In this document: in pieces, positions 1 through 64,000 of the stretch
How positions within the stretch are numbered: position 1 is the first letter of the stretch
Layout of the letters: each line of letters begins with the position of its first letter
Translations under genes and position numbers: made by a program
Assembly: GCF_900107545.1 (NCBI RefSeq)
Contig: NZ_FNQZ01000008.1
Span: forward strand, 62,001 to 126,000
DNA from: Pseudobutyrivibrio sp. ACV-2
GTDB lineage: Bacteria > Bacillota > Clostridia > Lachnospirales > Lachnospiraceae
Reading direction: 5' to 3'
DNA length: 64,000 bases
Notes under the pieces: model-generated
Database searches by the model: none
What the model was told of the DNA's origin: nothing
The model's input: only the letters and a program-made list of their open reading frames with translations

Positions 1-51
1 GCTATCATGGAAAGATATCCAGATATCACAGCTGTAAACTGGCCAGAGTAA
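1..51 (+). CDS. 3' end of probable sugar ABC transporter substrate-binding protein (partial)
   Basis: The window opens inside a reading frame that ends AIMERYPDITAVNWPE then TAA. Only 16 codons are visible, so the assignment rests on position: it precedes two sugar-type ABC permease genes, where a binding protein usually lies. The intercistronic hairpin that follows is also typical between binding-protein and permease genes. The residues themselves are not diagnostic. Confidence 0.5.
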   Translation, partial: AIMERYPDITAVNWPE

Positions 52-117
52 CAAAAAAATAATAGTACCAATAAATTTTCATTCTTCATTCATCCCAAAA
101 CATTTTAAAAATATATA

Positions 118-137
118 GGGGCAGGGTTTCCTGCCCC
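118..137 (+). terminator. Intercistronic hairpin between binding-protein and permease genes
   Basis: GGGGCAGG pairs with CCTGCCCC across a 4-nt GTTT loop, followed by GGCTTTT. The short T-run suggests partial termination or 3'-end protection. In sugar ABC operons such hairpins often let the binding protein be made in excess over the permeases; that role here is inference. Confidence 0.6.
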
Positions 138-157
138 GGCTTTTAAGGAGACACATT

Positions 158-1120
158 ATGAAAAAATCAAAAAGCATAAGCCGAGGAAAGTATGGCTATT
201 TGTTTATATTGCCATTCTTTGTGACTTATTTCATTTTTTCATTGATACCACTTTTGGACACGATCAGGTATAGTTTTTATGAATATTACCGCTCAGGTCT
301 TCGTATTGTAGGACCTAGTTTCGTGGGATTTGATAACTATATCAACGTAATGGGCAAGGATTTCTTCACATACATGGGAAATACCTTTATCCTTTGGATT
401 ATTGGATTTGTTCCACAGATTGTTATCGCACTCTTACTTGCCTCATGGTTTGTAGATGTGAGACTTAAAATCCGCTGCGAACAGTTCTTCAAGGTGGTGA
501 TATATTTACCAAATCTTATTATGGCATCAGCTTTTGCAATGCTGTTCTTCACATTGTTTGCCACATCAGGTCCTGTAAACAATATCCTTATAAACATGGG
601 ACTTGTAAAGGGACCAATCGATTTCATGGGAACTCCAACAGGAACAAGACTTCTCGTTGCACTGATGAACTTCCTTATGTGGTTTGGTAATACAACAATC
701 ATGCTTATGGCGGCAATTATGGGTATCAGCCCTGATATTTTCGAGGCTGCATCAATCGATGGCTGCACACCTAGACAGTCATTCTTCCATATTACATTGC
801 CACTCATCAGACCAATTTTGACATATTCACTTATTACATCACTTATCGGTGGTCTTCAGATGTTTGACGTACCACAGATCCTTACAAACGGTCAAGGTAA
901 TCCAAACCGTACCAGCTATACACTTATCATGTGGCTGAACAATTTACTTCGCGCTCCAGATTACGGTAGAGCAGGTGCATTATCAGTTTACTTGTTCATT
1001 GTCAGCGGTATCCTTTGCCTTATTGTTTACAGAATGGTAAATGGTCAGGATAACGATGCCAAGGCAGAAAAAAAGGCTGCAAAGAAAAGAATGAAGGCAG
1101 CAAAGGGAGGTAAGAACTAA
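158..1120 (+). CDS. Sugar (probably maltodextrin) ABC transporter permease, MalF-like
   Basis: A 320-residue inner-membrane permease with about six hydrophobic segments. The signature for docking the ATPase is visible at about residues 195-217 (EAASIDGCTPRQSFFHITLP, the EAA motif). The C-terminus is a lysine/alanine-rich cytoplasmic tail. Start chosen at the ATG behind AAGGAGA. It overlaps the next permease gene by one base (TAATG), indicating translational coupling. No ATPase gene is present, as is common in Firmicutes that share one MsmX-type ATPase. Substrate is inferred from the downstream amylase gene, not from the protein. Confidence 0.85.
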   Translation: MKKSKSISRGKYGYLFILPFFVTYFIFSLIPLLDTIRYSFYEYYRSGLRIVGPSFVGFDNYINVMGKDFFTYMGNTFILWIIGFVPQIVIALLLASWFVDVRLKIRCEQFFKVVIYLPNLIMASAFAMLFFTLFATSGPVNNILINMGLVKGPIDFMGTPTGTRLLVALMNFLMWFGNTTIMLMAAIMGISPDIFEAASIDGCTPRQSFFHITLPLIRPILTYSLITSLIGGLQMFDVPQILTNGQGNPNRTSYTLIMWLNNLLRAPDYGRAGALSVYLFIVSGILCLIVYRMVNGQDNDAKAEKKAAKKRMKAAKGGKN

Positions 1121-1968
1121 TGGCAGGAAAGAATTTTGCATCAGTTGTCAGAAGCTTTATTGCACATTTTGTATTAATCATTCTTGCATTTATGTGCTTA
1201 TTCTTCTTTTACATATTACTCATCAATTCAACAGCATCACATGCTGAATTGCAGAAGGGCTTTAGCGCATTACCAAAAAGCCACTTCATTGACAATTTCA
1301 AGGCTGTAGCAAACGACGGTACATTCCCTATGATGCGAGGCATTGGAAACAGTATTATTGTATCAACACTTTGTGCTGCTATCTGTACATATTTCTCAGC
1401 ACTTACTGCTTATGGTCTTTATGTATACGATTTCAAGCTTAAAAAAGTGGCATTTACATTCATCATGATTATCCTTGTAATGCCAACTCAGGTTACAGCT
1501 TTAGGTTTCCTTAGATTGATTACAAACTTGGGCTTCTATGACACTCTAATACCACTTATCCTTCCTTCCATAGCAAGCCCAGCTGTATTCTATTTCATGT
1601 ACAGCTACCTTCAGTCAAACCTTCAGCTTTCACTTGTTGAGGCTGCCAGAATTGACGGTTGCGGCGAACTTAAGATTTTCAACAAAATAATCTTCCCTAT
1701 CATGAAGCCAGCAGTAGCAGTACAGGCCATCTTCACATTCGTAGGTGCATGGAATAACTACTTCGTTCCAGCCCTTGTACTTCAGTCAAAGGAAAAATCA
1801 ACAGTACCTATCCTTATCGCTACACTTCGTGGCGCAGACTACATGAACTTTGATATGGGTAAGGTCTACATGATGATTACAGTAGCAATTGTGCCAATCA
1901 TCGTAGCATACCTCTTCCTTTCAAAATTCATCATCGCCGGCGTAGCCCTCGGTGGAGTAAAAGAATAA
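1120..1968 (+). CDS. Sugar (probably maltodextrin) ABC transporter permease, MalG-like
   Basis: A 282-residue membrane protein with an N-terminal hydrophobic segment and about five more. The EAA loop is clear (EAARIDGCGELKIFNKIIFP). It should form the heterodimeric pore with the preceding permease. The start codon shares its A with the stop codon of that gene. A palindromic repeat begins five bases after the stop codon. The length matches the MalG family (about 280). Substrate specificity cannot be read from the sequence. Confidence 0.85.
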   Translation: MAGKNFASVVRSFIAHFVLIILAFMCLFFFYILLINSTASHAELQKGFSALPKSHFIDNFKAVANDGTFPMMRGIGNSIIVSTLCAAICTYFSALTAYGLYVYDFKLKKVAFTFIMIILVMPTQVTALGFLRLITNLGFYDTLIPLILPSIASPAVFYFMYSYLQSNLQLSLVEAARIDGCGELKIFNKIIFPIMKPAVAVQAIFTFVGAWNNYFVPALVLQSKEKSTVPILIATLRGADYMNFDMGKVYMMITVAIVPIIVAYLFLSKFIIAGVALGGVKE

Positions 1969-1973
1969 AGGAA

Positions 1974-2074
1974 GGCTTCCCCCTGAGGGGAAGAGATAAT
2001 GCTTTAGCGTTATCTGCCACCGCGGCGAGCGGGAAGCTGTCAGCGCCAGCTGACTGATGAGGGCCGTACCTAAA
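1974..2074 (+). repeat. Palindromic repeat R1, type I unit with an inserted hairpin
   Basis: Starts with GGCTTCCCC and its complement GGGGAAG, then carries an extra hairpin (AGATAA/TTATCT) and a GC-rich stretch. It resumes the usual order: GGGAAGCTG, the hairpin GTCAGC-gcca-GCTGAC, then TGATGAGGG and the tail GTACCTAAA. It matches repeats at 8111, 12668, 20730 and 27974. It begins 5 bases after the malG-like stop codon. Confidence 0.8.
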
Positions 2075-2098
2075 GGCTTCCAACACCCTAAATACTAC

Positions 2099-2114
2099 TG
2101 CGCAACGTTGCGCA
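2099..2114. promoter_or_regulatory. Perfect 16-bp palindrome, candidate LacI-family operator
   Basis: TGCGCAACGTTGCGCA is a perfect palindrome centred on CG, the usual form of LacI-family operators such as MalR sites. A related inverted repeat (GCGCAA-CTAA-TTGCGC) lies at 2214-2229. Both sit between the sugar permease operon and the amylase gene. No LacI-type regulator gene is in the window, so the cognate protein is unknown. Confidence 0.5.
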
Positions 2115-2130
2115 ACAAACATGACAAAAT

Positions 2131-2166
2131 AATGCTAGAGTTTTTCATTGACTCTAGCATTTTTTA
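2131..2166 (+). terminator. Rho-independent terminator upstream of the amylase gene
   Basis: TGCTAGAGT and ACTCTAGCA form a 9-bp stem (extendable by AA/TT) around a 9-nt loop, followed by seven T. It separates the ABC operon from the amylase gene, so the amylase probably has its own promoter between 2167 and 2270. I could not identify that promoter with confidence. Confidence 0.85.
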
Positions 2167-2213
2167 TGTGATATTTTAGGAGTCGGGGAAGAAATTCTCA
2201 TAAATTATCAACA

Positions 2214-2229
2214 GCGCAACTAATTGCGC
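2214..2229. promoter_or_regulatory. Inverted repeat, second candidate LacI-type operator
   Basis: GCGCAA and TTGCGC separated by CTAA. The half-sites are the same as in the palindrome at 2099-2114 but with two more spacer bases. It lies about 53 nt before the amylase start codon. A further AACAAG/CTTGTT inverted repeat follows at about 2232-2252. Confidence 0.4.
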
Positions 2230-2281
2230 AAAACAAGCCTAGGCCACTTGTTTGAAACAATTTATGGGAGGATTCATTTTA

Positions 2282-5200
2282 ATGAAAAAAATGAAGAAGG
2301 CGACCAAGAAGGTAGTCGCACTGGGCATGACCTTTGCCATGCTTGCCGGAGTTCCTGGGGGATCACTGAAGGCATTTGCAGCAAATGGTCAGAATTCAAA
2401 TCAGACAGCATCCGCTGTCAGTCGGTCATCAATTCATGATGGCGCGATTTTACACGCATTTAGCTGGAATTTTAATACTATAAAGGAGAAAATGCCGGAA
2501 ATTGCAGCCGCAGGTTACACAGCAGTTCAGACTTCGCCTATCAACGAATGTCTCTCTATTTATCCAGGATTAAAGCTTAATGGTACAACAAACGAAGAAG
2601 GAAAATGGTATTTCCATTATCAGCCAACAGACTGGGTAATCGGAAACTATCAGCTTGGTAGCAGAGATGAGTTTAAGGCGATGTGTGATGAAGCAGAAAA
2701 GTATGGCGTCGGTGTTATCGTAGATATTGATCCCAACCATACCACACCTACTTTTGATCAGGTTTCACAGAATCTTATTGATGCAGCAGGCGACAAGCTT
2801 GAGGATTTATATCACATCGGCAAGATGTCAGGTGATATGAACTACTCTGACAGAGTTTCCGTAACCTATGATGTTATGGGCGGTCTTCCAGATGTAGATA
2901 CAGAAAATCCTGGCTTCCAGCAGTATTTCTACGAGTTCCTTAACGACTGTATCGCATGTGGTGCAGATGGTTTCAGAATTGATACAGCAAAGCACATCGC
3001 ACTTCCAGATGATGGTGTTGCAAAGGAATATGAAGGACAGGAAGATAGAAACAATTTCTATCCTAACATGAAGACTGCAATTGATGAGTACGGCTCAAAG
3101 GACTATGCAGACCTTTTTGTTTACGGTGAAGTTTTAGATGGTGATGCTTCTCGACTTGCTGCATACCAGGATATGCTTGGTGGTACATGTGCCAGCAATT
3201 ACGGCGGAACTATCCGTAACGCTGTTGACTCTCAGAACGTTTCTGTAAAGAGCCTCAGCGGCTATAAAATCAGCGATGATACATCTACAGGAAATGTTTA
3301 CAAAGCAGATTCAAACAAGCTCGTTACTTGGGTAGAGTCACACGACAACTACATCAACGACAAGAGCTACAACGAGATTGACGATACAGAAGTAATCCTC
3401 GGTTGGGCAATCATTACAGCGCGTGCCGATGGAACACCTCTTTTCTTCAGCCGTCCAGATGGTAGCAGCGCGTCAAATCCATTTGGCAACAATCTTATCG
3501 GACCTGCAGGAAGCGATATCTACAAGGCTCCAGAGGTTGTAGCTGTAAACAAATTCAGAACAGCTATGGAAGGTGAGGCTGAAAATCTTCGCAACCCTTC
3601 AGGCAATTCTTCAGTTCTTATGATTGAAAGAGGGGACAAGGGTGTTGTAATCGTAAATGCAAGCGATGCAAATTTCGAGCTTGACAGCGAGACTAATCTT
3701 GCAGATGGCACTTACATAGATTCTGTAGAAGGCCACGACTCACTTTACACAGTTGTAGAAGGCAATATGTTTGGCACTGTCCCTGCAAAATCAGTTGTAG
3801 TACTTGATACTTTGGCTGATGGGGACTATTCCACGCTCTTCTTCCATAACACTAATCATTGGTCTAGCGTCAGCGCTGATGCTCTTGGCACTGATTATCC
3901 TGCTGAGGCGCAGGCTTATGACTGGTACAAAGTCACAATCCCAGCAGAAGCATTTACAGTAGTATTCAAGGGTGATGGAGAGCAGTCAGCAGAGTTTAAT
4001 ATCACAAAAGACTCAGGCAAATACATGACAGCTGCCACAGATAAGCTTTATGGTTCAAAGGCTGAGGCAGAAGAGGACCTTGGAATCACCACAAAGACCG
4101 TATATTTCCTTAATACAGAGGAATGGAGACCAGCAAACGCATACGCATGGCTTGATGATGGTACTCAGCTTCTTGGTGGATGGCCAGGTATGGCAGCTCA
4201 GAGCGACGAAGGATACTGGGTAAAGACATCAGTTAAATATCAAGGAGATGAAGATTTCTCTATCATCTTCAACGGAGATGACGGTCAGACAGTAGATGTG
4301 CGCATGGATGACATGTCAAAAAATTATATTGCCGTTACAGAAGTAAAGGATGATGGCAAACGTGAAGTTACTAAATTTGCTTCTAAGGCCGAGGCAGAGG
4401 AAGCAACAGGTATAGGCTCAGGCACTATCACAGTTCATTATTATGATGCAGCTGGATGGGGCAAGGTAGGCGTATACACATGGGGAGATGCACAAGTAGG
4501 TGAATGGCCTGGTAAGCTGTGTGAAGATGAAGGAGATGGATGGTATAAGGCGACAATCAATGCAGGTCCAAGCTCAAACTTGAATATTATTTTCAATAAC
4601 TACGCGACAGGTGACGAGGAAGGTCACCAGACAGATGATATGAGAGCTGACAGCTTGAAAAATGTTTACTTCATCGGTGCCAGCTACAAGTATGGTTCAA
4701 AGACAGCAGCACTTAAGGCTCTTGAATCAGGTACACTTAAGCTTCAAAAGGGTGACCCTACACCTACTACAGGTGAAAAGGTTGACCGTGAAATCGGTGA
4801 GGAAGCTCCACTTGCAGATGATGAGACAAGAGTTTACATCAAGCTTGATGACGAGGGATACGCAAAGGGTGCAAACCTCTATTGCTGGACTGAAGGCGAC
4901 AAGAATGTGGAATACTTTGGCGGATGGCCAGGAAAGGCTATGACACACATCGGAAACAATTGGTATTCAATCAATGTTAAAAATGAAATGCTTTTCTCAG
5001 AGGAAAAGGATTTAGAAGAAGAGCTTTTAGAGTCTGAAGATTTAGAGGAAGAGGAGCTTGAAGAAGCTTTGACAGAGGAAGATACAGACGAAGAATCTAC
5101 AGATGTAGAATCAGAGGATGCTGATGTTACAGATGAAGAAACAGCAGAAACTGAGACAGAGACTGAGGATGCAGCAGAAGCTGAGGAAGACTCTGAAAGC

Positions 5201-6085
5201 TTAGTAGAAGAAATCACAGATACATTAGCTTCATTCTTTAATGTATTAGTTTCAGCATTTAGCCCACTTGAGGCACAGGCAGCTGACTATCAGTTGTTTA
5301 AGGATGGAATTCACCTTATTACAAACAACAACGATGGTTTTCAGGAAGATGATGTTCAGGTTAGATTTACTACAGTAAGACCTTCTGAATCAGAGTTAAA
5401 CCCTGTAAAGGAAGAGCCAGTTGAAGTAGAGCCAGAGACTCCTGCACCATCAGAACCAGCTACAGAGGTTCCAACTGAGCCAGAGACTCCAGCTCCAGAG
5501 ACTCCAGCTGCAGCAGAGCCAGTTGTTACTCCATCAGAGCCTGTAGCTACAACACCTGCTACATCACCTGAGTCAAACAATAATGGCTCGCAGACACCTG
5601 CACAACCTGCAGCTTCTACAGGAAATAGCTCAAATGCAGGCGCATCTGCACCACAGTCTGCAAGCCAGAGCACATCTGTTACAACAGCTACATCTGCTCC
5701 AACAACTGTAGCAATAGCAGACACTCAGACTCCAACAGCTGCCCCAGAAATAACAGTAGCTTCACAGCCTACAAAGACAGCTGCAGCTACTCCAAAGAAG
5801 ACAAAGTCAGTAGCTGTTAAGTCAGAGTCAACAAATGATGAAAATGTTTCTGAATCAGAAGAGACAGTAGAAGCTGACTCTAAGCTTGAAGATGAGGTTG
5901 AAGATACAGCAGAAGAAGTAGTAGATGAAACAACTACTGCAGATGAAGCTGAAGAAACAATCGAGGAAGAAGCTGTTCCACAGGCAGCAGTCGAGAGCGG
6001 CTTTAATCCAGCAATACTCATTGCAATTATTCTTGTAGTTGCAGCAGCTGGCGCCGCAGGCGTCGTAGTATATCGCAAGAAATAG
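2282..6085 (+). CDS. Surface-anchored GH13 alpha-amylase with starch-binding modules
   Basis: A 1267-residue secreted starch hydrolase. An upstream in-frame ATG at 2252 is rejected because GGGAGG lies 10 nt before the ATG at 2282. Signal peptide about 1-34 (AGVPGGSLKAFA). The GH13 barrel shows DPNH (His153), GFRIDTAKH (nucleophile Asp234), YGEVLDG (acid/base Glu283) and SHDN (Asp355). Three or four CBM26-like modules follow (about 515-585, 605-690, 715-800, 850-1030), with GGWPG or GEWPG motifs. The last is split by an acidic stretch at about 903-1000. A Pro/Thr/Ala-rich linker (1035-1160), an acidic segment and a C-terminal membrane helix ending YRKK anchor it. No LPxTG motif is seen. It follows a sugar ABC operon. 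Confidence 0.92.
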   Translation: MKKMKKATKKVVALGMTFAMLAGVPGGSLKAFAANGQNSNQTASAVSRSSIHDGAILHAFSWNFNTIKEKMPEIAAAGYTAVQTSPINECLSIYPGLKLNGTTNEEGKWYFHYQPTDWVIGNYQLGSRDEFKAMCDEAEKYGVGVIVDIDPNHTTPTFDQVSQNLIDAAGDKLEDLYHIGKMSGDMNYSDRVSVTYDVMGGLPDVDTENPGFQQYFYEFLNDCIACGADGFRIDTAKHIALPDDGVAKEYEGQEDRNNFYPNMKTAIDEYGSKDYADLFVYGEVLDGDASRLAAYQDMLGGTCASNYGGTIRNAVDSQNVSVKSLSGYKISDDTSTGNVYKADSNKLVTWVESHDNYINDKSYNEIDDTEVILGWAIITARADGTPLFFSRPDGSSASNPFGNNLIGPAGSDIYKAPEVVAVNKFRTAMEGEAENLRNPSGNSSVLMIERGDKGVVIVNASDANFELDSETNLADGTYIDSVEGHDSLYTVVEGNMFGTVPAKSVVVLDTLADGDYSTLFFHNTNHWSSVSADALGTDYPAEAQAYDWYKVTIPAEAFTVVFKGDGEQSAEFNITKDSGKYMTAATDKLYGSKAEAEEDLGITTKTVYFLNTEEWRPANAYAWLDDGTQLLGGWPGMAAQSDEGYWVKTSVKYQGDEDFSIIFNGDDGQTVDVRMDDMSKNYIAVTEVKDDGKREVTKFASKAEAEEATGIGSGTITVHYYDAAGWGKVGVYTWGDAQVGEWPGKLCEDEGDGWYKATINAGPSSNLNIIFNNYATGDEEGHQTDDMRADSLKNVYFIGASYKYGSKTAALKALESGTLKLQKGDPTPTTGEKVDREIGEEAPLADDETRVYIKLDDEGYAKGANLYCWTEGDKNVEYFGGWPGKAMTHIGNNWYSINVKNEMLFSEEKDLEEELLESEDLEEEELEEALTEEDTDEESTDVESEDADVTDEETAETETETEDAAEAEEDSESLVEEITDTLASFFNVLVSAFSPLEAQAADYQLFKDGIHLITNNNDGFQEDDVQVRFTTVRPSESELNPVKEEPVEVEPETPAPSEPATEVPTEPETPAPETPAAAEPVVTPSEPVATTPATSPESNNNGSQTPAQPAASTGNSSNAGASAPQSASQSTSVTTATSAPTTVAIADTQTPTAAPEITVASQPTKTAAATPKKTKSVAVKSESTNDENVSESEETVEADSKLEDEVEDTAEEVVDETTTADEAEETIEEEAVPQAAVESGFNPAILIAIILVVAAAGAAGVVVYRKK

Positions 6086-6105
6086 TTCATAAAAAACCAA
6101 ACCTA

Positions 6106-6140
6106 CCTCAGGGAGACTGACTCCCTGAGGTGTTTTCTTT
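6106..6140 (+). terminator. Terminator of the amylase gene
   Basis: CCTCAGGGAG and CTCCCTGAGG form a perfect 10-bp stem with a 5-nt loop, followed by TGTTTTCTTTTT. Confidence 0.85.
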
Positions 6141-6159
6141 TTAGAATATTTTTCTTCAA

Positions 6160-6189
6160 TTGGTGAAAACATCCAACATGTGCTACACT
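6160..6189 (+). promoter_or_regulatory. Candidate sigma-A promoter of the lipoprotein gene
   Basis: TTGGTG, 18-nt spacer, TACACT, with TGC directly before the -10 box (extended -10). It lies about 60 nt upstream of the start codon at 6250. Confidence 0.5.
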
Positions 6190-6249
6190 AATTTCTGCTA
6201 TTGAGTCACAATAATATGATTGTGCCCAATGTAGCGAAAGGAGAATATA

Positions 6250-8106
6250 ATGAAAAGAAAAATGGTACTGCTTTTATGCATGGCTGTTGTTGCCACAAGC
6301 CTTGTCGGCTGTGCAAAGGATGTACAAAAGTCTGATTTAAGTAACCTAAAAAATAACATTGCAAATGAATTAGGCGAAGTTACACAAGAAACTGTAGGAC
6401 GAGAATATACATTGTCTACTTATGCGGCTGGTTCCATGGATAATGTCTATACCATAGACGAAAATGGAAATGAGATTAATCACTATAATTTAAAGGATTA
6501 TCAGTCAGTTTTTGACAAGCTTGGAGTAAATATCGAATCTGCTATCATCTCTGGCATTTATGATGGCATTATGTATTTTTATAATTACAACTACGATGCA
6601 GATGTTACAATGGTGGATTTCTATGCTTTGGATACTGCCACAAGCAAAACTGAAAAGTTTTTTTCTGTTAGCACAGATTATGGAGTTTCAAGGGTAGATT
6701 ATTACAATGACAAGCTTTATATAGACATTCGTGAATACGAAACAAACAAGCATGAGGAACACGTTTTTGCCAAGGCTGAGGATTCTCTTACATTTACTGA
6801 AGAAGAATCTGCAATCAGCGATATTTTAGAGCAGGCTGGCGACAATTATGTCTATGCAGCAGATAAAGATTCTTGCTACACCAGATCCTATGATAAATAC
6901 GGCTTCCTTATTTCTGTAGTTGCAGATGATAATGATAGTGAATTGTGGAGCTATTACAAGGTAACTACAGATGAAGCGATTGCTATAGATAGCCTTCAGA
7001 AGGTTAATCTGTCCTTTGATGGCTACAGTGATAAGTGGGTATACATGACCACCTATGGTCAGCCAGATACTGTCCTTGTTTGCTATGACATTGAGAATGA
7101 TGTTCAACATAAAATTACTAAAGTAAGTAAGTCGGGACTCCTTCTTGGTTACGACAATGATACCGCTAAAGTCTACTATTACGAAGCTGCAGAAAAGAAA
7201 TATGGCATTTCTGATTACAGCTTTTATTGCTATGACTGTAGCAAGGATTCAGCCACACCGCTTTATAAACAATCCACAATCCCAGGTACTGGCCATACAA
7301 TCTTTGGTAAAGACGGCTTTACACTTATAAATGGGCAGATTTACGCAATAGAACTTGCAGGTAATACAGCTGGCTGGGTTAAATTTGATACAGATAAAAA
7401 TATATTTGCTGATTTAAATATGCCTCTGGCTGAATACAGCGTTTTTAAATATGGCACAGTTAACTATGATAGCCATGAAGACCAGTGCCCATATTGCGGC
7501 ATTGCAATTTATAAGGATTACACTGAAAATTTTGTTTTAGATCCTAAATATTCAGCCCACGCAGATGAGATAAACGCCCTTCTTGCACCTTCTTTAGAAT
7601 ATACTCCACAGGAGATTTCAGAAGCGGATTGTCAGGAAATGCATGCAGATTATCCGGAGCAGTCTTGTGAAACAGATGAAACTTACGTGGACAATGTGCA
7701 GATAATAAATGACAGATACCTTGCAGTAGAAATAACAGGCTACTGGTACGGTGGTGGAGCACACGGCATGCCATCTGACGGTCAACGTATATTTGATTTA
7801 ACCACTGGAGAAGAGCTTGGCCTATACGATTTCTTCAGCGGCTCAGAAGATGAATTTAAAGCTCTTGTAGCTGAAAAAATAAAAGAGGACTATACAAAAA
7901 ATCCATCACCATATTTCGCAGGATCTACCCAAGAAGCCTACGACCAGGCCTACGAGTACACTTCAGAAGGTGACGTATTCTTCGAATCCGACCACATCAC
8001 CTACAAATTCGCACCATACATTATGGGACCATTTGCTTCAGGCTACATCACAGTAGATATCCCATACACAGAACTTTTAGGCACCACCACTCTAAACCGC
8101 CTATAA
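6250..8106 (+). CDS. Secreted lipoprotein with C-terminal DUF3298/RsiV-like domain
   Basis: A 618-residue protein with a lipobox near residue 21 (SLVGCAKD), so it should be lipidated and held outside the membrane. The middle (about 50-420) is rich in tyrosine and aspartate and looks like repeated beta-propeller-style strands; I do not recognise a family there. The C-terminal 150 residues (VEITGYWYGGGAHGMP, RIFDLTTGEELGLYDFF) resemble the DUF3298 domain of RsiV-type proteins. A DQCPYCGI motif is near residue 415. It has its own promoter and is followed by a double palindromic repeat. Function unknown; a sensing or binding role at the cell surface is a guess. Confidence 0.75.
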   Translation: MKRKMVLLLCMAVVATSLVGCAKDVQKSDLSNLKNNIANELGEVTQETVGREYTLSTYAAGSMDNVYTIDENGNEINHYNLKDYQSVFDKLGVNIESAIISGIYDGIMYFYNYNYDADVTMVDFYALDTATSKTEKFFSVSTDYGVSRVDYYNDKLYIDIREYETNKHEEHVFAKAEDSLTFTEEESAISDILEQAGDNYVYAADKDSCYTRSYDKYGFLISVVADDNDSELWSYYKVTTDEAIAIDSLQKVNLSFDGYSDKWVYMTTYGQPDTVLVCYDIENDVQHKITKVSKSGLLLGYDNDTAKVYYYEAAEKKYGISDYSFYCYDCSKDSATPLYKQSTIPGTGHTIFGKDGFTLINGQIYAIELAGNTAGWVKFDTDKNIFADLNMPLAEYSVFKYGTVNYDSHEDQCPYCGIAIYKDYTENFVLDPKYSAHADEINALLAPSLEYTPQEISEADCQEMHADYPEQSCETDETYVDNVQIINDRYLAVEITGYWYGGGAHGMPSDGQRIFDLTTGEELGLYDFFSGSEDEFKALVAEKIKEDYTKNPSPYFAGSTQEAYDQAYEYTSEGDVFFESDHITYKFAPYIMGPFASGYITVDIPYTELLGTTTLNRL

Positions 8107-8110
8107 AGGA

Positions 8111-8216
8111 GGCTTCCCCCTCTGGGGGAAGCTGTCAGCGCAGCTGACTGATGAGGGTTAGCCTTCCCCTAGAGGGGAAGGTGTCAGCTTTAGCTGACGG
8201 ATGAGGTGTCGTACCT
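8111..8216 (+). repeat. Palindromic repeat R2, tandem type I plus type II units
   Basis: Unit 1 (8111-8157) has GGCTTCCCCC/GGGGGAAGC, GTCAGC/GCTGAC and TGATGAGGG. Unit 2 (8160-8216) has CCTTCCCC/GGGGAAGG, GTCAGC-tttа-type loop-GCTGAC, GGATGAGGTG and the tail GTACCTAAA. It begins five bases after the lipoprotein stop codon. A further CCCTC/GAGGG pair lies at about 8250-8268. Confidence 0.85.
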
Positions 8217-8293
8217 AAATTCTCCCAACAACCTAAATCTAAAAAAGCTCCCTCGCCAGAGGGGGCTTAAAAAATATAAATGTATATATAAAC

Positions 8294-8322
8294 AAAAAAA
8301 GCATCGCAACCATGCGACGCTT
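8294..8322 (-). terminator. Terminator of the tRNA-Glu gene (minus strand)
   Basis: On the minus strand AAGCGTCGCA and TGCGATGCTT form a 10-bp stem with one G-T pair around a TGGT loop, followed by seven T. It lies directly downstream of the tRNA. Confidence 0.85.
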
Positions 8323-8328
8323 AAAACG

Positions 8329-8400
8329 CAGTTCCTAGCGGAATCGAACCGCTGTTTTCGCCGTGAGAGGGCGACGTCTTAACCGCTTGACCAAGGAACC
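8329..8400 (-). tRNA. tRNA-Glu (anticodon CTC)
   Basis: The minus strand folds as a 72-nt tRNA. The acceptor arm is GGTTCCT/AGGAACT with discriminator G. The D-arm contains GGTCAAGCGGTTAAGA. The anticodon stem TCGCC/GGCGA encloses the loop CTCTCAC (CTC at 8365-8367, reading GAG codons). The T-arm is AGCGG-TTCGATT-CCGCT. CCA is not encoded. It is a single gene between its own promoter and terminator, on the opposite strand to most neighbours. Confidence 0.97.
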
Positions 8401-8431
8401 AAATTTGTTTCATGTCCTTTCGACAAGACAT

Positions 8432-8460
8432 ATATTACTACGCTAAACCCTATCCGTCAA
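8432..8460 (-). promoter_or_regulatory. Promoter of tRNA-Glu
   Basis: On the minus strand: TTGACG, 17-nt spacer, TAATAT. The -10 box ends about 32 nt before the mature tRNA 5' end. Confidence 0.8.
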
Positions 8461-8638
8461 CAAGAAATTTCAATTTTTCTATATTCAGAATTATTCCAAC
8501 ATTCAGACATCACACATCAAATGAAACCCAATAACAGACAACGTCATATTCAACAAAAAATCCTAAGAAAACTTTATGGCATTTTAACGGAAAAGTTTCG
8601 TCTTTATCGTAAAAAAGTACAAAATATATCCGTGTTCA

Positions 8639-8667
8639 TTGAAAAAATTGTGCAAAACTATTAAACT
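8639..8667 (+). promoter_or_regulatory. Candidate promoter of glgC-glgD
   Basis: TTGAAA, 17-nt spacer, TAAACT, about 48 nt before the glgC start. The same -10 variant TAAACT is seen before leuB. Nothing else is seen between 8461 and 8638. Confidence 0.55.
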
Positions 8668-8715
8668 AAATACATGAAGAGAAAGTAATGTTTCTAGAAA
8701 AGGGAGGTATAAGTT

Positions 8716-9855
8716 ATGGCTCAAACTAACATGCTAGCCATGATCTTGGCTGGTGGACGTGGAAGTCGTCTTCATGAGCTGACTAATAAGGTTGCAAAAC
8801 CAGCGGTTTCTTATGGCGGTAAATACCGCATCATTGATTTTCCACTTAGCAATTGTGCAAATTCAGGTATCGATGTAGTGGGGGTTCTCACTCAGTATGA
8901 GTCTGTTTTACTGAACAGCTATGTAGCTGCAGGTGGCAGATGGGGCTTAGATACCAAGGATAGTGGTGTTTTTGTTTTAACACCACGTGAAAAGGCAGAT
9001 TCAGGTCTTGATGTTTATCGAGGCACAGCAGATGCTATTTCACAAAACATCGACTTTATCGATGCATATGACCCAGAATATCTTTTGATTCTTTCAGGTG
9101 ATCATATTTATAAAATGAACTACGACAAAATGCTCCGTTTCCACAAGGAAAAGGGTGCAGATGCTACTATTGCAGTCAGAGGCGTGCCTATGAAGGAAGC
9201 CAGCCGTTTCGGCATCATGAATACAGACGGCAATGGTCGCATTATCGAATTCGAGGAAAAGCCTGCAAAGCCAAAGAGCAATCTTGCTTCTATGGGTATC
9301 TATATTTTCACCTGGAAGACATTAAGAAAGCTTTTGGTTGAAGATATGAAAAATCCAGAGTCAAGCCACGACTTTGGTAACGACATCATTCCAAAAATGC
9401 TTGGGGATGACAAGCAACTTTGGGCTTACGAGTTTTCTGGCTACTGGAAGGACGTAGGAACAATCGATTCCCTTTGGGAAGCAAATATGGATCTTTTGGA
9501 TAGCGACAACGAGCTTAATCTAAATGATACATCATGGAAGATTTACACCGAGGACAACGGTATTGTTCCACAATATATTGCATCTACAGCTAAAATTGAC
9601 GAGGCATACATTAATCAAGGCGCAGCAGTAGGTGGTACAGTGCAGCGCTCAGTTATTTTTACTAATTGCAAAATTGCTCCTGGAGCAAAGGTTGTAGACT
9701 CCGTTCTGATGCCTGGCGCGATTGTAGAAGAGGGGGCTGTTGTCACCAGAGCTTTGGTAGCAGAAAACATCAGAATAGGTAAAAACGCCAAGGTAGGCGA
9801 TAAAAAGAGCGAGGAAATCCTTCTCGTGGCTAAAAATGTAAAGGGGGAGGATTAA
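8716..9855 (+). CDS. glgC: Glucose-1-phosphate adenylyltransferase
   Basis: Makes ADP-glucose from ATP and glucose-1-phosphate, the committed step of glycogen synthesis. The 379 residues begin with the nucleotidyltransferase signature ([20 protein letters not shown]) and [20 protein letters not shown] follows at about 131, and a left-handed beta-helix of hexapeptide repeats ([19 protein letters not shown] style) fills the last 90 residues. The length is slightly under 400 as usual for Firmicutes GlgC. A GGGAGG site precedes the ATG. The stop codon lies 3 nt before the glgD start, so the two are co-translated and probably form a mixed complex. Confidence 0.95.
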
Positions 9856-9858
9856 GCT

Positions 9859-10977
9859 ATGGCAAACAAAGCATTTGGCGTTATTAATTCGGCAGCAAAC
9901 TATATCAGAGTAGAAGGACTTCACGATTACAGACCAATCGGCGCATTTTCGTTCCTTGGAAGATTTCGTGTAATCGATTTTCCTATTTCAAATTTTAGTA
10001 ATAGTGGTATCAACCGTATTCACGTATATCTGAACAGCCGTCCACGCTCAATAGTCGAGCATATCGGCTCAGGACGTCACTATAACATCAACTCAAAGCG
10101 AGGCAACCTGCAGCTTCTGTTCACTCAGAAAAATGGTGCCAGCTCAATTTACAATACTGATATTAATGCCTATATCGAAAATTGTGAGCAGATAGAGCGC
10201 ATGCCACAGGATTATGTAATCATTGCTCCTAGCTACATGGTTTACAAGCAGGACTTCCAGAAGCTTTTAGACGAGCATGTTGAAAGTGGCACAGACATCA
10301 CCATTCTTTATCACAAGGTTGATCAGGCCAAGGAGTACTACAGAGCCTGCAATGTGGTAAATCTCAACAAACAAAAGGGTGTTGTCAGCTTGGAGCGCAA
10401 CATGGGTACAGCCAAAGAAAAAAATATTTCCATGGATACCTATGTAATGTCTAAACAGCTTTTTGTAGATTTAGTCAGAAAGGCCAGGAGAGAGTCTTCT
10501 GCATATTCTCTTGCAGATATGATAGCTTTAAACTGCGATACGCTGGATATCCGAGGCTATCAGCACAAGGGATATTTTGCTCCAATCACCAGTCTTGATG
10601 ACTATTACAGAGCAAATATGGAGCTCCTTGATTATGCAACCTCAATGGAATTTTTCAAGTCAGACTGGCCATTCTATACCAAGACCACAGATGCATGCCC
10701 AACCCAGTACTTCCACGGTGCTCAGGTTGTAAATTCCATGATATGTAATGCAGGTCTTATTGAGGGAACAGTAGAAAATTCAATCATTGGACGTAATGTC
10801 CATATTGGTAAGGGAGCAATAATTAAAAATTCTATCATTCTGTCTTATGCAGATATTGCAGATGGCACCTATATTGAAAATGCAGTCATAGACAAATGGG
10901 TAAAGGTGAAAAACGTCAAAAAGATTGTTTCAGATTCCGTAACCCCTGCCTATGTAAAGCGAAGTGACATTCTGTAG
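9859..10977 (+). CDS. glgD: Glycogen biosynthesis protein GlgD, GlgC paralogue
   Basis: A 372-residue paralogue of GlgC. It keeps RVIDFPISNF and the C-terminal hexapeptide helix (NSIIGRNVHIGKGAIIKNSI). It lacks the N-terminal GGRGSRL nucleotide loop, having NSAANYIRVEGLHDYRPIGA there instead. In Firmicutes GlgD is a regulatory or non-catalytic partner that activates GlgC; the missing loop agrees with that. The GGGGGAGG ribosome site lies inside the end of glgC. A strong terminator follows at 11009. Confidence 0.92.
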   Translation: MANKAFGVINSAANYIRVEGLHDYRPIGAFSFLGRFRVIDFPISNFSNSGINRIHVYLNSRPRSIVEHIGSGRHYNINSKRGNLQLLFTQKNGASSIYNTDINAYIENCEQIERMPQDYVIIAPSYMVYKQDFQKLLDEHVESGTDITILYHKVDQAKEYYRACNVVNLNKQKGVVSLERNMGTAKEKNISMDTYVMSKQLFVDLVRKARRESSAYSLADMIALNCDTLDIRGYQHKGYFAPITSLDDYYRANMELLDYATSMEFFKSDWPFYTKTTDACPTQYFHGAQVVNSMICNAGLIEGTVENSIIGRNVHIGKGAIIKNSIILSYADIADGTYIENAVIDKWVKVKNVKKIVSDSVTPAYVKRSDIL

Positions 10978-11008
10978 AATATACGACAGGGCGTGATAAA
11001 TACATAAA

Positions 11009-11054
11009 GGCTCATAGTATGATGCTTTATTCGTCAGCTATGAGCCCTTTTTTT
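11009..11054 (+). terminator. Terminator of glgCD
   Basis: GGCTCATAG and CTATGAGCC form a 9-bp stem followed by a run of seven T. Confidence 0.9.
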
Positions 11055-11095
11055 GTGTATTTATTGTTAAAAATGGAAAAAAATAACTTCTTATA

Positions 11096-11124
11096 TTTAC
11101 TGAAATGAAGAATGGTGCTATTAT
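11096..11124 (+). promoter_or_regulatory. Candidate promoter of pyk
   Basis: TTTACT, 17-nt spacer, TATTAT, with TGC directly before the -10 (extended -10). It is about 77 nt upstream of the chosen pyk start. Confidence 0.5.
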
Positions 11125-11200
11125 GTTAGGGATTTTTGATTTTTAATAATATGTGTGTTGTTATGTGTTGTTAAAAGTATTAAATAGAGGAGTTGTTAAT

Positions 11201-12616
11201 ATGAGAAAAACAAAGATTATCTGCACTATTGGTCCAGCATCCATGAACGAGGAGACACTCACAGCTATGGCAAAAGCCGGCATGAATGTTGCCAGAATGA
11301 ATTTCTCTCATGGTGACCATGAAGAGCAGGGCATGAAGATGGATTTAGTAAAGAAGGTTCGTAAGAAGCTCAACCTTCCAATCGCAATCCTTCTTGATAC
11401 AAAGGGACCTGAGTACCGTATCAAGACATTCAAGGATGGTTCAGTTACTGTAAAGGAAGGCGACGTATTCACATTCACAACAGATGATGTTGAAGGTGAT
11501 CAGACACGCGTTTCAGTTACACACAAGAACCTTCACAACGACCTTTCAGTAGGTGATGTTGTTTCTGTATGTAACGGTATCGTATTCTTCGAGGTTACAG
11601 AAATCAAGGGTCATGACGTTATCACAAAGTGTACAGTAGGTGGTACAATGTCAAACAAGAAGTCTATGAGCTTCCCTAACAAGGTTATGTCAGGCCCATA
11701 TCTTTCAGAGCAGGACAAGAAGGATATCCTTTTCGGTCTTGAGAACGACATTGATTTCGTAGCAGCTTCATTCGTATCTACAAAGCAGGATATGATCGAG
11801 CTTCGTTCATTCCTCGATGAGAACGGTGGTAAGGACGTAGTAGTTATCGCTAAAATCGAGAACCAGCCAGGTGTTGACAACGTTAAGGAAATCCTTGAAA
11901 TCGCTAACGGTATCATGGTTGCTCGTGGTGACCTTGGTGTTGAGATTCCATTTGTTAACCTTCCAGCAGTTCAGAAGGAACTTATCGCTACAGCTCGTTC
12001 ACTCGGCAAGAGCGTTGTTACAGCTACAGAAATGCTTGAGTCTATGATTTCTAACCCACGTCCTACACGTGCTGAAATCTCTGACGTTGCTAACGCTGTT
12101 TATGATGGTACATCAGCTATCATGCTTTCAGGCGAAAGTGCACAGGGTAAGTACCCAGTACAGGCTGTTGCTACAATGGCAGAAATCGCTGAAACAACAG
12201 AAAAGGATATCAACTACGAGAGACGTTTCCGCAAGGATGATATCGAAATCATCAACACTGCAGATGCTGTTTGCCACTCAACATGTTCTATGGCTATGGA
12301 CGTTGAAGCAAAGGCTATCGTTGCTTGCACAATGTCTGGTTACACAGCAAAGCGTGTTAGCCGTTTCCGTTGCCCTGTAGACGTTATCGGTATGACTACA
12401 GACAAAAAGGTTTGGTTAAGACTTGCTCTTAGCTGGGGTGTTACACCAGTTCTCGTTGACAAGTTTACATCACTTGACGTTATGCTTCAGCACGCTACAA
12501 CACGTGTTCAGCAGATGCTCGACTTAAAGTCAGGCGACAAGGTAGTTCTTACAGGTGGCCCAATCGACGGTACAGTAGGAAATACAAACACAATCAAGGT
12601 TGAGACAATCGCATAA
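11201..12616 (+). CDS. pyk: Pyruvate kinase
   Basis: Converts phosphoenolpyruvate and ADP to pyruvate and ATP, the last step of glycolysis. The protein has 471 residues from the ATG behind AGAGGAG; an in-frame ATG 48 nt upstream has no ribosome site. KTKIICTIGPAS opens the barrel, followed by NFSHGDHE, LLDTKGPEYRI and the catalytic region KIENQPGVDN/ARGDLGVEIP. The length matches the short form without the extra C-terminal PEP-utiliser domain found in Bacillus enzymes. Codon use is biased to the CTT/ACA/GTT style of highly expressed neighbours. Monocistronic between its own promoter and terminator. Confidence 0.96.
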   Translation: MRKTKIICTIGPASMNEETLTAMAKAGMNVARMNFSHGDHEEQGMKMDLVKKVRKKLNLPIAILLDTKGPEYRIKTFKDGSVTVKEGDVFTFTTDDVEGDQTRVSVTHKNLHNDLSVGDVVSVCNGIVFFEVTEIKGHDVITKCTVGGTMSNKKSMSFPNKVMSGPYLSEQDKKDILFGLENDIDFVAASFVSTKQDMIELRSFLDENGGKDVVVIAKIENQPGVDNVKEILEIANGIMVARGDLGVEIPFVNLPAVQKELIATARSLGKSVVTATEMLESMISNPRPTRAEISDVANAVYDGTSAIMLSGESAQGKYPVQAVATMAEIAETTEKDINYERRFRKDDIEIINTADAVCHSTCSMAMDVEAKAIVACTMSGYTAKRVSRFRCPVDVIGMTTDKKVWLRLALSWGVTPVLVDKFTSLDVMLQHATTRVQQMLDLKSGDKVVLTGGPIDGTVGNTNTIKVETIA

Positions 12617-12630
12617 TAATTGCCAATACA

Positions 12631-12662
12631 AAGGGCTTCTCCACCAGGAGAAGCCCTTTTTT
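12631..12662 (+). terminator. Terminator of pyk
   Basis: AAGGGCTTCTCC and GGAGAAGCCCTT form a perfect 12-bp stem with an ACCA loop, then T6. Confidence 0.93.
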
Positions 12663-12667
12663 AATAA

Positions 12668-12778
12668 GGCTTCCCCAGAGGGGGAAGCTGTCAGCGCCAG
12701 CTGACTGATGAGGGCTTGGCCTTCCCCTTGAGGGGAAGGTGTCAGCATTAGCTGACGGATGAGGTGTCCGTACCTAAC
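12668..12778 (+). repeat. Palindromic repeat R3, tandem type I plus type II units
   Basis: Unit 1: GGCTTCCCC/GGGGGAAGC, GTCAGC/GCTGAC, TGATGAGGG. Unit 2: GGCCTTCCCC/GGGGAAGG, GTCAGC/GCTGAC, GGATGAGGTG and the tail CGTACCTAA. Same order and spacing as the repeat at 8111. It lies just after the pyk terminator. Confidence 0.85.
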
Positions 12779-13036
12779 GGCCATATATCCATCCCTCTGC
12801 GCCAGCAGAGTACGCTCCCAAACCACTCCATCCACCACATACTTTATTCACAGACTATTCACACATCTACCACCATCTATACATAATTATCAGATATCAT
12901 ATACTCATCTCGAGAGAGATACAATTTTTTCATAACATTATTCTCCCTTTTAAAAGAGACGCTCCGCTGGCGTCTCTTTTACATGTGCACAAATTCAAGT
13001 TTTAAATATACTATCTTTATTTTTCACAATTTGGTC
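12779..13036. other. Non-coding stretch with one strong bidirectional hairpin
   Basis: No reading frame with a ribosome site is visible. The only clear structure is AAAAGAGACG/CGTCTCTTTT at 12952-12980, a 10-bp stem with flanking T-runs on both strands that could terminate transcription in either direction. No gene adjoins it, so it may be a relic or the end of an unseen small RNA. The rest is AT-rich and featureless. Confidence 0.5.
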
Positions 13037-13063
13037 TAAAGTTTTTACACACATCACCGATAA
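13037..13063 (+). promoter_or_regulatory. Sigma-28 (SigD) promoter of flagellin
   Basis: TAAAGTTT, 11-nt spacer, ACCGATAA. This is one base away from the Firmicutes SigD consensus TAAAGTTT-N11-GCCGATAA. It is the only strong match I noticed in the window and points at the flagellin gene, leaving an unusually long leader of about 350 nt. Confidence 0.88.
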
Positions 13064-13421
13064 TTAAATTAGATGGAAGCAGTAAATTAATATTTTTGCT
13101 ATCCACCTAGGCAGTTATTTTTCATAAATCGCGCGGAAGAATCGCTGCCAAAACAACTATAAGAACTGCAATATGGCAAATCCGATGTGCAGTTCAATGC
13201 AGCTTTACAATTGAATAAAGCGCATAGTTATACTACTAAGTTCCTACCTTGATAGCTTGGGGAGGTTGGTCACTCCTCTTGTTATATAGATACGGACTGT
13301 CGCCTATAGTATGTAGCATTCCATATCATTGAATAAACTTATTGAAATTAAAATTAACGATGCACGCCTAGCGTGCCTCTTATGAATGGAATCTTAAGAG
13401 TATCTACAAGGAGGTAGAAAT
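13064..13421 (+). promoter_or_regulatory. Long structured 5' leader of the flagellin mRNA
   Basis: About 350 nt between the sigma-28 promoter and the flagellin start, with no reading frame of note. Perfect or near-perfect stems: GAACTGC/GCAGTTC (13163-13169 with 13189-13195), GCTTTA/TAAAGC (13202-13207, 13216-13221) and a 6-bp stem at 13260-13280. There is also a large domain closed by ATTCCAT/ATGGAAT (13318-13324, 13386-13392) that holds GCACGC-cta-GCGTGC (13362-13376). The last domain ends 16 nt before AAGGAGG. Regulatory function is inferred. It does not look like a c-di-GMP riboswitch. Confidence 0.55.
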
Positions 13422-15323
13422 ATGGTAGTACAACACAATATGCAGGCAGCTAATGCTTCAAGAATGTTAGGTATAACAACAACAGCACAGGGAAAGACAT
13501 CTGAAAAACTTTCTTCTGGATTTAGAATTAATAGAGCAGCAGATGATGCAGCAGGTCTTTCAATTTCTGAAAAGATGAGAAAGCAGATTAGAGGTCTGGA
13601 TCAGGCTTCAACAAATGCGTCAGATGGTATTTCGGCAGTACAAACTGCTGAAGGTGCTCTTACCGAAGTACATTCAATGCTTCAACGTATGAATGAGCTG
13701 GCAGTTCAGGCAGCCAATGGTACAAACAGTGGCACAGACCGTCAGTCAATCCAGGATGAAATTTATCAGTTGACAACTGAAATTGATCGTGTAGCTGAAA
13801 CAACAAAATTCAACGAAACATATCTGTTAAAGGGTGCTCCAGATGGTGTAAAACTTACAAAGAATGTAAGTGCACATGACGCTGGACTTGATGGAAAGCT
13901 TGTAGGGAATGCTGTAAATGGTACATCATTGTTTACACTTAACAAGAAACTCGAAGCTGGTGACAGAGTAATGATTGGTGGCAAGGAATACAACATTGGA
14001 TCTGGTAAGTCTACCGATAGCTATAGAGATGTAGCTACATTACAGTCAACAGCACTGAAGGTAGGTGACAGTGTAACAGTAGATGGAAAGACTATTACAC
14101 TTACAAAAGATGTGAAGGCAACTTCTGTAATCGGCACTACGCCAGTTGTTGGTGATCAGATTATTGCTAAGGATGGTACTGTATATGAATATAAGGCAGC
14201 ATCATCTGTAACTGGTGGACCTGTAGCAGGCTGGTATGACAAGTCTACATATCAAGACACTGCTTTATATGGAGCAGAAAGTCATTCAAAGGCCACAGGT
14301 CAGATTGCGCTTGATGGAGCAACATGGAAACATGCTGATGCTGCTAGTGGCTTGAATGAGTTTAAGATTGTCGATAATATTAAAGATGGTGAAAAATCAG
14401 CCTTTGGTTTGGGCAGTGGTGGAACAATCACAGCAGATAATCTTAAAGGTAGTGCTCTTGCACCTGGTGATACAGTTACACAGAGTGGTGAGGAGAAAAC
14501 TGCAGTAGCTACAGCTAATGCAACAATCAATTCACTTCAAGATGTAGCCAAGGCTATTGGTGCATTAGACAACACAAAGAAAGTTACCATAAGTAATATT
14601 GATGGAACAAATTCACAACAATATAACATCGCTGAAACGGCTGACCAAGAAAACAAGGCAACAAATACCCTTACTCGTGAACACATTATAGAGCTCTTAA
14701 AGGAGGGTCAGCAGGTTGATGTAGCTGGCACTAAGATGACAGTTGCAGGAGTTGAAGCAGCAGATACATCAAAGATTTCAAAGACACGTGCTTACACATT
14801 GATGGCAGAAGAACTTCAAAAGGCATCATCTATTGGTACAGATACAGAGGCTAAAGTTACAAACAACAACGATGGTACATTCCTCATCAAGCAGGGCACA
14901 GTAAGTTACGCAAGCTCGCTAACATTTAATCTTCATGTAGGCGCTGACGCTGATATGACAAATAAGATTAATGTTGAAATCGACACTATGAACGCAGCTT
15001 ACCTAGGAATCAAGAAAATCAATGTTGCAGATGATACTGGTATTTCAGCAACTTATGCAATCGATGCTATTTCAGACGCTTTAGCAAAAGTATCTGCTCA
15101 ACGTTCAGCGCTTGGTGCTGTTCAGAACAGATTAGAGCACTCAATTGCTAACTTAGACAATATCGTTGAAAATTCTACTGCTGCTGAATCACGCATTCGT
15201 GATACAGATATGGCGGACACAATGGTTACATACAGCAAGAACAATATTCTTGCTCAGGCAGGCCAGTCAATGCTCGCACAAGCAAATCAGTCAACACAGG
15301 GTGTTATGTCAATACTTCAGTAA
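13422..15323 (+). CDS. Flagellin
   Basis: A 633-residue filament protein. The N-terminal D0/D1 region (about 1-145) has the family signature: NRAADDAAGLSISEKMR, then NELAVQAANGTNS and DEIYQLTTEIDRVAETTKFN. The C-terminal D1/D0 region (about 545-633) has QRSALGAVQNRLEHSIANLD and ends MLAQANQSTQGVMSILQ. Between them lie about 400 residues of Thr/Ala/Asp-rich variable sequence, exposed on the filament surface; this makes it much longer than a minimal 270-residue flagellin. The ATG follows AAGGAGG. It is exported by the flagellar type III system, so it has no signal peptide. Monocistronic; no other flagellar gene is in the window. Confidence 0.96.
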   Translation: MVVQHNMQAANASRMLGITTTAQGKTSEKLSSGFRINRAADDAAGLSISEKMRKQIRGLDQASTNASDGISAVQTAEGALTEVHSMLQRMNELAVQAANGTNSGTDRQSIQDEIYQLTTEIDRVAETTKFNETYLLKGAPDGVKLTKNVSAHDAGLDGKLVGNAVNGTSLFTLNKKLEAGDRVMIGGKEYNIGSGKSTDSYRDVATLQSTALKVGDSVTVDGKTITLTKDVKATSVIGTTPVVGDQIIAKDGTVYEYKAASSVTGGPVAGWYDKSTYQDTALYGAESHSKATGQIALDGATWKHADAASGLNEFKIVDNIKDGEKSAFGLGSGGTITADNLKGSALAPGDTVTQSGEEKTAVATANATINSLQDVAKAIGALDNTKKVTISNIDGTNSQQYNIAETADQENKATNTLTREHIIELLKEGQQVDVAGTKMTVAGVEAADTSKISKTRAYTLMAEELQKASSIGTDTEAKVTNNNDGTFLIKQGTVSYASSLTFNLHVGADADMTNKINVEIDTMNAAYLGIKKINVADDTGISATYAIDAISDALAKVSAQRSALGAVQNRLEHSIANLDNIVENSTAAESRIRDTDMADTMVTYSKNNILAQAGQSMLAQANQSTQGVMSILQ

Positions 15324-15330
15324 CATTAGC

Positions 15331-15408
15331 GTGGCCAAACGCATTAGTACAAAAGGCTTCGGCCTGGTACTATCCACAAAATTGGGGTCCCTTGGGGCCC
15401 CATTTTTT
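15331..15408 (+). terminator. Two-part 3' structure and terminator of flagellin
   Basis: First a three-part hairpin: GTGG/CCAC (15331, 15374), TAGTAC/GTACTA (15345, 15367) and GGC-TTCG-GCC (15355-15364). Then TGGGGTCCC/GGGGCCCCA (15383-15402), followed by T6. The second is the intrinsic terminator. The first, with its stable UUCG tetraloop, may protect the 3' end. Confidence 0.8.
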
Positions 15409-15425
15409 CTATAATCTTAGGATAC

Positions 15426-15454
15426 TTGAAAAGAAAATTATATGAGAGTATAAT
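15426..15454 (+). promoter_or_regulatory. Promoter of apt
   Basis: TTGAAA, 17-nt spacer, TATAAT, 35 nt before the start codon. A near-consensus sigma-A promoter. Confidence 0.85.
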
Positions 15455-15489
15455 CTTAATATATATGTTTATGTTTCAAAGGAGTTACA

Positions 15490-16014
15490 ATGAAAAAAGT
15501 AGAAGATTACATAAGAACCATTCCAGATTTCCCAGAACCAGGTATTATGTTTAGAGATGTTACAACTATTCTTCAGGATGCTGAGGGCTTCAAGCTTGCC
15601 ATCGATGAGATGATAAAGCTTCTTGATGGAGTAGATTGTGATGTTATAGCAGGTGCAGAAAGCCGCGGATTTGTTTTTGGCGCACCAATTGCATATGCAC
15701 TTGGCAAGCCTTTTGTACTCATTCGCAAAAAGGGCAAGCTTCCTTGCGAAACTGTTGAAAAGACTTACGATCTTGAGTATGGCACAGCAACAATTGAGAT
15801 GCACAAAGATGCAGTTAAGCCAGGCCAGAAGGTCGTTATTGTAGATGACCTTATTGCTACAGGTGGTACAATCGAAGCTGCATGCGCACTTATCGAGGAA
15901 CTTGGCGGCGAAGTAGCTAAAATCGTATTCCTCATGGAGCTCAAGGGGCTCAACGGTCGTGAAAAGCTCGCAAAATACGACGTAGCTTCAGTAGTTTCAT
16001 ACGACGGCAAATAA
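15490..16014 (+). CDS. apt: Adenine phosphoribosyltransferase
   Basis: Salvages adenine to AMP using PRPP. The 174 residues match the family length. Visible are IRTIPDFPEPGIMFRDVTT at the start, AGAESRGFVFGAPIA, RKKGKLP and the PRPP-binding loop VVIVDDLIATGGT at about residue 117. The ATG follows AAAGGAG. A terminator follows at 16039, so it is a single-gene unit. In many Firmicutes apt lies beside recJ or relA; here it does not. Confidence 0.96.
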   Translation: MKKVEDYIRTIPDFPEPGIMFRDVTTILQDAEGFKLAIDEMIKLLDGVDCDVIAGAESRGFVFGAPIAYALGKPFVLIRKKGKLPCETVEKTYDLEYGTATIEMHKDAVKPGQKVVIVDDLIATGGTIEAACALIEELGGEVAKIVFLMELKGLNGREKLAKYDVASVVSYDGK

Positions 16015-16038
16015 ATAAACGTATTTAGACTAAATTTT

Positions 16039-16075
16039 TGGGTAGTACATCAGTTCGCGTGTGCTACCCATTTTT
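16039..16075 (+). terminator. Terminator of apt
   Basis: TGGGTAGTACA and TGTGCTACCCA pair (one mismatch or G-T) with a loop around TTCGCG, followed by T5. Confidence 0.85.
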
Positions 16076-16160
16076 GATTTTTTAGTACCGCTGCCAGCTG
16101 AGAGTAGCGAGAGCGTGCCGAATGAATACATATATAGTTTTGCTGGAGTATATTATTAGC

Positions 16161-16841
16161 ATGGAATTAACAGAGATAGCACATATAAACACAGGATTTA
16201 CACAAAAATTTGGTATACCTAGACAGAGTGGATTAGTTAGTGAAATAGGCCACATCATCTTCACCCCAGAATTTAGAAACCCCACATTCATAGAGGGTAT
16301 CACAGAGTATGATTATCTATGGCTTCTATGGGGCTTTTCTAAAAATAAGCAGCTATCAGGTGGCACAGTACGCCCCCCAAGGCTGGGAGGTCAAAAGCAC
16401 ATGGGAGTTTTTGCTACCAGGGCACCATATAGACCAAATAATATTGGTTTGTCTTCTGTAAAACTTTTAGAGGTGCAGCAGTCTGAAGAATTTGGTTCAG
16501 TGCTTGTGGTGAGTGGTGTGGACATGTTGGATGGAACACCTATTTTTGATATAAAACCCTATATCCCATATGCCGATTCTCATCCTGAAGCCAGAGGTGG
16601 ATTTACAGATGATTTATCAAAGGGTATACAGGTAAAGGTTAATTTTCCAGAGGAGCAATTGCAAAAGCTTCCTGAGGAAATAAGAACATCAGCCATAGAG
16701 CTTTTGTCCCAGGATCCAAGGGCGGGCTATGACCGTGGTAAACAGCGTGATTTTAAGTTGGCTTATCACGGATTTGATATAGTATTTATAGGTAAAGAAG
16801 GAGAAATAGTAGTAACTGATGTATTAAAAACTCATGTTTAA
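16161..16841 (+). CDS. trmO: tRNA t6A37 N6-methyltransferase, TrmO/TsaA family
   Basis: Expected to methylate N6 of threonylcarbamoyladenosine 37 in certain tRNAs, using S-adenosylmethionine. The 226 residues show the family blocks: HINTGFTQKFGIPRQSG, YDYLWLLWGFSKN, GVFATRAPYRPNNIGLSSV and DMLDGTPIFDIKPYIPYAD, then the C-terminal GYDRGKQRDFKLAYHGF. I start at 16161 because GGAG lies 12 nt before it; an in-frame ATG at 16122 would add 13 residues outside the family alignment. About 80 nt of GC-rich leader from 16085 contains CGTGCCGAATGA, a 12-mer also present in the hairpin element at 53215. Confidence 0.88.
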   Translation: MELTEIAHINTGFTQKFGIPRQSGLVSEIGHIIFTPEFRNPTFIEGITEYDYLWLLWGFSKNKQLSGGTVRPPRLGGQKHMGVFATRAPYRPNNIGLSSVKLLEVQQSEEFGSVLVVSGVDMLDGTPIFDIKPYIPYADSHPEARGGFTDDLSKGIQVKVNFPEEQLQKLPEEIRTSAIELLSQDPRAGYDRGKQRDFKLAYHGFDIVFIGKEGEIVVTDVLKTHV

Positions 16842-16855
16842 GGAGGGGCTCATTT

Positions 16856-17422
16856 ATGTATGATTACATTACGATTGAACGTAAATATGGTAGCGGTGGA
16901 CACAGCATCGCGGAGAAACTTGCAAAGAAGTTGAACTACCGTCTGTATGATCGCGGTGTAGTTGTGGAGACCTGCAAAAGAATGGGGCTGTCTTACGACC
17001 AGGTTTCAGGTATGGATGAGCAGACACCTATAAAGGCATTTTTTAAGGCACCTGGTGAGAATCTTTCGATGGAAGAAAAGATTTTTAACACTGAGGTAGA
17101 GATTATCAGAGAAGCTGCCGAACAGCCAGGATGCATTTTTGTAGGACGTTGTGCCAGCGAAATATTAAAAGACAAGAAATGTCTTAGAGTATTCATTACA
17201 GCAGATGAGCCGTTTAGAAAGGGCAGAGCTGTTTCAGTAGAAGGCATTGAGGGAGCAAAGGCTGAGGAAGTAATGCGCAAATTTGATAAAAAGCGTGAGA
17301 AATTCTTCCAGCTTCACTCTGGAGAAAAATGGGGTTCATCAGAGTATTTTGATTTGATTCTTAATTCGGGACAGTTAGGTGAGGATGCTTGTGTGACACT
17401 GTTGGAGGCGCTGGCTAAATGA
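16856..17422 (+). CDS. Cytidylate-kinase-like protein
   Basis: A 188-residue P-loop kinase-like protein. The N-terminus (YDYITIERKYGSGGHSIAEK) carries the GSGG form of the nucleotide loop typical of the cytidylate kinase-like family found alongside, but distinct from, true Cmk. FVGRCASEIL and RVFITADEPFRKGRA follow at about 99-125. The substrate is unknown; it should bind a nucleotide. AGGAGG precedes the ATG. Its last four bases (ATGA) overlap the start of the next gene, so the two are translationally coupled. Confidence 0.8.
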   Translation: MYDYITIERKYGSGGHSIAEKLAKKLNYRLYDRGVVVETCKRMGLSYDQVSGMDEQTPIKAFFKAPGENLSMEEKIFNTEVEIIREAAEQPGCIFVGRCASEILKDKKCLRVFITADEPFRKGRAVSVEGIEGAKAEEVMRKFDKKREKFFQLHSGEKWGSSEYFDLILNSGQLGEDACVTLLEALAK

Positions 17423-18684
17423 AGGTAGACGTCTTAAAAAAGATTTTAACCGATAGCCGTTCTGTTGCCATGTCAAAGCCTTGTGATGTGCGTGAATATA
17501 GCTTTGAAAATGGTGTTAATTATATTTTGGGAGGCCTTAGACGCTGTGGCAAATCTTCTATCATGTGTAATCAGGCCAGACAATTACACGATAGAGGTGT
17601 TGCTTGGGAGCAGATTTTTTATCTTGATTTTTCAGATGAATGTCTGAAAGATTTTGTGGCAGAGGAATTCGATATGCTGCTTCTGACAACACAGACCATT
17701 TCTCCAGGAAAGACGTATTTTTTCTTTGACGAGATTGCCAGAGTGGAAGGATGGGAGGAATATATCCTGAAATTTGCAAAGACTGATTCACTTGTCTATG
17801 CATCTGTCAGCAATGGTTTGCCAACTGACTCTGGAATCCAAAGCCTTATAGAAGAAGGCTTTGAGTTTATGCCTATTTATACATATAGCATAAGGGAGTA
17901 TTTGCTTGCAGCCAAAATTTCCTGTGATTCTGAGTCTCTTGCAAATCCCAAAATTGCACGTCTTGCGGATGATAGCTTTAGTGAGTATCAAAGCACAGGA
18001 GGCTTTCCATTTTCTGGTTCGTATTTACGTAAGAGGGACTATATTGAAGGCATTTTACAGAACGAAATATTGAGTGGGGCTATTGCCCATAATGAAATTA
18101 GAAATACCATGGGCTTTAGATTGATTCTCAAGAAAATGGCTGAAAATATTGGAGTGGAGCTGTCAAATCAAAAGCTTCATAGCCAAGTAGCCACTGCTGG
18201 GGTGGTGCTTTCGCGAGATGATTTTATGGATTACGTGGATTATGCCAAATCATCTTTTATAGTATTTTCCATAGATAATCATTACGCAAAAATTACTCCT
18301 GACAAGAACAGTGTGCCTAAATATTTCTTTACAGACGTGGGACTTTTGAACCAGGTAAGTATGCAAAATGATGTTGTATTATTAAAAAATATAGTTGCAG
18401 TTCAGCTAAAACGTAAATACGGTAATGATTTAGAATACTATAAATCAGGACAGCTGAATGTGGCAGTTGATTTTTATATTGAAAGCGAAGGACTGGCAAT
18501 TATAGTGATTAATTATTTCCAAGGTCTTGAGCGAAAAAAAGGAATAACCAGCTTTGAGGTGTTAAAATCAAAACATCCAGAAATCACTAAGTTTTTAGTG
18601 CTGACAAAGTCACAGGAAGAAATAGAGGAGACTCCAAATATAAAGGTTCAGATTCTTCCTGTATTAAAATATCTTTTGAGCTAA
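17419..18684 (+). CDS. AAA-family ATPase with C-terminal DUF4143-type domain
   Basis: A 421-residue protein. Walker A is GGLRRCGKSSIM (about residue 38) and Walker B is YFFFDEIARVEGWEEY (about 98). A DUF4143-like half follows, with STGGFP and KYFFTDVGLLN. Members usually end in an EVDF-type motif of a nuclease-like fold; here the matching stretch is LNVAVDFYIE, so the acidic residue before the VDF-like block is replaced by alanine. Cellular role of this family is poorly defined. It overlaps the kinase-like gene by ATGA and runs 21 bp into the 3' end of birA on the other strand. Confidence 0.82.
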   Translation: MKVDVLKKILTDSRSVAMSKPCDVREYSFENGVNYILGGLRRCGKSSIMCNQARQLHDRGVAWEQIFYLDFSDECLKDFVAEEFDMLLLTTQTISPGKTYFFFDEIARVEGWEEYILKFAKTDSLVYASVSNGLPTDSGIQSLIEEGFEFMPIYTYSIREYLLAAKISCDSESLANPKIARLADDSFSEYQSTGGFPFSGSYLRKRDYIEGILQNEILSGAIAHNEIRNTMGFRLILKKMAENIGVELSNQKLHSQVATAGVVLSRDDFMDYVDYAKSSFIVFSIDNHYAKITPDKNSVPKYFFTDVGLLNQVSMQNDVVLLKNIVAVQLKRKYGNDLEYYKSGQLNVAVDFYIESEGLAIIVINYFQGLERKKGITSFEVLKSKHPEITKFLVLTKSQEEIEETPNIKVQILPVLKYLLS

Positions 18685-19470
18685 TAATTGATTAATTATT
18701 TCCGCTGCCAGTTGATTTTTTGTAACGGTGCTTGCACCAGGCGCAAAAATGCTGGCGGCGATTTCTTTTATATCGGTAGGAAATGAATTGATATCAGAAT
18801 CAAAATTTATGCCAATTCCTACAACAATCCACTGTACATCCCCAGTTTCAAATTCAGTTCCTGCCTCGGTGAGGATTCCACATATCTTTTTTTTATCTAT
18901 AAATAAATCGTTGATAGGCTTGATGTATGGTGTAAGCCCAGTGAGCTCATTTATGGCAGAACAAACTGAGCCACCAGTGGCTGTAGTAATTTCATCAGGC
19001 ACCAAAGTCTTAAGATGTTCTGGTCTAAGCAAAATACTCATATAAAGCCCACCTTTAGGTGAATAAAAACTATGATCTCTGCGACCGCGACCTTCGGTTT
19101 GTTCAGAGGAAATAATCAAAGTTCCATGAGCTGCTCCAGTGATAGCCAGCTCTTTTGCAATACGATTAGTAGAATTAATAGTATCGTATATACGGATTAA
19201 ATCAGTCTGATTTGAATACAATGCTTTTGCCGTCGGTTTTAGATAAGATAATATTCCAGCAGCAGATAAAATGTCATTTCCACTAGCCAGCATATATCCT
19301 TTGTTGCTGATAGCATCTATTGAATATCCATTTTTCCTAAGCTCATTTATTGCCTTCCAAATGGCGTTCCTAGAGAGCCCAAGCGCATTTGCCATTGCAG
19401 CACCTGATGTATAAGTATCTTTATTGTTTTCTAGAAATTCCAGTACTTTATCTTTTGAACTCATTTTCAC
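18664..19470 (-). CDS. birA: Biotin protein ligase / biotin operon repressor, short form
   Basis: Attaches biotin to carboxylase carrier domains and, through its N-terminal winged helix, can repress biotin genes. The 268 residues show the helix-turn-helix (about 1-60, SGAAMANALGLSRNAIWKAI), the ligase core (QTEGRGRRDHSFYSPKGGLY at about 125-145) and IVVGIGINFDSDINSF. It ends at INQLLAQKIF soon after the core, about 50 residues before the end of typical 320-residue BirA; the C-terminal SH3-like domain appears absent. Its 3' end overlaps the convergent ATPase gene. It has its own promoter and a candidate autoregulatory site. No biotin synthesis genes are nearby. Confidence 0.9.
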   Translation of the reverse strand: MKMSSKDKVLEFLENNKDTYTSGAAMANALGLSRNAIWKAINELRKNGYSIDAISNKGYMLASGNDILSAAGILSYLKPTAKALYSNQTDLIRIYDTINSTNRIAKELAITGAAHGTLIISSEQTEGRGRRDHSFYSPKGGLYMSILLRPEHLKTLVPDEITTATGGSVCSAINELTGLTPYIKPINDLFIDKKKICGILTEAGTEFETGDVQWIVVGIGINFDSDINSFPTDIKEIAASIFAPGASTVTKNQLAAEIINQLLAQKIF

Positions 19471-19473
19471 CTC

Positions 19474-19508
19474 TGTTTAACACTTTAATGTAGTAAAGTT
19501 TACTAACA
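19474..19508. promoter_or_regulatory. Imperfect palindrome, candidate BirA operator
   Basis: TGTTTAACACTTTA and TAAAGTTTACTAACA are inverted arms around ATGTAG. The core ACTTTA/TAAAGT is perfect. The outer halves resemble the GTTAAC-type half-sites of Firmicutes BirA boxes but not exactly. It lies between the birA -10 box and the birA start codon, fitting autorepression. Confidence 0.4.
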
Positions 19509-19518
19509 CTCCAAATTT

Positions 19519-19548
19519 ATTTTAGAAGTATTTAGGCTATTTTGTCAA
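19519..19548 (-). promoter_or_regulatory. Promoter of birA
   Basis: On the minus strand: TTGACA, 18-nt spacer, TAAAAT, followed by the candidate operator and the birA start at 19470. Confidence 0.7.
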
Positions 19549-19573
19549 AGATAAGAAAAAAGACTTAGCCTTC

Positions 19574-19602
19574 TTGAATTTCACGCTTTACTGTATTAAA
19601 CT
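19574..19602 (+). promoter_or_regulatory. Promoter of leuB
   Basis: TTGAAT, 17-nt spacer, TAAACT, about 33 nt before the start codon. It is divergent from the birA promoter, with 25 nt between the -35 boxes. Confidence 0.65.
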
Positions 19603-19635
19603 GTTTAAAATAGTTTTAATAGGGAAGGATTTATT

Positions 19636-20727
19636 ATGACTTATAATGTAGGCGTAATTAAAGGAGACGGAATTGGTCCAGAGGTTGTTACCGAGGCGGT
19701 TAAGGTGCTTGATGCTGTAGGAACAAAATTTGGTCATCAATTCAATTACACAGAAATTCTTATGGGTGGTTGCTCTATCGATGCCACAGGTGAGCCACTG
19801 ACAGATGAAGCTATTGCAGCAGCTAAAGCTTCAGATGCTGTGTTGATGGGTTCAATCGGTGGCAACACATCTACAAGCCCATGGTACAAGCTTCCTGCTG
19901 ACAAGCGTCCAGAGGCAGGCCTTCTAAAACTAAGAAAGAGCCTTGGGCTTTTCGCAAATCTTCGTCCAGCATACCTATACAAGGAATTAAAGGAAGCGTG
20001 CCCACTTAGAGATGACATCATCGGCGAAGGCTTTGACATGATGATTATGCGTGAGCTTACAGGAGGTCTTTATTTCGGTGAGCGTTCCACAGTAGAAGAG
20101 GATGGTCAGCTTGTGGCAAGAGATAGCCTAACATACAGCGAAGGTGAGATTCGCCGTATTGCAAAACGTGGTTTCGACATTGCTATGAAGCGTCGCAAAA
20201 AGGTCACATCTGTAGACAAGGCAAACGTTCTTGATTCCTCACGACTTTGGAGAAAGGTCGTGGAAGAGGTGGCAAAGGACTATCCTGAGGTTACATATGA
20301 GCACATGCTTGTGGACAACTGTGCAATGCAGCTTGTTAAAAATCCAGGACAGTTTGATGTCATTCTTACTGAGAACATGTTTGGAGATATTTTATCTGAT
20401 GAAGCATCAATGGTTACCGGTTCCATCGGAATGCTTTCGTCAGCTTCCCTAAATGATACAAAATTCGGTCTTTATGAGCCATCTGGAGGCAGTGCACCTG
20501 ACATCGCAGGACAGGGCATTGCCAATCCTATAGCTACAATTCTTTCAGCAGCCATGATGCTTCGCTACAGCTTCGATTTAGATGCTGAAGCAGCAGCTAT
20601 CGAAAATGCGGTAAAAAAAGTTCTTGAGGACGGCTATCGCACCATCGACATCATGCCACGTGGCGATGAGGTCGTGACACAGGTCGGTACAGTGCAGATG
20701 GGAGATTTAATCGTAGAGAGATTATAA
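19636..20727 (+). CDS. leuB: 3-isopropylmalate dehydrogenase
   Basis: Oxidises 3-isopropylmalate with NAD to 2-oxoisocaproate in leucine synthesis. The 363 residues match the family. GDGIGPEVVTEAVKVL is at the start, MGSIGG at about residue 73, RELTGGLYFGER at about 138 (the catalytic Tyr), DKANVLDSSRLWR at about 195 and GSAPDIAGQGIANP near 285. The ATG follows AGGGAAGG. No leuA, leuC or leuD is adjacent; instead ilvD and ilvB follow, so the locus mixes leucine and general branched-chain steps. Confidence 0.96.
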   Translation: MTYNVGVIKGDGIGPEVVTEAVKVLDAVGTKFGHQFNYTEILMGGCSIDATGEPLTDEAIAAAKASDAVLMGSIGGNTSTSPWYKLPADKRPEAGLLKLRKSLGLFANLRPAYLYKELKEACPLRDDIIGEGFDMMIMRELTGGLYFGERSTVEEDGQLVARDSLTYSEGEIRRIAKRGFDIAMKRRKKVTSVDKANVLDSSRLWRKVVEEVAKDYPEVTYEHMLVDNCAMQLVKNPGQFDVILTENMFGDILSDEASMVTGSIGMLSSASLNDTKFGLYEPSGGSAPDIAGQGIANPIATILSAAMMLRYSFDLDAEAAAIENAVKKVLEDGYRTIDIMPRGDEVVTQVGTVQMGDLIVERL

Positions 20728-20729
20728 AA

Positions 20730-20838
20730 GGCTTCCCCCCCCTTGGGGGAAGCTGTCACCGCAGGTGACGGATGAGGGCATGTACATACGACCCTCATCC
20801 GTCTGCTTCGCAGCCACCTTCCCCCAGAGGGGGAAGGC
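20730..20838. repeat. Palindromic repeat R4, type I and type II units in inverted orientation
   Basis: A type I unit (GGCTTCCCCC/GGGGGAAGC, then GTCACC/GGTGAC, then GGATGAGGG) is followed after about 15 nt by a type II unit on the opposite strand (CCCTCATCC, GTCTGC/GCAGCC, CCTTCCCCC/GGGGGAAGG). The second helix has changed from GTCAGC/GCTGAC to GTCACC/GGTGAC, a compensated change. It lies between leuB and ilvD, beginning three bases after the leuB stop codon. Confidence 0.85.
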
Positions 20839-20855
20839 TTTGAAAGGAGTCAAAA

Positions 20856-22526
20856 ATGAGAAGTGATAACGCAAGAGCTGGCATGCAGCAAGCTCCAGCT
20901 CGTTCTTTGTTTAACGCTTTAGGTTTCACACCTGAAGAAATGAAAAAGCCAATGGTAGGTATCGTATCTTCGTATAATGAAATCGTACCAGGCCATATGA
21001 ATATTGATAAAATCGTGGATGCCGTAAAGTTAGGTGTAGCCGAGGCAGGCGGTGTTCCAGTAGTGTTCCCAGCTATCGCTGTTTGTGACGGTATTGCAAT
21101 GGGACATATAGGAATGAAATATTCCCTTGTAACACGTGATTTGATTGCTGATTCTACAGAGTGTATGGCACTTGCTCATCAGTTTGATGCACTTGTTATG
21201 GTACCAAACTGTGACAAAAACGTACCAGGACTTCTTATGGCAGCAGCAAGACTTGACCTTCCTACAGTATTTGTATCAGGTGGTCCTATGCTTGCAGGTC
21301 ATGTGGGAGGTCAGAAGCGTTCACTTTCATCTATGTTTGAGGCAGTCGGCGCACATGCCGCTGGCAACATGACAGAGGATGAAGTTGAAAATTTCGTAGA
21401 AAATGTATGTCCAACCTGCGGAAGCTGTTCAGGTATGTATACAGCTAATTCCATGAACTGTCTTACAGAGGCACTTGGAATGGGCCTCCGTGGAAATGGT
21501 ACAATCCCAGCTGTTTATTCAGAAAGAATTCGTCTTGCAAAGCATGCAGGTATGGCAGTTATGGATATGTACAATAAGGGCATCACAGCTCGTCAGATTA
21601 TGACAAAGGAAGCTGTTTTAAATGCTCTTACAGTAGATATGGCACTTGGATGCTCTACAAACTCAATGCTTCATTTGCCAGCTATTGCTCACGAAATCGG
21701 TTTTGATTTTGACATCGAATTTGCAAATCCTATTTCTGAAAAGACACCAAATCTTTGTCACCTTGCTCCAGCAGGTCCTACATACATGGAGGATTTAAAT
21801 GAAGCAGGCGGTGTTTGGGCTGTTATGAAAGAGCTTGCAGATATAGGACTTCTAAATACAGACTGTATGACAGTTACAGGAAAGACAGTGGGAGAGAATA
21901 TCGCAAATGCGGTAAACAGAAATCCAGAGGTAATCAGGCCTGTGGATAATCCATATACAAAGACTGGTGGTCTTGCAGTACTTAAAGGAAATCTTGCACC
22001 AGACGGTTCAGTAGTAAAGCGCAGTGCAGTAGTTCCAGAGATGCTCGTTCATGAAGGACCAGCCAGAGTATTTGATAGCGAGGAAGATGCAATCGCAGCC
22101 ATCAAGGGTGGCAAAATCGTTGAAGGCGACGTAGTCGTTATTCGCTACGAAGGTCCAAAGGGTGGCCCTGGTATGAGAGAGATGCTTAACCCTACATCTG
22201 CAATCGCAGGTATGGGACTTGGTTCATCAGTAGCCCTTATCACAGATGGTCGTTTCTCAGGTGCCAGTCGTGGAGCTTCTATCGGACACGTTTCACCAGA
22301 AGCAGCCGTAGGTGGTCCAATCGCACTTGTTGAAGAAGGCGACATCATCGCCATCGACATTCCAAACTACACCATGACACTAAAGGTTTCCGACGAAGAG
22401 CTCGCAGCGCGTAAAGCAAAATGGCAGCCACGTGAACCACGCGTCACCACAGGCTATCTTCGCCGCTACGCAGCTCAGGTAACCAGCGGAAATCGCGGTG
22501 CGATTCTTCGTACACCAGAATTGTAA
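20856..22526 (+). CDS. ilvD: Dihydroxy-acid dehydratase
   Basis: Dehydrates 2,3-dihydroxy acids to 2-oxo acids in valine and isoleucine synthesis; an iron-sulfur enzyme. The 556 residues match the family. Cluster cysteines are visible in [11 protein letters not shown] and [20 protein letters not shown]. The C-terminal block [20 protein letters not shown] is intact. AAAGGAG precedes the ATG and overlaps the end of repeat R4. Co-directional with leuB and ilvB. Confidence 0.97.
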
Positions 22527-22564
22527 TACTTTAGTTACGACTACAAGTATTATATTGCACTTTT

Positions 22565-22601
22565 AATCTATTGATTATTTACATGAGTAATATAATAGAT
22601 T
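22565..22601 (+). other. AT-rich hairpin upstream of the ilvB leader element
   Basis: AATCTATT and AATAGATT form an 8-bp stem that continues as ATTATT/AGTAAT around a TACATG loop. No T-run follows, so it is not a standard terminator. It lies 20 nt before the long hairpin element at 22621. Confidence 0.45.
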
Positions 22602-22620
22602 GTTATCTATCAGCTCATAG

Positions 22621-22770
22621 ATGAGCCTGTAGCTGTCAAGGCTGTGTGTCACTTTTTGAGGAGTATAGCGATAAAGTGACATCAAATAAATTTGATGTCA
22701 GGAGGCTTTAGCCGACGATAGCGATTTCAAAAAGTGATACACAGACTTGATAGCGTAACAGGCGGACTAG
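22621..22770 (+). ncRNA. Long-hairpin leader element A (class I loop with nested hairpin)
   Basis: Basal helix GCCTGT/ACAGGC (22625-22630, 22758-22763), then AGCTG and TAGCGTA junctions. A 24-nt arm (22636-22659) pairs with 22727-22750 with one mismatch and one G-T pair. The apex starts GAGTATA, as in elements B-D, but holds an extra perfect hairpin TGACATCAAA-TAAA-TTTGATGTCA (22677-22700). It ends GGACTA, 23 nt before the ilvB start. Function unknown. Confidence 0.6.
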
Positions 22771-22792
22771 GAAATGTGAGAAAGGTAAAGAT

Positions 22793-24463
22793 ATGTTATT
22801 AAGTGGTTCAGAGATAATTATAGAGTGTTTAAAAGAACAAGGGGTAGACACTGTATTCGGCTACCCAGGTGGTGCGATTCTTAATCTCTACGATGAGCTT
22901 TACAAGCACAGCGATGAGATTCACCATGTGCTTACCAGCCACGAGCAGGGCGCAGCCCACGCAGCAGATGGCTATGCCCGTTCAACAGGAAAAGTTGGTG
23001 TTTGCTTTGCAACTTCAGGTCCTGGTGCAACTAATCTTGTAACAGGTATCGCCACAGCTCACATGGATTCAGTTCCAATGGTGGCTATCACCTGCAACGT
23101 TACACTTCCTCTTTTAGGAAAGGATTCCTTCCAGGAGATAGATATAGCAGGCATCACAATGCCTATCACAAAGCATAATTTTATTGTTAAGGATGTAAAG
23201 GATTTGGCAGAGACTATCCGTCGCGCTTTTCTTATTGCAAAAAGCGGCAGACCAGGTCCTGTACTTATTGATGTGCCAAAGGATATTACAGCGCCAAACA
23301 ATAAATACGAATACATGCCAATGAAACCAATTCCTACAGGTCGTGTTAAAAAGAGTATCACCGAGGATGCGTTAAATGAGGCTGTAAAGCTTATTAAAAA
23401 GGCTAAAAAGCCTGTGATTTTCGTAGGTGGTGGCGCAGTTCTAGCTAATGCAGCAAAGGATTTAAAGAAATTTGTTGATTTGGTAGATGCACCTGTTTGC
23501 GACACACTTATGGGAAAGGGCGCTTTCAATGGTACAGATGAAAGATACCTTGGGATGCTTGGCATGCATGGCTCAAAGGCTTCAAATCTTTCTGTATCAG
23601 ATTGTGATTTGCTTATAGCAGTTGGTACCAGATTTTCAGACAGAGTGCTTGGCAACCCAGAAAAATTCGCAAGCAATGCCAAGATTCTTCAGTTTGATGT
23701 AGACCCAGCTGAAATCAATAAAAATATCATGACAGACCATGCAGTGGTAGGTGACGTTAAAGAGACACTTTCACGCATCAACAAAATGCTAGATCAGCAA
23801 AGCCACGCTACATGGGTTAAAAATTGTCAAAAGCTTTCTGAAAAATATCCTCTTACAGTTCCAGCAGAGGGACTTTCGGGCCAGTATATTGTGGCAGAAA
23901 CCTATCGCCAGACAAAGGGCGATGCAATCATCACTACAGAGGTGGGACAGCATCAGATGTGGGCTGCACAGTTCTACAAATTTAAAAAGCCACATCAGCT
24001 TCTTACATCAGGTGGACTTGGAACCATGGGTTACGGTCTTGGCGCTGCAATCGGTGCAAAGACAGGAAATCCAGACAAGACAGTCATCAACATCGCAGGA
24101 GATGGTTGCTTTAGAATGAACATGAATGAATTGGCAACAGCGGCGAGAGAAAAGTTGCCAATCATAGAAATAGTTGTCAACAACCACGTGCTTGGTATGG
24201 TTAGACAATGGCAAACAATTTTCTACGGAAAACGCTATTCCGCAACTGTGCTTGATGATGGCGTGGATTATGTCAAGTTGGCTGAGGCAATGGGCGCAAC
24301 AGGAGTAAGGGTTACATCTCAGGACGAGTTTAAATCCGCATTGTCGGAGGCACTTCGATCCGAGAAGCCTGTGCTTATTGACTGTATCATCAATTCAGAT
24401 GACAAAGTATGGCCAATGGTAGCACCGGGAGCACCTATTAATGAGTTTTTCGAGGAGGATTAA
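22793..24463 (+). CDS. ilvB: Acetolactate synthase large subunit
   Basis: Condenses two pyruvates (or pyruvate and 2-oxobutyrate) with thiamine diphosphate, the first common step of branched-chain synthesis. The 556 residues show VFGYPGGAILNLYD, the catalytic Glu in TSHEQGAAHAADGYARSTG, FATSGPGATNLVTG, and the thiamine-binding GDGCFRMNMNEL...VVNNHVLG. The length fits. No regulatory small subunit gene (ilvN) is adjacent. A long-hairpin element sits directly upstream. The stop codon is four nt before the serC start, linking it to serine synthesis. Confidence 0.95.
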   Translation: MLLSGSEIIIECLKEQGVDTVFGYPGGAILNLYDELYKHSDEIHHVLTSHEQGAAHAADGYARSTGKVGVCFATSGPGATNLVTGIATAHMDSVPMVAITCNVTLPLLGKDSFQEIDIAGITMPITKHNFIVKDVKDLAETIRRAFLIAKSGRPGPVLIDVPKDITAPNNKYEYMPMKPIPTGRVKKSITEDALNEAVKLIKKAKKPVIFVGGGAVLANAAKDLKKFVDLVDAPVCDTLMGKGAFNGTDERYLGMLGMHGSKASNLSVSDCDLLIAVGTRFSDRVLGNPEKFASNAKILQFDVDPAEINKNIMTDHAVVGDVKETLSRINKMLDQQSHATWVKNCQKLSEKYPLTVPAEGLSGQYIVAETYRQTKGDAIITTEVGQHQMWAAQFYKFKKPHQLLTSGGLGTMGYGLGAAIGAKTGNPDKTVINIAGDGCFRMNMNELATAAREKLPIIEIVVNNHVLGMVRQWQTIFYGKRYSATVLDDGVDYVKLAEAMGATGVRVTSQDEFKSALSEALRSEKPVLIDCIINSDDKVWPMVAPGAPINEFFEED

Positions 24464-24467
24464 TGAA

Positions 24468-25550
24468 ATGAGCAGAGTTTACAATTTTAGTGCAGGTCCA
24501 GCAGTATTGCCTGAGGAGGTTTTAAGAGAGGCAGCTGATGAGATGCTTGATTATAAGGGCTGTGGTATGTCCGTAATGGAGATGAGCCACCGTTCAAAGG
24601 TATTTGATGAGATTATCAAGGATGCTGAGGCAGATATCAGAACACTTATGAACATCCCTGACAATTACAAGGTACTTTTCCTTCAGGGTGGAGCTTCACA
24701 GCAGTTTGCAGCTATCCCTATGAACCTTATGAAAAATAGAAAAGCTGGTTATATCATCACAGGCCAGTGGGCAAAGAAGGCTTTCCAGGAAGCAAAGATG
24801 TATGGCGAGGCAGTAGAGCTTGCATCTTCAGCAGATGAGACCTTCAGCTATATTCCAGATTGTTCAGACCTTCCTATCACAGATGATATGGATTATGTAT
24901 ATATCTGTGAGAACAATACTATCTACGGCACAAAGTTTAAGACTCTTCCAAATACAAAGGGGAAAGATTTGGTTGCAGACGTTAGCTCATGCTTCCTTTC
25001 TGAGCCAGTTGATGTGACAAAGTACGGCATCATCTATGGTGGTGTTCAGAAGAACGTTGGACCAGCTGGTATGGTTATCGTAATCATCCGTGAGGACCTT
25101 ATCCGTGATGATGTACTTGAAGGCACACCAACAATGCTTAAGTACAAGACTCAGGCAGATAATGACAGCCTTTATAACACACCACCATGCTACGATATCT
25201 ACATCTGTGGCAAGGTATTCAAGTGGCTTCTAAAAAACGGTGGCCTTTCAGCTATGAAGGAGCTCAACGAGAAGAAGGCTAAGATTTTATATGATTACCT
25301 TGATTCTTCAAAGCTTTTCAAGGGTACAGTAAGAAAAGAGGACCGTTCGCTTATGAACGTACCATTTGTTACAGGCAACGAAGAGCTTGATGCTAAATTT
25401 GTTAAAGAGGCAACTGCAGCTGGTTTTGTAAACCTTAAGGGTCACAGAACTGTTGGTGGTATGCGCGCATCTATCTACAACGCAATGCCAATCGAAGGTG
25501 TTGAGAAGCTCGTAGAGTTTATGAAGAAGTTTGAGGAGGAAAATGCATAA
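24468..25550 (+). CDS. serC: Phosphoserine aminotransferase
   Basis: Transfers an amino group from glutamate to 3-phosphohydroxypyruvate; a PLP enzyme. I start at MSRVYNFSAGPAVLPEEV because GAGGAGG lies 9 nt upstream and this is the family's usual N-terminus. 360 residues. The PLP lysine is in YGGVQKNVGPAGM. The C-terminus has GHRTVGGMRASIYNAMP. It lies four nt after ilvB and its stop codon touches the serA start codon, so serC and serA form one unit. Confidence 0.96.
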   Translation: MSRVYNFSAGPAVLPEEVLREAADEMLDYKGCGMSVMEMSHRSKVFDEIIKDAEADIRTLMNIPDNYKVLFLQGGASQQFAAIPMNLMKNRKAGYIITGQWAKKAFQEAKMYGEAVELASSADETFSYIPDCSDLPITDDMDYVYICENNTIYGTKFKTLPNTKGKDLVADVSSCFLSEPVDVTKYGIIYGGVQKNVGPAGMVIVIIREDLIRDDVLEGTPTMLKYKTQADNDSLYNTPPCYDIYICGKVFKWLLKNGGLSAMKELNEKKAKILYDYLDSSKLFKGTVRKEDRSLMNVPFVTGNEELDAKFVKEATAAGFVNLKGHRTVGGMRASIYNAMPIEGVEKLVEFMKKFEEENA

Positions 25551-26714
25551 ATGTTTACTTACAATTGCTTAAATCCAATTTCAGATAAAGGTTTAGTTAA
25601 CTTTTCTACAGACTACAAAAAGGTAGAGACAATCGGTGACGCAGATGCCTGCCTCGTTCGTTCAGCAGCTATGCACGATATGGAGCTTGGTAACAAGCTT
25701 GCATGTATCGCAAGAGCAGGTGCAGGAGTTAACAACATTCCTCTTGATAAATGTGCAGAGGAAGGTATCGTAGTTTTCAACACACCAGGAGCAAATGCAA
25801 ATGGTGTTAAGGAGCTTGTTTTTGCAGGAATGCTTCTTGCATCTCGTGATATCGTAGGAGGTATCAACTGGGTTCTTGAAAATCAGGGAGATGAAAACAT
25901 CGGCAAAACTGCAGAAAAGGCTAAGAAGGCTTTTGCAGGAACTGAAATTGCAGGCAAAAAGCTTGGTGTTATCGGACTTGGAGCCATCGGTGTAAAGGTG
26001 GCAAATGACGCTACACATCTTGGCATGGAAGTACTTGGCTACGACCCATACATTTCTGTAAATGCAGCTTGGAACCTTTCACGCAACGTAAAGCATGTTA
26101 CTAACGTAGAGGATATCTATAAGGAATGTGATTTCATCACTGTTCATGTACCACTTCTTGATGCTACAAAGGGTATGATTAATAAAGAAGCTGTTCAGAT
26201 GATGAAGAAGGGCGTTGTTATCCTTAACTTTGCCCGTGATCTTCTTGTTGATGAAAAGGCTGTAATCGATGGTATCGAAGCAGGCAAGGTTCGTCACTAC
26301 GTTACAGATTTTGCAAATCCTACAACAGCAGGCAAAAAGGGCGTTATCTGCACACCTCACCTTGGTGCGTCTACAGAGGAAGCAGAGGATAACTGTGCAG
26401 TTATGGCTGTAAAGGAAATCATGGATTATATGGAAAATGGAAACATCATCCATTCTGTAAATTATCCTGATTGTGATATGGGTGTATGTACAGCAGAATC
26501 TCGTGTAGCTATCCTTCACAAGAATAAGGCAGGTCTTATTGCAAGCTTTACCACAATCTTATCTAAAGAAAATGTCAACGTAGATGACATGACAAATAAG
26601 AGCCGTGGCGACTATGCATACACACTTCTTGATCTTGGAAGCAAGCTTACTGATGCTGTAGTTGAAGAAATTAAAAATGTAGATGGAGTAATCAAAGTTA
26701 GGGTGGTTAAATAA
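25551..26714 (+). CDS. serA: D-3-phosphoglycerate dehydrogenase
   Basis: Oxidises 3-phosphoglycerate, the first step of serine synthesis. The 387 residues include the NAD-binding GVIGLGAIGVKVANDA at about 137, NFARDLLVDEKAVIDGI (active-site Arg) and the catalytic TPHLGASTEEAEDNC. A short C-terminal ACT domain (about 318-387, VAILHKNKAGLIASFTTIL) suggests serine feedback. The length fits the short Firmicutes type. The ATG follows the serC stop codon directly; its ribosome site GAGGAGG lies within serC. Confidence 0.95.
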   Translation: MFTYNCLNPISDKGLVNFSTDYKKVETIGDADACLVRSAAMHDMELGNKLACIARAGAGVNNIPLDKCAEEGIVVFNTPGANANGVKELVFAGMLLASRDIVGGINWVLENQGDENIGKTAEKAKKAFAGTEIAGKKLGVIGLGAIGVKVANDATHLGMEVLGYDPYISVNAAWNLSRNVKHVTNVEDIYKECDFITVHVPLLDATKGMINKEAVQMMKKGVVILNFARDLLVDEKAVIDGIEAGKVRHYVTDFANPTTAGKKGVICTPHLGASTEEAEDNCAVMAVKEIMDYMENGNIIHSVNYPDCDMGVCTAESRVAILHKNKAGLIASFTTILSKENVNVDDMTNKSRGDYAYTLLDLGSKLTDAVVEEIKNVDGVIKVRVVK

Positions 26715-26715
26715 A

Positions 26716-27951
26716 ATGGCACATGTGATACCATTTAAAGCGATTCGTCCATCAAGAGAAGAGGCTGCTATTATAGCAGCCCTTCCTTATGATGTGTATA
26801 ATCGCAAAGAAGCATACGAGAAGGTAAAAGAGCAGCCAGGTTCATTCCTTGCAATAGACAGGCCTGAGACACAGTTTTCAGAGGATGTGGATATGTACTC
26901 AGATGAGGTTTATTTAAAGGCTGCAGAAATGTTAAATAACTGGATTGAAAAGGGGCGATTCATCCAGGACAATGAAGAATTCTATTACGTGTACGAGCTT
27001 ACTATGGATGGTCGTTCACAAACAGGAATTGTGGCAGCGGCATCCATTGATGACTATGCAAATTCAGTGATTAAAAAGCATGAAAATACCAGAGCAGAAA
27101 AGGAGCAGGATAGAATCCGCCATGTGGATACCTGTAGCGCTCAAACTGGTCCGATTTTCTTAGCCTATAAAGCTGATGAGACAATCACTGGAATTGTCGA
27201 AAAAGCAAAGACCAGAAATCCAATCTATGATTTTACAGCGGAGGATGGAATTAGTCATCGCTGCTGGATTATAGATGATATGATGAGCAGAGCTTTGATA
27301 GCTACTGCTTTTGAAAAAATGGAAAGCATCTATATTGCGGATGGTCACCATCGTGCCGCCAGCGCAGTAAAGGTGGGAATGAAGCGAAGAGAGGAAAATC
27401 CAGGCTACACAGGTCATGAAGATTTCAACTTTTTTTTGTCAGTACTTTTTCCAGATGACGAATTAAAAATCTATGATTACAATCGTGTGGTCAAGGATTT
27501 GAATGGACTTGCACTAGAGGAATTCCTTGAGGAATTAGATAGCATTGTTGATATTATTGAAACCTCAGAAGCTCCAATCAGACCTGCTAAAAAAGGTCAG
27601 TGGGCTATGCTTTTAGACTCCACCTGGTATTTGTGTCAGGTAAAAAGCGAGCTTCTTATAGATGACCCAGTGGAAGGGCTTGATGTATCATTACTTCAAA
27701 ATTTAATTCTTGAGCCTCTTCTTGGAATTGAAGATCCAAAGACAGATGAAAGAATTGATTTTGTCGGAGGTATCAGAGGTCTTGATGAATTAGAACGTAG
27801 ATGCCAGACAGATAGTAAAATAGCCTTTGCTATGTATCCAACCAGCATTGCAGAACTTTTTGCAGTTGCAGATGCAGGACTTTTAATGCCACCAAAGAGC
27901 ACTTGGTTTGAGCCTAAGCTTAGGAGTGGGCTTTTTATACATAAGATATAA
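26716..27951 (+). CDS. DUF1015 family protein
   Basis: A 411-residue protein of a family often found next to serC and serA in Clostridia. The family landmarks are AIRPSREEAAIIAALPYDVY at the N-terminus, NTRAEKEQDRIRHVD and the conserved YIADGHHRAASA at about residue 211. Function is not established; the conserved neighbourhood suggests a link to serine metabolism. Its ATG is two nt after the serA stop codon, so it is in the same transcript. Inverted repeat R5 with a T8 tract follows and could end the transcript. Confidence 0.85.
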   Translation: MAHVIPFKAIRPSREEAAIIAALPYDVYNRKEAYEKVKEQPGSFLAIDRPETQFSEDVDMYSDEVYLKAAEMLNNWIEKGRFIQDNEEFYYVYELTMDGRSQTGIVAAASIDDYANSVIKKHENTRAEKEQDRIRHVDTCSAQTGPIFLAYKADETITGIVEKAKTRNPIYDFTAEDGISHRCWIIDDMMSRALIATAFEKMESIYIADGHHRAASAVKVGMKRREENPGYTGHEDFNFFLSVLFPDDELKIYDYNRVVKDLNGLALEEFLEELDSIVDIIETSEAPIRPAKKGQWAMLLDSTWYLCQVKSELLIDDPVEGLDVSLLQNLILEPLLGIEDPKTDERIDFVGGIRGLDELERRCQTDSKIAFAMYPTSIAELFAVADAGLLMPPKSTWFEPKLRSGLFIHKI

Positions 27952-27973
27952 AATAGAATATACATATAGAGAA

Positions 27974-28080
27974 CACCTCATCCGCCCTTCGGGCACCTTC
28001 CCCTCAAGGGGAAGGCAAAAAAGAAGGCTTCCCCTTGAGGGGAAGCTGTCAGCGCAGCTGACTGATGAGGTGTTTTTTTT
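27974..28080. repeat. Palindromic repeat R5, inverted type II and type I units ending in T8
   Basis: A type II unit on the minus strand (CACCTCATCC, GCCC-ttc-GGGC, CCTTCCCC/GGGGAAGG) is followed by a type I unit on the plus strand (GGCTTCCCC/GGGGAAGC, GTCAGC/GCTGAC, TGATGAGGTG). The outer ends ACACCTCAT/ATGAGGTGT pair, closing the whole 105-nt stretch into one structure followed by eight T. It can therefore act as terminator of the serC-serA-DUF1015 transcript. Confidence 0.8.
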
Positions 28081-28089
28081 GCGCATTTA

Positions 28090-28123
28090 TGCTATACTTA
28101 ATCAGATTGTAAAAAACTGGAGG
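28090..28123 (+). promoter_or_regulatory. Extended -10 promoter and ribosome site of mscS
   Basis: TGCTATACT at 28090-28098 is an extended -10 box; no good -35 is seen because the T8 tract of repeat R5 occupies that place. GGAGG at 28119-28123 lies 8 nt before a TTG codon and no ATG is available, which decides the TTG start. Confidence 0.5.
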
Positions 28124-28131
28124 CAATTATT

Positions 28132-29007
28132 TTGGAACCAATTACAGATACAGTTACAGCGGAAGAGCTAGTTCAAGATATACAAAAAGGAGTGCTTCAA
28201 CGACAGATAGAAGCCATGATTCCAAAATTTTGGAGCTTTTTGTGGTGTATAGTCCTTGCGTTAGTGGTATTTTTCATAGGCACTAAAATCATAAAGGGAA
28301 TAATCAAGCTTTTCCACAAAGCCATGGACCTTCGTGATTTTGATGCAGGCGTAGAGACCTTCTTAGAGTCGGTTATCAGATGGATATGCTATATCATCCT
28401 TTTTACCATTATTTTAGGCTTATTTGGCGTGACTACCACATCCATTTCAGCAGCGGTAGCAGGTCTTGGTGTCACTATTGGTCTTGCCTTACAGGGGGCA
28501 CTTTCAAACTTCGCAGGTGGTATACTCATTCTTCTCATGCACCCATTCAGAGTGGGTGATTACATCATCGAGCATGCCACAGGCCAGGAAGGTGTTGTAG
28601 AAAAGATTAATATCATCTACACCACACTTAAAATGATAGATGGTCGTATGGTTCAGATTCCAAACGGCACACTTTCATCAGCATCTCTCATTAATTGCAC
28701 ATCTGTAACACGCAGAATGTTCAATGAAACAGTTGGCATCAGCTACGATAGCGATATTAAAAAGGCTAAAAAAATTATGCATGAAATCGCTGAAAAGCAG
28801 GACCATCTGATTACATCAGAGCCAATAAAGGTCTTCGTGGCAGAGCTTGCTGACAGCTCAGTACAGATTGGTCTTAGATTTTGGGTTGAGACCGAATACT
28901 ACTGGCAGACAAAATGGGACGTGCTTGAAGAAATCAAAAACAGATTTGACAAGGAACACGTGGAAATCTGCTTTAATCAGCTTGATGTACACATAAAAGA
29001 AAAGTAA
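28132..29007 (+). CDS. Small-conductance mechanosensitive channel, MscS family
   Basis: A 291-residue membrane channel that releases solutes on osmotic downshock. Three hydrophobic segments lie at about 35-55, 80-105 and 108-150. The pore helix and the start of the beta domain are typical: GLGVTIGLALQGALSNFAGG and MHPFRVGDYI. The start is TTG, chosen from the GGAGG 8 nt before it. It has its own extended -10 promoter. The gap to the next gene is 14 nt, so the M16 peptidase gene is probably co-transcribed. Confidence 0.93.
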   Translation: MEPITDTVTAEELVQDIQKGVLQRQIEAMIPKFWSFLWCIVLALVVFFIGTKIIKGIIKLFHKAMDLRDFDAGVETFLESVIRWICYIILFTIILGLFGVTTTSISAAVAGLGVTIGLALQGALSNFAGGILILLMHPFRVGDYIIEHATGQEGVVEKINIIYTTLKMIDGRMVQIPNGTLSSASLINCTSVTRRMFNETVGISYDSDIKKAKKIMHEIAEKQDHLITSEPIKVFVAELADSSVQIGLRFWVETEYYWQTKWDVLEEIKNRFDKEHVEICFNQLDVHIKEK

Positions 29008-29021
29008 TTTAGAGGTTTTTA

Positions 29022-31928
29022 ATGAATAAATCATACGAATTATTAAAGGAAGAAAAGCTTGAGGGACTTGATTCTCTCGGATTTATTTTCGAACACAAAA
29101 AGACAAAGGCTAGGATTTGTTTCATCTCAAATGATGATCCAAACAAAGTCTTTTATATTGGATTTAGGACTCCACCAAAGGACTCCACAGGTGTGGCTCA
29201 CATCGTAGAGCACACAGTATTATGCGGCTCAGACAAATATCCTGTTAAGGACCCATTTGTTGAGCTGGTAAAGGGAAGTCTTAACACCTTCCTTAACGCA
29301 ATCACATATCCTGACAAGACGGTCTATCCTATCGCCAGCACCAACGATGCTGACTATATGAATCTTATCGATGTCTACATGGATGCTGTATTCCATCCAA
29401 ATATCTACAAATATCGTGAGATATTTGAGCAGGAGGGCTGGCACTATGAAATGGAAAATGAGGACAGTGACCTTACTATAAACGGTGTAGTTTACAACGA
29501 GATGAAGGGAGCATTTTCGTCACCAGATGATGTGCTCAACCGTCAGATTTTAAACTCATTGTTCCCAGATACCACTTATGCTATTGAGTCAGGCGGTGAC
29601 CCAAAGGATATCCCATCACTTACTTATGAGGATTTCCTTGCTTTCCATAGCAAATATTATCATCCTAGCAATTCATACATCTATGTTTACGGTGATGTGG
29701 ACATCGATGAATTATTAGAGTACTTAGACACTAAATATCTCCGCCATTACGACTATCTTGAGGTTGATTCTGAAATTCAGCTTCAGAAGCCTTTTGACAA
29801 GCCTGTTGAGATGACCTTTGATTATCCAATTGCATCAGACCAGGATCCGGAGGACAGCACATATCTTTCATACAATGTCTGCATAGGTGATGTGCTTGAC
29901 CCTAACATGTACAGAGCCTTTGATATTTTAAATTATGCCCTCGTATCTGCACCAGGAGCGCCACTTTATCAGGCTCTTATCGACGCCAATATCGCGGAGG
30001 ATGTAGAGTGTTCATTCGAGGCTTCACAGCGTCAGATGTATTTCAGCATTGTAGCTCGTGGCGCCAATGAAAGAGATAAACAGCGTTTTGTCGATACTAT
30101 AGAAAATACTCTTAAGGCTGAAATCAAAAAGGGAATTGATAAAAAGACACTTTTTGCTTCTATTAATGCAGAGCAATTTAGAGCGAGAGAGCTTGATTTC
30201 GGTAGCGCACCAAAGGGACTTATCATTGGTCTGCAGCTCCTTGATAGCTGGCTTTATGACAAGAATCAGCCATTCCTTCATCTGCACGCAGTAGAGATTT
30301 TAGATAAAATCAAAACAAGAGTTGAAAATGGCTTATTTGATTACATTGCAGATGTTTATCTGCTTTCAAACAATCATAAATCAATCGTCACTCTAAGACC
30401 AAAGCAGGGCATGACCAGCTCAGATGATAAAGAGCTTAAGGAACGTCTCGCTAAGCTTAAATCTGAAATGACACCAGAGCAGATAAAGGAGGTTGTAGAA
30501 CATACAGCCTACCTCAAGGAATATCAGGAGACACCAAGCTCAAAGAAGGATTTAGCAAAAATCCCAATGCTTTCCAGATTTGATTTGACCAGAGAGGCCA
30601 GACCAATCGACCTTGAGGTGTTTGATGAGGATGGAACCACTGTCCTTCATCACAAGCTCAGCACCAATGGAATCCATTATTTTAACATGGTATTTGATAT
30701 TTCAGATATTTCACTTGAGTGGGTTCCATATGTTTCAATGCTGGAACGTTTCCTTGGCTTGCTCGACACTAAAAATTACAGTTATACAGATTTCACTAAT
30801 GAAATGTATTTGCACACTGGAGGTATAACCACCAATTCATCAATACATGAGGTATATCATTCTAAAGATGATTTTAAGATGACCTTCCAGGTTCGTTCAA
30901 AATTCATATATGACGAGGCTGATGCCGCAATTAATTTGGCTCTTGAGATGATGCTCAATACAGATTTTTCAGACGAGAAGCGCCTAAAGGAGCTTATTGT
31001 AGCTGAAAAGTCTCACCTTGAATCTATTTTAAGTGCCCGAGGCAATCAGATAGCAGCCACAAGAGCACGACTCGGAATCTCAAAGAAGGCCAATTTCACA
31101 GAGGCTGGTAGTGGCTTAAGCTTTTACCGTTTCCTCGTCGATTTAGAGGAAAACTTTGACGCTAAAAAATCTGAGACTATTGAAAAGCTAAATCAGCTTT
31201 GTAGAATAATTTTCTCACAGGATAGATTAATTGTTTCTTCAACAGGAAAACGCGAGGTACTTAGCCAGACAAGACGACTTGTTGATGAAATCAGACCAAA
31301 GCTTTCTGATGAGAAATACGTATTTGAAAAGACAGTATTTGCTCCACATAACGTGCGTGAAGCCTTAAAGGATGCTTCCCAGATTCAATATGTTGCAATG
31401 GCTGGAAATTTTGTTTCTGAGGGCTTTGAATACAACGGAACATATAGAATTCTTAACACCATTTTAGGTTACGACTATTTCTGGATTAAAGTTAGAGTCC
31501 AGGGAGGAGCATACGGTTGTAACATGAGCGCAGGACGCCAAGGTGATTTAGTATTCGTATCCTACCGTGATCCAAATCTTGCAGAAACCATCAAGGTTTT
31601 CGAGGAGACAGGAGAGTACTTAAGAAACTTCGACGCTGATGATAGAGATATGACAAAATACATCATCGGAACCATCAGTGGAATGGACACACCACTTACC
31701 CCATCCCAGCGTGGAATCAGAGGTCTTAATGCATACCTTTCAGGTATGACCTACGAAGACATCCAAAAGAACCGTAACGAAGTCTTAGATGCCACCGTAG
31801 AAGACATAAGAGCCCTTGCAGCCCCAATAGAAGCTGCCATAGCTCAGCGCAACATCTGCGTAGTAGGCAACGAAGACGCCATCGAAAGAAATCGTAACCT
31901 TTTCGACAACGTCGAAAGCCTATATTAA
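29022..31928 (+). CDS. M16C family zinc metallopeptidase (PreP-like)
   Basis: A 968-residue peptidase of the insulinase/presequence protease type. The inverted zinc motif is HIVEH (His60, Glu63, His64) and the distal ligand is Glu160 in YNEMKGAFSS. The length matches the two-half M16C proteins, in which four domains close around peptide substrates. No signal peptide is seen, so it acts in the cytoplasm. AGAGG precedes the ATG. The physiological substrate is unknown; degradation of small peptides is expected. Confidence 0.92.
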   Translation: MNKSYELLKEEKLEGLDSLGFIFEHKKTKARICFISNDDPNKVFYIGFRTPPKDSTGVAHIVEHTVLCGSDKYPVKDPFVELVKGSLNTFLNAITYPDKTVYPIASTNDADYMNLIDVYMDAVFHPNIYKYREIFEQEGWHYEMENEDSDLTINGVVYNEMKGAFSSPDDVLNRQILNSLFPDTTYAIESGGDPKDIPSLTYEDFLAFHSKYYHPSNSYIYVYGDVDIDELLEYLDTKYLRHYDYLEVDSEIQLQKPFDKPVEMTFDYPIASDQDPEDSTYLSYNVCIGDVLDPNMYRAFDILNYALVSAPGAPLYQALIDANIAEDVECSFEASQRQMYFSIVARGANERDKQRFVDTIENTLKAEIKKGIDKKTLFASINAEQFRARELDFGSAPKGLIIGLQLLDSWLYDKNQPFLHLHAVEILDKIKTRVENGLFDYIADVYLLSNNHKSIVTLRPKQGMTSSDDKELKERLAKLKSEMTPEQIKEVVEHTAYLKEYQETPSSKKDLAKIPMLSRFDLTREARPIDLEVFDEDGTTVLHHKLSTNGIHYFNMVFDISDISLEWVPYVSMLERFLGLLDTKNYSYTDFTNEMYLHTGGITTNSSIHEVYHSKDDFKMTFQVRSKFIYDEADAAINLALEMMLNTDFSDEKRLKELIVAEKSHLESILSARGNQIAATRARLGISKKANFTEAGSGLSFYRFLVDLEENFDAKKSETIEKLNQLCRIIFSQDRLIVSSTGKREVLSQTRRLVDEIRPKLSDEKYVFEKTVFAPHNVREALKDASQIQYVAMAGNFVSEGFEYNGTYRILNTILGYDYFWIKVRVQGGAYGCNMSAGRQGDLVFVSYRDPNLAETIKVFEETGEYLRNFDADDRDMTKYIIGTISGMDTPLTPSQRGIRGLNAYLSGMTYEDIQKNRNEVLDATVEDIRALAAPIEAAIAQRNICVVGNEDAIERNRNLFDNVESLY

Positions 31929-31998
31929 ACAAGCGTACTCACACCGAACCTAATTTTTGCCCCAAAACGTACGCAAATAGAACACCTATCAAATTTAA

Positions 31999-32104
31999 AT
32001 GAGCCTGTAGCTGTCAATGATAGCTGCCCATTTTTGAGGAGTATAACAAAGTGATCTCAAAAATGGGCAGGTATCATTGATAGCGTAACAGGCGGACTAA
32101 AGTA
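31999..32104 (+). ncRNA. Long-hairpin leader element B (class I loop)
   Basis: Basal helix GCCTGT/ACAGGC (32003-32008, 32088-32093), junctions AGCTG and TAGCGTA. 25-nt arms (32014-32038 and 32056-32080) pair with one G-G mismatch. The 17-nt apical loop begins GAGTATAAC. The tail is GGACTAAAGTA. It ends about 20 nt before the era start. It is identical to element C except at two positions, both in the 5' arm. Confidence 0.65.
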
Positions 32105-32123
32105 AATCAGAGGAACCAAAAAT

Positions 32124-33032
32124 ATGAGTAATTTTAAATCAGGTTTCGTAACCATAGTTGGTCGCCCAAATGTTGGCAAAAGCACACTGATGAACCATAT
32201 CATCGGTCAGAAAATTGCCATCACAAGCAACAAACCACAAACGACACGAAACCGTATTCAAACTGTATACACAGATGAAGAAGTAGGTCAAATCGTATTT
32301 CTTGATACTCCAGGTATGCATCAGGCTAAAAACAAGCTTGGTGAATACATGATGACTGCTGCCAAAAGCACTATCAATGAAGTTGATTTGATTCTCTGGC
32401 TTATTGAGCCAGATACAAAAGTTGGTGCAGGAGATAAAAAAATCGCAGAGCTGTTATCCACAGCGGAGGCTCCAGTGATTCTTGTTATCAACAAAATTGA
32501 CATGGCAGATGGTGCAAAAGTCGGTGAAACTATTCAGGCTTTCAAGGATTTATGTGAATTTATCGAGGTGGTTCCAGTGTCTGCTCTTAGAGGCGAAGGC
32601 TGTGATGATTTGCTTGCAACCATTTTCAAGCATCTTCCAGAAGGACCAGCTTTCTATGATGAGGAAACAGTCACCAATCAGACCTTAAGAGAAATCACTG
32701 CTGAAATCATCCGTGAGAAATCTCTTCATGCACTTAACGATGAAGTGCCACACGGCATTGCTATCGAAATCGACAGCATGAAGGAACGCCCAGGCAAAAA
32801 GGCAATGTGGGATATAGAGGCCACTATCATCTGCGAAAAGAACAGCCACAAGGGAATTATCATAGGAAAAGGTGGTGCAATGATTAAAAAAATCGGCACC
32901 AATTCCAGATATGAAATTGAAAAGCTCCTTGATGCCAAGGTTAATCTTAAGCTTTTTGTTAAGGTTAAAAAGGATTGGCGAGACAGCGAGTATGAGCTTA
33001 AGAATTTTGGATATAAAAAAGAGGATATTTAA
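32124..33032 (+). CDS. era: GTPase Era
   Basis: A ribosome-assembly GTPase that binds the 3' end of 16S rRNA. The 302 residues have G1 GRPNVGKSTLMN, G3 DTPGMH and G4 NKID, then a C-terminal KH domain with GIIIGKGGAMIKKIG. The length is standard. The era-recO order is conserved in Firmicutes, and recO starts three nt after its stop codon. A long-hairpin element occupies its leader. Confidence 0.97.
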   Translation: MSNFKSGFVTIVGRPNVGKSTLMNHIIGQKIAITSNKPQTTRNRIQTVYTDEEVGQIVFLDTPGMHQAKNKLGEYMMTAAKSTINEVDLILWLIEPDTKVGAGDKKIAELLSTAEAPVILVINKIDMADGAKVGETIQAFKDLCEFIEVVPVSALRGEGCDDLLATIFKHLPEGPAFYDEETVTNQTLREITAEIIREKSLHALNDEVPHGIAIEIDSMKERPGKKAMWDIEATIICEKNSHKGIIIGKGGAMIKKIGTNSRYEIEKLLDAKVNLKLFVKVKKDWRDSEYELKNFGYKKEDI

Positions 33033-33035
33033 TTA

Positions 33036-33761
33036 ATGGGACTTGTAACCCTTACCGGGATTGTTCTGAGCTGCTCAGATGTAGGAGAATTTGATAGACG
33101 TCTTGTGATTCTCACCAAAGAAGCAGGAAGGGTTACAGGATTTGCAAAGGGGGCTCGCAGGCCAAACAATCCAATGATTGCTGCCTGTTCACCATTTTGT
33201 TTTGGCACCTTTGAGGCATTTGAAGGTCGCAGCTCCTATCATGTAACAAAGGCCAACATCACCAACTATTTTCGCAATCTGGCCATGGACTATGACAAGG
33301 TATGTCTTGGTTCCTATTTTTTGGAGGTGGCAGATTATTTATCAGTTGAAGGCGCGGATGAAACAGCTAGGCTTGCACTTTTGTATCAAAGTCTTAAAGC
33401 CTTAGAATCTGATAAATTCTCCCATCGACTTTTGAAAAATATCTACGATTTAAAGACTTGGGTTATAGATGGTGAATATCCTAATGTATTTTCATGCATG
33501 ACCTGTGGGAAAAAAGAAAATCTTGTTGCTTTTTCCGTGAAACTTCATGGAATGTTGTGCACCGATTGTGCAAAACGCGAATCCGGAACAGAAATATCCA
33601 ATTCTACCTTATACACATTGCAATTCATTGTTTCATCTAAGATAGAAAAGTTGTATACTTTTGTACTGAATAATGAAACGGAAGAAGAATTGACTAGAAT
33701 TTTAGCGGCTTATCGATTAAACTATAGGTCGCACAAATATAAAAGTGAGGAATTTTTATGA
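33036..33761 (+). CDS. recO: DNA repair protein RecO
   Basis: A RecA-loading mediator in the RecFOR pathway. The 241 residues have the N-terminal OB fold (LTGIVLSCSDVGEFDRRLVI) and the zinc site CMTCGKK...MLCTDC at about 156-181. It directly follows era, as in most Firmicutes, and its TGA stop overlaps the next ATG (ATGA). Confidence 0.95.
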   Translation: MGLVTLTGIVLSCSDVGEFDRRLVILTKEAGRVTGFAKGARRPNNPMIAACSPFCFGTFEAFEGRSSYHVTKANITNYFRNLAMDYDKVCLGSYFLEVADYLSVEGADETARLALLYQSLKALESDKFSHRLLKNIYDLKTWVIDGEYPNVFSCMTCGKKENLVAFSVKLHGMLCTDCAKRESGTEISNSTLYTLQFIVSSKIEKLYTFVLNNETEEELTRILAAYRLNYRSHKYKSEEFL

Positions 33762-34606
33762 CACAAAGTAGACCTGGTGGTTCGACAGGTACACGTGGTA
33801 GAAATTCTAGAAGTACTGGCAGTAGAAGTACCTCTAGTAGAAATACTGCAAGTAGAAGTACTGCAGGAAGAAGCTCTGCAGGTCGTCCACGACAGGGAGT
33901 TGCATCAAGAGAACTTCAGGCAACCAGAAGAAAAAGAAGACAGCGAGAGGTAATGCGTAATCGCATTTTATTTGGTATAGGATGTCTGGCAGTGTTAGCA
34001 CTTCTAGTATTTCTTATTATCAAGCTTATAGGCTTTGTTATGAATTCTGGAAGCATAGCTGAAAATAGTACACTTACTTTCGATAAAAGCGGTAAAGTTG
34101 TTTTTGAAGAGGTCACAGATTTTGATACAGATATCTATTCTAAATCTGAGCTTAGAACCTACACCAAAGATTTGATAGATAGCTTTAACAATACTTATGG
34201 AGAAAAGGCTATCACACTTGATAAAATCAAAATCAGTGGTGATAAAGCCTACATCAAAACAACCTACAAAGATGCAGATGCATACAGCAGCTTTACATCA
34301 TATCAGACTTTCAATGGAAGCTATGATGACGCTGCAGCTGCAGGCTATGATTTTGAAGAATTATTCTGTCAGGTAGCAGATGGTACAAAGGGGGAGGCGC
34401 AGGCTGTTATAGCAGGCGATACCTTCACGGGCTATCAGATTGCCATAGTTAACGAAAATGTTAATACCATAGTCCCTGGGCAGATTAATTATATATCAGA
34501 AACATCTACAGAAATTGTTGATGATAGTACAGTGAGCATCAAACAGGCTGATGGCAATGAGGATGCTACAGACACTGTATATATCATCTACACTATAGAT
34601 AAATAG
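33758..34606 (+). CDS. Single-pass membrane protein of unknown function
   Basis: A 282-residue protein. The first 65 residues are a low-complexity Ser/Arg/Thr/Gly tract (repeats like SRSTxSRNTASRSTAGR) that ends in a basic cluster RRKRRQREVMRNR. One membrane helix follows at about 68-92. The remaining 190 residues lie outside, with aspartate-rich sequence containing FNNTYGEKAITLDKIKISGDKAYI and a YISETSTEIVDD block. I do not recognise the family. It overlaps recO by ATGA and precedes glyS, so it is part of the era-recO unit. Confidence 0.7.
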   Translation: MTQSRPGGSTGTRGRNSRSTGSRSTSSRNTASRSTAGRSSAGRPRQGVASRELQATRRKRRQREVMRNRILFGIGCLAVLALLVFLIIKLIGFVMNSGSIAENSTLTFDKSGKVVFEEVTDFDTDIYSKSELRTYTKDLIDSFNNTYGEKAITLDKIKISGDKAYIKTTYKDADAYSSFTSYQTFNGSYDDAAAAGYDFEELFCQVADGTKGEAQAVIAGDTFTGYQIAIVNENVNTIVPGQINYISETSTEIVDDSTVSIKQADGNEDATDTVYIIYTIDK

Positions 34607-34634
34607 TTAACAATTGAGAGAGGAAATATTCATT

Positions 34635-36032
34635 ATGGAAAAGACAATGGAGAAAATTATAGCTCTTGCAAAGACAAGAGGCTTTGTATATGCAGGTTCT
34701 GAGATTTATGGTGGACTTGCTAATACATGGGATTACGGAAATCTTGGCGTTGAGCTTAAGAACAACGTAAAAAAGGCATGGTGGCAGAAGTTCGTTCAGG
34801 AGAATCCATACAACGTTGGTGTTGATTGCGCTATTCTTATGAACCCACAGACATGGATTGCTTCAGGCCACCTTGGTTCATTCTCTGATCCTCTTATGGA
34901 TTGTAAGGAGTGCCACGAGCGTTTCAGAGCAGACAAAATCATCGAGGATTTTGCAGCTGCCAATAATATTGAGCTTAAGTCTTCAGTAGACGGATGGAGC
35001 AAGGAAGAGATGAAGGAATTCATCGACAGCAACAACGTTCCATGTCCTACATGTGGCAAGCACAACTTTACAGATATTCGTGAGTTCAACCTCATGTTCA
35101 AGACCTTCCAGGGTGTTACTGAGGATGCTAAGAACACAGTATACCTTCGCCCAGAGACAGCGCAGGGTATTTTCGTAAACTTCAAGAATGTACAGCGTAC
35201 ATCTCGTAAGAAGGTTCCATTTGGTATTGGCCAGATTGGTAAGTCTTTCCGTAATGAAATTACTCCAGGTAACTTCACATTCCGTACACGTGAGTTTGAG
35301 CAGATGGAGCTTGAGTTCTTCTGCAAGCCAGGTTCACAGGACGAGTGGTTCCAGTATTGGAGAGCTTTCTGCCGTGATTGGCTCATTTCTCTTGGTATGA
35401 AGGAAGATGAGATGCGTCTTCGTGACCACGATCCAGAGGAACTTTCATTCTACTCAACAGGCACTACAGATATCGAGTTCTTATTCCCATTCGGTTGGGG
35501 CGAGCTTTGGGGTATTGCCAGCCGTACAGATTACGACCTTACACAGCATCAGAATGTTTCAGGTCAGGATCTTACATACTTCGATGATGAGACAAATGAA
35601 AAATATCTTCCATATGTAATTGAGCCATCACTTGGCGCTGATCGTGTAGTTCTTGCATTCCTTTGCGCAGCATACGACGAGGAAGAAGTAGGTAAGGACG
35701 GAAAGAGCGATGTTCGTACAGTTCTTCATTTTCATCCAGCCCTTGCACCAGTTAAAATCGGTGTTCTTCCACTTTCAAAGAAGCTTAACGAAGGTGCAGA
35801 AAAGATTTTTGCTGAGCTTTCAAAGAAATACAATTGCGAATTCGATGATAGAGGAACAATCGGTAAGAGATATCGTAGACAGGATGAAATTGGTACACCA
35901 TTCTGTATTACATATGACTTTGATTCAGAGGAAGACCATATGGTTACAATCCGTCATCGTGATTCAATGGAGCAGGAGCGTATCGCAATCGCTGATTTGG
36001 ATGCATATTTTGCAGACAAATTCACATTCTAA
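34635..36032 (+). CDS. glyS: Glycyl-tRNA synthetase, single-chain dimeric type
   Basis: Charges tRNA-Gly. The 465 residues are of the single-polypeptide class II type (GlyQS/GRS1), not the two-gene bacterial type. Family blocks: [26 protein letters not shown] start, [38 protein letters not shown] and [14 protein letters not shown]. Cysteine pairs CKECHERF and CPTCGKH likely bind zinc. An in-frame ATG 21 nt upstream is rejected because GAGAGAGGA lies 10 nt before the ATG at 34635. Co-directional with recO. Confidence 0.96.
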
Positions 36033-36034
36033 TT

Positions 36035-36051
36035 TTAGAGTCTGACTCTAA
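36035..36051 (+). terminator. Weak hairpin after glyS
   Basis: TTAGAGT and ACTCTAA with a CTG loop, followed by TAAAAAATAAGG instead of a T-run. It may be a weak terminator or an intercistronic stabiliser. Confidence 0.35.
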
Positions 36052-36075
36052 TAAAAAATAAGGAGAGAAAATGCT

Positions 36076-36774
36076 ATGGAAAATATCAATGTAGAGCAGG
36101 TTCAGCTCGATGATGATGTTATGGTTTCAAATGCCGAAAAGCCAGAGTACGAGCAACAGGCACCTGCTATGAACGTCACATCAATCGAGTTTGACAATGG
36201 AGAGGATTTGCTCCTTGAACAAATTGATGCTTTTCGTGATAAGGCTACACAGCTTTCTCAGCTTATCGCTGCAAAAGAACAAAAGGCAGCTGAGCTTGAG
36301 GCTTTGGTTCGCGAAAAAGAAGCTATCAATATAAAGCTTCAGGAAGAGCTTAACAGAAAGCAGGAAGAGGCTGATAATCTTGTAGCAGATGTTGAGACTC
36401 AGGTAGATAGAATGATGCAGGTTGTTAAAAATAACATGGATCAATTAGAGCTTGACATTAAAGGACAAGTAAGTGATAATCAAGAGTCCTACGAAACTCA
36501 TAACAGAAACCTTCAAGACACATTGCGCAATGTTTCAGCAGGTCTTGATACAATTCAAAATGAACTTTCAGAGAAGACACATTCTGAATCAGTTCATCTT
36601 TACAGAATGATTCAAGAACTATTAAAGGAACATGACAATAGTGAAGAGCAGGCTGTTAAGGCTTTAGAGCACTACAGCTCACTTAAGAAGCTTTCAGTAG
36701 TTGTTATTGTACTCCTTGCAGCATCGCTTGGGGTAGGAATAGTATCACTTTTGATTTCGCTTGGAGTAATTTAG
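36076..36774 (+). CDS. Coiled-coil protein with C-terminal membrane anchor
   Basis: A 232-residue protein. An acidic N-terminus (1-50) is followed by a heptad-rich coiled coil rich in Glu, Gln, Lys and Leu at about 52-125, then a second helical region to about 200. The last 26 residues form a membrane helix (LSVVVIVLLAASLGVGIVSL), so it is tail-anchored with the bulk in the cytoplasm. I do not recognise the family; a scaffold or cell-division-type role is possible but unsupported. AGGAGAG precedes the ATG. It lies between glyS and the pyrophosphatase gene. Confidence 0.7.
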   Translation: MENINVEQVQLDDDVMVSNAEKPEYEQQAPAMNVTSIEFDNGEDLLLEQIDAFRDKATQLSQLIAAKEQKAAELEALVREKEAINIKLQEELNRKQEEADNLVADVETQVDRMMQVVKNNMDQLELDIKGQVSDNQESYETHNRNLQDTLRNVSAGLDTIQNELSEKTHSESVHLYRMIQELLKEHDNSEEQAVKALEHYSSLKKLSVVVIVLLAASLGVGIVSLLISLGVI

Positions 36775-36832
36775 GATTTTGTGGGGGTTTTACAAGGTAA
36801 ATATTAATTAGCAATAGATATACGGAGTAGTT

Positions 36833-38476
36833 ATGCCGAATAAAGTTTTTGTTATCGGACACAAAAATCCTGATACAGATAGTGTTTGCGCAGCTATAGG
36901 CTATGCTTATCTTAAGAACGCACTATCAAAGGGAACAGTTTACGAGCCTAAGAAAGCAGGTCAGCTTAATGCTGAAACACGCTATGTTTTAGAGCGTTTT
37001 GGAATTGAAGAGCCAGAGACTATCACAGATGTAGGCGCTCAGCTTACAGATATTGAATATCGTAATTTGGCTCCTGTAGATGGACACATCTCGTTAAAGC
37101 AGGCATGGGAAATCATGCTTGAGAGAAATGTTGTTACACTTCCTGTTGTAGGAAGAACAGGTAAACTTGAAGGAGTCATCGTAAATGGTGATATTGCATA
37201 TTCATACATGGATGTTTATGACAATAGTATTCTTTCACGTGCCCGTACTCAGTACAGCAACATTATCAGCACACTTAATGGTACACTTGTCACAGGTAAT
37301 CCACATGCTTACTTTGTAAAGGGAGCTGTTGTTATCGCATCTAGCAACCGTGAGGATTTGATGGATGACATCAACCGTGACGATTTAGCAATCGTTGGAA
37401 ACATTACAGCACGACAGCTTATTTGTATTGAGGCTGGTTGTAGTTGTCTCGTTGTATGCGGCGCAAGCAGCGTAGAGCCTGAGGTTGCTAAATTAGCAGA
37501 AGACCATCAGTGTGTACTTATCACTACCGAATATGATACTTTCACAGTAGCCAGACTTATACATCAGTCAATGCCAATTCGTCAGTTTATGAAAACTGAA
37601 GATATTGTTAGCTTTGAATTAGATGACTATGTAGACGATGTTCGTGAAATTATGAAGACAGTTCGTCACCGAGACTTCCCTATTCTTGATGAAAACCGTC
37701 ATTATGTGGGAATGGTTTCACGTCGTCTTCTCTTAAATATGCAAAAGAAGCGCATTATTCTTGTTGACCACAATGAAAAGTCACAGGCTGTTGATGGAAT
37801 CGATCAGGCTGATGTGCTTGAGATTATCGATCATCACCGCCTTGGTTCGCTTGAGACTGTTTCTCCTATTTACTTCAGAAATCAGCCTCTTGGTTCTACA
37901 GCAACAATCGTTTCCCTCATGTACGAAGAACGTGGTGTAGATATGCCAAAACACATTGCAGGTGTGCTTTGTTCAGCAATACTTTCAGATACATTGATGT
38001 TTAGATCACCTACATGTACACCTACTGATGAAGCAATGGCTAGAAAGCTTGCTGAAAAGGTTGGCGTAGATGTTACTGAACTTGCTACATCAATGTTTGA
38101 GGCAGGCAGTGACTTCAAGGATAAGACACCTGACCAGATTTTCCACCAGGATTACAAGGTATTTACAAGTGGAGATATTCAGTTCGGTGTTGCACAGGTT
38201 AGCTCAATTTCAAAGACACAACTGTCACATATCAAAGATGGAATTCAGAACTATATGAGTACAGTTCAGTCTTCATCAGATTTAGATGCTGTATTTGTTA
38301 TGCTTACAGATATACTCAATCAGAGTACAGAACTTCTTTTTGTTGGCGATTCAGCAGACAAGATTATTGCAGACGCCTTCAGAATGCCTGTAGCTACAGA
38401 TAGCTACATTCTTGAGGGAGTTGTTTCACGTAAGAAGCAGCTCATTCCACCTATCATGGAATCATTACAAGAGTAA
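36833..38476 (+). CDS. ppaC: Manganese-dependent inorganic pyrophosphatase with CBS and DRTGG domains
   Basis: Hydrolyses pyrophosphate to phosphate, pulling biosynthetic reactions forward. The 547 residues match the regulated family II type. The DHH-type catalytic half starts VIGHKNPDTDSVCAAIGYAYL. It is interrupted by a CBS-DRTGG-CBS insert at about 70-300, which in this group senses adenine nucleotides. Then come ILVDHNE and EIIDHHRLGSLET, with the DHHA2 end RKKQLIPPI. It has a long terminator-like hairpin behind it. Confidence 0.94.
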   Translation: MPNKVFVIGHKNPDTDSVCAAIGYAYLKNALSKGTVYEPKKAGQLNAETRYVLERFGIEEPETITDVGAQLTDIEYRNLAPVDGHISLKQAWEIMLERNVVTLPVVGRTGKLEGVIVNGDIAYSYMDVYDNSILSRARTQYSNIISTLNGTLVTGNPHAYFVKGAVVIASSNREDLMDDINRDDLAIVGNITARQLICIEAGCSCLVVCGASSVEPEVAKLAEDHQCVLITTEYDTFTVARLIHQSMPIRQFMKTEDIVSFELDDYVDDVREIMKTVRHRDFPILDENRHYVGMVSRRLLLNMQKKRIILVDHNEKSQAVDGIDQADVLEIIDHHRLGSLETVSPIYFRNQPLGSTATIVSLMYEERGVDMPKHIAGVLCSAILSDTLMFRSPTCTPTDEAMARKLAEKVGVDVTELATSMFEAGSDFKDKTPDQIFHQDYKVFTSGDIQFGVAQVSSISKTQLSHIKDGIQNYMSTVQSSSDLDAVFVMLTDILNQSTELLFVGDSADKIIADAFRMPVATDSYILEGVVSRKKQLIPPIMESLQE

Positions 38477-38479
38477 TAA

Positions 38480-38522
38480 TAAGGACTTCAAGGATTTTTT
38501 TTGAAAATCCTTGAAGTCCTTA
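38480..38522 (+). terminator. Perfect 19-bp hairpin between ppaC and rho
   Basis: TAAGGACTTCAAGGATTTT pairs perfectly with the reverse complement at 38504-38522 around TTTTG. There is no T-run on the 3' side. It probably ends ppaC transcripts or stabilises the 3' end. The -35 box of the rho promoter (TTGAAG) lies inside its 3' arm. Confidence 0.65.
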
Positions 38523-38539
38523 TGTTTGCAGTATATAAT
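38511..38539 (+). promoter_or_regulatory. Promoter of rho
   Basis: TTGAAG, 17-nt spacer, TATAAT, giving a leader of about 83 nt. The -35 box overlaps the 3' arm of the preceding hairpin. Confidence 0.75.
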
Positions 38540-38628
38540 TCAACTAGCATCACTTGATAATTCATTAGTCGATTCGACTTTTAATTCCAATTGAATTTAT
38601 TTATTTTTTATATACTAAGGAGAGTTAA

Positions 38629-40161
38629 ATGAGAGAAAAATATGAAAGCTTGGCAGTAACAGTGCTGAAAGATTTGGCTAAAGCTAGGGGAATAAAGGGC
38701 GCATCCTCTATGAGAAAAGCTGAATTAGTTGAAGCAATGCTTGCGCAGGACGAGCTTGAGGCTAAAACATCAGAGCCTGAAGTAGAAGAACCTGTTGATA
38801 AGCAGGAAAAAAAAGAAAAAACAGAGAAATCTGAGAAAGCAGAGAAGGTCGAAAAGGCTGAAAGACCTGAACGTGCAGAAAGAGCGGAAAAAGCTGAGAA
38901 AATCGAGAGAAATGATAGGGCGGATAGGTCTGATAGACCTGAGCGTAGAGTTCGTCCAAGACCTCAGGCGGACATTGAAAAGTCTGTAGAAGAGCATAAA
39001 GAAGCTTCAGTTCCTCAGGATATTCCTACAGATGGTCTCCTTCCAGCGCGAGGAATTATCGAGGTAATGAGTGACGGTTTCGGTTTTATTCGTTGTGATA
39101 ACTATATGCCAGGAACAGACGATGTGTATGTTTCACAGTCTCAGATTAAAAAGTTTAATCTTAAGACGGGTGACATCATTATTGGAAAGAAGCGTTTCAA
39201 TAATCCTACAGACAAGTTCGCAGCTCTTATGATTATTGATACTATCAATGGCTACGACCCATCGGCAGCGACACGTCGTCCTAACTTCGAGGATCTTACA
39301 CCTATTTTCCCTAATGAGCGTATTCGTTTAGAGCGCCAGCGCAGTTCAGTTGCAATGCGTATTGTTGATTTGGTTAGCCCTATCGGTAAGGGACAGCGTG
39401 GTATGATTGTAGCCCAGCCTAAAGCAGGTAAGACTACACTTTTAAAGGAGGTTGCTACATCTGTAAATTATTCACATCCAGATATGCACCTTATTATCCT
39501 TCTTATTGACGAACGTCCAGAGGAAGTTACAGATATGAAGGACACAATGAGAAATAGCAAAAACGTAGAGGTTATCTATTCTACTTTTGATGAAAGCCCA
39601 GAGCACCATAGACGTGTTTCTGAAATGGTTATTGAGCGTGCAAAGCGTCTTGTTGAGCATGGTCAGGATGTTATGATTCTACTTGACTCTATCACCAGAC
39701 TTGCCAGAGCATATAACCTTACAGTTCAGCCTTCTGGTAGAACACTTTCAGGTGGTCTTGATCCAGCAGCTCTTCATATGCCAAAGAAATTCTTTGGTGC
39801 TGCAAGAAACATGCGAGAGGGCGGAAGCCTTACTATCCTTGCAACAGCACTTGTAGAAACAGGTTCAAAGATGGATGATGTTGTTTACGAGGAGTTCAAG
39901 GGTACAGGTAACATGGAACTTATCTTAGACAGAAAGCTTTCAGAAAAGAGAATATTCCCGGCTATCGATATTACAGCATCAGGTACACGTCGCGAGGATT
40001 TACTCCTTTCAAGAAAAGAGCTTGATGCGATGGAAATAATGCGAAGAGCTATCAATAGTGCCCGCAAGGAAGACGCTATTGAAACTATTTTAAATATGTT
40101 TGCACATACAAAATGCAATGATGACTACATCGACATGGTAATTCGCAAGAGAGTAATATAG
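38629..40161 (+). CDS. rho: Transcription termination factor Rho with charged insertion
   Basis: The RNA-dependent hexameric helicase that ends transcription. The 510 residues exceed the usual 420. The N-terminal helical domain (about 1-45, [20 protein letters not shown]) is followed by an insertion of repeated [16 protein letters not shown] units at about 58-118. Then come the cold-shock RNA-binding fold ([14 protein letters not shown]), Walker [10 protein letters not shown], Walker [14 protein letters not shown] and the Q- and R-loop regions. Such charged insertions occur in Rho from some Clostridia and high-GC bacteria. Its leader is about 83 nt. Confidence 0.96.
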
Positions 40162-40211
40162 TTCAATTATAAAATTGAATTAATTAATAGATATTTCAGG
40201 AGGGAATAATA

Positions 40212-41363
40212 ATGGCATCAATTGACGAAACAGCGGTATTTTTACACAAGCAGTGGAACGGTAAAATCGAAACCACTTCAAAGGCACCTGTTAAAAACAG
40301 GGAGGATTTATCCATCGCCTACACACCAGGTGTAGCTGCACCTTGCCGTATCATTGCAGAGGACAAGGATCAGGCTTACAACTACACTATAAAGGCTAAC
40401 ACCGTGGCAGTGGTAACAGATGGTTCAGCGGTACTTGGACTTGGAAACATAGGTCCTTTAGCTGGTCTTCCAGTAATGGAAGGAAAATGTGTATTATTTA
40501 AAGAATTCGGTGGTGTCAATGCATTCCCTATCGTTTTAGATACTCAGGATCCAGACGAGATAGTAGCAGCAGTAAAGGCTATAGCTCCTACCTTCGGCGG
40601 TATTAATCTTGAGGATATTTCAGCTCCTAGATGCTTTGAAATTGAGGAGAGATTAAAAAAGGAATTGGATATACCAGTATTCCATGATGACCAGCATGGT
40701 ACAGCTATTGTTGTACTTGCGGGTATTATCAATGCTCTTAAGGTTGTTGGAAAGCAAAAGGAAAACTGCAAGGTTGTTGTAAATGGTGCAGGTTCTGCAG
40801 GTATTGCGATTACAAAGCTTCTCCTTACTTATGGCTTTAAGGATGTTACAATGTGTGACCGTCAAGGTATCATTGGTCCAGATTATCCAGATTTAAATTG
40901 GATGCAAAAGGAAATGACAAAGGTTACAAACCTTTCACATGCTACAGGCTCATTAGCAGATGCTCTTGTAGGTGCTGACATTTTCGTTGGTGTATCAGCT
41001 CCTGGTATTGTATCAAAGGAGATGGTTTCATCAATGGCCAAGGATTCTATTCTTTTTGCAATGGCAAATCCTACTCCAGAGATTATGCCAGATGAAGCAA
41101 AGGAAGCAGGGGCAAGAGTAGTAGGAACTGGTCGTTCTGATTTCCCAAATCAGGTCAACAATGTAGTTGCATTCCCAGGTATTTTCCGCGGAGCGCTAGA
41201 GGCTCGTGCTACTGCCATCACTGAGGAAATGAAGCTTGCTGCAGCTGAAACAATTGCAAATCTTGTTGATGAGGATCAGCTTTGCGACAATTTCATTCTT
41301 CCAGAAGCCTTTGACCCACGTGTTCCAGTAGCAGTAGCAAATGCTATCAAAGCTTTAGTCTAA
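40212..41363 (+). CDS. Malic enzyme (NAD(P)-dependent, decarboxylating)
   Basis: Converts malate to pyruvate and CO2. The 383 residues are of the short bacterial form. The N-terminal malic domain shows LSIAYTPGVAAPCR and the substrate/metal region EDISAPRCFEIE...PVFHDDQHGTAIV. The NAD(P) domain shows VVVNGAGSAGIAITKLL. GRSDFPNQVNNVVAFPG lies near the end. AGGAGGG precedes the ATG. Cofactor preference cannot be decided by eye. It follows rho but no shared transcript is evident. Confidence 0.94.
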   Translation: MASIDETAVFLHKQWNGKIETTSKAPVKNREDLSIAYTPGVAAPCRIIAEDKDQAYNYTIKANTVAVVTDGSAVLGLGNIGPLAGLPVMEGKCVLFKEFGGVNAFPIVLDTQDPDEIVAAVKAIAPTFGGINLEDISAPRCFEIEERLKKELDIPVFHDDQHGTAIVVLAGIINALKVVGKQKENCKVVVNGAGSAGIAITKLLLTYGFKDVTMCDRQGIIGPDYPDLNWMQKEMTKVTNLSHATGSLADALVGADIFVGVSAPGIVSKEMVSSMAKDSILFAMANPTPEIMPDEAKEAGARVVGTGRSDFPNQVNNVVAFPGIFRGALEARATAITEEMKLAAAETIANLVDEDQLCDNFILPEAFDPRVPVAVANAIKALV

Positions 41364-41386
41364 TTTTTGTATTTTATCAAATATAT

Positions 41387-41419
41387 GGTTATCAGGTGTT
41401 AAGCCAACACTTGGTAACC
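41387..41419 (+). other. 14-bp hairpin directly upstream of the DUF4364 gene
   Basis: GGTTATCAGGTGTT and AACACTTGGTAACC pair with two G-T pairs around AAGCC. No T-run follows. It ends 22 nt before the start codon of the next gene and could be a weak terminator of the malic enzyme gene or a leader structure. Confidence 0.5.
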
Positions 41420-41441
41420 TTAAAATATAAGGAGGGATACC

Positions 41442-41957
41442 ATGGCAGAACCGACCATGATTTATAAGATTACAATACTAGAATTACTTAATCGAAGTGG
41501 TTTCCCGCTTAGCAACAGTCAAATAACCGATTTCTTCTTAGAGGGGGATTTGACAGACTATTTCACAGCCCAGCAGGCCATCAGTGATGATGAGGATGCA
41601 GGCCTTATTATTTCTACTATAAACCATAACAATACTACATATTCGATTACAGATGAGGGCAGGAAGACCCTTGATTTATTTAAAGACAAAATAACCAAGG
41701 CTTTGTCCAAGGATATAAATAAATATTTAACAACCAATTCCATCACCATGAAGGAGGAGAATTCTTACAAGGCTTCTTACTTTAAGGCAGATAGAGGTGG
41801 TTTTGTGGTTCAGCTTCGTATCACAGAAAATGATATACCAACTATGGATTTGTCATTTCATGTAGCATCAAAGGAACAGGCTGAAACTCTTTGCAATAAC
41901 TGGAAAGTTAAGTGTCAGGACGTGTATGATTCTATACTTGACATACTACTAAACTGA
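41442..41957 (+). CDS. DUF4364 family protein, winged-helix-like
   Basis: A 171-residue protein of a Clostridia-restricted family. The N-terminal 90 residues (IYKITILELLNRSGFPLSNSQ, then ITDEGRKTLDLF) read like a winged helix of the PadR/transcription-regulator type, while the C-terminal half (YKASYFKADRGGFVVQLRI) is a beta-rich domain. DNA binding is inference. AGGAGGG precedes the ATG. The rpmE promoter lies across its stop codon. Confidence 0.8.
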   Translation: MAEPTMIYKITILELLNRSGFPLSNSQITDFFLEGDLTDYFTAQQAISDDEDAGLIISTINHNNTTYSITDEGRKTLDLFKDKITKALSKDINKYLTTNSITMKEENSYKASYFKADRGGFVVQLRITENDIPTMDLSFHVASKEQAETLCNNWKVKCQDVYDSILDILLN

Positions 41958-41966
41958 TGTTATACT
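41938..41966 (+). promoter_or_regulatory. Promoter of rpmE
   Basis: TTGACA, 17-nt spacer, TATACT: a near-perfect sigma-A promoter overlapping the last codons of the DUF4364 gene. The predicted start site (about 41973) coincides with the first helix of the leader. Confidence 0.88.
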
Positions 41967-41971
41967 TGTGA

Positions 41972-42087
41972 AGCTGTTAATCGGGATGAAATGCGATTAA
42001 CCTCGCATTTAAACAGCTCTTCGAGATTCTTAATCTCACAATTACAGTTGGAAATTGTAAACATTAAAAAATGAGAGGTGAAATTCA
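41972..42087 (+). promoter_or_regulatory. Structured leader of rpmE, candidate L31 autoregulatory leader
   Basis: Three successive stems. First, AGCTGTT/AACAGCT (41972-41978, 42012-42018) encloses AATGCGA/TCGCATT (41990-41996, 42003-42009). Second, GAGATT-ctt-AATCTC (42023-42037). Third, ACAATT/AATTGT (42038-42043, 42053-42058). TTAATCG and CGATTAA (41977, 41994) offer a competing pairing with the first domain. It begins at the predicted transcription start. L31 leaders are known in Firmicutes; identity with that motif is untested. Confidence 0.6.
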
Positions 42088-42294
42088 ATGAGACAGGGTA
42101 TCCATCCAGATTATTATCAGGCTACTGTTACTTGCAACTGCGGTAACACATTCGTAACTGGTTCTACAAAGGAGAGCATCCACGTAGAAATTTGTTCAAA
42201 GTGTCATCCATTCTACACAGGCCAGCAGAAAGCTACACAGGCTCGTGGACGTATTGACAAGTTCAACAAGAAGTACGGTATTAACGCACAGTAG
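42088..42294 (+). CDS. rpmE: 50S ribosomal protein L31
   Basis: A 68-residue large-subunit protein. The zinc ligands of the C+ form are present: TCNCGNTF (two Cys) and [13 protein letters not shown] (two Cys). It therefore needs zinc, unlike the L31B paralogue induced under zinc limitation. GAGAGGTG precedes the ATG. It is monocistronic, with its own promoter, structured leader and terminator. Confidence 0.98.
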
Positions 42295-42312
42295 TTTGTT
42301 TTATGGACTTTT

Positions 42313-42341
42313 AAGGGTTGAGATTCGTCTCAGCCCTTTTT
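42313..42341 (+). terminator. Terminator of rpmE
   Basis: AAGGGTTGAGA-TTCG-TCTCAGCCCTT: 11 bp with one G-T pair and a UUCG loop, then T-run. Between 42345 and 42460 I see nothing but AT-rich sequence. Confidence 0.9.
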
Positions 42342-42460
42342 CCGTGTATAAATACGTATAGCACATTTATGAATATATGCGTACATCATAATATTTCATG
42401 AATTACGTAGATTTCATTTATTAATGCAATAGTAAATTATTATATAGCCTACATCCCTAG

Positions 42461-42566
42461 ATGAGCCTGTAGCTGTCAATGATACCTGCTCATTTTTGAG
42501 GAGTATAACAAAGTGATCTCAAAAATGGGCAGGTATCATTGATAGCGTAACAGGCGGACTAAAGTA
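42461..42566 (+). ncRNA. Long-hairpin leader element C (class I loop)
   Basis: Basal helix GCCTGT/ACAGGC (42465-42470, 42550-42555), junctions AGCTG and TAGCGTA. Perfect 25-nt arms (42476-42500, 42518-42542) include one T-G pair. A 17-nt loop begins GAGTATAAC, and the tail is GGACTAAAGTA. Of its two differences from element B, one repairs B's G-G mismatch to C-G and the other replaces C-G by T-G, so pairing is kept. It ends 66 nt before the DUF1385 start. Confidence 0.65.
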
Positions 42567-42631
42567 TAGAGACAACGTAGAAAAGAAAATAGGTGTACTT
42601 GGCTATTAGAGAGTATTAGGGGATTTTGACC

Positions 42632-43555
42632 ATGAAATATTCAGGAATAGGTGGTCAGGCTGTGATGGAAGGCGTCATGATGCGCAACGGCAATAAATAC
42701 GCCGTAGCAGTCAGAAAGCCAGATAAAGAAATCGCAGTAGACATTAAAAATACAAAAGATACCAATGATATATGGCACAAGCTTCCTATAATCAGAGGTG
42801 TCGTGTCCTTCATCGAGTCCTTGACCATAGGTCTTGGAACCTTGATGTATTCGGCATCCTTTTACGATGAAGACGAGGTAGATAAATCCAAGCTCTCAGA
42901 AGAGGAGCTTAAAAAGCTTGAAAAAAAGGAAAAGGCAGAAATGGGAGGCACACTTGTCCTTTCCTTTGCATTGGCATTAGGCGTTTTCTTTGCAATTCCT
43001 TATTTTATTTCCCTTGGTTTAAATCGTTTTGTAGAATCTCAGGCTTTGATTGCATTTGTTGAAGGTATCATTCGTATAGCCATTTTCATAGGCTATGTGG
43101 CGGTTATTTCACGCATGGACGATATCAAACGCACCTTTATGTACCATGGTGCAGAGCACAAATGTATTAACTGCGTGGAGGCAGGCAAGCCACTGACAGT
43201 TGAAAATGTTAGAGGAGCCACAAGATTTCACAAGCGATGTGGCACCAGCTTTATATTTATAGTTTTTATTATTTCAGTATTTGTATTTATGTTTATATCC
43301 TTTGATAATACATGGATTAAGCTTCTTGCAAGACTTTTGCTTATTCCAGTTATCGCAGGTATTTCATATGAGTTTATTCGTTTGGCAGGCAGATATGAAA
43401 ATAAATTCGTAGATGTTATTTCCCAGCCTGGACTGTGGTTACAGCATCTTACAGTTATGGAGCCAGATGATGATATGATAGAAGTTGGAATTGCTTCAGT
43501 AGAGGCAATATTTGACTGGAAGAAGTTCCAAAAGGAAAATGAGGGTTGTTTCTAA
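42632..43555 (+). CDS. DUF1385 family membrane protein (YqhQ-like)
   Basis: A 307-residue membrane protein. The N-terminus GIGGQAVMEGVMMRNGNKYA is the family hallmark; MYHGAEHKCINCVEAG at about 170 is another conserved block. About four membrane helices follow in two pairs. Start at ATG 42632, 8 nt after AGGGGA; a TTG six bases upstream would be too close. Function unknown; the gene commonly lies between rpmE and prmC-prfA in Firmicutes, as here. Stop overlaps the prmC start (TAATG). Confidence 0.88.
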   Translation: MKYSGIGGQAVMEGVMMRNGNKYAVAVRKPDKEIAVDIKNTKDTNDIWHKLPIIRGVVSFIESLTIGLGTLMYSASFYDEDEVDKSKLSEEELKKLEKKEKAEMGGTLVLSFALALGVFFAIPYFISLGLNRFVESQALIAFVEGIIRIAIFIGYVAVISRMDDIKRTFMYHGAEHKCINCVEAGKPLTVENVRGATRFHKRCGTSFIFIVFIISVFVFMFISFDNTWIKLLARLLLIPVIAGISYEFIRLAGRYENKFVDVISQPGLWLQHLTVMEPDDDMIEVGIASVEAIFDWKKFQKENEGCF

Positions 43556-44385
43556 TGACTTTTAGACAAGCTTTAGAATATGGAGTTCAAATACTTGAGT
43601 CTGAAAATATTACAGACGCAAAAATAGATGCCTGGTTGTTGCTTTCCTACGTGAGTGAACTCACAAGGGCTCAGTATTTTCTCAAGCAAAATGATCAGAT
43701 AGACGAACTTATTTTATACAAGTATAAGGACGTTCTATTAATGAGAGCTAAGCGCACTCCACTACAGCATATCACTGGAGAGCAGGATTTTATGGGGCTC
43801 ACATTTTGGGTAAATGAGCACGTGCTTATTCCACGTCAGGATACAGAAACTCTTGTGGAGGAGGCTTTAAAGGTAATTCCTACCGGAAGTCATATTTTAG
43901 ATTTGTGTACAGGCAGCGGATGTGTTATTATTTCACTTGCTGCACGTGGACAGGGCATCACCGGAATAGGTGTTGACATCTCTGAAAAAGCCATAGAGGT
44001 GGCTAGAGAAAACGCCCATCGTCTGGTTGGACAAAGGGTAGTCTTTGAAAAAGGAGACCTGTGGCAGCCAGTCACTGGTAAATTCAACGCTATCGTGTCT
44101 AATCCACCATATATTCCTTCAGCAGAAGTGGAAAAGCTAGAGACTGAGGTAAAGGACCACGAGCCAAGGTTGGCATTAGATGGTACAGAAGATGGCTTGT
44201 TCTTTTATCGTGAAATCACAGCCCATGCAGCCGAATATCTTAATGATGGAGGCTGGCTTTTAGTGGAAATCGGTTATGACCAAGGCCAGGCAGTTCATGA
44301 CTTGTTCGTAGCAGGCGGTTTCAAAGACGTAGAAATAATAAAAGACCTACCCGGCAAAGACCGCGTAGTAAAGGGCCATCTATAG
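43555..44385 (+). CDS. prmC: Release factor N5-glutamine methyltransferase
   Basis: Methylates the glutamine of the GGQ motif in release factors, raising termination efficiency. 276 residues. The SAM site is LDLCTGSGCVIISLA and the substrate motif is SNPPYIPSAEV; the N-terminal helical domain binds the release factor. Start at the ATG overlapping the DUF1385 stop. Its substrate gene prfA lies next downstream. Confidence 0.95.
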   Translation: MTFRQALEYGVQILESENITDAKIDAWLLLSYVSELTRAQYFLKQNDQIDELILYKYKDVLLMRAKRTPLQHITGEQDFMGLTFWVNEHVLIPRQDTETLVEEALKVIPTGSHILDLCTGSGCVIISLAARGQGITGIGVDISEKAIEVARENAHRLVGQRVVFEKGDLWQPVTGKFNAIVSNPPYIPSAEVEKLETEVKDHEPRLALDGTEDGLFFYREITAHAAEYLNDGGWLLVEIGYDQGQAVHDLFVAGGFKDVEIIKDLPGKDRVVKGHL

Positions 44386-44459
44386 CGCCCTCCCACTACT
44401 TGCGTAGTGAATAACTGACGAATACTAGATATTTTAAATAGCATTCACTCTAAGTACCC

Positions 44460-44555
44460 CTTTAGATGCTTGTAAGCTATAAAGTTTATTTGTGAGAGTA
44501 TAGTGAAAACGATGAGCAAATAAATTTTATAGCTTACAAGCTACACAGCCTAAAG
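44460..44555 (+). ncRNA. Long-hairpin leader element D (class I loop, divergent base)
   Basis: 25-nt arms 44468-44492 and 44517-44541 pair throughout with one G-T pair. The 24-nt apical loop holds GAGAGTATAGTG, sharing AGTATA with elements A-C. A short basal helix CTTTAG/CTAAAG (44460-44465, 44550-44555) replaces GCCTGT/ACAGGC, and the GGACTAA tail is missing. It ends 67 nt before prfA. Confidence 0.5.
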
Positions 44556-44622
44556 TCCAAGTGATTGCGATATACAATTTATAAAGGTTACGAAGATACA
44601 CACAACATGGAGGTATTTAAAC

Positions 44623-45696
44623 ATGTTCGACAGATTAGAAGATTTAGTTTTAAGATATGAAGAAGTTATGAACCTTCTCTCTGAGCCAGATGTTGCAAAT
44701 GACAATGCCAGATTCAGAGCCTTAATGAAGGAACAGTCAGACCTTGCTCCAATCGTAGAAGCATACAAGCAGTATTCATCTCACAAGCAGAACATCGAGG
44801 ATTCTCTTGCACTTCTTGAAGAGGAAACTGATGAGGAGATGAAGGAGCTTGCAAAGGAAGAGCTCAACGAGTCAAAGGCTGAGGTTGAAAGACTTGAGCA
44901 GGAGCTTAAGATTCTTCTTCTTCCAAAGGACCCTAACGATGACAAAAACGTTATCGTGGAAATTCGTGCAGGTGCAGGTGGAGAGGAAGCAGCACTTTTT
45001 GCAGCAGAAATTTACCGTATGTATGTACACTATGTTGAGTCACGTGGATGGAAGGTTGAGCTTCTTGAAGCAGATGAAACAGGTATTGGCGGTATGAAAA
45101 ACATCGAGTTCATGGTTAAGGGAACAGGAGCATACTCAATCCTTAAATATGAATCAGGTGTTCATCGTGTACAGCGTGTTCCTGAAACAGAGTCACAGGG
45201 CCGTATCCAGACATCTACATGTTCAGTTGCAGTTATGCCAGAGGCAGAAGAAGTAGATATTCAGATTGATGAAAAGGATATTCGTATTGACGTAATGCGT
45301 GCATCAGGAAATGGTGGTCAGTGTGTCAATACAACTGATTCGGCTGTTCGTCTTACTCACTATCCTACAGGAATTGTTATTTATAGCCAGACTGAAAAGT
45401 CACAGCTTCAGAATAAGGAAAAGGCTTTTGCACTCCTTCGTGCAAAGCTCTATGATTTAGAGTTACAAAAGCAGCAGGATGCTGAGGCAGCAGAGCGCCG
45501 CTCACAGATTGGTACTGGTGACCGTGCTGAGAAGATTCGTACTTATAACTTCCCACAGGGCCGTGTGACAGACCATAGAATCAATCTTACACTTTACAAG
45601 CTTGATAAAATCATGAACGGAGATATTCAGGAAATTCTGGATGCTCTTATCGCAGCTGATCAGGCAGCAAAGCTCGCAAAGATGAACGAAAAATAA
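44623..45696 (+). CDS. prfA: Peptide chain release factor 1
   Basis: Reads UAA and UAG and releases the finished chain. The 357 residues match. The catalytic GGQ is in [20 protein letters not shown], and the domain before it has [16 protein letters not shown] and [19 protein letters not shown]. The ATG follows GGAGG. It lies behind prmC as in many bacteria, but here separated by 237 nt that hold hairpin element D. Confidence 0.97.
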
Positions 45697-45730
45697 TATT
45701 AAACTTCTAGTAGAGGCAAGCTTCTATAAA

Positions 45731-45769
45731 GGTGACTGATGGGGTTTTTTCTTCGTCAGTCACCTTTTT
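45731..45769 (+). terminator. Terminator of prfA
   Basis: GGTGACTGA and TCAGTCACC form a 9-bp stem around a T-rich loop, followed by T5. Confidence 0.88.
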
Positions 45770-45785
45770 GCAATTGATGGCAGAC

Positions 45786-45815
45786 TTGCACACTCCCAAT
45801 TTAATATGCTATTTT
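45786..45815 (+). promoter_or_regulatory. Candidate promoter giving a leaderless response-regulator mRNA
   Basis: TTGCAC, 18-nt spacer, TATTTT. The -10 box ends 7 nt before the ATG at 45822, and no Shine-Dalgarno sequence is visible, so transcription could begin at the start codon itself. Confidence 0.35.
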
Positions 45816-45821
45816 ATTATC

Positions 45822-46526
45822 ATGACTAAAATATGTATTGTAGAAGATGAGGTCGACCAAGCCGAGTTATTAAAAAACTACATAAATCGCTACGCTAATG
45901 AGCATAGGCTGCCATTTTCTATTGAGCATCTTTCAGATGGTATCGATCTGGTGGATGACTATAAGGGCCAGTATGACATTATATTGCTAGATATCCAGAT
46001 GAAGCATTTAGACGGAATGGCTGCAGCGGAAAAGATACGAAAGGTGGATTTAGATGTAATCATAATTTTCATTACATCTACAGTTCAGTATGCTGTTCAG
46101 GGGTATGCGGTGGATGCTTTGGGTTATGTGCTAAAGCCTGTTCCATATCCGCAGTTTGAGCAGATTTTCGATAAGGCCATTCAACGAGTGGAGTCCAAGC
46201 AGCATCATGTGTATATCAGGGTTTCGGTAGATGATAAACAGTTAAAACTGGATTGTGATACTATCATTTTTATAGAAAGCCAGCGTAATAACGTTATTAT
46301 CCATACAGTGGATATGGATTACACTACACTGGGTCCTCTTAAAAAGTTTGAGGAAATGCTTATTAGTCATGGCTTCAGTAAATGCCATAATGCCTATCTG
46401 GTAAATCTTTCTTTTGTAGAAGGAGTGCAAAAGGAAGAGGTAATATTGGAACATAATATTACCCTTCCAATCAGTAGGGCAAAGAAAAAAGAATTTATGT
46501 CAGCATTAACGGAGGATATTCTTTAA
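45822..46526 (+). CDS. LytTR-family response regulator (AgrA-like)
   Basis: A 234-residue regulator. The receiver (1-120) has the acidic pocket Glu8/Asp9 (IVEDE) and phosphoacceptor Asp57 (LLDIQM). The LytTR DNA-binding domain (about 135-232) has DTIIFIESQRNNVIIHT and KCHNAYLVNLSFVEGV. The longer in-frame reading from 45732 is rejected because the extra 30 residues are unlike the family and overlap the prfA terminator. The stop codon touches the start codon of the kinase gene, so the two form a signalling pair. Confidence 0.9.
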   Translation: MTKICIVEDEVDQAELLKNYINRYANEHRLPFSIEHLSDGIDLVDDYKGQYDIILLDIQMKHLDGMAAAEKIRKVDLDVIIIFITSTVQYAVQGYAVDALGYVLKPVPYPQFEQIFDKAIQRVESKQHHVYIRVSVDDKQLKLDCDTIIFIESQRNNVIIHTVDMDYTTLGPLKKFEEMLISHGFSKCHNAYLVNLSFVEGVQKEEVILEHNITLPISRAKKKEFMSALTEDIL

Positions 46527-47885
46527 ATGGATTTATCAGCTTTTTTGGCGCCAATTAATATTCAGGATACACCACGACTTTTTACCGCTATAGCCGAATG
46601 GCTGGCGGTTTTTGTATATTTTAATATCTATAAAAGAAAATACCACGGTAAGATTTTTGTTTTTCAATGCATAATAGTTTTTGCTGTTCAGACTTTATTT
46701 CAGTTCATAGCCGGTTTACTGCCACTATATTTATGGATTTTAGCGATGATAGGAGCCGTGGGGCTTATGTATCTGGCGCTTTTTTTGATACTTGATATCA
46801 AACCTAAGGACTGTGGGGTAATCACCACCCACGCTTTTGTTTTGGCAGAGTTTGCAGCCAGTTTATATAAGCAGTTTTTTGTTTGGTATATGTTTTTTAC
46901 AGGCCTTGATGGAATAGCTTCATCGGCAGCTGTAATGGTAGTGATTTTTGCCATAACATATGTGGTGTTCTATCATTTTGAGAAGGATAACATTTCTTCG
47001 GACAGAAATCTTAACATTACAAATACGGAGCTTATTAGTGTTTTGGCCACAGGAATTGGTGCTTTCATTATGTCAAACATCAGCTTTGTAAATACAAGAA
47101 CCCCATTTTCTTCATCTGACAACATGCTTTATGTTCGTACACTGGTAGATTTCGGAGGCTTGCTTATGTTGATGAATCAGATGGGACGTAGAAATGAGCT
47201 TACTCTAAAAAATGAAAGTAATGAAATAAATCAGCTGTTTCAAAAGCAGTATGAACAGTACAGGCTGGCCATCGATAATTCAGAAGCACTTCGCAAGGAA
47301 ATGCATGATATGAAGCATTATGTGATGGCTCTTAAAAATGAGGATGATCCAGCTCGTAGGGCAGAGGTTTTAGAGGACATGGAGCAGGCCATTGCCATTC
47401 AGGAATCCTTTATGAACACTGGCAATAAGGTCTTAGATGTTATTCTTACTACTAAAAGCCTGCAGTGCCAAAAGAAAAATATTACTTTGAGCGCCATGGT
47501 TGACGGAGATTTATTATCAGGCATTCACGTAAAGGATATATGTTCGCTTTTTGGAAATATTTTAGATAATGCTATTGAAGCCACCCAACAGGTACAGGAT
47601 GTAGAAAAACGTCTAATTACACTTTCTGTAAGACGACGCAATCAGTTTATTATTGTGGAGTGTGAAAACCGTTCAGAGAGTGCTAACGTCAGACTTCGGA
47701 AAAATCAGACTAGAAGAATATTTGGTAGATCAAATCTTCCAAAAACTACCAAGGAAGATAACGTCAAGCATGGTTTTGGACTGAAATCAATTGCTCAGGT
47801 GGCGGAAAAATATGGCGGTGCTATGAAATGCTCCTACGAGGATGGTTGGTTTAAAGTTAAGGTTTTACTTTCAGCTCAAATTTAA
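46527..47885 (+). CDS. GHKL sensor histidine kinase (AgrC-like)
   Basis: A 452-residue sensor. About six membrane helices occupy 1-220. The phosphorylated His is likely His260 in LRKEMHDMKHYVMAL, the form seen in AgrC/VirS-type kinases. The ATPase has LFGNILDNAIEATQQ and HGFGLKSIAQVAEKYGG. It begins one base after the response regulator. Peptide-sensing Agr systems also need a precursor and AgrB protease; neither is nearby, so the signal is unknown. Confidence 0.9.
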   Translation: MDLSAFLAPINIQDTPRLFTAIAEWLAVFVYFNIYKRKYHGKIFVFQCIIVFAVQTLFQFIAGLLPLYLWILAMIGAVGLMYLALFLILDIKPKDCGVITTHAFVLAEFAASLYKQFFVWYMFFTGLDGIASSAAVMVVIFAITYVVFYHFEKDNISSDRNLNITNTELISVLATGIGAFIMSNISFVNTRTPFSSSDNMLYVRTLVDFGGLLMLMNQMGRRNELTLKNESNEINQLFQKQYEQYRLAIDNSEALRKEMHDMKHYVMALKNEDDPARRAEVLEDMEQAIAIQESFMNTGNKVLDVILTTKSLQCQKKNITLSAMVDGDLLSGIHVKDICSLFGNILDNAIEATQQVQDVEKRLITLSVRRRNQFIIVECENRSESANVRLRKNQTRRIFGRSNLPKTTKEDNVKHGFGLKSIAQVAEKYGGAMKCSYEDGWFKVKVLLSAQI

Positions 47886-47910
47886 AGTTTTATTGATTAA
47901 CGGTATAGAA

Positions 47911-47938
47911 AAGCAAGGATATACGCCTTGCTTTTTTG
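47911..47938 (+). terminator. Terminator of the two-component operon
   Basis: AAGCAAGG-atatacg-CCTTGCTT followed by T5. Confidence 0.88.
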
Positions 47939-48069
47939 TTTTATCATTTTATTACATAGAATAACTACTAAATGTTCACATCTATAGTGTATTATTAGCC
48001 CATAAAGTGACGTGTTATATTTTCTTGTCTATTCAAAAGCAAGAGACCTATATAGATTGAGAGCTGCTT

Positions 48070-49971
48070 ATGTGGAACATGGATTATGCAATCCCAAGCT
48101 TAATGATTCTTACTGTTATTGTTGGACATTATGTTTCGCTTCCGAGATTGCCAGTAAAAAGGAATAGGACATTTGTATACCTGATTGTTATGGTTTATTT
48201 AGGTATAACGCTTGATATTGCATCAACGATGGCTGATATGAACTATCAGTCTTATAGTAGTGCTGTTCTTTACATTCTTAATTCCGCGTATTTTATATTC
48301 TTCTTGTGCGCAGGTTATTCATTCTTCTATTTTACAGCTGTAGTTTTAAATTCAAGTTTTTTAAAAAATACTGGTACTGTTTTCCTAAGTCAGCTGCCGC
48401 TAAATTTGACTAATCTTATTATTCTTAGTGCCCCTTGGACTAAATGGTTTTACTATATTGATGAGACAGGCTATCATAGCGCTCCATTGTATTATTTACT
48501 TTATGCAGTGTGGGGAATTTATATCATTTTTTCTTATGTGGCTATAGTATATCGACAATCAGAGGTTCTTAGAAAAAGAGAAATTCAAATCCTTACTGGA
48601 TGCAACACAGTGCTTTTAATTGGTTTACTTGCACGATACCTGTTTCCGGCATGGCTGTTGGAGCAAATCTTTATTTTGGCTGCATTTATAGTACTGTTCT
48701 TAGGATTTGAAAATCCTGATATGCTTCTGGAAGAGCGTACATATATCTTTAATAAGGTGGCTTTGAGAGAATATGTAGGTGAATTGAATGGTATTAAGTC
48801 AATAGACGCCATAGTTATCTGTGACAGAAGCTACTCAGAAAAATTAGAGCTTTATGGTGCAAAGCAGACAAATCAGGGTGTGTATCTGGTTCAGAATTAT
48901 ATGCATTCTAAGTTCCCGGGTTATTTGATTTTCTACTACGGAAACGGCAGATTTATAATGTTTAACCGTAAGAAAACTGGTCATAATTGGGATGAAGTAT
49001 ACAGATTAATAAAAGATCGATTTATCAAGCCATGGGTTTCTAAGAATACAGAAATTTGGTTTTTACTAGGTGCAAGTACCATTCATTTGGAGAACGAAGA
49101 GATACCTTTTGAAACTATAATTCGTGTGTTCGACGAGGCTTTTGCGATAGCAGAAAATGGAAATGATGATAGCCTTCAAAAAATCGATAATACCATCATA
49201 GATAAAATAACTAAGGAACGAGAAATAATTCGCTCTTTGGATAAGGCCATTGAAGAAGATGGAGTGGAGATATTCTTACAGCCTATAGTAAATAGCGAAA
49301 CAGGAAAGCTTGCCGGTGCAGAGGCACTTGCAAGAATAAGAGACTCAGAAGGAAAAATAATTCCACCAGGCTTGTTTATCCACATTGCAGAGAAAAATGG
49401 TAAGATTAATCAGCTTGGAAAACAGGTATTTAGAAAGTGCTGTGAATATTCTATTAATCCTGATATTCAAAAGCTGAATTTGTCCTTTATTAATGTTAAT
49501 CTATCGCCTGTTCAGTTCATGAGAATGGATTTGGTCGAAACACTAAATAATTATGTAAAGGATACCGGTGCAAACGGTGATTTTATTCATCTGGAGATAA
49601 CAGAAGAAGCATTGATAGATGAGCAGTTAATTGATAGACAGATTTCATTGTTGACCACAAATGGATTTAAATTTGTGCTTGACGATTATGGAACAGGCTA
49701 TTCCAATATTTCGAGACTACGTAAAACACCATTTATCAACATTAAGCTGGATATGAGTATTGTTTGGGATTATTGCAAGAATCCAGATTATGTGCTACCT
49801 AGCGAAATCAGCGCATTTAGAAAATCCGGCTTTGAGATTACAGCTGAGGGTATTGAAGACGAGCAGATGGCTAAAACAATGTATGAACTGGGCTGCACCT
49901 ATTTGCAGGGCTACTATTTCTCAAAACCTTTGCCTGTAAATGAGTTTATAGCTAAATATGAATCACAATAA
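48070..49971 (+). CDS. Membrane EAL-domain protein, probable c-di-GMP phosphodiesterase
   Basis: A 633-residue protein. Residues 1-220 form seven or so membrane helices. Residues about 225-370 resemble a GGDEF domain that has lost its signature (YYGNGRFIMF where RYGGDEF is expected), so it cannot make c-di-GMP. The EAL domain (about 395-630) keeps catalytic residues: GAEALAR (Glu418), VNLSP, LEITEEAL, LDDYGTGYSN (Asp538, Asp539), IKLDMS and AEGIED. Active hydrolysis of c-di-GMP is predicted. It may affect flagellar motility. AGAG lies weakly before the ATG. Terminator at 50004. Confidence 0.9.
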   Translation: MWNMDYAIPSLMILTVIVGHYVSLPRLPVKRNRTFVYLIVMVYLGITLDIASTMADMNYQSYSSAVLYILNSAYFIFFLCAGYSFFYFTAVVLNSSFLKNTGTVFLSQLPLNLTNLIILSAPWTKWFYYIDETGYHSAPLYYLLYAVWGIYIIFSYVAIVYRQSEVLRKREIQILTGCNTVLLIGLLARYLFPAWLLEQIFILAAFIVLFLGFENPDMLLEERTYIFNKVALREYVGELNGIKSIDAIVICDRSYSEKLELYGAKQTNQGVYLVQNYMHSKFPGYLIFYYGNGRFIMFNRKKTGHNWDEVYRLIKDRFIKPWVSKNTEIWFLLGASTIHLENEEIPFETIIRVFDEAFAIAENGNDDSLQKIDNTIIDKITKEREIIRSLDKAIEEDGVEIFLQPIVNSETGKLAGAEALARIRDSEGKIIPPGLFIHIAEKNGKINQLGKQVFRKCCEYSINPDIQKLNLSFINVNLSPVQFMRMDLVETLNNYVKDTGANGDFIHLEITEEALIDEQLIDRQISLLTTNGFKFVLDDYGTGYSNISRLRKTPFINIKLDMSIVWDYCKNPDYVLPSEISAFRKSGFEITAEGIEDEQMAKTMYELGCTYLQGYYFSKPLPVNEFIAKYESQ

Positions 49972-50003
49972 TTTGATAATGCAAGTTATCCGTGATTTTT
50001 TAC

Positions 50004-50030
50004 AAGTTGTCCTTCGGGGCAACTTTTTTT
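50004..50030 (+). terminator. Terminator of the EAL gene
   Basis: AAGTTGTCC-TTCG-GGGCAACTT (9 bp, one T-G pair) followed by T5. Confidence 0.92.
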
Positions 50031-50097
50031 ATGTCGTCATGTTAAATTATTCTCATCTTAATAACAGCCGGTCGTATATAGATTTGGCCATTTTTAC

Positions 50098-50194
50098 GAG
50101 CTGGTAGTCTGCAATCAATTGTGTTTCTAAAGCGAAGCATTCCAAGCTGAGTGTAGAAACATCATTGATTGTACTCGTAACCAGCGGATTAGTA
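50098..50194 (+). ncRNA. Long-hairpin leader element E (class II loop)
   Basis: Basal helix GCTGGT/ACCAGC (50100-50105, 50180-50185), equivalent to GCCTGT/ACAGGC of elements A-C but with compensated changes. Junctions AG and CTCGTA. 18-nt arms (50112-50129, 50154-50171) pair with one mismatch and a G-T pair. The 24-nt loop is AAGCGAAGCATT, two C, AAGCTGAGTG. Tail GGATTAG. It ends 54 nt before the GH3 start. Confidence 0.62.
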
Positions 50195-50248
50195 GCTAGC
50201 CAAAGCTAAAACAAAAACGTTCGGCAGGCAAAAAAATGGAGGATATAA

Positions 50249-52609
50249 ATGGACGCTAGAGAAATCATTTCACAGCTTACATTGATGGAGAAGGCCGCCC
50301 TCTTAAGCGGTAAAAACGAGTGGGAATCAAGAGATATACCACGTTTGGGGATTCAGTCTATCACATTTTCTGATGGACCACATGGTTTGCGTCGTCAGGA
50401 AGGAGCCGGTGATCATTTAGGATTAAATGCATCTCTTCCAGCTACCTGTTTTCCTACTGCAGCAACAGTAGCCAACAGCTGGGATCCTAGCATCGGAGAG
50501 GAAATCGGTGCAGCTCTTGGTGAGGAGGCAGTTGCTCAAAATGTAGATGTACTTTTAGGACCAGGTCTTAACATGAAGCGTTCTCCATTATGCGGACGTA
50601 ACTTTGAGTACTTTAGTGAAGATCCAATCCTTGCAGGAAAGATGGCTGCTTCTTATGTAAGAGGTATCCAGAGCAAGCATGTTTATTCATGCCCAAAGCA
50701 TTTTGCGGTCAACTCCCGTGAATATCGCAGAATGGCAATGAATGCTGTTGTTGATGAGAGAACACTTCGTGAAATTTATCTTACAGCTTTCGAGATAGCT
50801 GTTAAGGAGGGTGGCGCAAAGACAATCATGTCTGCCTACAACGAAGTAAATGGCAAATATGCAAATGAAAATGAGCACCTTCTTGTAGATATTTTAAGAA
50901 ATGAGTGGGGCTTTGATGGAATAGTAGTTACTGACTGGGGAGCAAGCAACGACCATGTTGAGGGTGTGAGATGTCAGTCAAACGTTGAAATGCCAAACCC
51001 TGGCCTTGATTCAGCAAGAGAGCTTATCAAGGCCGCTACAGAGGGCGAAGGCAGAATCACAGAAGAGGAAATCGACAGAGCTATCCTTCCTATCATCGAG
51101 GCTGCTATTTACTTCAAGGAAAATGACCATACAAAGGGATTCGATAAAGAAGCTCATCATGCAATCGCAAAGAAGGCTGTTATTAATTCAGCTGTTCTTC
51201 TTAAGAATGATGAGGATATTCTTCCACTTAAGGCAGGCACTACTGTTTGTCTTAGAGGACCATTTGTGGATAAGCCACGTTATCAGGGCTCAGGAAGTTC
51301 ACAAGTTAACTCTACAAAGGTTGAGACAATAAGAGAACAGATTTCAAACTACGATTTAAAGGTAGTAGATGATCCAGAAAAAGCAGATGTTGTTTTATTC
51401 TTCTTTGGATTAGATGAAATCGCTGAAAGCGAAGGCGCAGACAGAATGTCTATGGATGTTCCAGAATATCAGATTAAAGAGCTTGAGAGCCTTACAGTAT
51501 ATAACAAGCACATCATCGGTGTTATGAGTGCTGGTTCATCAGTAAAGATGCCATGGCTTGATAAATTACAGGCACTTCTTCACGGCTACCTTACAGGACA
51601 GGCAGGAGCATCTGCAATGCTTGACCTTCTTACAGGCAAGGAAATTCCAACTGGTAAGCTTTCAGAGTCTTATCCATTTGCTTTTGCAGATTGTTCAGTG
51701 GCTAACTACTCAGACACTGAAAAGAGAAATCTTCAGTACCGCGAGGGACCATTTATCGGATATCGCTACTATGATACAGCAGATGTGGCAGTTCAGTTCC
51801 CATTCGGATTTGGTCTTAGCTATACAACATTTGAGTATTCAAAGCTTTATGTTGGTGAAGAAGGTGTTAAGTTCACCATTAAAAATGTAGGCGATAGAGA
51901 TGGTGCTGAAATTGCACAGCTTTATGTGGGCAAGGAGGAGTCAGGACTTATTCGACCAAAGAAGGAACTTAAGGGCTTCAAGAAGGTATGGATTAAGGCT
52001 GGTGAGTCAGTAGAAATTGAAATTCCATTTGATGATAAAACTTTCCGTTATTTTTCAACTGTATCAAATAAGTGGGAAATTGAAGGCGGTGAGTACCAGA
52101 TTTACATCGGTTCAAATGTTTCTGATATCGAGCTTAAGGGACTTATCACAAAGGCTGGAACAATCGAAGAGCTTCCTTATGATATTGAAACACTTCCTAG
52201 CTACAAGACAGGAAAGGTTAGAAACGTTCACTATGAGGAATTTGAAAAGCTTTATGGCAATCCACTTCCAGAGGAAAAGGTAGGAGAGCTTGATATAAAT
52301 GATGCTCTTTGCCAGATGAAGGATGCCAAGAGTGGTCTGTGCAGACTCGTATACAAGATACTAAAGAGCAAGCTTGATCAGTCTTATGAAAAGGGTGTGC
52401 CAGATTTGAATATCATGTTCATCTACAACATGCCATTTAGAGCAATGAGCAAGATGACAGCCGGTGCCGTATCCCGTGATATGGCCGAGTCAATCGTAAC
52501 AGTAGCAAACGGCCATTTCTTCAAGGGACTTGGAGGCATAATCTCAGGATACTTTAAGAATGCTCGTGAGAATAAAAAATACGAAGAGCGTTTAAGTCAT
52601 AAAGAATAA
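50249..52609 (+). CDS. GH3 beta-glucosidase, cytoplasmic, classical domain order
   Basis: A 786-residue glycosidase releasing glucose (or a related sugar) from beta-linked oligosaccharides. No signal peptide. The N-terminal barrel has FSDGPHGLR, CPKHFAVNSREYRRM and the nucleophile Asp229 in VVTDWGAS. The second domain starts AVLLKNDEDILPL, and a fibronectin-III-like domain holds the usual YPFGFGLSYTTFEYS. About 100 extra C-terminal residues follow (MFIYNMPFRAMSKMTAG), seen in some Clostridia GH3 proteins. GGAGG precedes the ATG. A GtrA-like gene and a second GH3 gene follow. The natural substrate is not evident. Confidence 0.94.
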   Translation: MDAREIISQLTLMEKAALLSGKNEWESRDIPRLGIQSITFSDGPHGLRRQEGAGDHLGLNASLPATCFPTAATVANSWDPSIGEEIGAALGEEAVAQNVDVLLGPGLNMKRSPLCGRNFEYFSEDPILAGKMAASYVRGIQSKHVYSCPKHFAVNSREYRRMAMNAVVDERTLREIYLTAFEIAVKEGGAKTIMSAYNEVNGKYANENEHLLVDILRNEWGFDGIVVTDWGASNDHVEGVRCQSNVEMPNPGLDSARELIKAATEGEGRITEEEIDRAILPIIEAAIYFKENDHTKGFDKEAHHAIAKKAVINSAVLLKNDEDILPLKAGTTVCLRGPFVDKPRYQGSGSSQVNSTKVETIREQISNYDLKVVDDPEKADVVLFFFGLDEIAESEGADRMSMDVPEYQIKELESLTVYNKHIIGVMSAGSSVKMPWLDKLQALLHGYLTGQAGASAMLDLLTGKEIPTGKLSESYPFAFADCSVANYSDTEKRNLQYREGPFIGYRYYDTADVAVQFPFGFGLSYTTFEYSKLYVGEEGVKFTIKNVGDRDGAEIAQLYVGKEESGLIRPKKELKGFKKVWIKAGESVEIEIPFDDKTFRYFSTVSNKWEIEGGEYQIYIGSNVSDIELKGLITKAGTIEELPYDIETLPSYKTGKVRNVHYEEFEKLYGNPLPEEKVGELDINDALCQMKDAKSGLCRLVYKILKSKLDQSYEKGVPDLNIMFIYNMPFRAMSKMTAGAVSRDMAESIVTVANGHFFKGLGGIISGYFKNARENKKYEERLSHKE

Positions 52610-52624
52610 CGAAGGAGACTAGAA

Positions 52625-53176
52625 ATGAATTTTTGGAACAATTTTGCAGATAAACATCCTGCGATAGCCAAGTGGGTTCGTGAAGGCGGTTTATTCGTAG
52701 TGGTAAGTAACTTAATCACAGTATTTAAGTATTTATTACTTACTTTTTTACCAGCAGCCTTTGCATTCTTAGGTGACCGTTCATTTGGCTGGCCAGGAAT
52801 TCCACTTACAATCGCAGGAGAAACATTCCAGTGGAATATTTTAGGATATGATCAGGCTCATGGTGGACTTGCATATTTTACAGCATACATGATAGCTATG
52901 ATTATCGGTGAAGTAATCAACTTCCCAATTCAAAAGCTTGTAGTTTTCCGTAACCACGAAAAACCAGGCAAGCAGATTGCATGGTACATACTTGCATTTA
53001 TCGTAATCACATGCATAGTTAACTCAATCAACTGTATCTGGGTTGCAGTAGCCGGAAAATTCGTTCCAGCCGCTGTCTACAACATAGGAACCACAGTCTT
53101 AAACGGAGGCGTTTCCATGGTGGTCTTCTTCTTCGTAAACAAGATCATCTTCCCAGAAACACCAAAGAATGCATAA
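52625..53176 (+). CDS. GtrA-like membrane protein
   Basis: A 183-residue protein with four membrane helices (about 22-48, 85-103, 112-135, 148-172). The pattern resembles the GtrA family of small flippase-related proteins: GEVINFPIQKLVVFRNHEKPG matches the conserved loop after the second helix. GtrA proteins help move lipid-linked sugars across the membrane, and the linked glycosyltransferase gene at 56636 fits that. AAGGAG precedes the ATG 15 nt after the GH3 gene, so the two are likely one transcript. Confidence 0.75.
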   Translation: MNFWNNFADKHPAIAKWVREGGLFVVVSNLITVFKYLLLTFLPAAFAFLGDRSFGWPGIPLTIAGETFQWNILGYDQAHGGLAYFTAYMIAMIIGEVINFPIQKLVVFRNHEKPGKQIAWYILAFIVITCIVNSINCIWVAVAGKFVPAAVYNIGTTVLNGGVSMVVFFFVNKIIFPETPKNA

Positions 53177-53214
53177 TTCGTTTATAAAAATCACGACTTA
53201 TTAATGCACTTAGA

Positions 53215-53356
53215 GCTTTAGAGGAGCTGGACTGCATAACCTGGGCAAGCGCGAGCAGGAAGGCTCCGTGCCGAATGAGGAGCCACTGCACCGCAATGAG
53301 AGCATGGAAGGTGGCCTGCGGGAGCACGGAGTACTTGGAGTCCAGCGGACTAAAAC
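53215..53356 (+). ncRNA. Long-hairpin leader element F (GC-rich variant)
   Basis: Basal helix GCTGGAC/GTCCAGC (53226-53232, 53340-53346) and tail GGACTAA match the family, but the interior is long and GC-rich. It contains GGCTCC-(GTGCCGAATGA)-GGAGCC (53262-53284) inside GCAGG/CCTGC. CTCCGTGC (53264-53271) can also pair with GCACGGAG (53324-53331), giving a mutually exclusive fold. It ends 53 nt before the second GH3 gene. Confidence 0.5.
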
Positions 53357-53408
53357 TTTGAGATATATTTTTACTATTATGAGGAAATAATAGGAAGGAG
53401 AAGAGAGA

Positions 53409-56333
53409 ATGTTATCAATCAACATTGCGGACGTTATCGCCGTCCTCAAAACAATGATCCCACAGCTGGTAGCTATCGGCGTAGGACTCGTTCTCGCAAT
53501 CATCGTCACAATCGGTGCGATGAAAGCAAAGAAGCCTCTTAAGGGCTTTATCAGAAAGGAAGCATGGATTGCTTTCGCACTTGTAGTAATTATTGCAGCT
53601 AATGCAATTTTACTCGGACCAGTTTACTCAATGGTAAACATGGCAATGGGTGGTGGCACAATTTCAGATGAAGCCATCGACGAGGCAAAGGCACTTTGTA
53701 CAGAAATCGCTGAGGAAGGTATTGTACTTCTTAAGAACGATGACAAAGAGCTTCCACTTGCAGAAGGTTCAAAGGTTAATGTATTTGGTTGGTCTTCAAC
53801 AAATCCTATCTACGGTGGTACAGGTTCAGGTGCACTTTCAGATGCATACCCAACAGTAGACTTCCTTACAGGTCTTACTGATGCAGGCATCGAGTACAAC
53901 CAGGATCTTGTGGATTTCTACAAGGGTTGGAGAGATGCAAGACCTACAGTAGGTATGATGGGACAGGATTGGACAATCCCTGAACCAAAGGTTTCAGAGT
54001 ACTCAGATAAGATTGCAGCTGCAAAGGATTATTCTGATACAGCTATTTTCTTCATCGCACGTTCAGGTGGTGAAGGTGCCGATCTTCCAATGAGCTATGA
54101 TGGCAAGGATACATTCTCTACAGAGGGTATGTTCGGTGCTTCTGGTGTTCGTTACTCTGATCAGGCAGATGATTTAGATGCATCTAAGTCATATCTTGAG
54201 CTTTCAAACAGAGAGCAGGCACTTCTTGATGAAGTTACAGCAAACTTCGATAAGGTTATCGTAGTAGTAAACTCAGCTAACGCTATGGAGCTTGGCTTTG
54301 TAAATGAGTATCCACAGATTAAGTCAGTTCTTTACTGCCCAGGTACAGGCCAGACAGGTTTTGATGGTCTTGGTGAAATCCTCGCAGGTAAGGTTAACCC
54401 TTCAGGTAAGACAGCTGATACATTTGTAGCAGATCTTACAGCAACACCTACATACAACAACTTTGGTGATTTCGATTACACAAACGTTGAAAAATTCGGG
54501 TTTGACAATATGTTTGCAGAGGGTGGCAAGGCTTACCCTACATTTGTAAACTATGTAGAAGGTATCTATGTAGGATACAAGTACTATGAGACAGCATTTG
54601 CAGAAGCAGAAGCTGGCAACATGGAGTTTGATTACGACTCACAGGTTCTTTATCCATTTGGTTATGGACTTTCATATACATCTTTCTCACAGGAGATGGG
54701 TACTATCACAAATGATGGTAAGACAGTATCATTTGACGTAACAGTTACAAATACTGGCGATGTTGCTGGTAAGGACGTTGTAGAAGTTTACTACAACCCA
54801 CCATACACAAACGGTGGTATTGAAAAGTCAGCTGCAAACTTAATCCAGTTCGCAAAGACTTCTATGCTTGAGCCAGGTGCTTCTGAGACAGTTTCTATTT
54901 CATTTGCACTTGAGGATATGGCTTCATATGACACATACGGCGAAGGCTGCTATGTACTTGAAGCTGGTGATTATGAGATTTCTATCAACTCAGATTCACA
55001 CAACAAGATTTCTACAGACACAGTAAATGTTGCATCTACAGTAGTTTACGATGATTCAAACAAGCGTGATTCTGATCAGGTTGCAGCAACAAATCAGTTC
55101 CAGTTTGCAGAGGGTGATTTAACATACCTTTCACGTGCAGATGGATTTGCAAATTATGCAGAAGCAACAGCAGCTCCAACAAGCTATGAGATGTCTGCTG
55201 AGGTTGAGGCTACATACTTCAACGAAACAAACTATGACCCTACAGTTTATAACAATGATGCAGATGAAATGCCTACAACAGAGGCAAAGAATGGTATCGA
55301 GCTTAAGGAACTTAGAGGTTTAGATTACGACGATCCTAAGTGGGATGAACTCCTTGATGAGATGAGTGTTGCTGATATGAATACACTTATCGAGCTTGGT
55401 GGATATGAGACTTCAGCAGTTGAGTCAATCGGTAAGGTTATGACTTATGACTGTGATGGTCCTGCTTCAATCAACAACAACTTTACAGGACAGGGTTCTA
55501 TCGGATTCCCAGCAGCAGTTATGATTGCCTGCACATGGAACAAGGATATTGCTCTTGCATTTGGTCAGTCAATCGGCCGCATGGCAAACGATATGGACGT
55601 ATCAGGATGGTATGCTCCAGCAACAAACACTCACAGATCTGCATTTGCAGGACGTAACTTCGAGTACTACTCAGAGGATGGCGTACTTGCAGGTTGGATG
55701 TGCGCTAACGCTGTAAATGGTGCTAGAGAGTGGGGCGTATACGCATACGTTAAGCACTTTGCTACAAACGATCAGGAAACAAACAGAACAAACTTCCTTT
55801 GCACATGGTTAAATGAGCAGTCAATGCGTGAGATTTATCTCAAGTCATTCGAAATCACATTCAAGAACTCTAACCCAGGTGCAACAATGGTAGCATTCAA
55901 TAACATTGGTACTATTCCAGCAGAAGCTTGCCCAGAGTTACTTAACACTGTACTTCGTGGCGAGTGGGGATTCAGAGGATTTGCTGAAACAGATTACTTT
56001 GGTGGATACGGATATCAGGATTCTGACCGTATGATCAGAAATGGTTGTGACCTTATGCTTGCAACATACTCTACACCACAGTCAACAGTTACAGATCAGA
56101 CATCTGCAACATCAGTTATCGCTATGAGACAGGCATCAAAGAATATTCTTTACACAGTAGTAAACAGCCGTGCATATGATTCAGATATCAGCGCAGGACT
56201 TCCTACATGGCAGAAGCTTCTTTATGCAGCAGATGTACTTCTTGTTGCACTTCTTGCATTCCTTGAGTACAAGGCTGTAAAGTCTTATCTTAAGAAGAGA
56301 AAAGAAATGGAACCAACAGTAGAAGCTGAATAA
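53409..56333 (+). CDS. Membrane-bound GH3 beta-glucosidase with reversed domain order
   Basis: A 974-residue enzyme. Two N-terminal membrane helices (about 14-38, 53-76) precede a GH3 second domain (starts EEGIVLLKNDDKELPL, about 100) and a fibronectin-like domain (LYPFGYGLSYTSFSQ at about 415). The catalytic barrel comes last (about 630-900): YDCDGPASIN, RNFEYYSEDG, VKHFATNDQETNR and nucleophile Asp862 in AETDYFGG. A membrane helix at about 936-956 closes it. The reversed order is documented for Butyrivibrio and Ruminococcus GH3 enzymes. Both ends being in the membrane suggests an outward-facing catalytic body. Element F precedes it. Confidence 0.93.
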   Translation: MLSINIADVIAVLKTMIPQLVAIGVGLVLAIIVTIGAMKAKKPLKGFIRKEAWIAFALVVIIAANAILLGPVYSMVNMAMGGGTISDEAIDEAKALCTEIAEEGIVLLKNDDKELPLAEGSKVNVFGWSSTNPIYGGTGSGALSDAYPTVDFLTGLTDAGIEYNQDLVDFYKGWRDARPTVGMMGQDWTIPEPKVSEYSDKIAAAKDYSDTAIFFIARSGGEGADLPMSYDGKDTFSTEGMFGASGVRYSDQADDLDASKSYLELSNREQALLDEVTANFDKVIVVVNSANAMELGFVNEYPQIKSVLYCPGTGQTGFDGLGEILAGKVNPSGKTADTFVADLTATPTYNNFGDFDYTNVEKFGFDNMFAEGGKAYPTFVNYVEGIYVGYKYYETAFAEAEAGNMEFDYDSQVLYPFGYGLSYTSFSQEMGTITNDGKTVSFDVTVTNTGDVAGKDVVEVYYNPPYTNGGIEKSAANLIQFAKTSMLEPGASETVSISFALEDMASYDTYGEGCYVLEAGDYEISINSDSHNKISTDTVNVASTVVYDDSNKRDSDQVAATNQFQFAEGDLTYLSRADGFANYAEATAAPTSYEMSAEVEATYFNETNYDPTVYNNDADEMPTTEAKNGIELKELRGLDYDDPKWDELLDEMSVADMNTLIELGGYETSAVESIGKVMTYDCDGPASINNNFTGQGSIGFPAAVMIACTWNKDIALAFGQSIGRMANDMDVSGWYAPATNTHRSAFAGRNFEYYSEDGVLAGWMCANAVNGAREWGVYAYVKHFATNDQETNRTNFLCTWLNEQSMREIYLKSFEITFKNSNPGATMVAFNNIGTIPAEACPELLNTVLRGEWGFRGFAETDYFGGYGYQDSDRMIRNGCDLMLATYSTPQSTVTDQTSATSVIAMRQASKNILYTVVNSRAYDSDISAGLPTWQKLLYAADVLLVALLAFLEYKAVKSYLKKRKEMEPTVEAE

Positions 56334-56341
56334 ACAACATG

Positions 56342-56366
56342 AGGGGCTCGCAAGAGCCCCTTTTTT
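56342..56366 (+). terminator. Terminator of the second GH3 gene
   Basis: AGGGGCTC-GCAA-GAGCCCCT then T5. Confidence 0.93.
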
Positions 56367-56411
56367 AAAAAGTCGATTATTGAATAAAAATATAGCATTT
56401 GCTAAAATAAA

Positions 56412-56502
56412 TTAGTTTATAGATAACAATACTTGATATCACTAAAGCGAAGCATTTCAGGTGAATGTTAGTGACATCAATTATTCTTATCAATAAAAAC
56501 TT
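56412..56502 (+). repeat. Long-hairpin element G1, decayed class II copy
   Basis: 22-nt arms (56423-56444, 56469-56490) pair with three mismatches. The loop AAGCGAAGCATTTC...GGTGAATGT is a mutated class II loop. The basal AGTTT/AAACT survives, but the CGTAAC junction and GGACTAA tail are gone. It sits in tandem just upstream of the intact copy G2. Confidence 0.55.
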
Positions 56503-56507
56503 TAGAT

Positions 56508-56606
56508 GAGGTTTGTAGATAACAATGTTTGATATTACTAAAGCGAAGCATTTTAAGCTGAGTGTAGTAATATCAAGCATTGTTATCGTAACAAACCGGA
56601 CTAAGA
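56508..56606 (+). ncRNA. Long-hairpin leader element G2 (class II loop)
   Basis: Basal helix GGTTTGT/ACAAACC (56510-56516, 56591-56597). Junctions AG and CGTA. Perfect 22-bp arms with one T-G pair (56519-56540, 56565-56586). The 24-nt loop AAGCGAAGCATT, two T, AAGCTGAGTG differs from element E only in the two pyrimidines. Tail GGACTAAG. It ends 30 nt before the glycosyltransferase start. Confidence 0.65.
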
Positions 56607-56635
56607 TATTCATAAAATTAAGGAGATAAATTCTT

Positions 56636-57652
56636 ATGAAATTACTTTCGTTTGCTGTACCTTGCTATAATTCAGCAGCGTACATGGAGCATTGCATTGA
56701 AACACTTCTTCATGGTGGTGAAGATGTAGAAATAATCATAGTTGATGATGGTAGTCAAAAGGACAACACAGCTGAAATTGCAGATAGACTTGCGGCAGAG
56801 CATCCAACTATCATAAAGGCCATCCATCAGGAAAACGGCGGCCACGGCCAAGCAGTAAACACAGGACTTAAAAATGCCACAGGTTTATTCTTCAAGGTGG
56901 TAGATTCTGACGACTGGGTAGATGCAGAAGCCTATGACAAGGTTCTAAAGACTCTTCGCCTTTCTGTTGAACATGGCAAAAATCTAGATATGCTTATTTC
57001 AAACTTTGTATATGACAAGGAAGGTGCAACTCATAAAAAGGTAATGTCATATTCAAATCTCCCTGTTAACCAATATTTTACATGGGATGATACAGGACAC
57101 TTCCGAAAGGGACAGTACATTCTGATGCATTCAGTCATCTACCGTACAAAACTCCTTAGAGATTGTGGATTAGAGCTTCCAAAGCACACTTTCTATGTGG
57201 ACAACCTTTATGTTTATTATCCGCTTCCATATGTTAAGACTATGTATTATCTGGATGTTGATTTCTACCGCTATTTTATTGGTAGAGATGATCAGTCTGT
57301 AAATGAAAAGGTTATGATTTCCCGTATTGACCAGCAGATAAGAGTCAACAAACTCATGCTTGAAGCATATGACTACAGAAATATCAAAAATTCACATGTA
57401 AGAAAATACATGTTCAACTATTTAGAGATGATAACAGTTGTTTCCACTGTGCTTCTTATGAAGAGTGGAACTAAGGAGCATCAGCAGAAGCGACGTGATT
57501 TATGGAAATACATCAGAAATTATGACTATTATCTCTATCGTAAGCTTCGTTATGGAATTATGTGTGGAACCACTAACCTTCCAGGTCACGGTGGAAGAGC
57601 AATTTCAATCACTGCATACAAGATTGCACAGAAAGTAGTAGGCTTTAATTAA
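56636..57652 (+). CDS. Family 2 glycosyltransferase
   Basis: A 338-residue GT-A fold enzyme that uses a nucleotide sugar. The N-terminus has SFAVPCYNSAAYMEHCIETL and VEIIIVDDGSQKDNT; the catalytic metal-binding DxD-like motif is VVDSDDWVD at about 91. The acceptor is unknown; cell-surface polysaccharide or lipid-linked sugar is likely given the nearby GtrA-like gene. No membrane helix is obvious. AGGAGAT precedes the ATG. Tandem hairpin elements G1 and G2 fill its leader and a terminator follows. Confidence 0.9.
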   Translation: MKLLSFAVPCYNSAAYMEHCIETLLHGGEDVEIIIVDDGSQKDNTAEIADRLAAEHPTIIKAIHQENGGHGQAVNTGLKNATGLFFKVVDSDDWVDAEAYDKVLKTLRLSVEHGKNLDMLISNFVYDKEGATHKKVMSYSNLPVNQYFTWDDTGHFRKGQYILMHSVIYRTKLLRDCGLELPKHTFYVDNLYVYYPLPYVKTMYYLDVDFYRYFIGRDDQSVNEKVMISRIDQQIRVNKLMLEAYDYRNIKNSHVRKYMFNYLEMITVVSTVLLMKSGTKEHQQKRRDLWKYIRNYDYYLYRKLRYGIMCGTTNLPGHGGRAISITAYKIAQKVVGFN

Positions 57653-57685
57653 TCACCATTTTTAACAAAATAATGAAAAATTTAG

Positions 57686-57727
57686 GGGCTTTAACCGGTA
57701 AAATGGCCGGTTAAAGCCCTTTTTTTG
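57686..57727 (+). terminator. Terminator of the glycosyltransferase gene
   Basis: GGGCTTTAACCGG and CCGGTTAAAGCCC form a perfect 13-bp stem, followed by T7. Confidence 0.95.
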
Positions 57728-57787
57728 CCATGAAAACCAATTTCTTGCCAGTTACTTTATCTTATAGAGATAGTGATTTAGTATAAC

Positions 57788-57819
57788 ATTTGGACACAGT
57801 GAGATATTTTAGTCCAAAT
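57788..57819. promoter_or_regulatory. Inverted repeat upstream of the surface operon
   Basis: ATTTGGAC and GTCCAAAT, 8 bp each, 16 nt apart, just downstream of a TATAAC that could be a -10 box (57782). An operator or a leader hairpin is possible. The -35 region is not convincing. Confidence 0.35.
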
Positions 57820-57859
57820 ATTGTGTAACTAATTGTCTTATGTTAAGGGGGATTTTGGT

Positions 57860-60622
57860 ATGAGGAAACGTTTGCCAAAAATTAATAAGTTAATCGCCTT
57901 GATTCTCGCATTGGTGTTATTCACTTCGTCTTCCGTAGGAGTCTACGCAGAAGGTGATGTCAATATTACCTCAATCGAGAATATTTCTGTGGATACGTCA
58001 TCTGAGGATGCATCAGAAGAAACAAAAGAGCCTTCTGTTAGGGAGAGGAAGGACGCTGATGCGCAGGGAGAATCTGAAGATGAGAGTACTGGAAAAAGTG
58101 AGAAGTCAGTCATTAATGACAAGACTTCTGACTCTACCCAGGATGAAGAAAAGGATAAAAATATAGAAGATAGTTCAGATAAAACCGATGAAGCTACTAC
58201 GGTTACTGAGGATGAAAAAGAAAAAACTTCAAATAAAAACACTTCAAACAATGAAACTGAACTGAAGCATTCTGATGAGCATGAGCTTGAATATCAAAGC
58301 CTGGGAAATGGAAGACACAAGGTAACATGCACCCAGTGCGAAGATTTTGAACCAACTGAAGAGGCTTGTGATTTTGATGAAAATGGTAAATGCAAAGACT
58401 GTGATTTTTATGACGAAACCAAGGATTCTTCAAAAAAGAAGGTTCAAAAGGAAATGACTCTTTCATGTGAATATGAAGGTGTCAGATTTGAGGCCCATAT
58501 TGAAGATGACACCTTTGAGACAGAGGAAGTGTCGCTTGTTGTCGCAGCTGTATCAGAAGATATAGAAAATCTTGTTAAAGAGAATGCTGAAAGTTTAGTA
58601 AGCTCTGGTTATAAAATCGAAGCACAAAATTTCGACATTAGCTTCAAACATGGCGATTCTGTCATTAAACCAAACAAGAAAGTAAAAATAACTGTATCTG
58701 GTTTAAAATTTGCACCAAAGGCTATCTCTCATATTAAAGGTAGCAATGTAGGTGTAGAGCTTGAACAAGGAACTGAGTGGGATATAAACGAAGATGGTTC
58801 TGTGTGGATTTCTTCAGAAGATTTCTCACCATTTATTTTTATTACATATGAGGAAAAGATGGCTGATGTTCCATCAGATGGAATTCTTTATGGTGGAAAT
58901 CCAGAAAATCCAAATAGCCCATATGGTTTCGGTGGTACAGAAGAAAAGCATTTGGACAAGCTTTACCGCTTAAACGAAATTCAGGAAGGTTATTGTGCAG
59001 TAAGGATACTTAGTCACAATAGTGAGCATGATTCATATCCTGTTATCGCTCCATACACTTTACAACAGAATTTATATTTTGTGTATGATCCGGAAGGCGT
59101 CGAGAATTATTCTATTCATTTATATCTAAAAGCACCTGAAAATTATACGATTGCTTCTGTTTGTTTAAAGGGTGGTTCAAATATTACACCTAGTGAAGAC
59201 GGGGCCTATAATATCCCTCTTGAAAAGATATCAGAAGAAAAAAATGTTAATGAAATCGTTGTAAACCTTAAGAAGATTGAAATTAAGTGGGATGACAACA
59301 GTGAGCCTACATATATCAGTGGGGGAACATTAGTAAATTATAAAGATTCAGAGATAGAAGACTCAAAAGGATATATTAGAAAGAACTTTGGAGATGCTTT
59401 TCATTTTAACCAGGGCGATGAGAGAAATCCAGCAAGTAACTATTGCTATTATCGACAGGTATATCAAGGCCTTGCCTCTGATACATACGATCCGGAAGAT
59501 GGAGGATTTAAGCTAGCAAATGGCATTGATATCCTTTTTAAGAATAATTCTGAATACATTAAGGATTATCGCTCAAATGTAGGTATCGAGTTTAAAAAAG
59601 ATGTAGATGGCTACTGGACTTTGGATAGTGATACATCCAGATATGAAATAGTTACAGAAGATGATAAAGATATTTTAAAACAGGTATCAGGAGAAAAATC
59701 CTTTAGACCATTTGGTGATGACGATCATTTTGGAATGATTCTTCCAATTGATTTTACAATTGATGGTGAGGGTAAAAATTCAGATGGCAAGGATACCATT
59801 TTCAAATTTGCAGGTGACGACGATGTATTTGTTTACATCGATGGAAAACTTGTATTGGATTTAGGTGGAATTCATGACTCTGTTAATGGTCAGATTAACT
59901 TTAACACAGGTGATATCCTGATTCAGGGTGATAATGAAAATATTCTTACATCAAGTGTTGATGGTAGCTGTTACAGATTAAAGAATTTAGGTTCAAAAAA
60001 TCTTTACAGTATAGTAGGTCCTAAAAAGTCATTTGTAAGAGATAAGCATCAGCTCACAGTTGTATATTTTGAGAGAGGTGCACATCTTTCAGATTGCAGA
60101 ATTAGCTACAATTTTAACGCTATCAATTTTGTTAAGGATCCAGGATACCTTAACATTGTAAAAACACTTAAGAATTATCAGGCGGAATTTGGAACAGCTG
60201 TGTCTGTGTTTGAAATCCAGTATAGGGATCCAGATGGAACAGCACATAGCTACACATACTCATATGATTTCAATGAGTCTGGAACAAAGGATTCAATATT
60301 GCTTGAATTGCCAGCAGATACCGAAATTACGGTATTTGAGTGTTATTCGGGAGCAAGCTACAGCCTTGAATCTATTAGTACAAAAGACGGAACAGTAACA
60401 GCTAGTGATAAGACGCCAACCGGTAAAGAGGCTGTTATTACTATTGCGGAGGGCGAAACCTCTAAAGTAGAATTTGTTAATAGCTATGATGGACGCACAA
60501 ATTACGGCACTATTAGCATCACAAATGTATTTAAAAAGAATGCAGAAAACATATTTGAATTTTTAAAAAGAGTTTTGGGGTCAACATTTTTAGGAATAGA
60601 ACTTGAGGGAGGTGAGCAGTAA
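57860..60622 (+). CDS. Large secreted protein with fibro-slime/PA14-like domain
   Basis: A 920-residue exported protein; start at the ATG behind AAGGGGGA, not the ATG 27 nt upstream. Signal peptide about 1-32 (SSSVGVYAEG). Residues 33-140 are acidic, Ser/Thr/Glu-rich. A small Cys block (HKVTCTQCEDF...GKCKDCDF, about 155-185) could bind metal. A fibro-slime-like domain (about 510-760) is marked by KFAGDDDVFVYIDGKLVLDL, GGIHDSVNGQINF and HQLTVVYFERGAHLSDC. A beta-rich C-terminal region has no membrane anchor or sorting signal. It may be an adhesin or fibre cap. It overlaps the next gene by one base. Confidence 0.78.
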   Translation: MRKRLPKINKLIALILALVLFTSSSVGVYAEGDVNITSIENISVDTSSEDASEETKEPSVRERKDADAQGESEDESTGKSEKSVINDKTSDSTQDEEKDKNIEDSSDKTDEATTVTEDEKEKTSNKNTSNNETELKHSDEHELEYQSLGNGRHKVTCTQCEDFEPTEEACDFDENGKCKDCDFYDETKDSSKKKVQKEMTLSCEYEGVRFEAHIEDDTFETEEVSLVVAAVSEDIENLVKENAESLVSSGYKIEAQNFDISFKHGDSVIKPNKKVKITVSGLKFAPKAISHIKGSNVGVELEQGTEWDINEDGSVWISSEDFSPFIFITYEEKMADVPSDGILYGGNPENPNSPYGFGGTEEKHLDKLYRLNEIQEGYCAVRILSHNSEHDSYPVIAPYTLQQNLYFVYDPEGVENYSIHLYLKAPENYTIASVCLKGGSNITPSEDGAYNIPLEKISEEKNVNEIVVNLKKIEIKWDDNSEPTYISGGTLVNYKDSEIEDSKGYIRKNFGDAFHFNQGDERNPASNYCYYRQVYQGLASDTYDPEDGGFKLANGIDILFKNNSEYIKDYRSNVGIEFKKDVDGYWTLDSDTSRYEIVTEDDKDILKQVSGEKSFRPFGDDDHFGMILPIDFTIDGEGKNSDGKDTIFKFAGDDDVFVYIDGKLVLDLGGIHDSVNGQINFNTGDILIQGDNENILTSSVDGSCYRLKNLGSKNLYSIVGPKKSFVRDKHQLTVVYFERGAHLSDCRISYNFNAINFVKDPGYLNIVKTLKNYQAEFGTAVSVFEIQYRDPDGTAHSYTYSYDFNESGTKDSILLELPADTEITVFECYSGASYSLESISTKDGTVTASDKTPTGKEAVITIAEGETSKVEFVNSYDGRTNYGTISITNVFKKNAENIFEFLKRVLGSTFLGIELEGGEQ

Positions 60623-61167
60623 TGAATAAAAAAATGATATTTACAGTTGCTGCTTCACTTTTAGTTATTGGAAGTATTGCAGTAAAGCCAGCTATGGCAT
60701 ATTTTACCGATACTCACACAGGTAAAGGTTCGGTTGCCATGACAATGGAAATGGGGGACATGAAAATTGTTCCAGATGAAAATGTTAGTGTAATGACTAA
60801 AAAAATCACTGTTAAAAATACAGGTGATGTTCCGGTTATGGCTAGAGTAAAGGTCTTTGCAGGTAGTACACATGATCTCATATTTAGCTCTGAGGAGTCT
60901 TTAAACTGGAGTGAGAATTCTGATGGGTATTATTACTACAATGCAAAGCTTGAACCAACCATACATTCATCTGAACTGGTTTTAACCATTGATCCTAAAA
61001 ATGAAACTTCAGGTTCATTTAATGTAATCGTGGTAGAAGAAGCAACAAGGGTTCAACCAGATGGAAGCTATGATTGGAACGAAAAGGTTGAATACACAGC
61101 AGAGGCCGAAGTAGTCATCAATGACGATGCAGAGGAAGAAACTACAGATGAAGGAGGTGCTAACTAA
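60622..61167 (+). CDS. TasA/camelysin-like secreted protein
   Basis: A 181-residue protein whose signal region ends PAMAYFTDTHTGKGS, the AYFTD pattern typical of substrates of SipW-type signal peptidases. The mature part has VKNTGDVPVMARVKVFAG and SDGYYYYNAKLEP, resembling TasA-like fibre subunits of Clostridia. The C-terminus is acidic (EEETTDEGG). It shares a base with both neighbours (TAATG at each end), so all are translated together. Fibre formation is inferred. Confidence 0.75.
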   Translation: MNKKMIFTVAASLLVIGSIAVKPAMAYFTDTHTGKGSVAMTMEMGDMKIVPDENVSVMTKKITVKNTGDVPVMARVKVFAGSTHDLIFSSEESLNWSENSDGYYYYNAKLEPTIHSSELVLTIDPKNETSGSFNVIVVEEATRVQPDGSYDWNEKVEYTAEAEVVINDDAEEETTDEGGAN

Positions 61168-61940
61168 TGAAAGTAGATGTTAAAAATCCTTTATTCATTT
61201 TAGCAGCAGGTGTTCTTCTAGTGACAGGCAGTATTGTGGGGGCTACAAAGGCTGCAGATTCAGGTACGCCTAAAGCTCAGGCAGTTACTTTTTCCACCGC
61301 CAACCTTAGTGTAGAGCTGCAGGAAAAGCAATCAGGAAAGTTTGTTACAATCCAGGAGACAAGAAATGCAGATGGTTCTTTGAACCCAAGCGCCCTTGGT
61401 AAGCTGGAATTTACTTCACTAGAAAAAGTAAATGCTGGTGAAGAAATGCCTGATCCTTCTATAACATACGATGAAGAAGTGCAGGTAAAAAATAATGGCG
61501 ATTGCCAGGAGTATATAAGAGTTGTAGTTTATAAAAACTGGATCAATGCTGATAAATCTAAAAATGATGCACTTGATATTTCAAGCGCAAATTTACATTT
61601 AGTTAATCCAAGCGAATGGATAGTGAAGGAATCTGATTCCAAAGAATGTACAACATATTATTTGAAAAAGGCCTTAGATGCTGAAGATACAGCAAAACTG
61701 TTCGATACTATTTCCTTTGATAATAGCATCCTAAATTCAGTTCCAGAGGTGACAACAGAAAAAACGGATAAAGGAACTGTTACAAGAACAAATATTGTAT
61801 ATGAGTACAATGGCAAAATTCTTGAGGTTGAAATGAGAGTTGATGCGGTTCAGACTCATAATGCCAAGGATGCAATTCTAGGGGCATGGGGCGTCGAGCC
61901 TACAATAGATGCTAATGGAATTATCACAGGTATAAATTAG
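61167..61940 (+). CDS. TasA-like secreted protein, second subunit
   Basis: A 257-residue exported protein with a hydrophobic signal (LFILAAGVLLVTGSIVGATKA). The next residues (AVTFSTANLSVELQE) and the block EVQVKNNGDCQEYIRVVVYK match the layout of TasA-like proteins: a beta-sandwich with conserved RVVVYKNW. It lacks the AYFTD cleavage pattern and any membrane anchor. It could be a minor fibre component or an anchor partner. AGGAGG lies within the end of the previous gene. Confidence 0.65.
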   Translation: MKVDVKNPLFILAAGVLLVTGSIVGATKAADSGTPKAQAVTFSTANLSVELQEKQSGKFVTIQETRNADGSLNPSALGKLEFTSLEKVNAGEEMPDPSITYDEEVQVKNNGDCQEYIRVVVYKNWINADKSKNDALDISSANLHLVNPSEWIVKESDSKECTTYYLKKALDAEDTAKLFDTISFDNSILNSVPEVTTEKTDKGTVTRTNIVYEYNGKILEVEMRVDAVQTHNAKDAILGAWGVEPTIDANGIITGIN

Positions 61941-61956
61941 TAAAGGAGAGTAAGGT

Positions 61957-62850
61957 ATGAAAAAGAGAATAATGAATTTCGTTCTTGCTCTTACAATTGT
62001 GTTAGCAGGAACAATTGGGGCTACAGCTTCTGTAAAAGCAAATGAGACAGCAAAAGATTGGATGACATTTACCTATAATGGAGGCAGTGAAACGGATTTT
62101 ACAGCAAAGGCTGCTGACGGATTTACACCATTTTCAGATGTTATGCCAGGTGATACTATTACTTATAAAATAAAATATGTTAATGGTCACGACAAGACAG
62201 CCAGCTTCTATATGAATGCTGAGGTTGTCAAATCTTTGGAGCAGGCGAATAAAGAGGTGGGTGGAGCTTATTCCTATACAATTACAAATAACGGACAAGA
62301 GCTCTTTTCAAATAACAGTGTAGGTGGCGATTCAACTGAAAAGCTAGGACTTACACAGGTAAGTGGCGATACCGGTCTTTATTTTACACTTGGTGATGTT
62401 CCAGCTTCTGGAGAGGGTACAGTAGCTGTTTCTATTACTTTGGATGGAGACACGCAGGCAAACATATACAAAGATAAAATTGCAGAATTACAATTTTTCT
62501 TTAGGGCAGAGTCAGAGGCTTTAGGAAATAAAGTAATTATCAAAGAAAACGAAAAGGTAAATACATCAACAAGTGTTGTTAAGGAGTCTGGAACTAAAAC
62601 TGTAAAAAAACAGGTGGTAAAGACACTTGATAATGGGGCTGAGGTCGTTCAGATTGATGACAGTAGTGTACCTCTTGCAGCAAATGATACAACAGTGTTG
62701 AATGACTCTACTAATGCAAATATAAATACACCTGTTACTGGAGATTCTATTCTTCCGTTACTGGCATGTGTTGTTGCATTTTTATCGGGGGTAGTTTTGA
62801 TAATTTACTACTTCAAGCTTAAAGCAGACAAGAAAAGGGAGGTGGCCTAA
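61957..62850 (+). CDS. Cell-wall-sorted TasA-like protein
   Basis: A 297-residue exported protein. Signal peptide about 1-30 (TIGATASVKANE). The body (about 35-190) has VMPGDTITYKIKYVNGHDKTASFYMNAE, split here at residues 62-89 into a common pattern of surface adhesin domains. A Thr/Val/Lys linker leads to NTPVTGDSILP, a membrane helix and KLKADKKREVA: a sorting signal of the variant xPxTGD type. Sortase attachment to peptidoglycan is expected, so it may anchor the fibre. Confidence 0.75.
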   Translation: MKKRIMNFVLALTIVLAGTIGATASVKANETAKDWMTFTYNGGSETDFTAKAADGFTPFSDVMPGDTITYKIKYVNGHDKTASFYMNAEVVKSLEQANKEVGGAYSYTITNNGQELFSNNSVGGDSTEKLGLTQVSGDTGLYFTLGDVPASGEGTVAVSITLDGDTQANIYKDKIAELQFFFRAESEALGNKVIIKENEKVNTSTSVVKESGTKTVKKQVVKTLDNGAEVVQIDDSSVPLAANDTTVLNDSTNANINTPVTGDSILPLLACVVAFLSGVVLIIYYFKLKADKKREVA

Positions 62851-62851
62851 G

Positions 62852-63985
62852 ATGAAATATATTCTTAAGATTTTAGGAATCCTCCTTGCAGCAGTTGTTC
62901 TGATTAATTTAGCTTTCGGTACATCATTTTTTGTCAAGGCAGCTGAAAGCTATACTATAACTATTTCTCTTGGTAGTAATAAAGAAGCGTATTTTACAAA
63001 CAGCTCTTCAAGAACAAAGTCATTTGTACTTCCTACAGGAAAAGTCAAGGTTTCTGATTTAGTAAAAGACATAGACATAAAGGCTGAAAGCGATGGAAGT
63101 ATTAAGTATTCAGTTAAAGGAATCAGATTTTCAGGAGAAGATTATGTGTACACTGTTGATGATTCCATAAATGTATCAAGGGATGAGACATACGTGGTGG
63201 CTTACGGCGCATCAACTATCCAAAAGTATATTGTAAAATATACAGATGAAAACGGAGCGCTATTAGATGAATCAAAACTTGGAGCTGGAGTTAGTAATCC
63301 AGAAGAGTTTTATGGGGTCTATGGTGAAAAAATACTGGTTCCAGCTCGTCACGTACAGTATTACACACCAGATGAGGAGTCTAAGGTTGTAAAAAACGGC
63401 ATAGACTCTAAGAATGCTGATGGAATTACAGAAATCACCTTTAAGTACTCAAAAGTAGAAAATGAAGTGGTGAAGGTTGTAGATAAAACAACCACGGTGG
63501 TAGTGAATGATGATCCTGTAATCCATTATGAATATGAGTACGTGGATGGACCAACAGCAGTTAGCACTACAACAAACACAAATCCACAGGTGGTGACAAA
63601 CAGGACAGAAAGCTCAAATAACACTGGAACCGTTTCAAACCGCCAAACATCAACATCACAAGTGAATACAGCTCAAGAGCAAGCGGGTACTTTAGATGAA
63701 CAGACTTCAACTACAGCAGAGGGCGATGGTAATAGTGACGCTGATTCGGCAGATAATACCACTATTTCAGATGAAGAAGTACCACTAGCTGGCAGCGACG
63801 ACAAAGAAGAAATCAATATACCTGAAGAGGATGTGCCAACGGCAGCTCAGGTCAAGACCAGCCAAAGGGCTCTTATAATCTTAATAATGCTTGTCCTGAT
63901 TGTAATAGCAGTATTTGTTATAATGTATGTTATGGAGCAAAGAAAAAAGGCTCCAATTACCCACAGAAAAAAGGATAAAAAATAA
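62852..63985 (+). CDS. Surface protein with C-terminal membrane anchor
   Basis: A 377-residue protein with an N-terminal signal (about 1-31, FGTSFFVKAAES). Beta-rich regions follow: about 32-120, and a MucBP-like stretch YIVKYTDENGALLDESKLG at about 127. Next is a long Thr/Ser/Asn/Gln linker (about 235-325). A membrane helix (LIILIMLVLIVIAVFVIMYV) and a basic tail RKKAPITHRKKDKK end it. No sorting motif, so it is membrane-held. GGGAGG precedes the ATG; its gap to the previous gene is one base. The operon may continue beyond the window. Confidence 0.72.
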   Translation: MKYILKILGILLAAVVLINLAFGTSFFVKAAESYTITISLGSNKEAYFTNSSSRTKSFVLPTGKVKVSDLVKDIDIKAESDGSIKYSVKGIRFSGEDYVYTVDDSINVSRDETYVVAYGASTIQKYIVKYTDENGALLDESKLGAGVSNPEEFYGVYGEKILVPARHVQYYTPDEESKVVKNGIDSKNADGITEITFKYSKVENEVVKVVDKTTTVVVNDDPVIHYEYEYVDGPTAVSTTTNTNPQVVTNRTESSNNTGTVSNRQTSTSQVNTAQEQAGTLDEQTSTTAEGDGNSDADSADNTTISDEEVPLAGSDDKEEINIPEEDVPTAAQVKTSQRALIILIMLVLIVIAVFVIMYVMEQRKKAPITHRKKDKK

Positions 63986-64000
63986 GAGCCGGGGTGGAAG

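What the first reader, a model, noticed from the sequence alone, without database searches (positions are those of the whole stretch)
22621..56606. A dispersed family of long-hairpin leader elements with covarying helices
At least seven intergenic elements (22621, 31999, 42461, 44460, 50098, 53215, 56508) share one architecture: a 6-7 bp basal helix, an AG... / ...CGTA internal junction, an arm of 18-25 bp, a conserved apical loop, and a GGACTAA tail (missing in 44460, GGATTAG in 50098). The basal helix is GCCTGT/ACAGGC, GCTGGT/ACCAGC, GGTTTGT/ACAAACC or GCTGGAC/GTCCAGC: both strands change together. The long arms differ completely in sequence between groups yet remain complementary. This is direct evidence for selection on structure. 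All intact copies lie 18-68 nt before a start codon and point the same way as the gene. Downstream genes (ilvB, era, DUF1385, prfA, two GH3, GT2) share no pathway, which argues against a simple metabolite riboswitch. Processing sites, RNA-stability modules or a hairpin-type mobile element are candidates. I do not recognise the family.
Basis: partly seen in the sequence, partly recalled or inferred. Interest (0 to 1): 0.85.

Follow-up and report, generated by a model that had tools for sequence, protein, structure and literature searches.

The report
Genus-wide hairpin RNAs between genes
One genus of gut bacteria, Pseudobutyrivibrio, carries dozens of copies of an apparently undescribed hairpin-shaped RNA element between its genes, each with a different sequence but the same fold, most likely a signal read in the messenger RNA that separates neighbouring genes after transcription.

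Summary
The elements are real and their fold is under selection. Five of the seven named sites are canonical (22621, 31999, 42461, 50098, 56508); 44460 is degenerate; 53215 belongs to a second structured family. A covariance model gave 72 hits in the own genome, 69 after dropping 3 reverse-strand echoes. It hit 27 of 28 same-genus relatives (genus) and 0 of 321 other-genus genomes. No Rfam family reached its gathering score. In 67 aligned copies 96.3% of pair cells pair (shuffled 64.0%). Between sister species 35 of 45 changed pairs still pair, against 19 of 54 when the changes are relocated.

"Leader" is only half right. Copies between co-directional genes are 140 sense, 18 antisense in three genomes; 0 of 18 divergent but 11 of 19 convergent gaps held one. 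Upstream flanks show no promoter excess, and U-tracts are rare. I read them as intercistronic or 3'UTR marks that set mRNA processing or stability. That part is inferred; no RNA data were available. Turnover is fast (deletion, inversion, exchange with the second family), and a mobile origin remains possible.

The parts
22615..22772 (+).
   Evidence: CM match 74 bits; fold; Pfam TPP_enzyme domains
31993..32102 (+). Family 1 element, AGUAUA-type cap, upstream of era (32124)
   Evidence: CM match 88.5 bits; 103 of 105 positions identical to the 42461 copy while each flank matches 18 of 60
42455..42564 (+). Family 1 element, AGUAUA-type cap, upstream of a DUF1385 gene (42626 or 42632)
   Evidence: CM match 84.4 bits; Pfam
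44460..44555 (+). Degenerate relative: 26-bp hairpin with AGUAUA-like cap, outer CTTTAG/CTAAAG complementarity and CACAGCCTAAAG tail, but no basal P2 or A/GUA junction; upstream of prfA (44623)
   Evidence: fold; no R1 match; similar hairpin at the same site in L281 and a half in L290, by eye, L281 also by CM
50090..50194 (+). Family 1 element, tandem-GA cap, upstream of a GH3 gene (50249)
   Evidence: CM match 73.7 bits
53215..53355 (+). Family 2 element (complex GC-rich structured RNA, core 53234-53349) with a class A tail (GCGGACTAA), upstream of a GH3 gene (53409)
   Evidence: R2 match 124.5 bits; 15 DNA matches in own genome, 16 with R2
56406..56505 (+). Degenerate family 1 copy directly in front of the next one
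   Evidence: CM match 31 bits, E 5.9e-4 (converted from contig coordinates)
56501..56605 (+). Family 1 element, tandem-GA cap, upstream of a GT2 gene (56636)
   Evidence: CM match 90.1 bits

Best explanation
A genus-specific, high-copy structured RNA element of Pseudobutyrivibrio that sits in gaps after a sense gene, usually between two genes of one direction, and acts as post-transcriptional punctuation. As RNA it folds into a long hairpin with a fixed plan: outer UUAG/CUAA pairing (in tail class A), AUGA/GGA loop, 6-7 bp basal helix mostly ending GU/AC, A/GUA internal loop, a stem with CAA/UUG at base pairs 6-8, then a cap (tandem GA, AGUAUA, or the core of a second RNA family). A double-strand-specific factor, most likely RNase III or another dsRNA-binding protein, reads the internal loops and the stem. 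It then cuts or shields the transcript there, so that upstream and downstream genes get separate mRNA ends and half-lives. Shown: fold, covariation, slow change at the motifs, sense orientation, position, genus restriction. Inferred: transcription of the element, the factor, and the effect on mRNA.
For: Pairing 96.3% against 64.0% shuffled and 31-47% slid, 527 double-changed cells against 147. In 25 sister-species pairs: 35 changed base pairs still pair and 10 are broken, against 19.0 and 35.1 when the same substitutions are relocated (0 of 500 as few broken); motif positions changed 6 of 400, other hairpin positions 63 of 1665 (p = 0.02); element divergence 3.8% against 7.8% in the 200 nt before it. 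Sense against antisense between co-directional genes: 54:6, 42:10, 44:2. Gaps of at least 100 nt holding an element: divergent 0 of 18, convergent 11 of 19, co-directional 39 of 99. No excess of promoter-like sites in 195 upstream flanks (33 against 31.4 shuffled) and a T-run within 15 nt after only 19 of 195; the same promoter scan rings in divergent gaps (14 of 24 against 7.7). No shared pathway downstream. Precedent: ERIC in Yersinia is co-transcribed, its orientation matters and it alters upstream mRNA stability (PMC2229807, passages); CREE hairpins bind RNase III (PMC2649163, passages).
Against: No RNA-seq, 5'-end map or protein data. The element is missing at the orthologous site in most species (era 8 of 24 by CM, obg 7 of 29, rrf2 1 of 26, prfA 1 of 28), so none of these genes needs it. 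Divergence downstream of the element (4.1%) equals that of the element, and positions unpaired in the MFE fold, tails included, changed more (38 of 815) than paired ones (57 of 1714). At rrf2 in three relatives a stub follows a promoter-like sequence directly (by eye), so a true 5'-leader position exists too. 44 of 195 copies have an antisense gene next downstream. RNase III is found in nearly all bacteria (recalled), which does not explain why only one genus has the element.
Confidence: 0.5

Rival explanations
1. A non-autonomous mobile repeat (MITE-like) moved by an unidentified enzyme. Insertion preference after sense genes gives the orientation bias, and structure is kept because the mobilising enzyme needs it.
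For: 69 dispersed copies, two of them 103/105 identical in unrelated flanks; patchy presence at orthologous sites; tandem and inverted neighbouring copies and one whole-element inversion between sister species; genus restriction.
Against: No clean empty/filled pair with a target duplication among the 13 alignments and the 11 pairs printed (read by eye; the sets overlap); the changes there look like deletion, tandem duplication, inversion and exchange. Y1 transposase absent from 19 of 29 genus genomes, among them ones with 60 or more copies; other transposase families were not tested. Copies kept in both sister species still hold their pairing. Three exact patterns gave nothing in IMG/VR.
Confidence: 0.27
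2. A cis-regulatory leader: a protein or ligand binds the hairpin and controls translation of the downstream gene in one large regulon.
For: 45 of 58 own copies with a sense downstream gene lie within 100 nt of its start; conserved unpaired motifs; in 11 of 13 own family 2 copies scanned (of 16) an SD-like site and open start lie 16-59 nt downstream.
Against: 25 copies in convergent gaps against 4 in divergent ones, and 44 of 195 with an antisense gene downstream. An SD-like motif lies within 70 nt of only 72 of 195 family 1 copies. Genes share no pathway. Not kept at the same genes between species.
Confidence: 0.13
3. A DNA-level hairpin (for recombination, replication or nucleoid proteins) with no RNA role.
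For: Long palindromes; inversion and exchange events.
Against: Strong strand bias with transcription and avoidance of divergent gaps are not expected. G-U pairs are tolerated: 25 one-sided changes still form a standard pair.
Confidence: 0.06
4. Not selected: quasi-palindrome template switching keeps the arms complementary by mutation alone.
For: Such correction is known in long palindromes (recalled); tail duplications suggest template switching here.
Against: It should also close the mismatched A/GUA and GA/GA loops. A pairing-only anchor still finds A/GUA in 24 of 25 sister-species elements, and motif positions change least (6 of 400). Elements diverge less than their upstream flanks.
Confidence: 0.04

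Closest known systems
ERIC / IRU repeats of enterobacteria
   Different: No ERIC sequence was compared. Here the stem sequence is almost free while internal loops recur, and there are exchangeable caps including a second RNA family
Correia repeat enclosed elements (CREE/NEMIS) of Neisseria
   Same: About 100-155 bp, hairpin-forming, genus-restricted, multi-copy, RNase III-responsive in mRNA (PMC2649163, passages)
   Different: CREE have IS-like inverted ends with target duplication (same passages); none was seen here, and here arms differ between copies yet pair
REP/REPIN with RAYT transposase
   Same: High-copy extragenic hairpins (recalled)
   Different: Y1 transposase family found in only 10 of 29 genus genomes; strong sense orientation
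Rfam structured RNAs (riboswitches, T-box and others)
   Same: Covarying helices with conserved unpaired motifs
   Different: No family reaches its gathering score on the elements; tens of copies per genome beside unrelated genes
Intrinsic terminators
   Same: Strong hairpin after genes
   Different: No regular U-tract: T-run within 15 nt after 19 of 195 copies; a sense gene usually follows

Membership tests
ERIC/IRU | Sequence homology to the ERIC consensus | not tested
   No ERIC sequence was compared
ERIC/IRU | Co-transcription and orientation-dependent effect on mRNA | not testable with these tools
   Only sense orientation shown
CREE/NEMIS (MITE) | Terminal inverted repeats with target-site duplication | tested here: inconclusive
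   None seen by eye in 13 aligned and 11 printed sister-species sites (overlapping sets); species divergence limits the test
CREE/NEMIS (MITE) | RNase III cleavage or binding in mRNA | not testable with these tools
   Long stem compatible; no RNA data
REP/REPIN-RAYT | Partner Y1 (TnpA-REP) transposase in genomes with the repeats | tested here: not met
   19 of 29 genomes without PF01797, including G008, G012, G013, G019 with 60 or more copies
Riboswitch / T-box | Match to a curated Rfam model | tested here: not met
   a sub-threshold T-box match in L440 lies beside, not on, a family 2 copy
Riboswitch / T-box | Genes of one pathway downstream | tested here: not met
   (7 window genes and 30 of 69 genome-wide contexts)
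Intrinsic terminator | GC hairpin followed by U-tract | tested here: not met
   19 of 195 have four or more T within 15 nt
Integron attC site | Core sites and a linked integron integrase | not tested
   Considered only

The most novel reading that the evidence does not exclude
A bacterial counterpart of hairpin 'ruler' processing: a dedicated, genus-specific dsRNA enzyme or binding protein measures the stem between the A/GUA junction and an interchangeable cap, and cuts dozens of operon transcripts at these sites. The sequence of the stem is free; only the fold and a few motifs are read. The second RNA family is an alternative cap on the same base.
Probability: 0.18. Interest if true: 0.87.

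Novelty: new variant of a known kind. Interest (0 to 1): 0.72.

Why it matters
Two RNA families for which I found no description make up some 83-128 copies per genome in the three genomes examined closely (family 1: 69, 83, 65; family 2: 16, 45, 18). They are confined to one genus and sit beside housekeeping genes. If they punctuate mRNAs, a whole genus manages operon expression through an RNA code that standard annotation does not show. The set also suits a general question: how dispersed repeats become, or stay, functional RNA. Sister species show conservation, decay, inversion and exchange at the same sites.

Tried and rejected
RAYT/REPIN origin: Y1 transposase does not track the element. 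Rfam identity: none at gathering score; the mir-236 and mir-392 scores at 42472 and a RAGATH-7-assoc score at 56600 are below threshold. Intrinsic terminator: no regular U-tract; terminator-like sites in the 120 nt before the copies are few (3 of 195, shuffled 0.25). Leader right after a promoter: no excess of promoter-like sites within 120 nt upstream (control). Phage or virus carriage: three exact patterns gave 0 matches in IMG/VR; a weak test. A leader peptide: in copies with a 6-bp basal helix the ATGAGC..GTAG reads as a three-codon ORF, but the frame is lost in 7-bp copies and in class B tails (by eye); rejected. Kink-turn identity of AUGA/GGA: by eye only, unresolved.

Print: searches (open-licence PMC only) listed no paper that describes it. 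PMC11109978 and PMC8632094: term searches only, no mention of Butyrivibrio, Lachnospiraceae or Roseburia. PMC2649163 and PMC2229807: passages only.

Limits. Gene calls come from a simple ORF picker. CM E-values are rough. Shuffles do not remove relatedness. The pattern searches, the CM and the anchoring reward GTAG, CAA or CGTAAC, so the near-invariance of these motifs among collected copies is partly ascertained; one search is the less biased test. G019/G026 stretches were chosen because they hold elements, so the gap fractions and the retention are biased upward; the comparison between gap types is within one set. Of 148 hits, 126 lay in fetched stretches and 75 of these had an orthologous place in the other species' stretches; of 41 on the G019 side, 25 passed the filter (80% identity, 90 aligned, at most 6 gap columns). 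score only the best candidates per genome, so counts there are lower bounds. Era loci of other genera gave one weak R1 match (L192, 22 bits, E 0.024), read as chance.
Full report
WHAT IS THERE. The window is part of a 3.66 Mb draft genome. Its Era protein is closest to 24 records titled Pseudobutyrivibrio (89-97% identity), then drops to other Lachnospiraceae and Clostridia at 68% or less, so I take the genus to be Pseudobutyrivibrio. Thirteen copies, from the window and from places found by DNA and pattern search, gave an alignment whose invariant columns include GTAG....CAA and TTG....CGTAAC, with 18 of 24 predicted pairs showing a kept change on both sides. Part of those copies were found through patterns holding CGTAAC. 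A covariance model (R1) found 72 matches at E <= 1 in the own genome. Three are reverse-strand echoes of palindromic copies and were dropped, which leaves 69. Five of the seven named sites are among them. 44460 is not: it keeps the cap and the outer complementarity but lacks the basal helix and the junction. 53215 is not either: it belongs to a second family (below).

ANATOMY. From the base up: P1 (UUUAG/CUAAA, in tail class A), an AUGA/GGA loop, P2 of mostly 6 bp (47 of 61 own anchored copies) mostly ending in GU/AC, a 1x3 internal loop A/GUA, the long stem P3, and a cap. At P3 base pairs 6-8 stand CAA/UUG: C, A, A in 60, 60 and 61 of 61 own copies with an anchor that does not reward them (8 of 69 copies could not be anchored), and 62 of 63 in G019 and 53 of 55 in G026 with one that does. 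P3 is 21-22 bp in 32 of 61 own copies and longer with the AGUAUA cap. In G019 and G026 the simple length measure stops at pair 10 in 20 of 63 and 16 of 55 copies. By eye this is a recurrent single-base bulge one turn above the junction (CAAGC-U-...GCUUG). Caps come as tandem-GA type, AGUAUA type (AGUAUAGC GNNA GCGA), or family 2. Tails fall into class A (GCGGACTAA), class B (GCGAGCCACARCCTAA or GCGAGAGA) and others.

SELECTION ON STRUCTURE. On 67 own copies (E <= 1e-6) 96.3% of cells form standard pairs (shuffled 64.0, sd 0.8; slid by 1-3 columns 31-47%); cells changed on both sides 527 (shuffled 147); covariation score 0.816 (shuffled 0.185). All six P2 pairs vary on both sides. Shuffles do not remove relatedness, so I add an independent look at two sister species, G019 and G026. 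Of 41 G019 elements whose neighbourhood was found in fetched G026 stretches, 25 passed the filter (80% identity or more). There the element differs at 95 of 2529 sites (3.8%), the 200 nt before it at 7.8%, the 200 nt after it (mostly coding) at 4.1%. Of 45 changed base pairs 10 are double and still pair, 25 are single and still pair, 10 are broken. Relocating the same substitutions among paired sites gives on average 19.0 kept and 35.1 broken, and 0 of 500 trials broke as few. Positions of GUAG, CAA, UUG and CGUAAC changed at 6 of 400, other positions from P2 to P2' at 63 of 1665 (p = 0.02). Against this, all positions unpaired in the MFE fold, tails included, changed more (38 of 815) than paired ones (57 of 1714): not every loop is constrained. 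Template switching in palindromes could by itself keep arms complementary, but it should also close the A/GUA loop, which an anchor based on pairing alone finds in 24 of 25 G019 elements.

DISTRIBUTION. R1 hits 27 of 28 same-genus relatives and none of 32 others. In a family-wide draw of 299 genomes it hits only the two genus members and none of 297 of other genera. Eight other-genus genomes are in both sets, so the total is 0 of 321. G021 (83% complete) has none and G007 (86%) one.

POSITION. With a simple ORF picker, copies between co-directional genes are sense:antisense 54:6 (G000, 69 copies), 42:10 (G019, 65 copies in fetched stretches) and 44:2 (G026, 61 copies). Convergent gaps hold 5, 7 and 13 copies, divergent ones 4, 0 and 0; a few had a neighbour off the stretch. 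In stretches of 5 kb or more from G019 and G026, 0 of 18 divergent, 11 of 19 convergent and 39 of 99 co-directional gaps of at least 100 nt hold a copy (convergent against divergent p = 1.3e-4). The 120 nt before 195 copies show no excess of promoter-like sites (33 against 31.4 shuffled), whereas the same scan rings in divergent gaps (14 of 24 against 7.7, sd 2.1). T-runs rarely follow (19 of 195) and an SD-like motif lies within 70 nt of 72 of 195. So the typical copy lies inside a transcription unit or in a 3'UTR, after a sense gene. A leader position also occurs: at rrf2 in three relatives a stub follows a promoter-like sequence (by eye), and family 2 often precedes a start codon closely.

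NEIGHBOURS. Downstream genes include era, prfA, a TPP enzyme, DUF1385, two GH3 and a GT2 gene in the window and, genome-wide, fabZ, an rrf2-type regulator, nrdR, obg, typA, der, atpE, purM, a purH-like formyltransferase, pyrF, hydG, dapA, rlmB, trmL, uppP, gpsA and others (30 of the 69 contexts were scanned, 26 had a match). No pathway is shared.

TURNOVER. The same site is occupied in only some species: era 8 of 24 by CM, one of them weak, obg 7 of 29, rrf2 1 of 26, prfA 1 of 28 by CM plus the own degenerate copy. Some losses leave stubs in which P2 is kept and P3 is gone (L142, L250, L409). Other events, read by eye: two tandem copies against one (G019 C16), whole-element inversion with short inverted repeats at its ends (G019 C88 against L405), 3'-tail duplication (C71) and strongly diverged or replaced arms (L369). 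No clean insertion with a target duplication was seen. Two own copies are 103 of 105 identical in unrelated flanks, which shows copying or conversion. Y1 transposases do not track the element.

SECOND FAMILY. The core of 53215 recurs 15 times in the own genome by DNA search and 16 times with a model built from 15 copies of several genomes (R2). It is found in 26 of 28 same-genus relatives and 0 of 32 others (G021 and G025 have none), with up to 45 copies (G019). It has its own covarying helices (9 of 25 pairs with a kept double change) and no Rfam match. In 11 of 13 own copies scanned (of 16) an SD-like site and open start lie 16-59 nt downstream. In L436 and in G026 L389 the family 2 core sits on a family 1 base, complete with the A/GUA junction (by eye). 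At two sites one sister species has family 1 where the other has family 2. The base thus looks like a common platform with exchangeable caps.

MECHANISM. Best supported: a cis-acting RNA mark for processing or protection of mRNA between genes, read by a dsRNA-specific protein. Slowly changing motifs, free arm sequence, sense bias and intercistronic position fit; the factor and the effect are inferred. The closest working precedents are ERIC and CREE. The strongest rival is a mobile repeat with an unknown enzyme, and the two are not exclusive: a mobile origin with later use is possible for such families.

Noticed in passing
L155, L156, L160 upstream of era; also near the place of G019:C40:57170 in G026 L400: Another palindromic repeat (begins CCCTCATCAGTCAGCTGCGCTGACAGC) is inserted just before era in three species; L158 shows the same place without it.
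   Followed up: no
L440:498-695 (minus strand): A partial T-box match (44.4 bits, below gathering, cut by the locus end) lies upstream, on the same strand, of a family 2 copy that precedes a gene whose start looks like valyl-tRNA synthetase by eye.
   Followed up: no
own copies at C27:59381, C34:55519, C25:72235, C43:79838, C38:161046: A short palindrome GGCTAGCC, in some GTGGCTAGCCAC, follows the tail of several copies.
   Followed up: no
own copies C26:32323, C14:38475, C43:26625, C23:12340 and others: A second tail or stub follows some 20-40 nt after many full copies, as if an older element had lost its arm (by eye).
   Followed up: partly
G021 and G007 (unnamed genus members): Genus members with no or one family 1 copy (both drafts 83-86% complete); genes absent there could point to the partner protein.
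   Followed up: no
   Followed up: no
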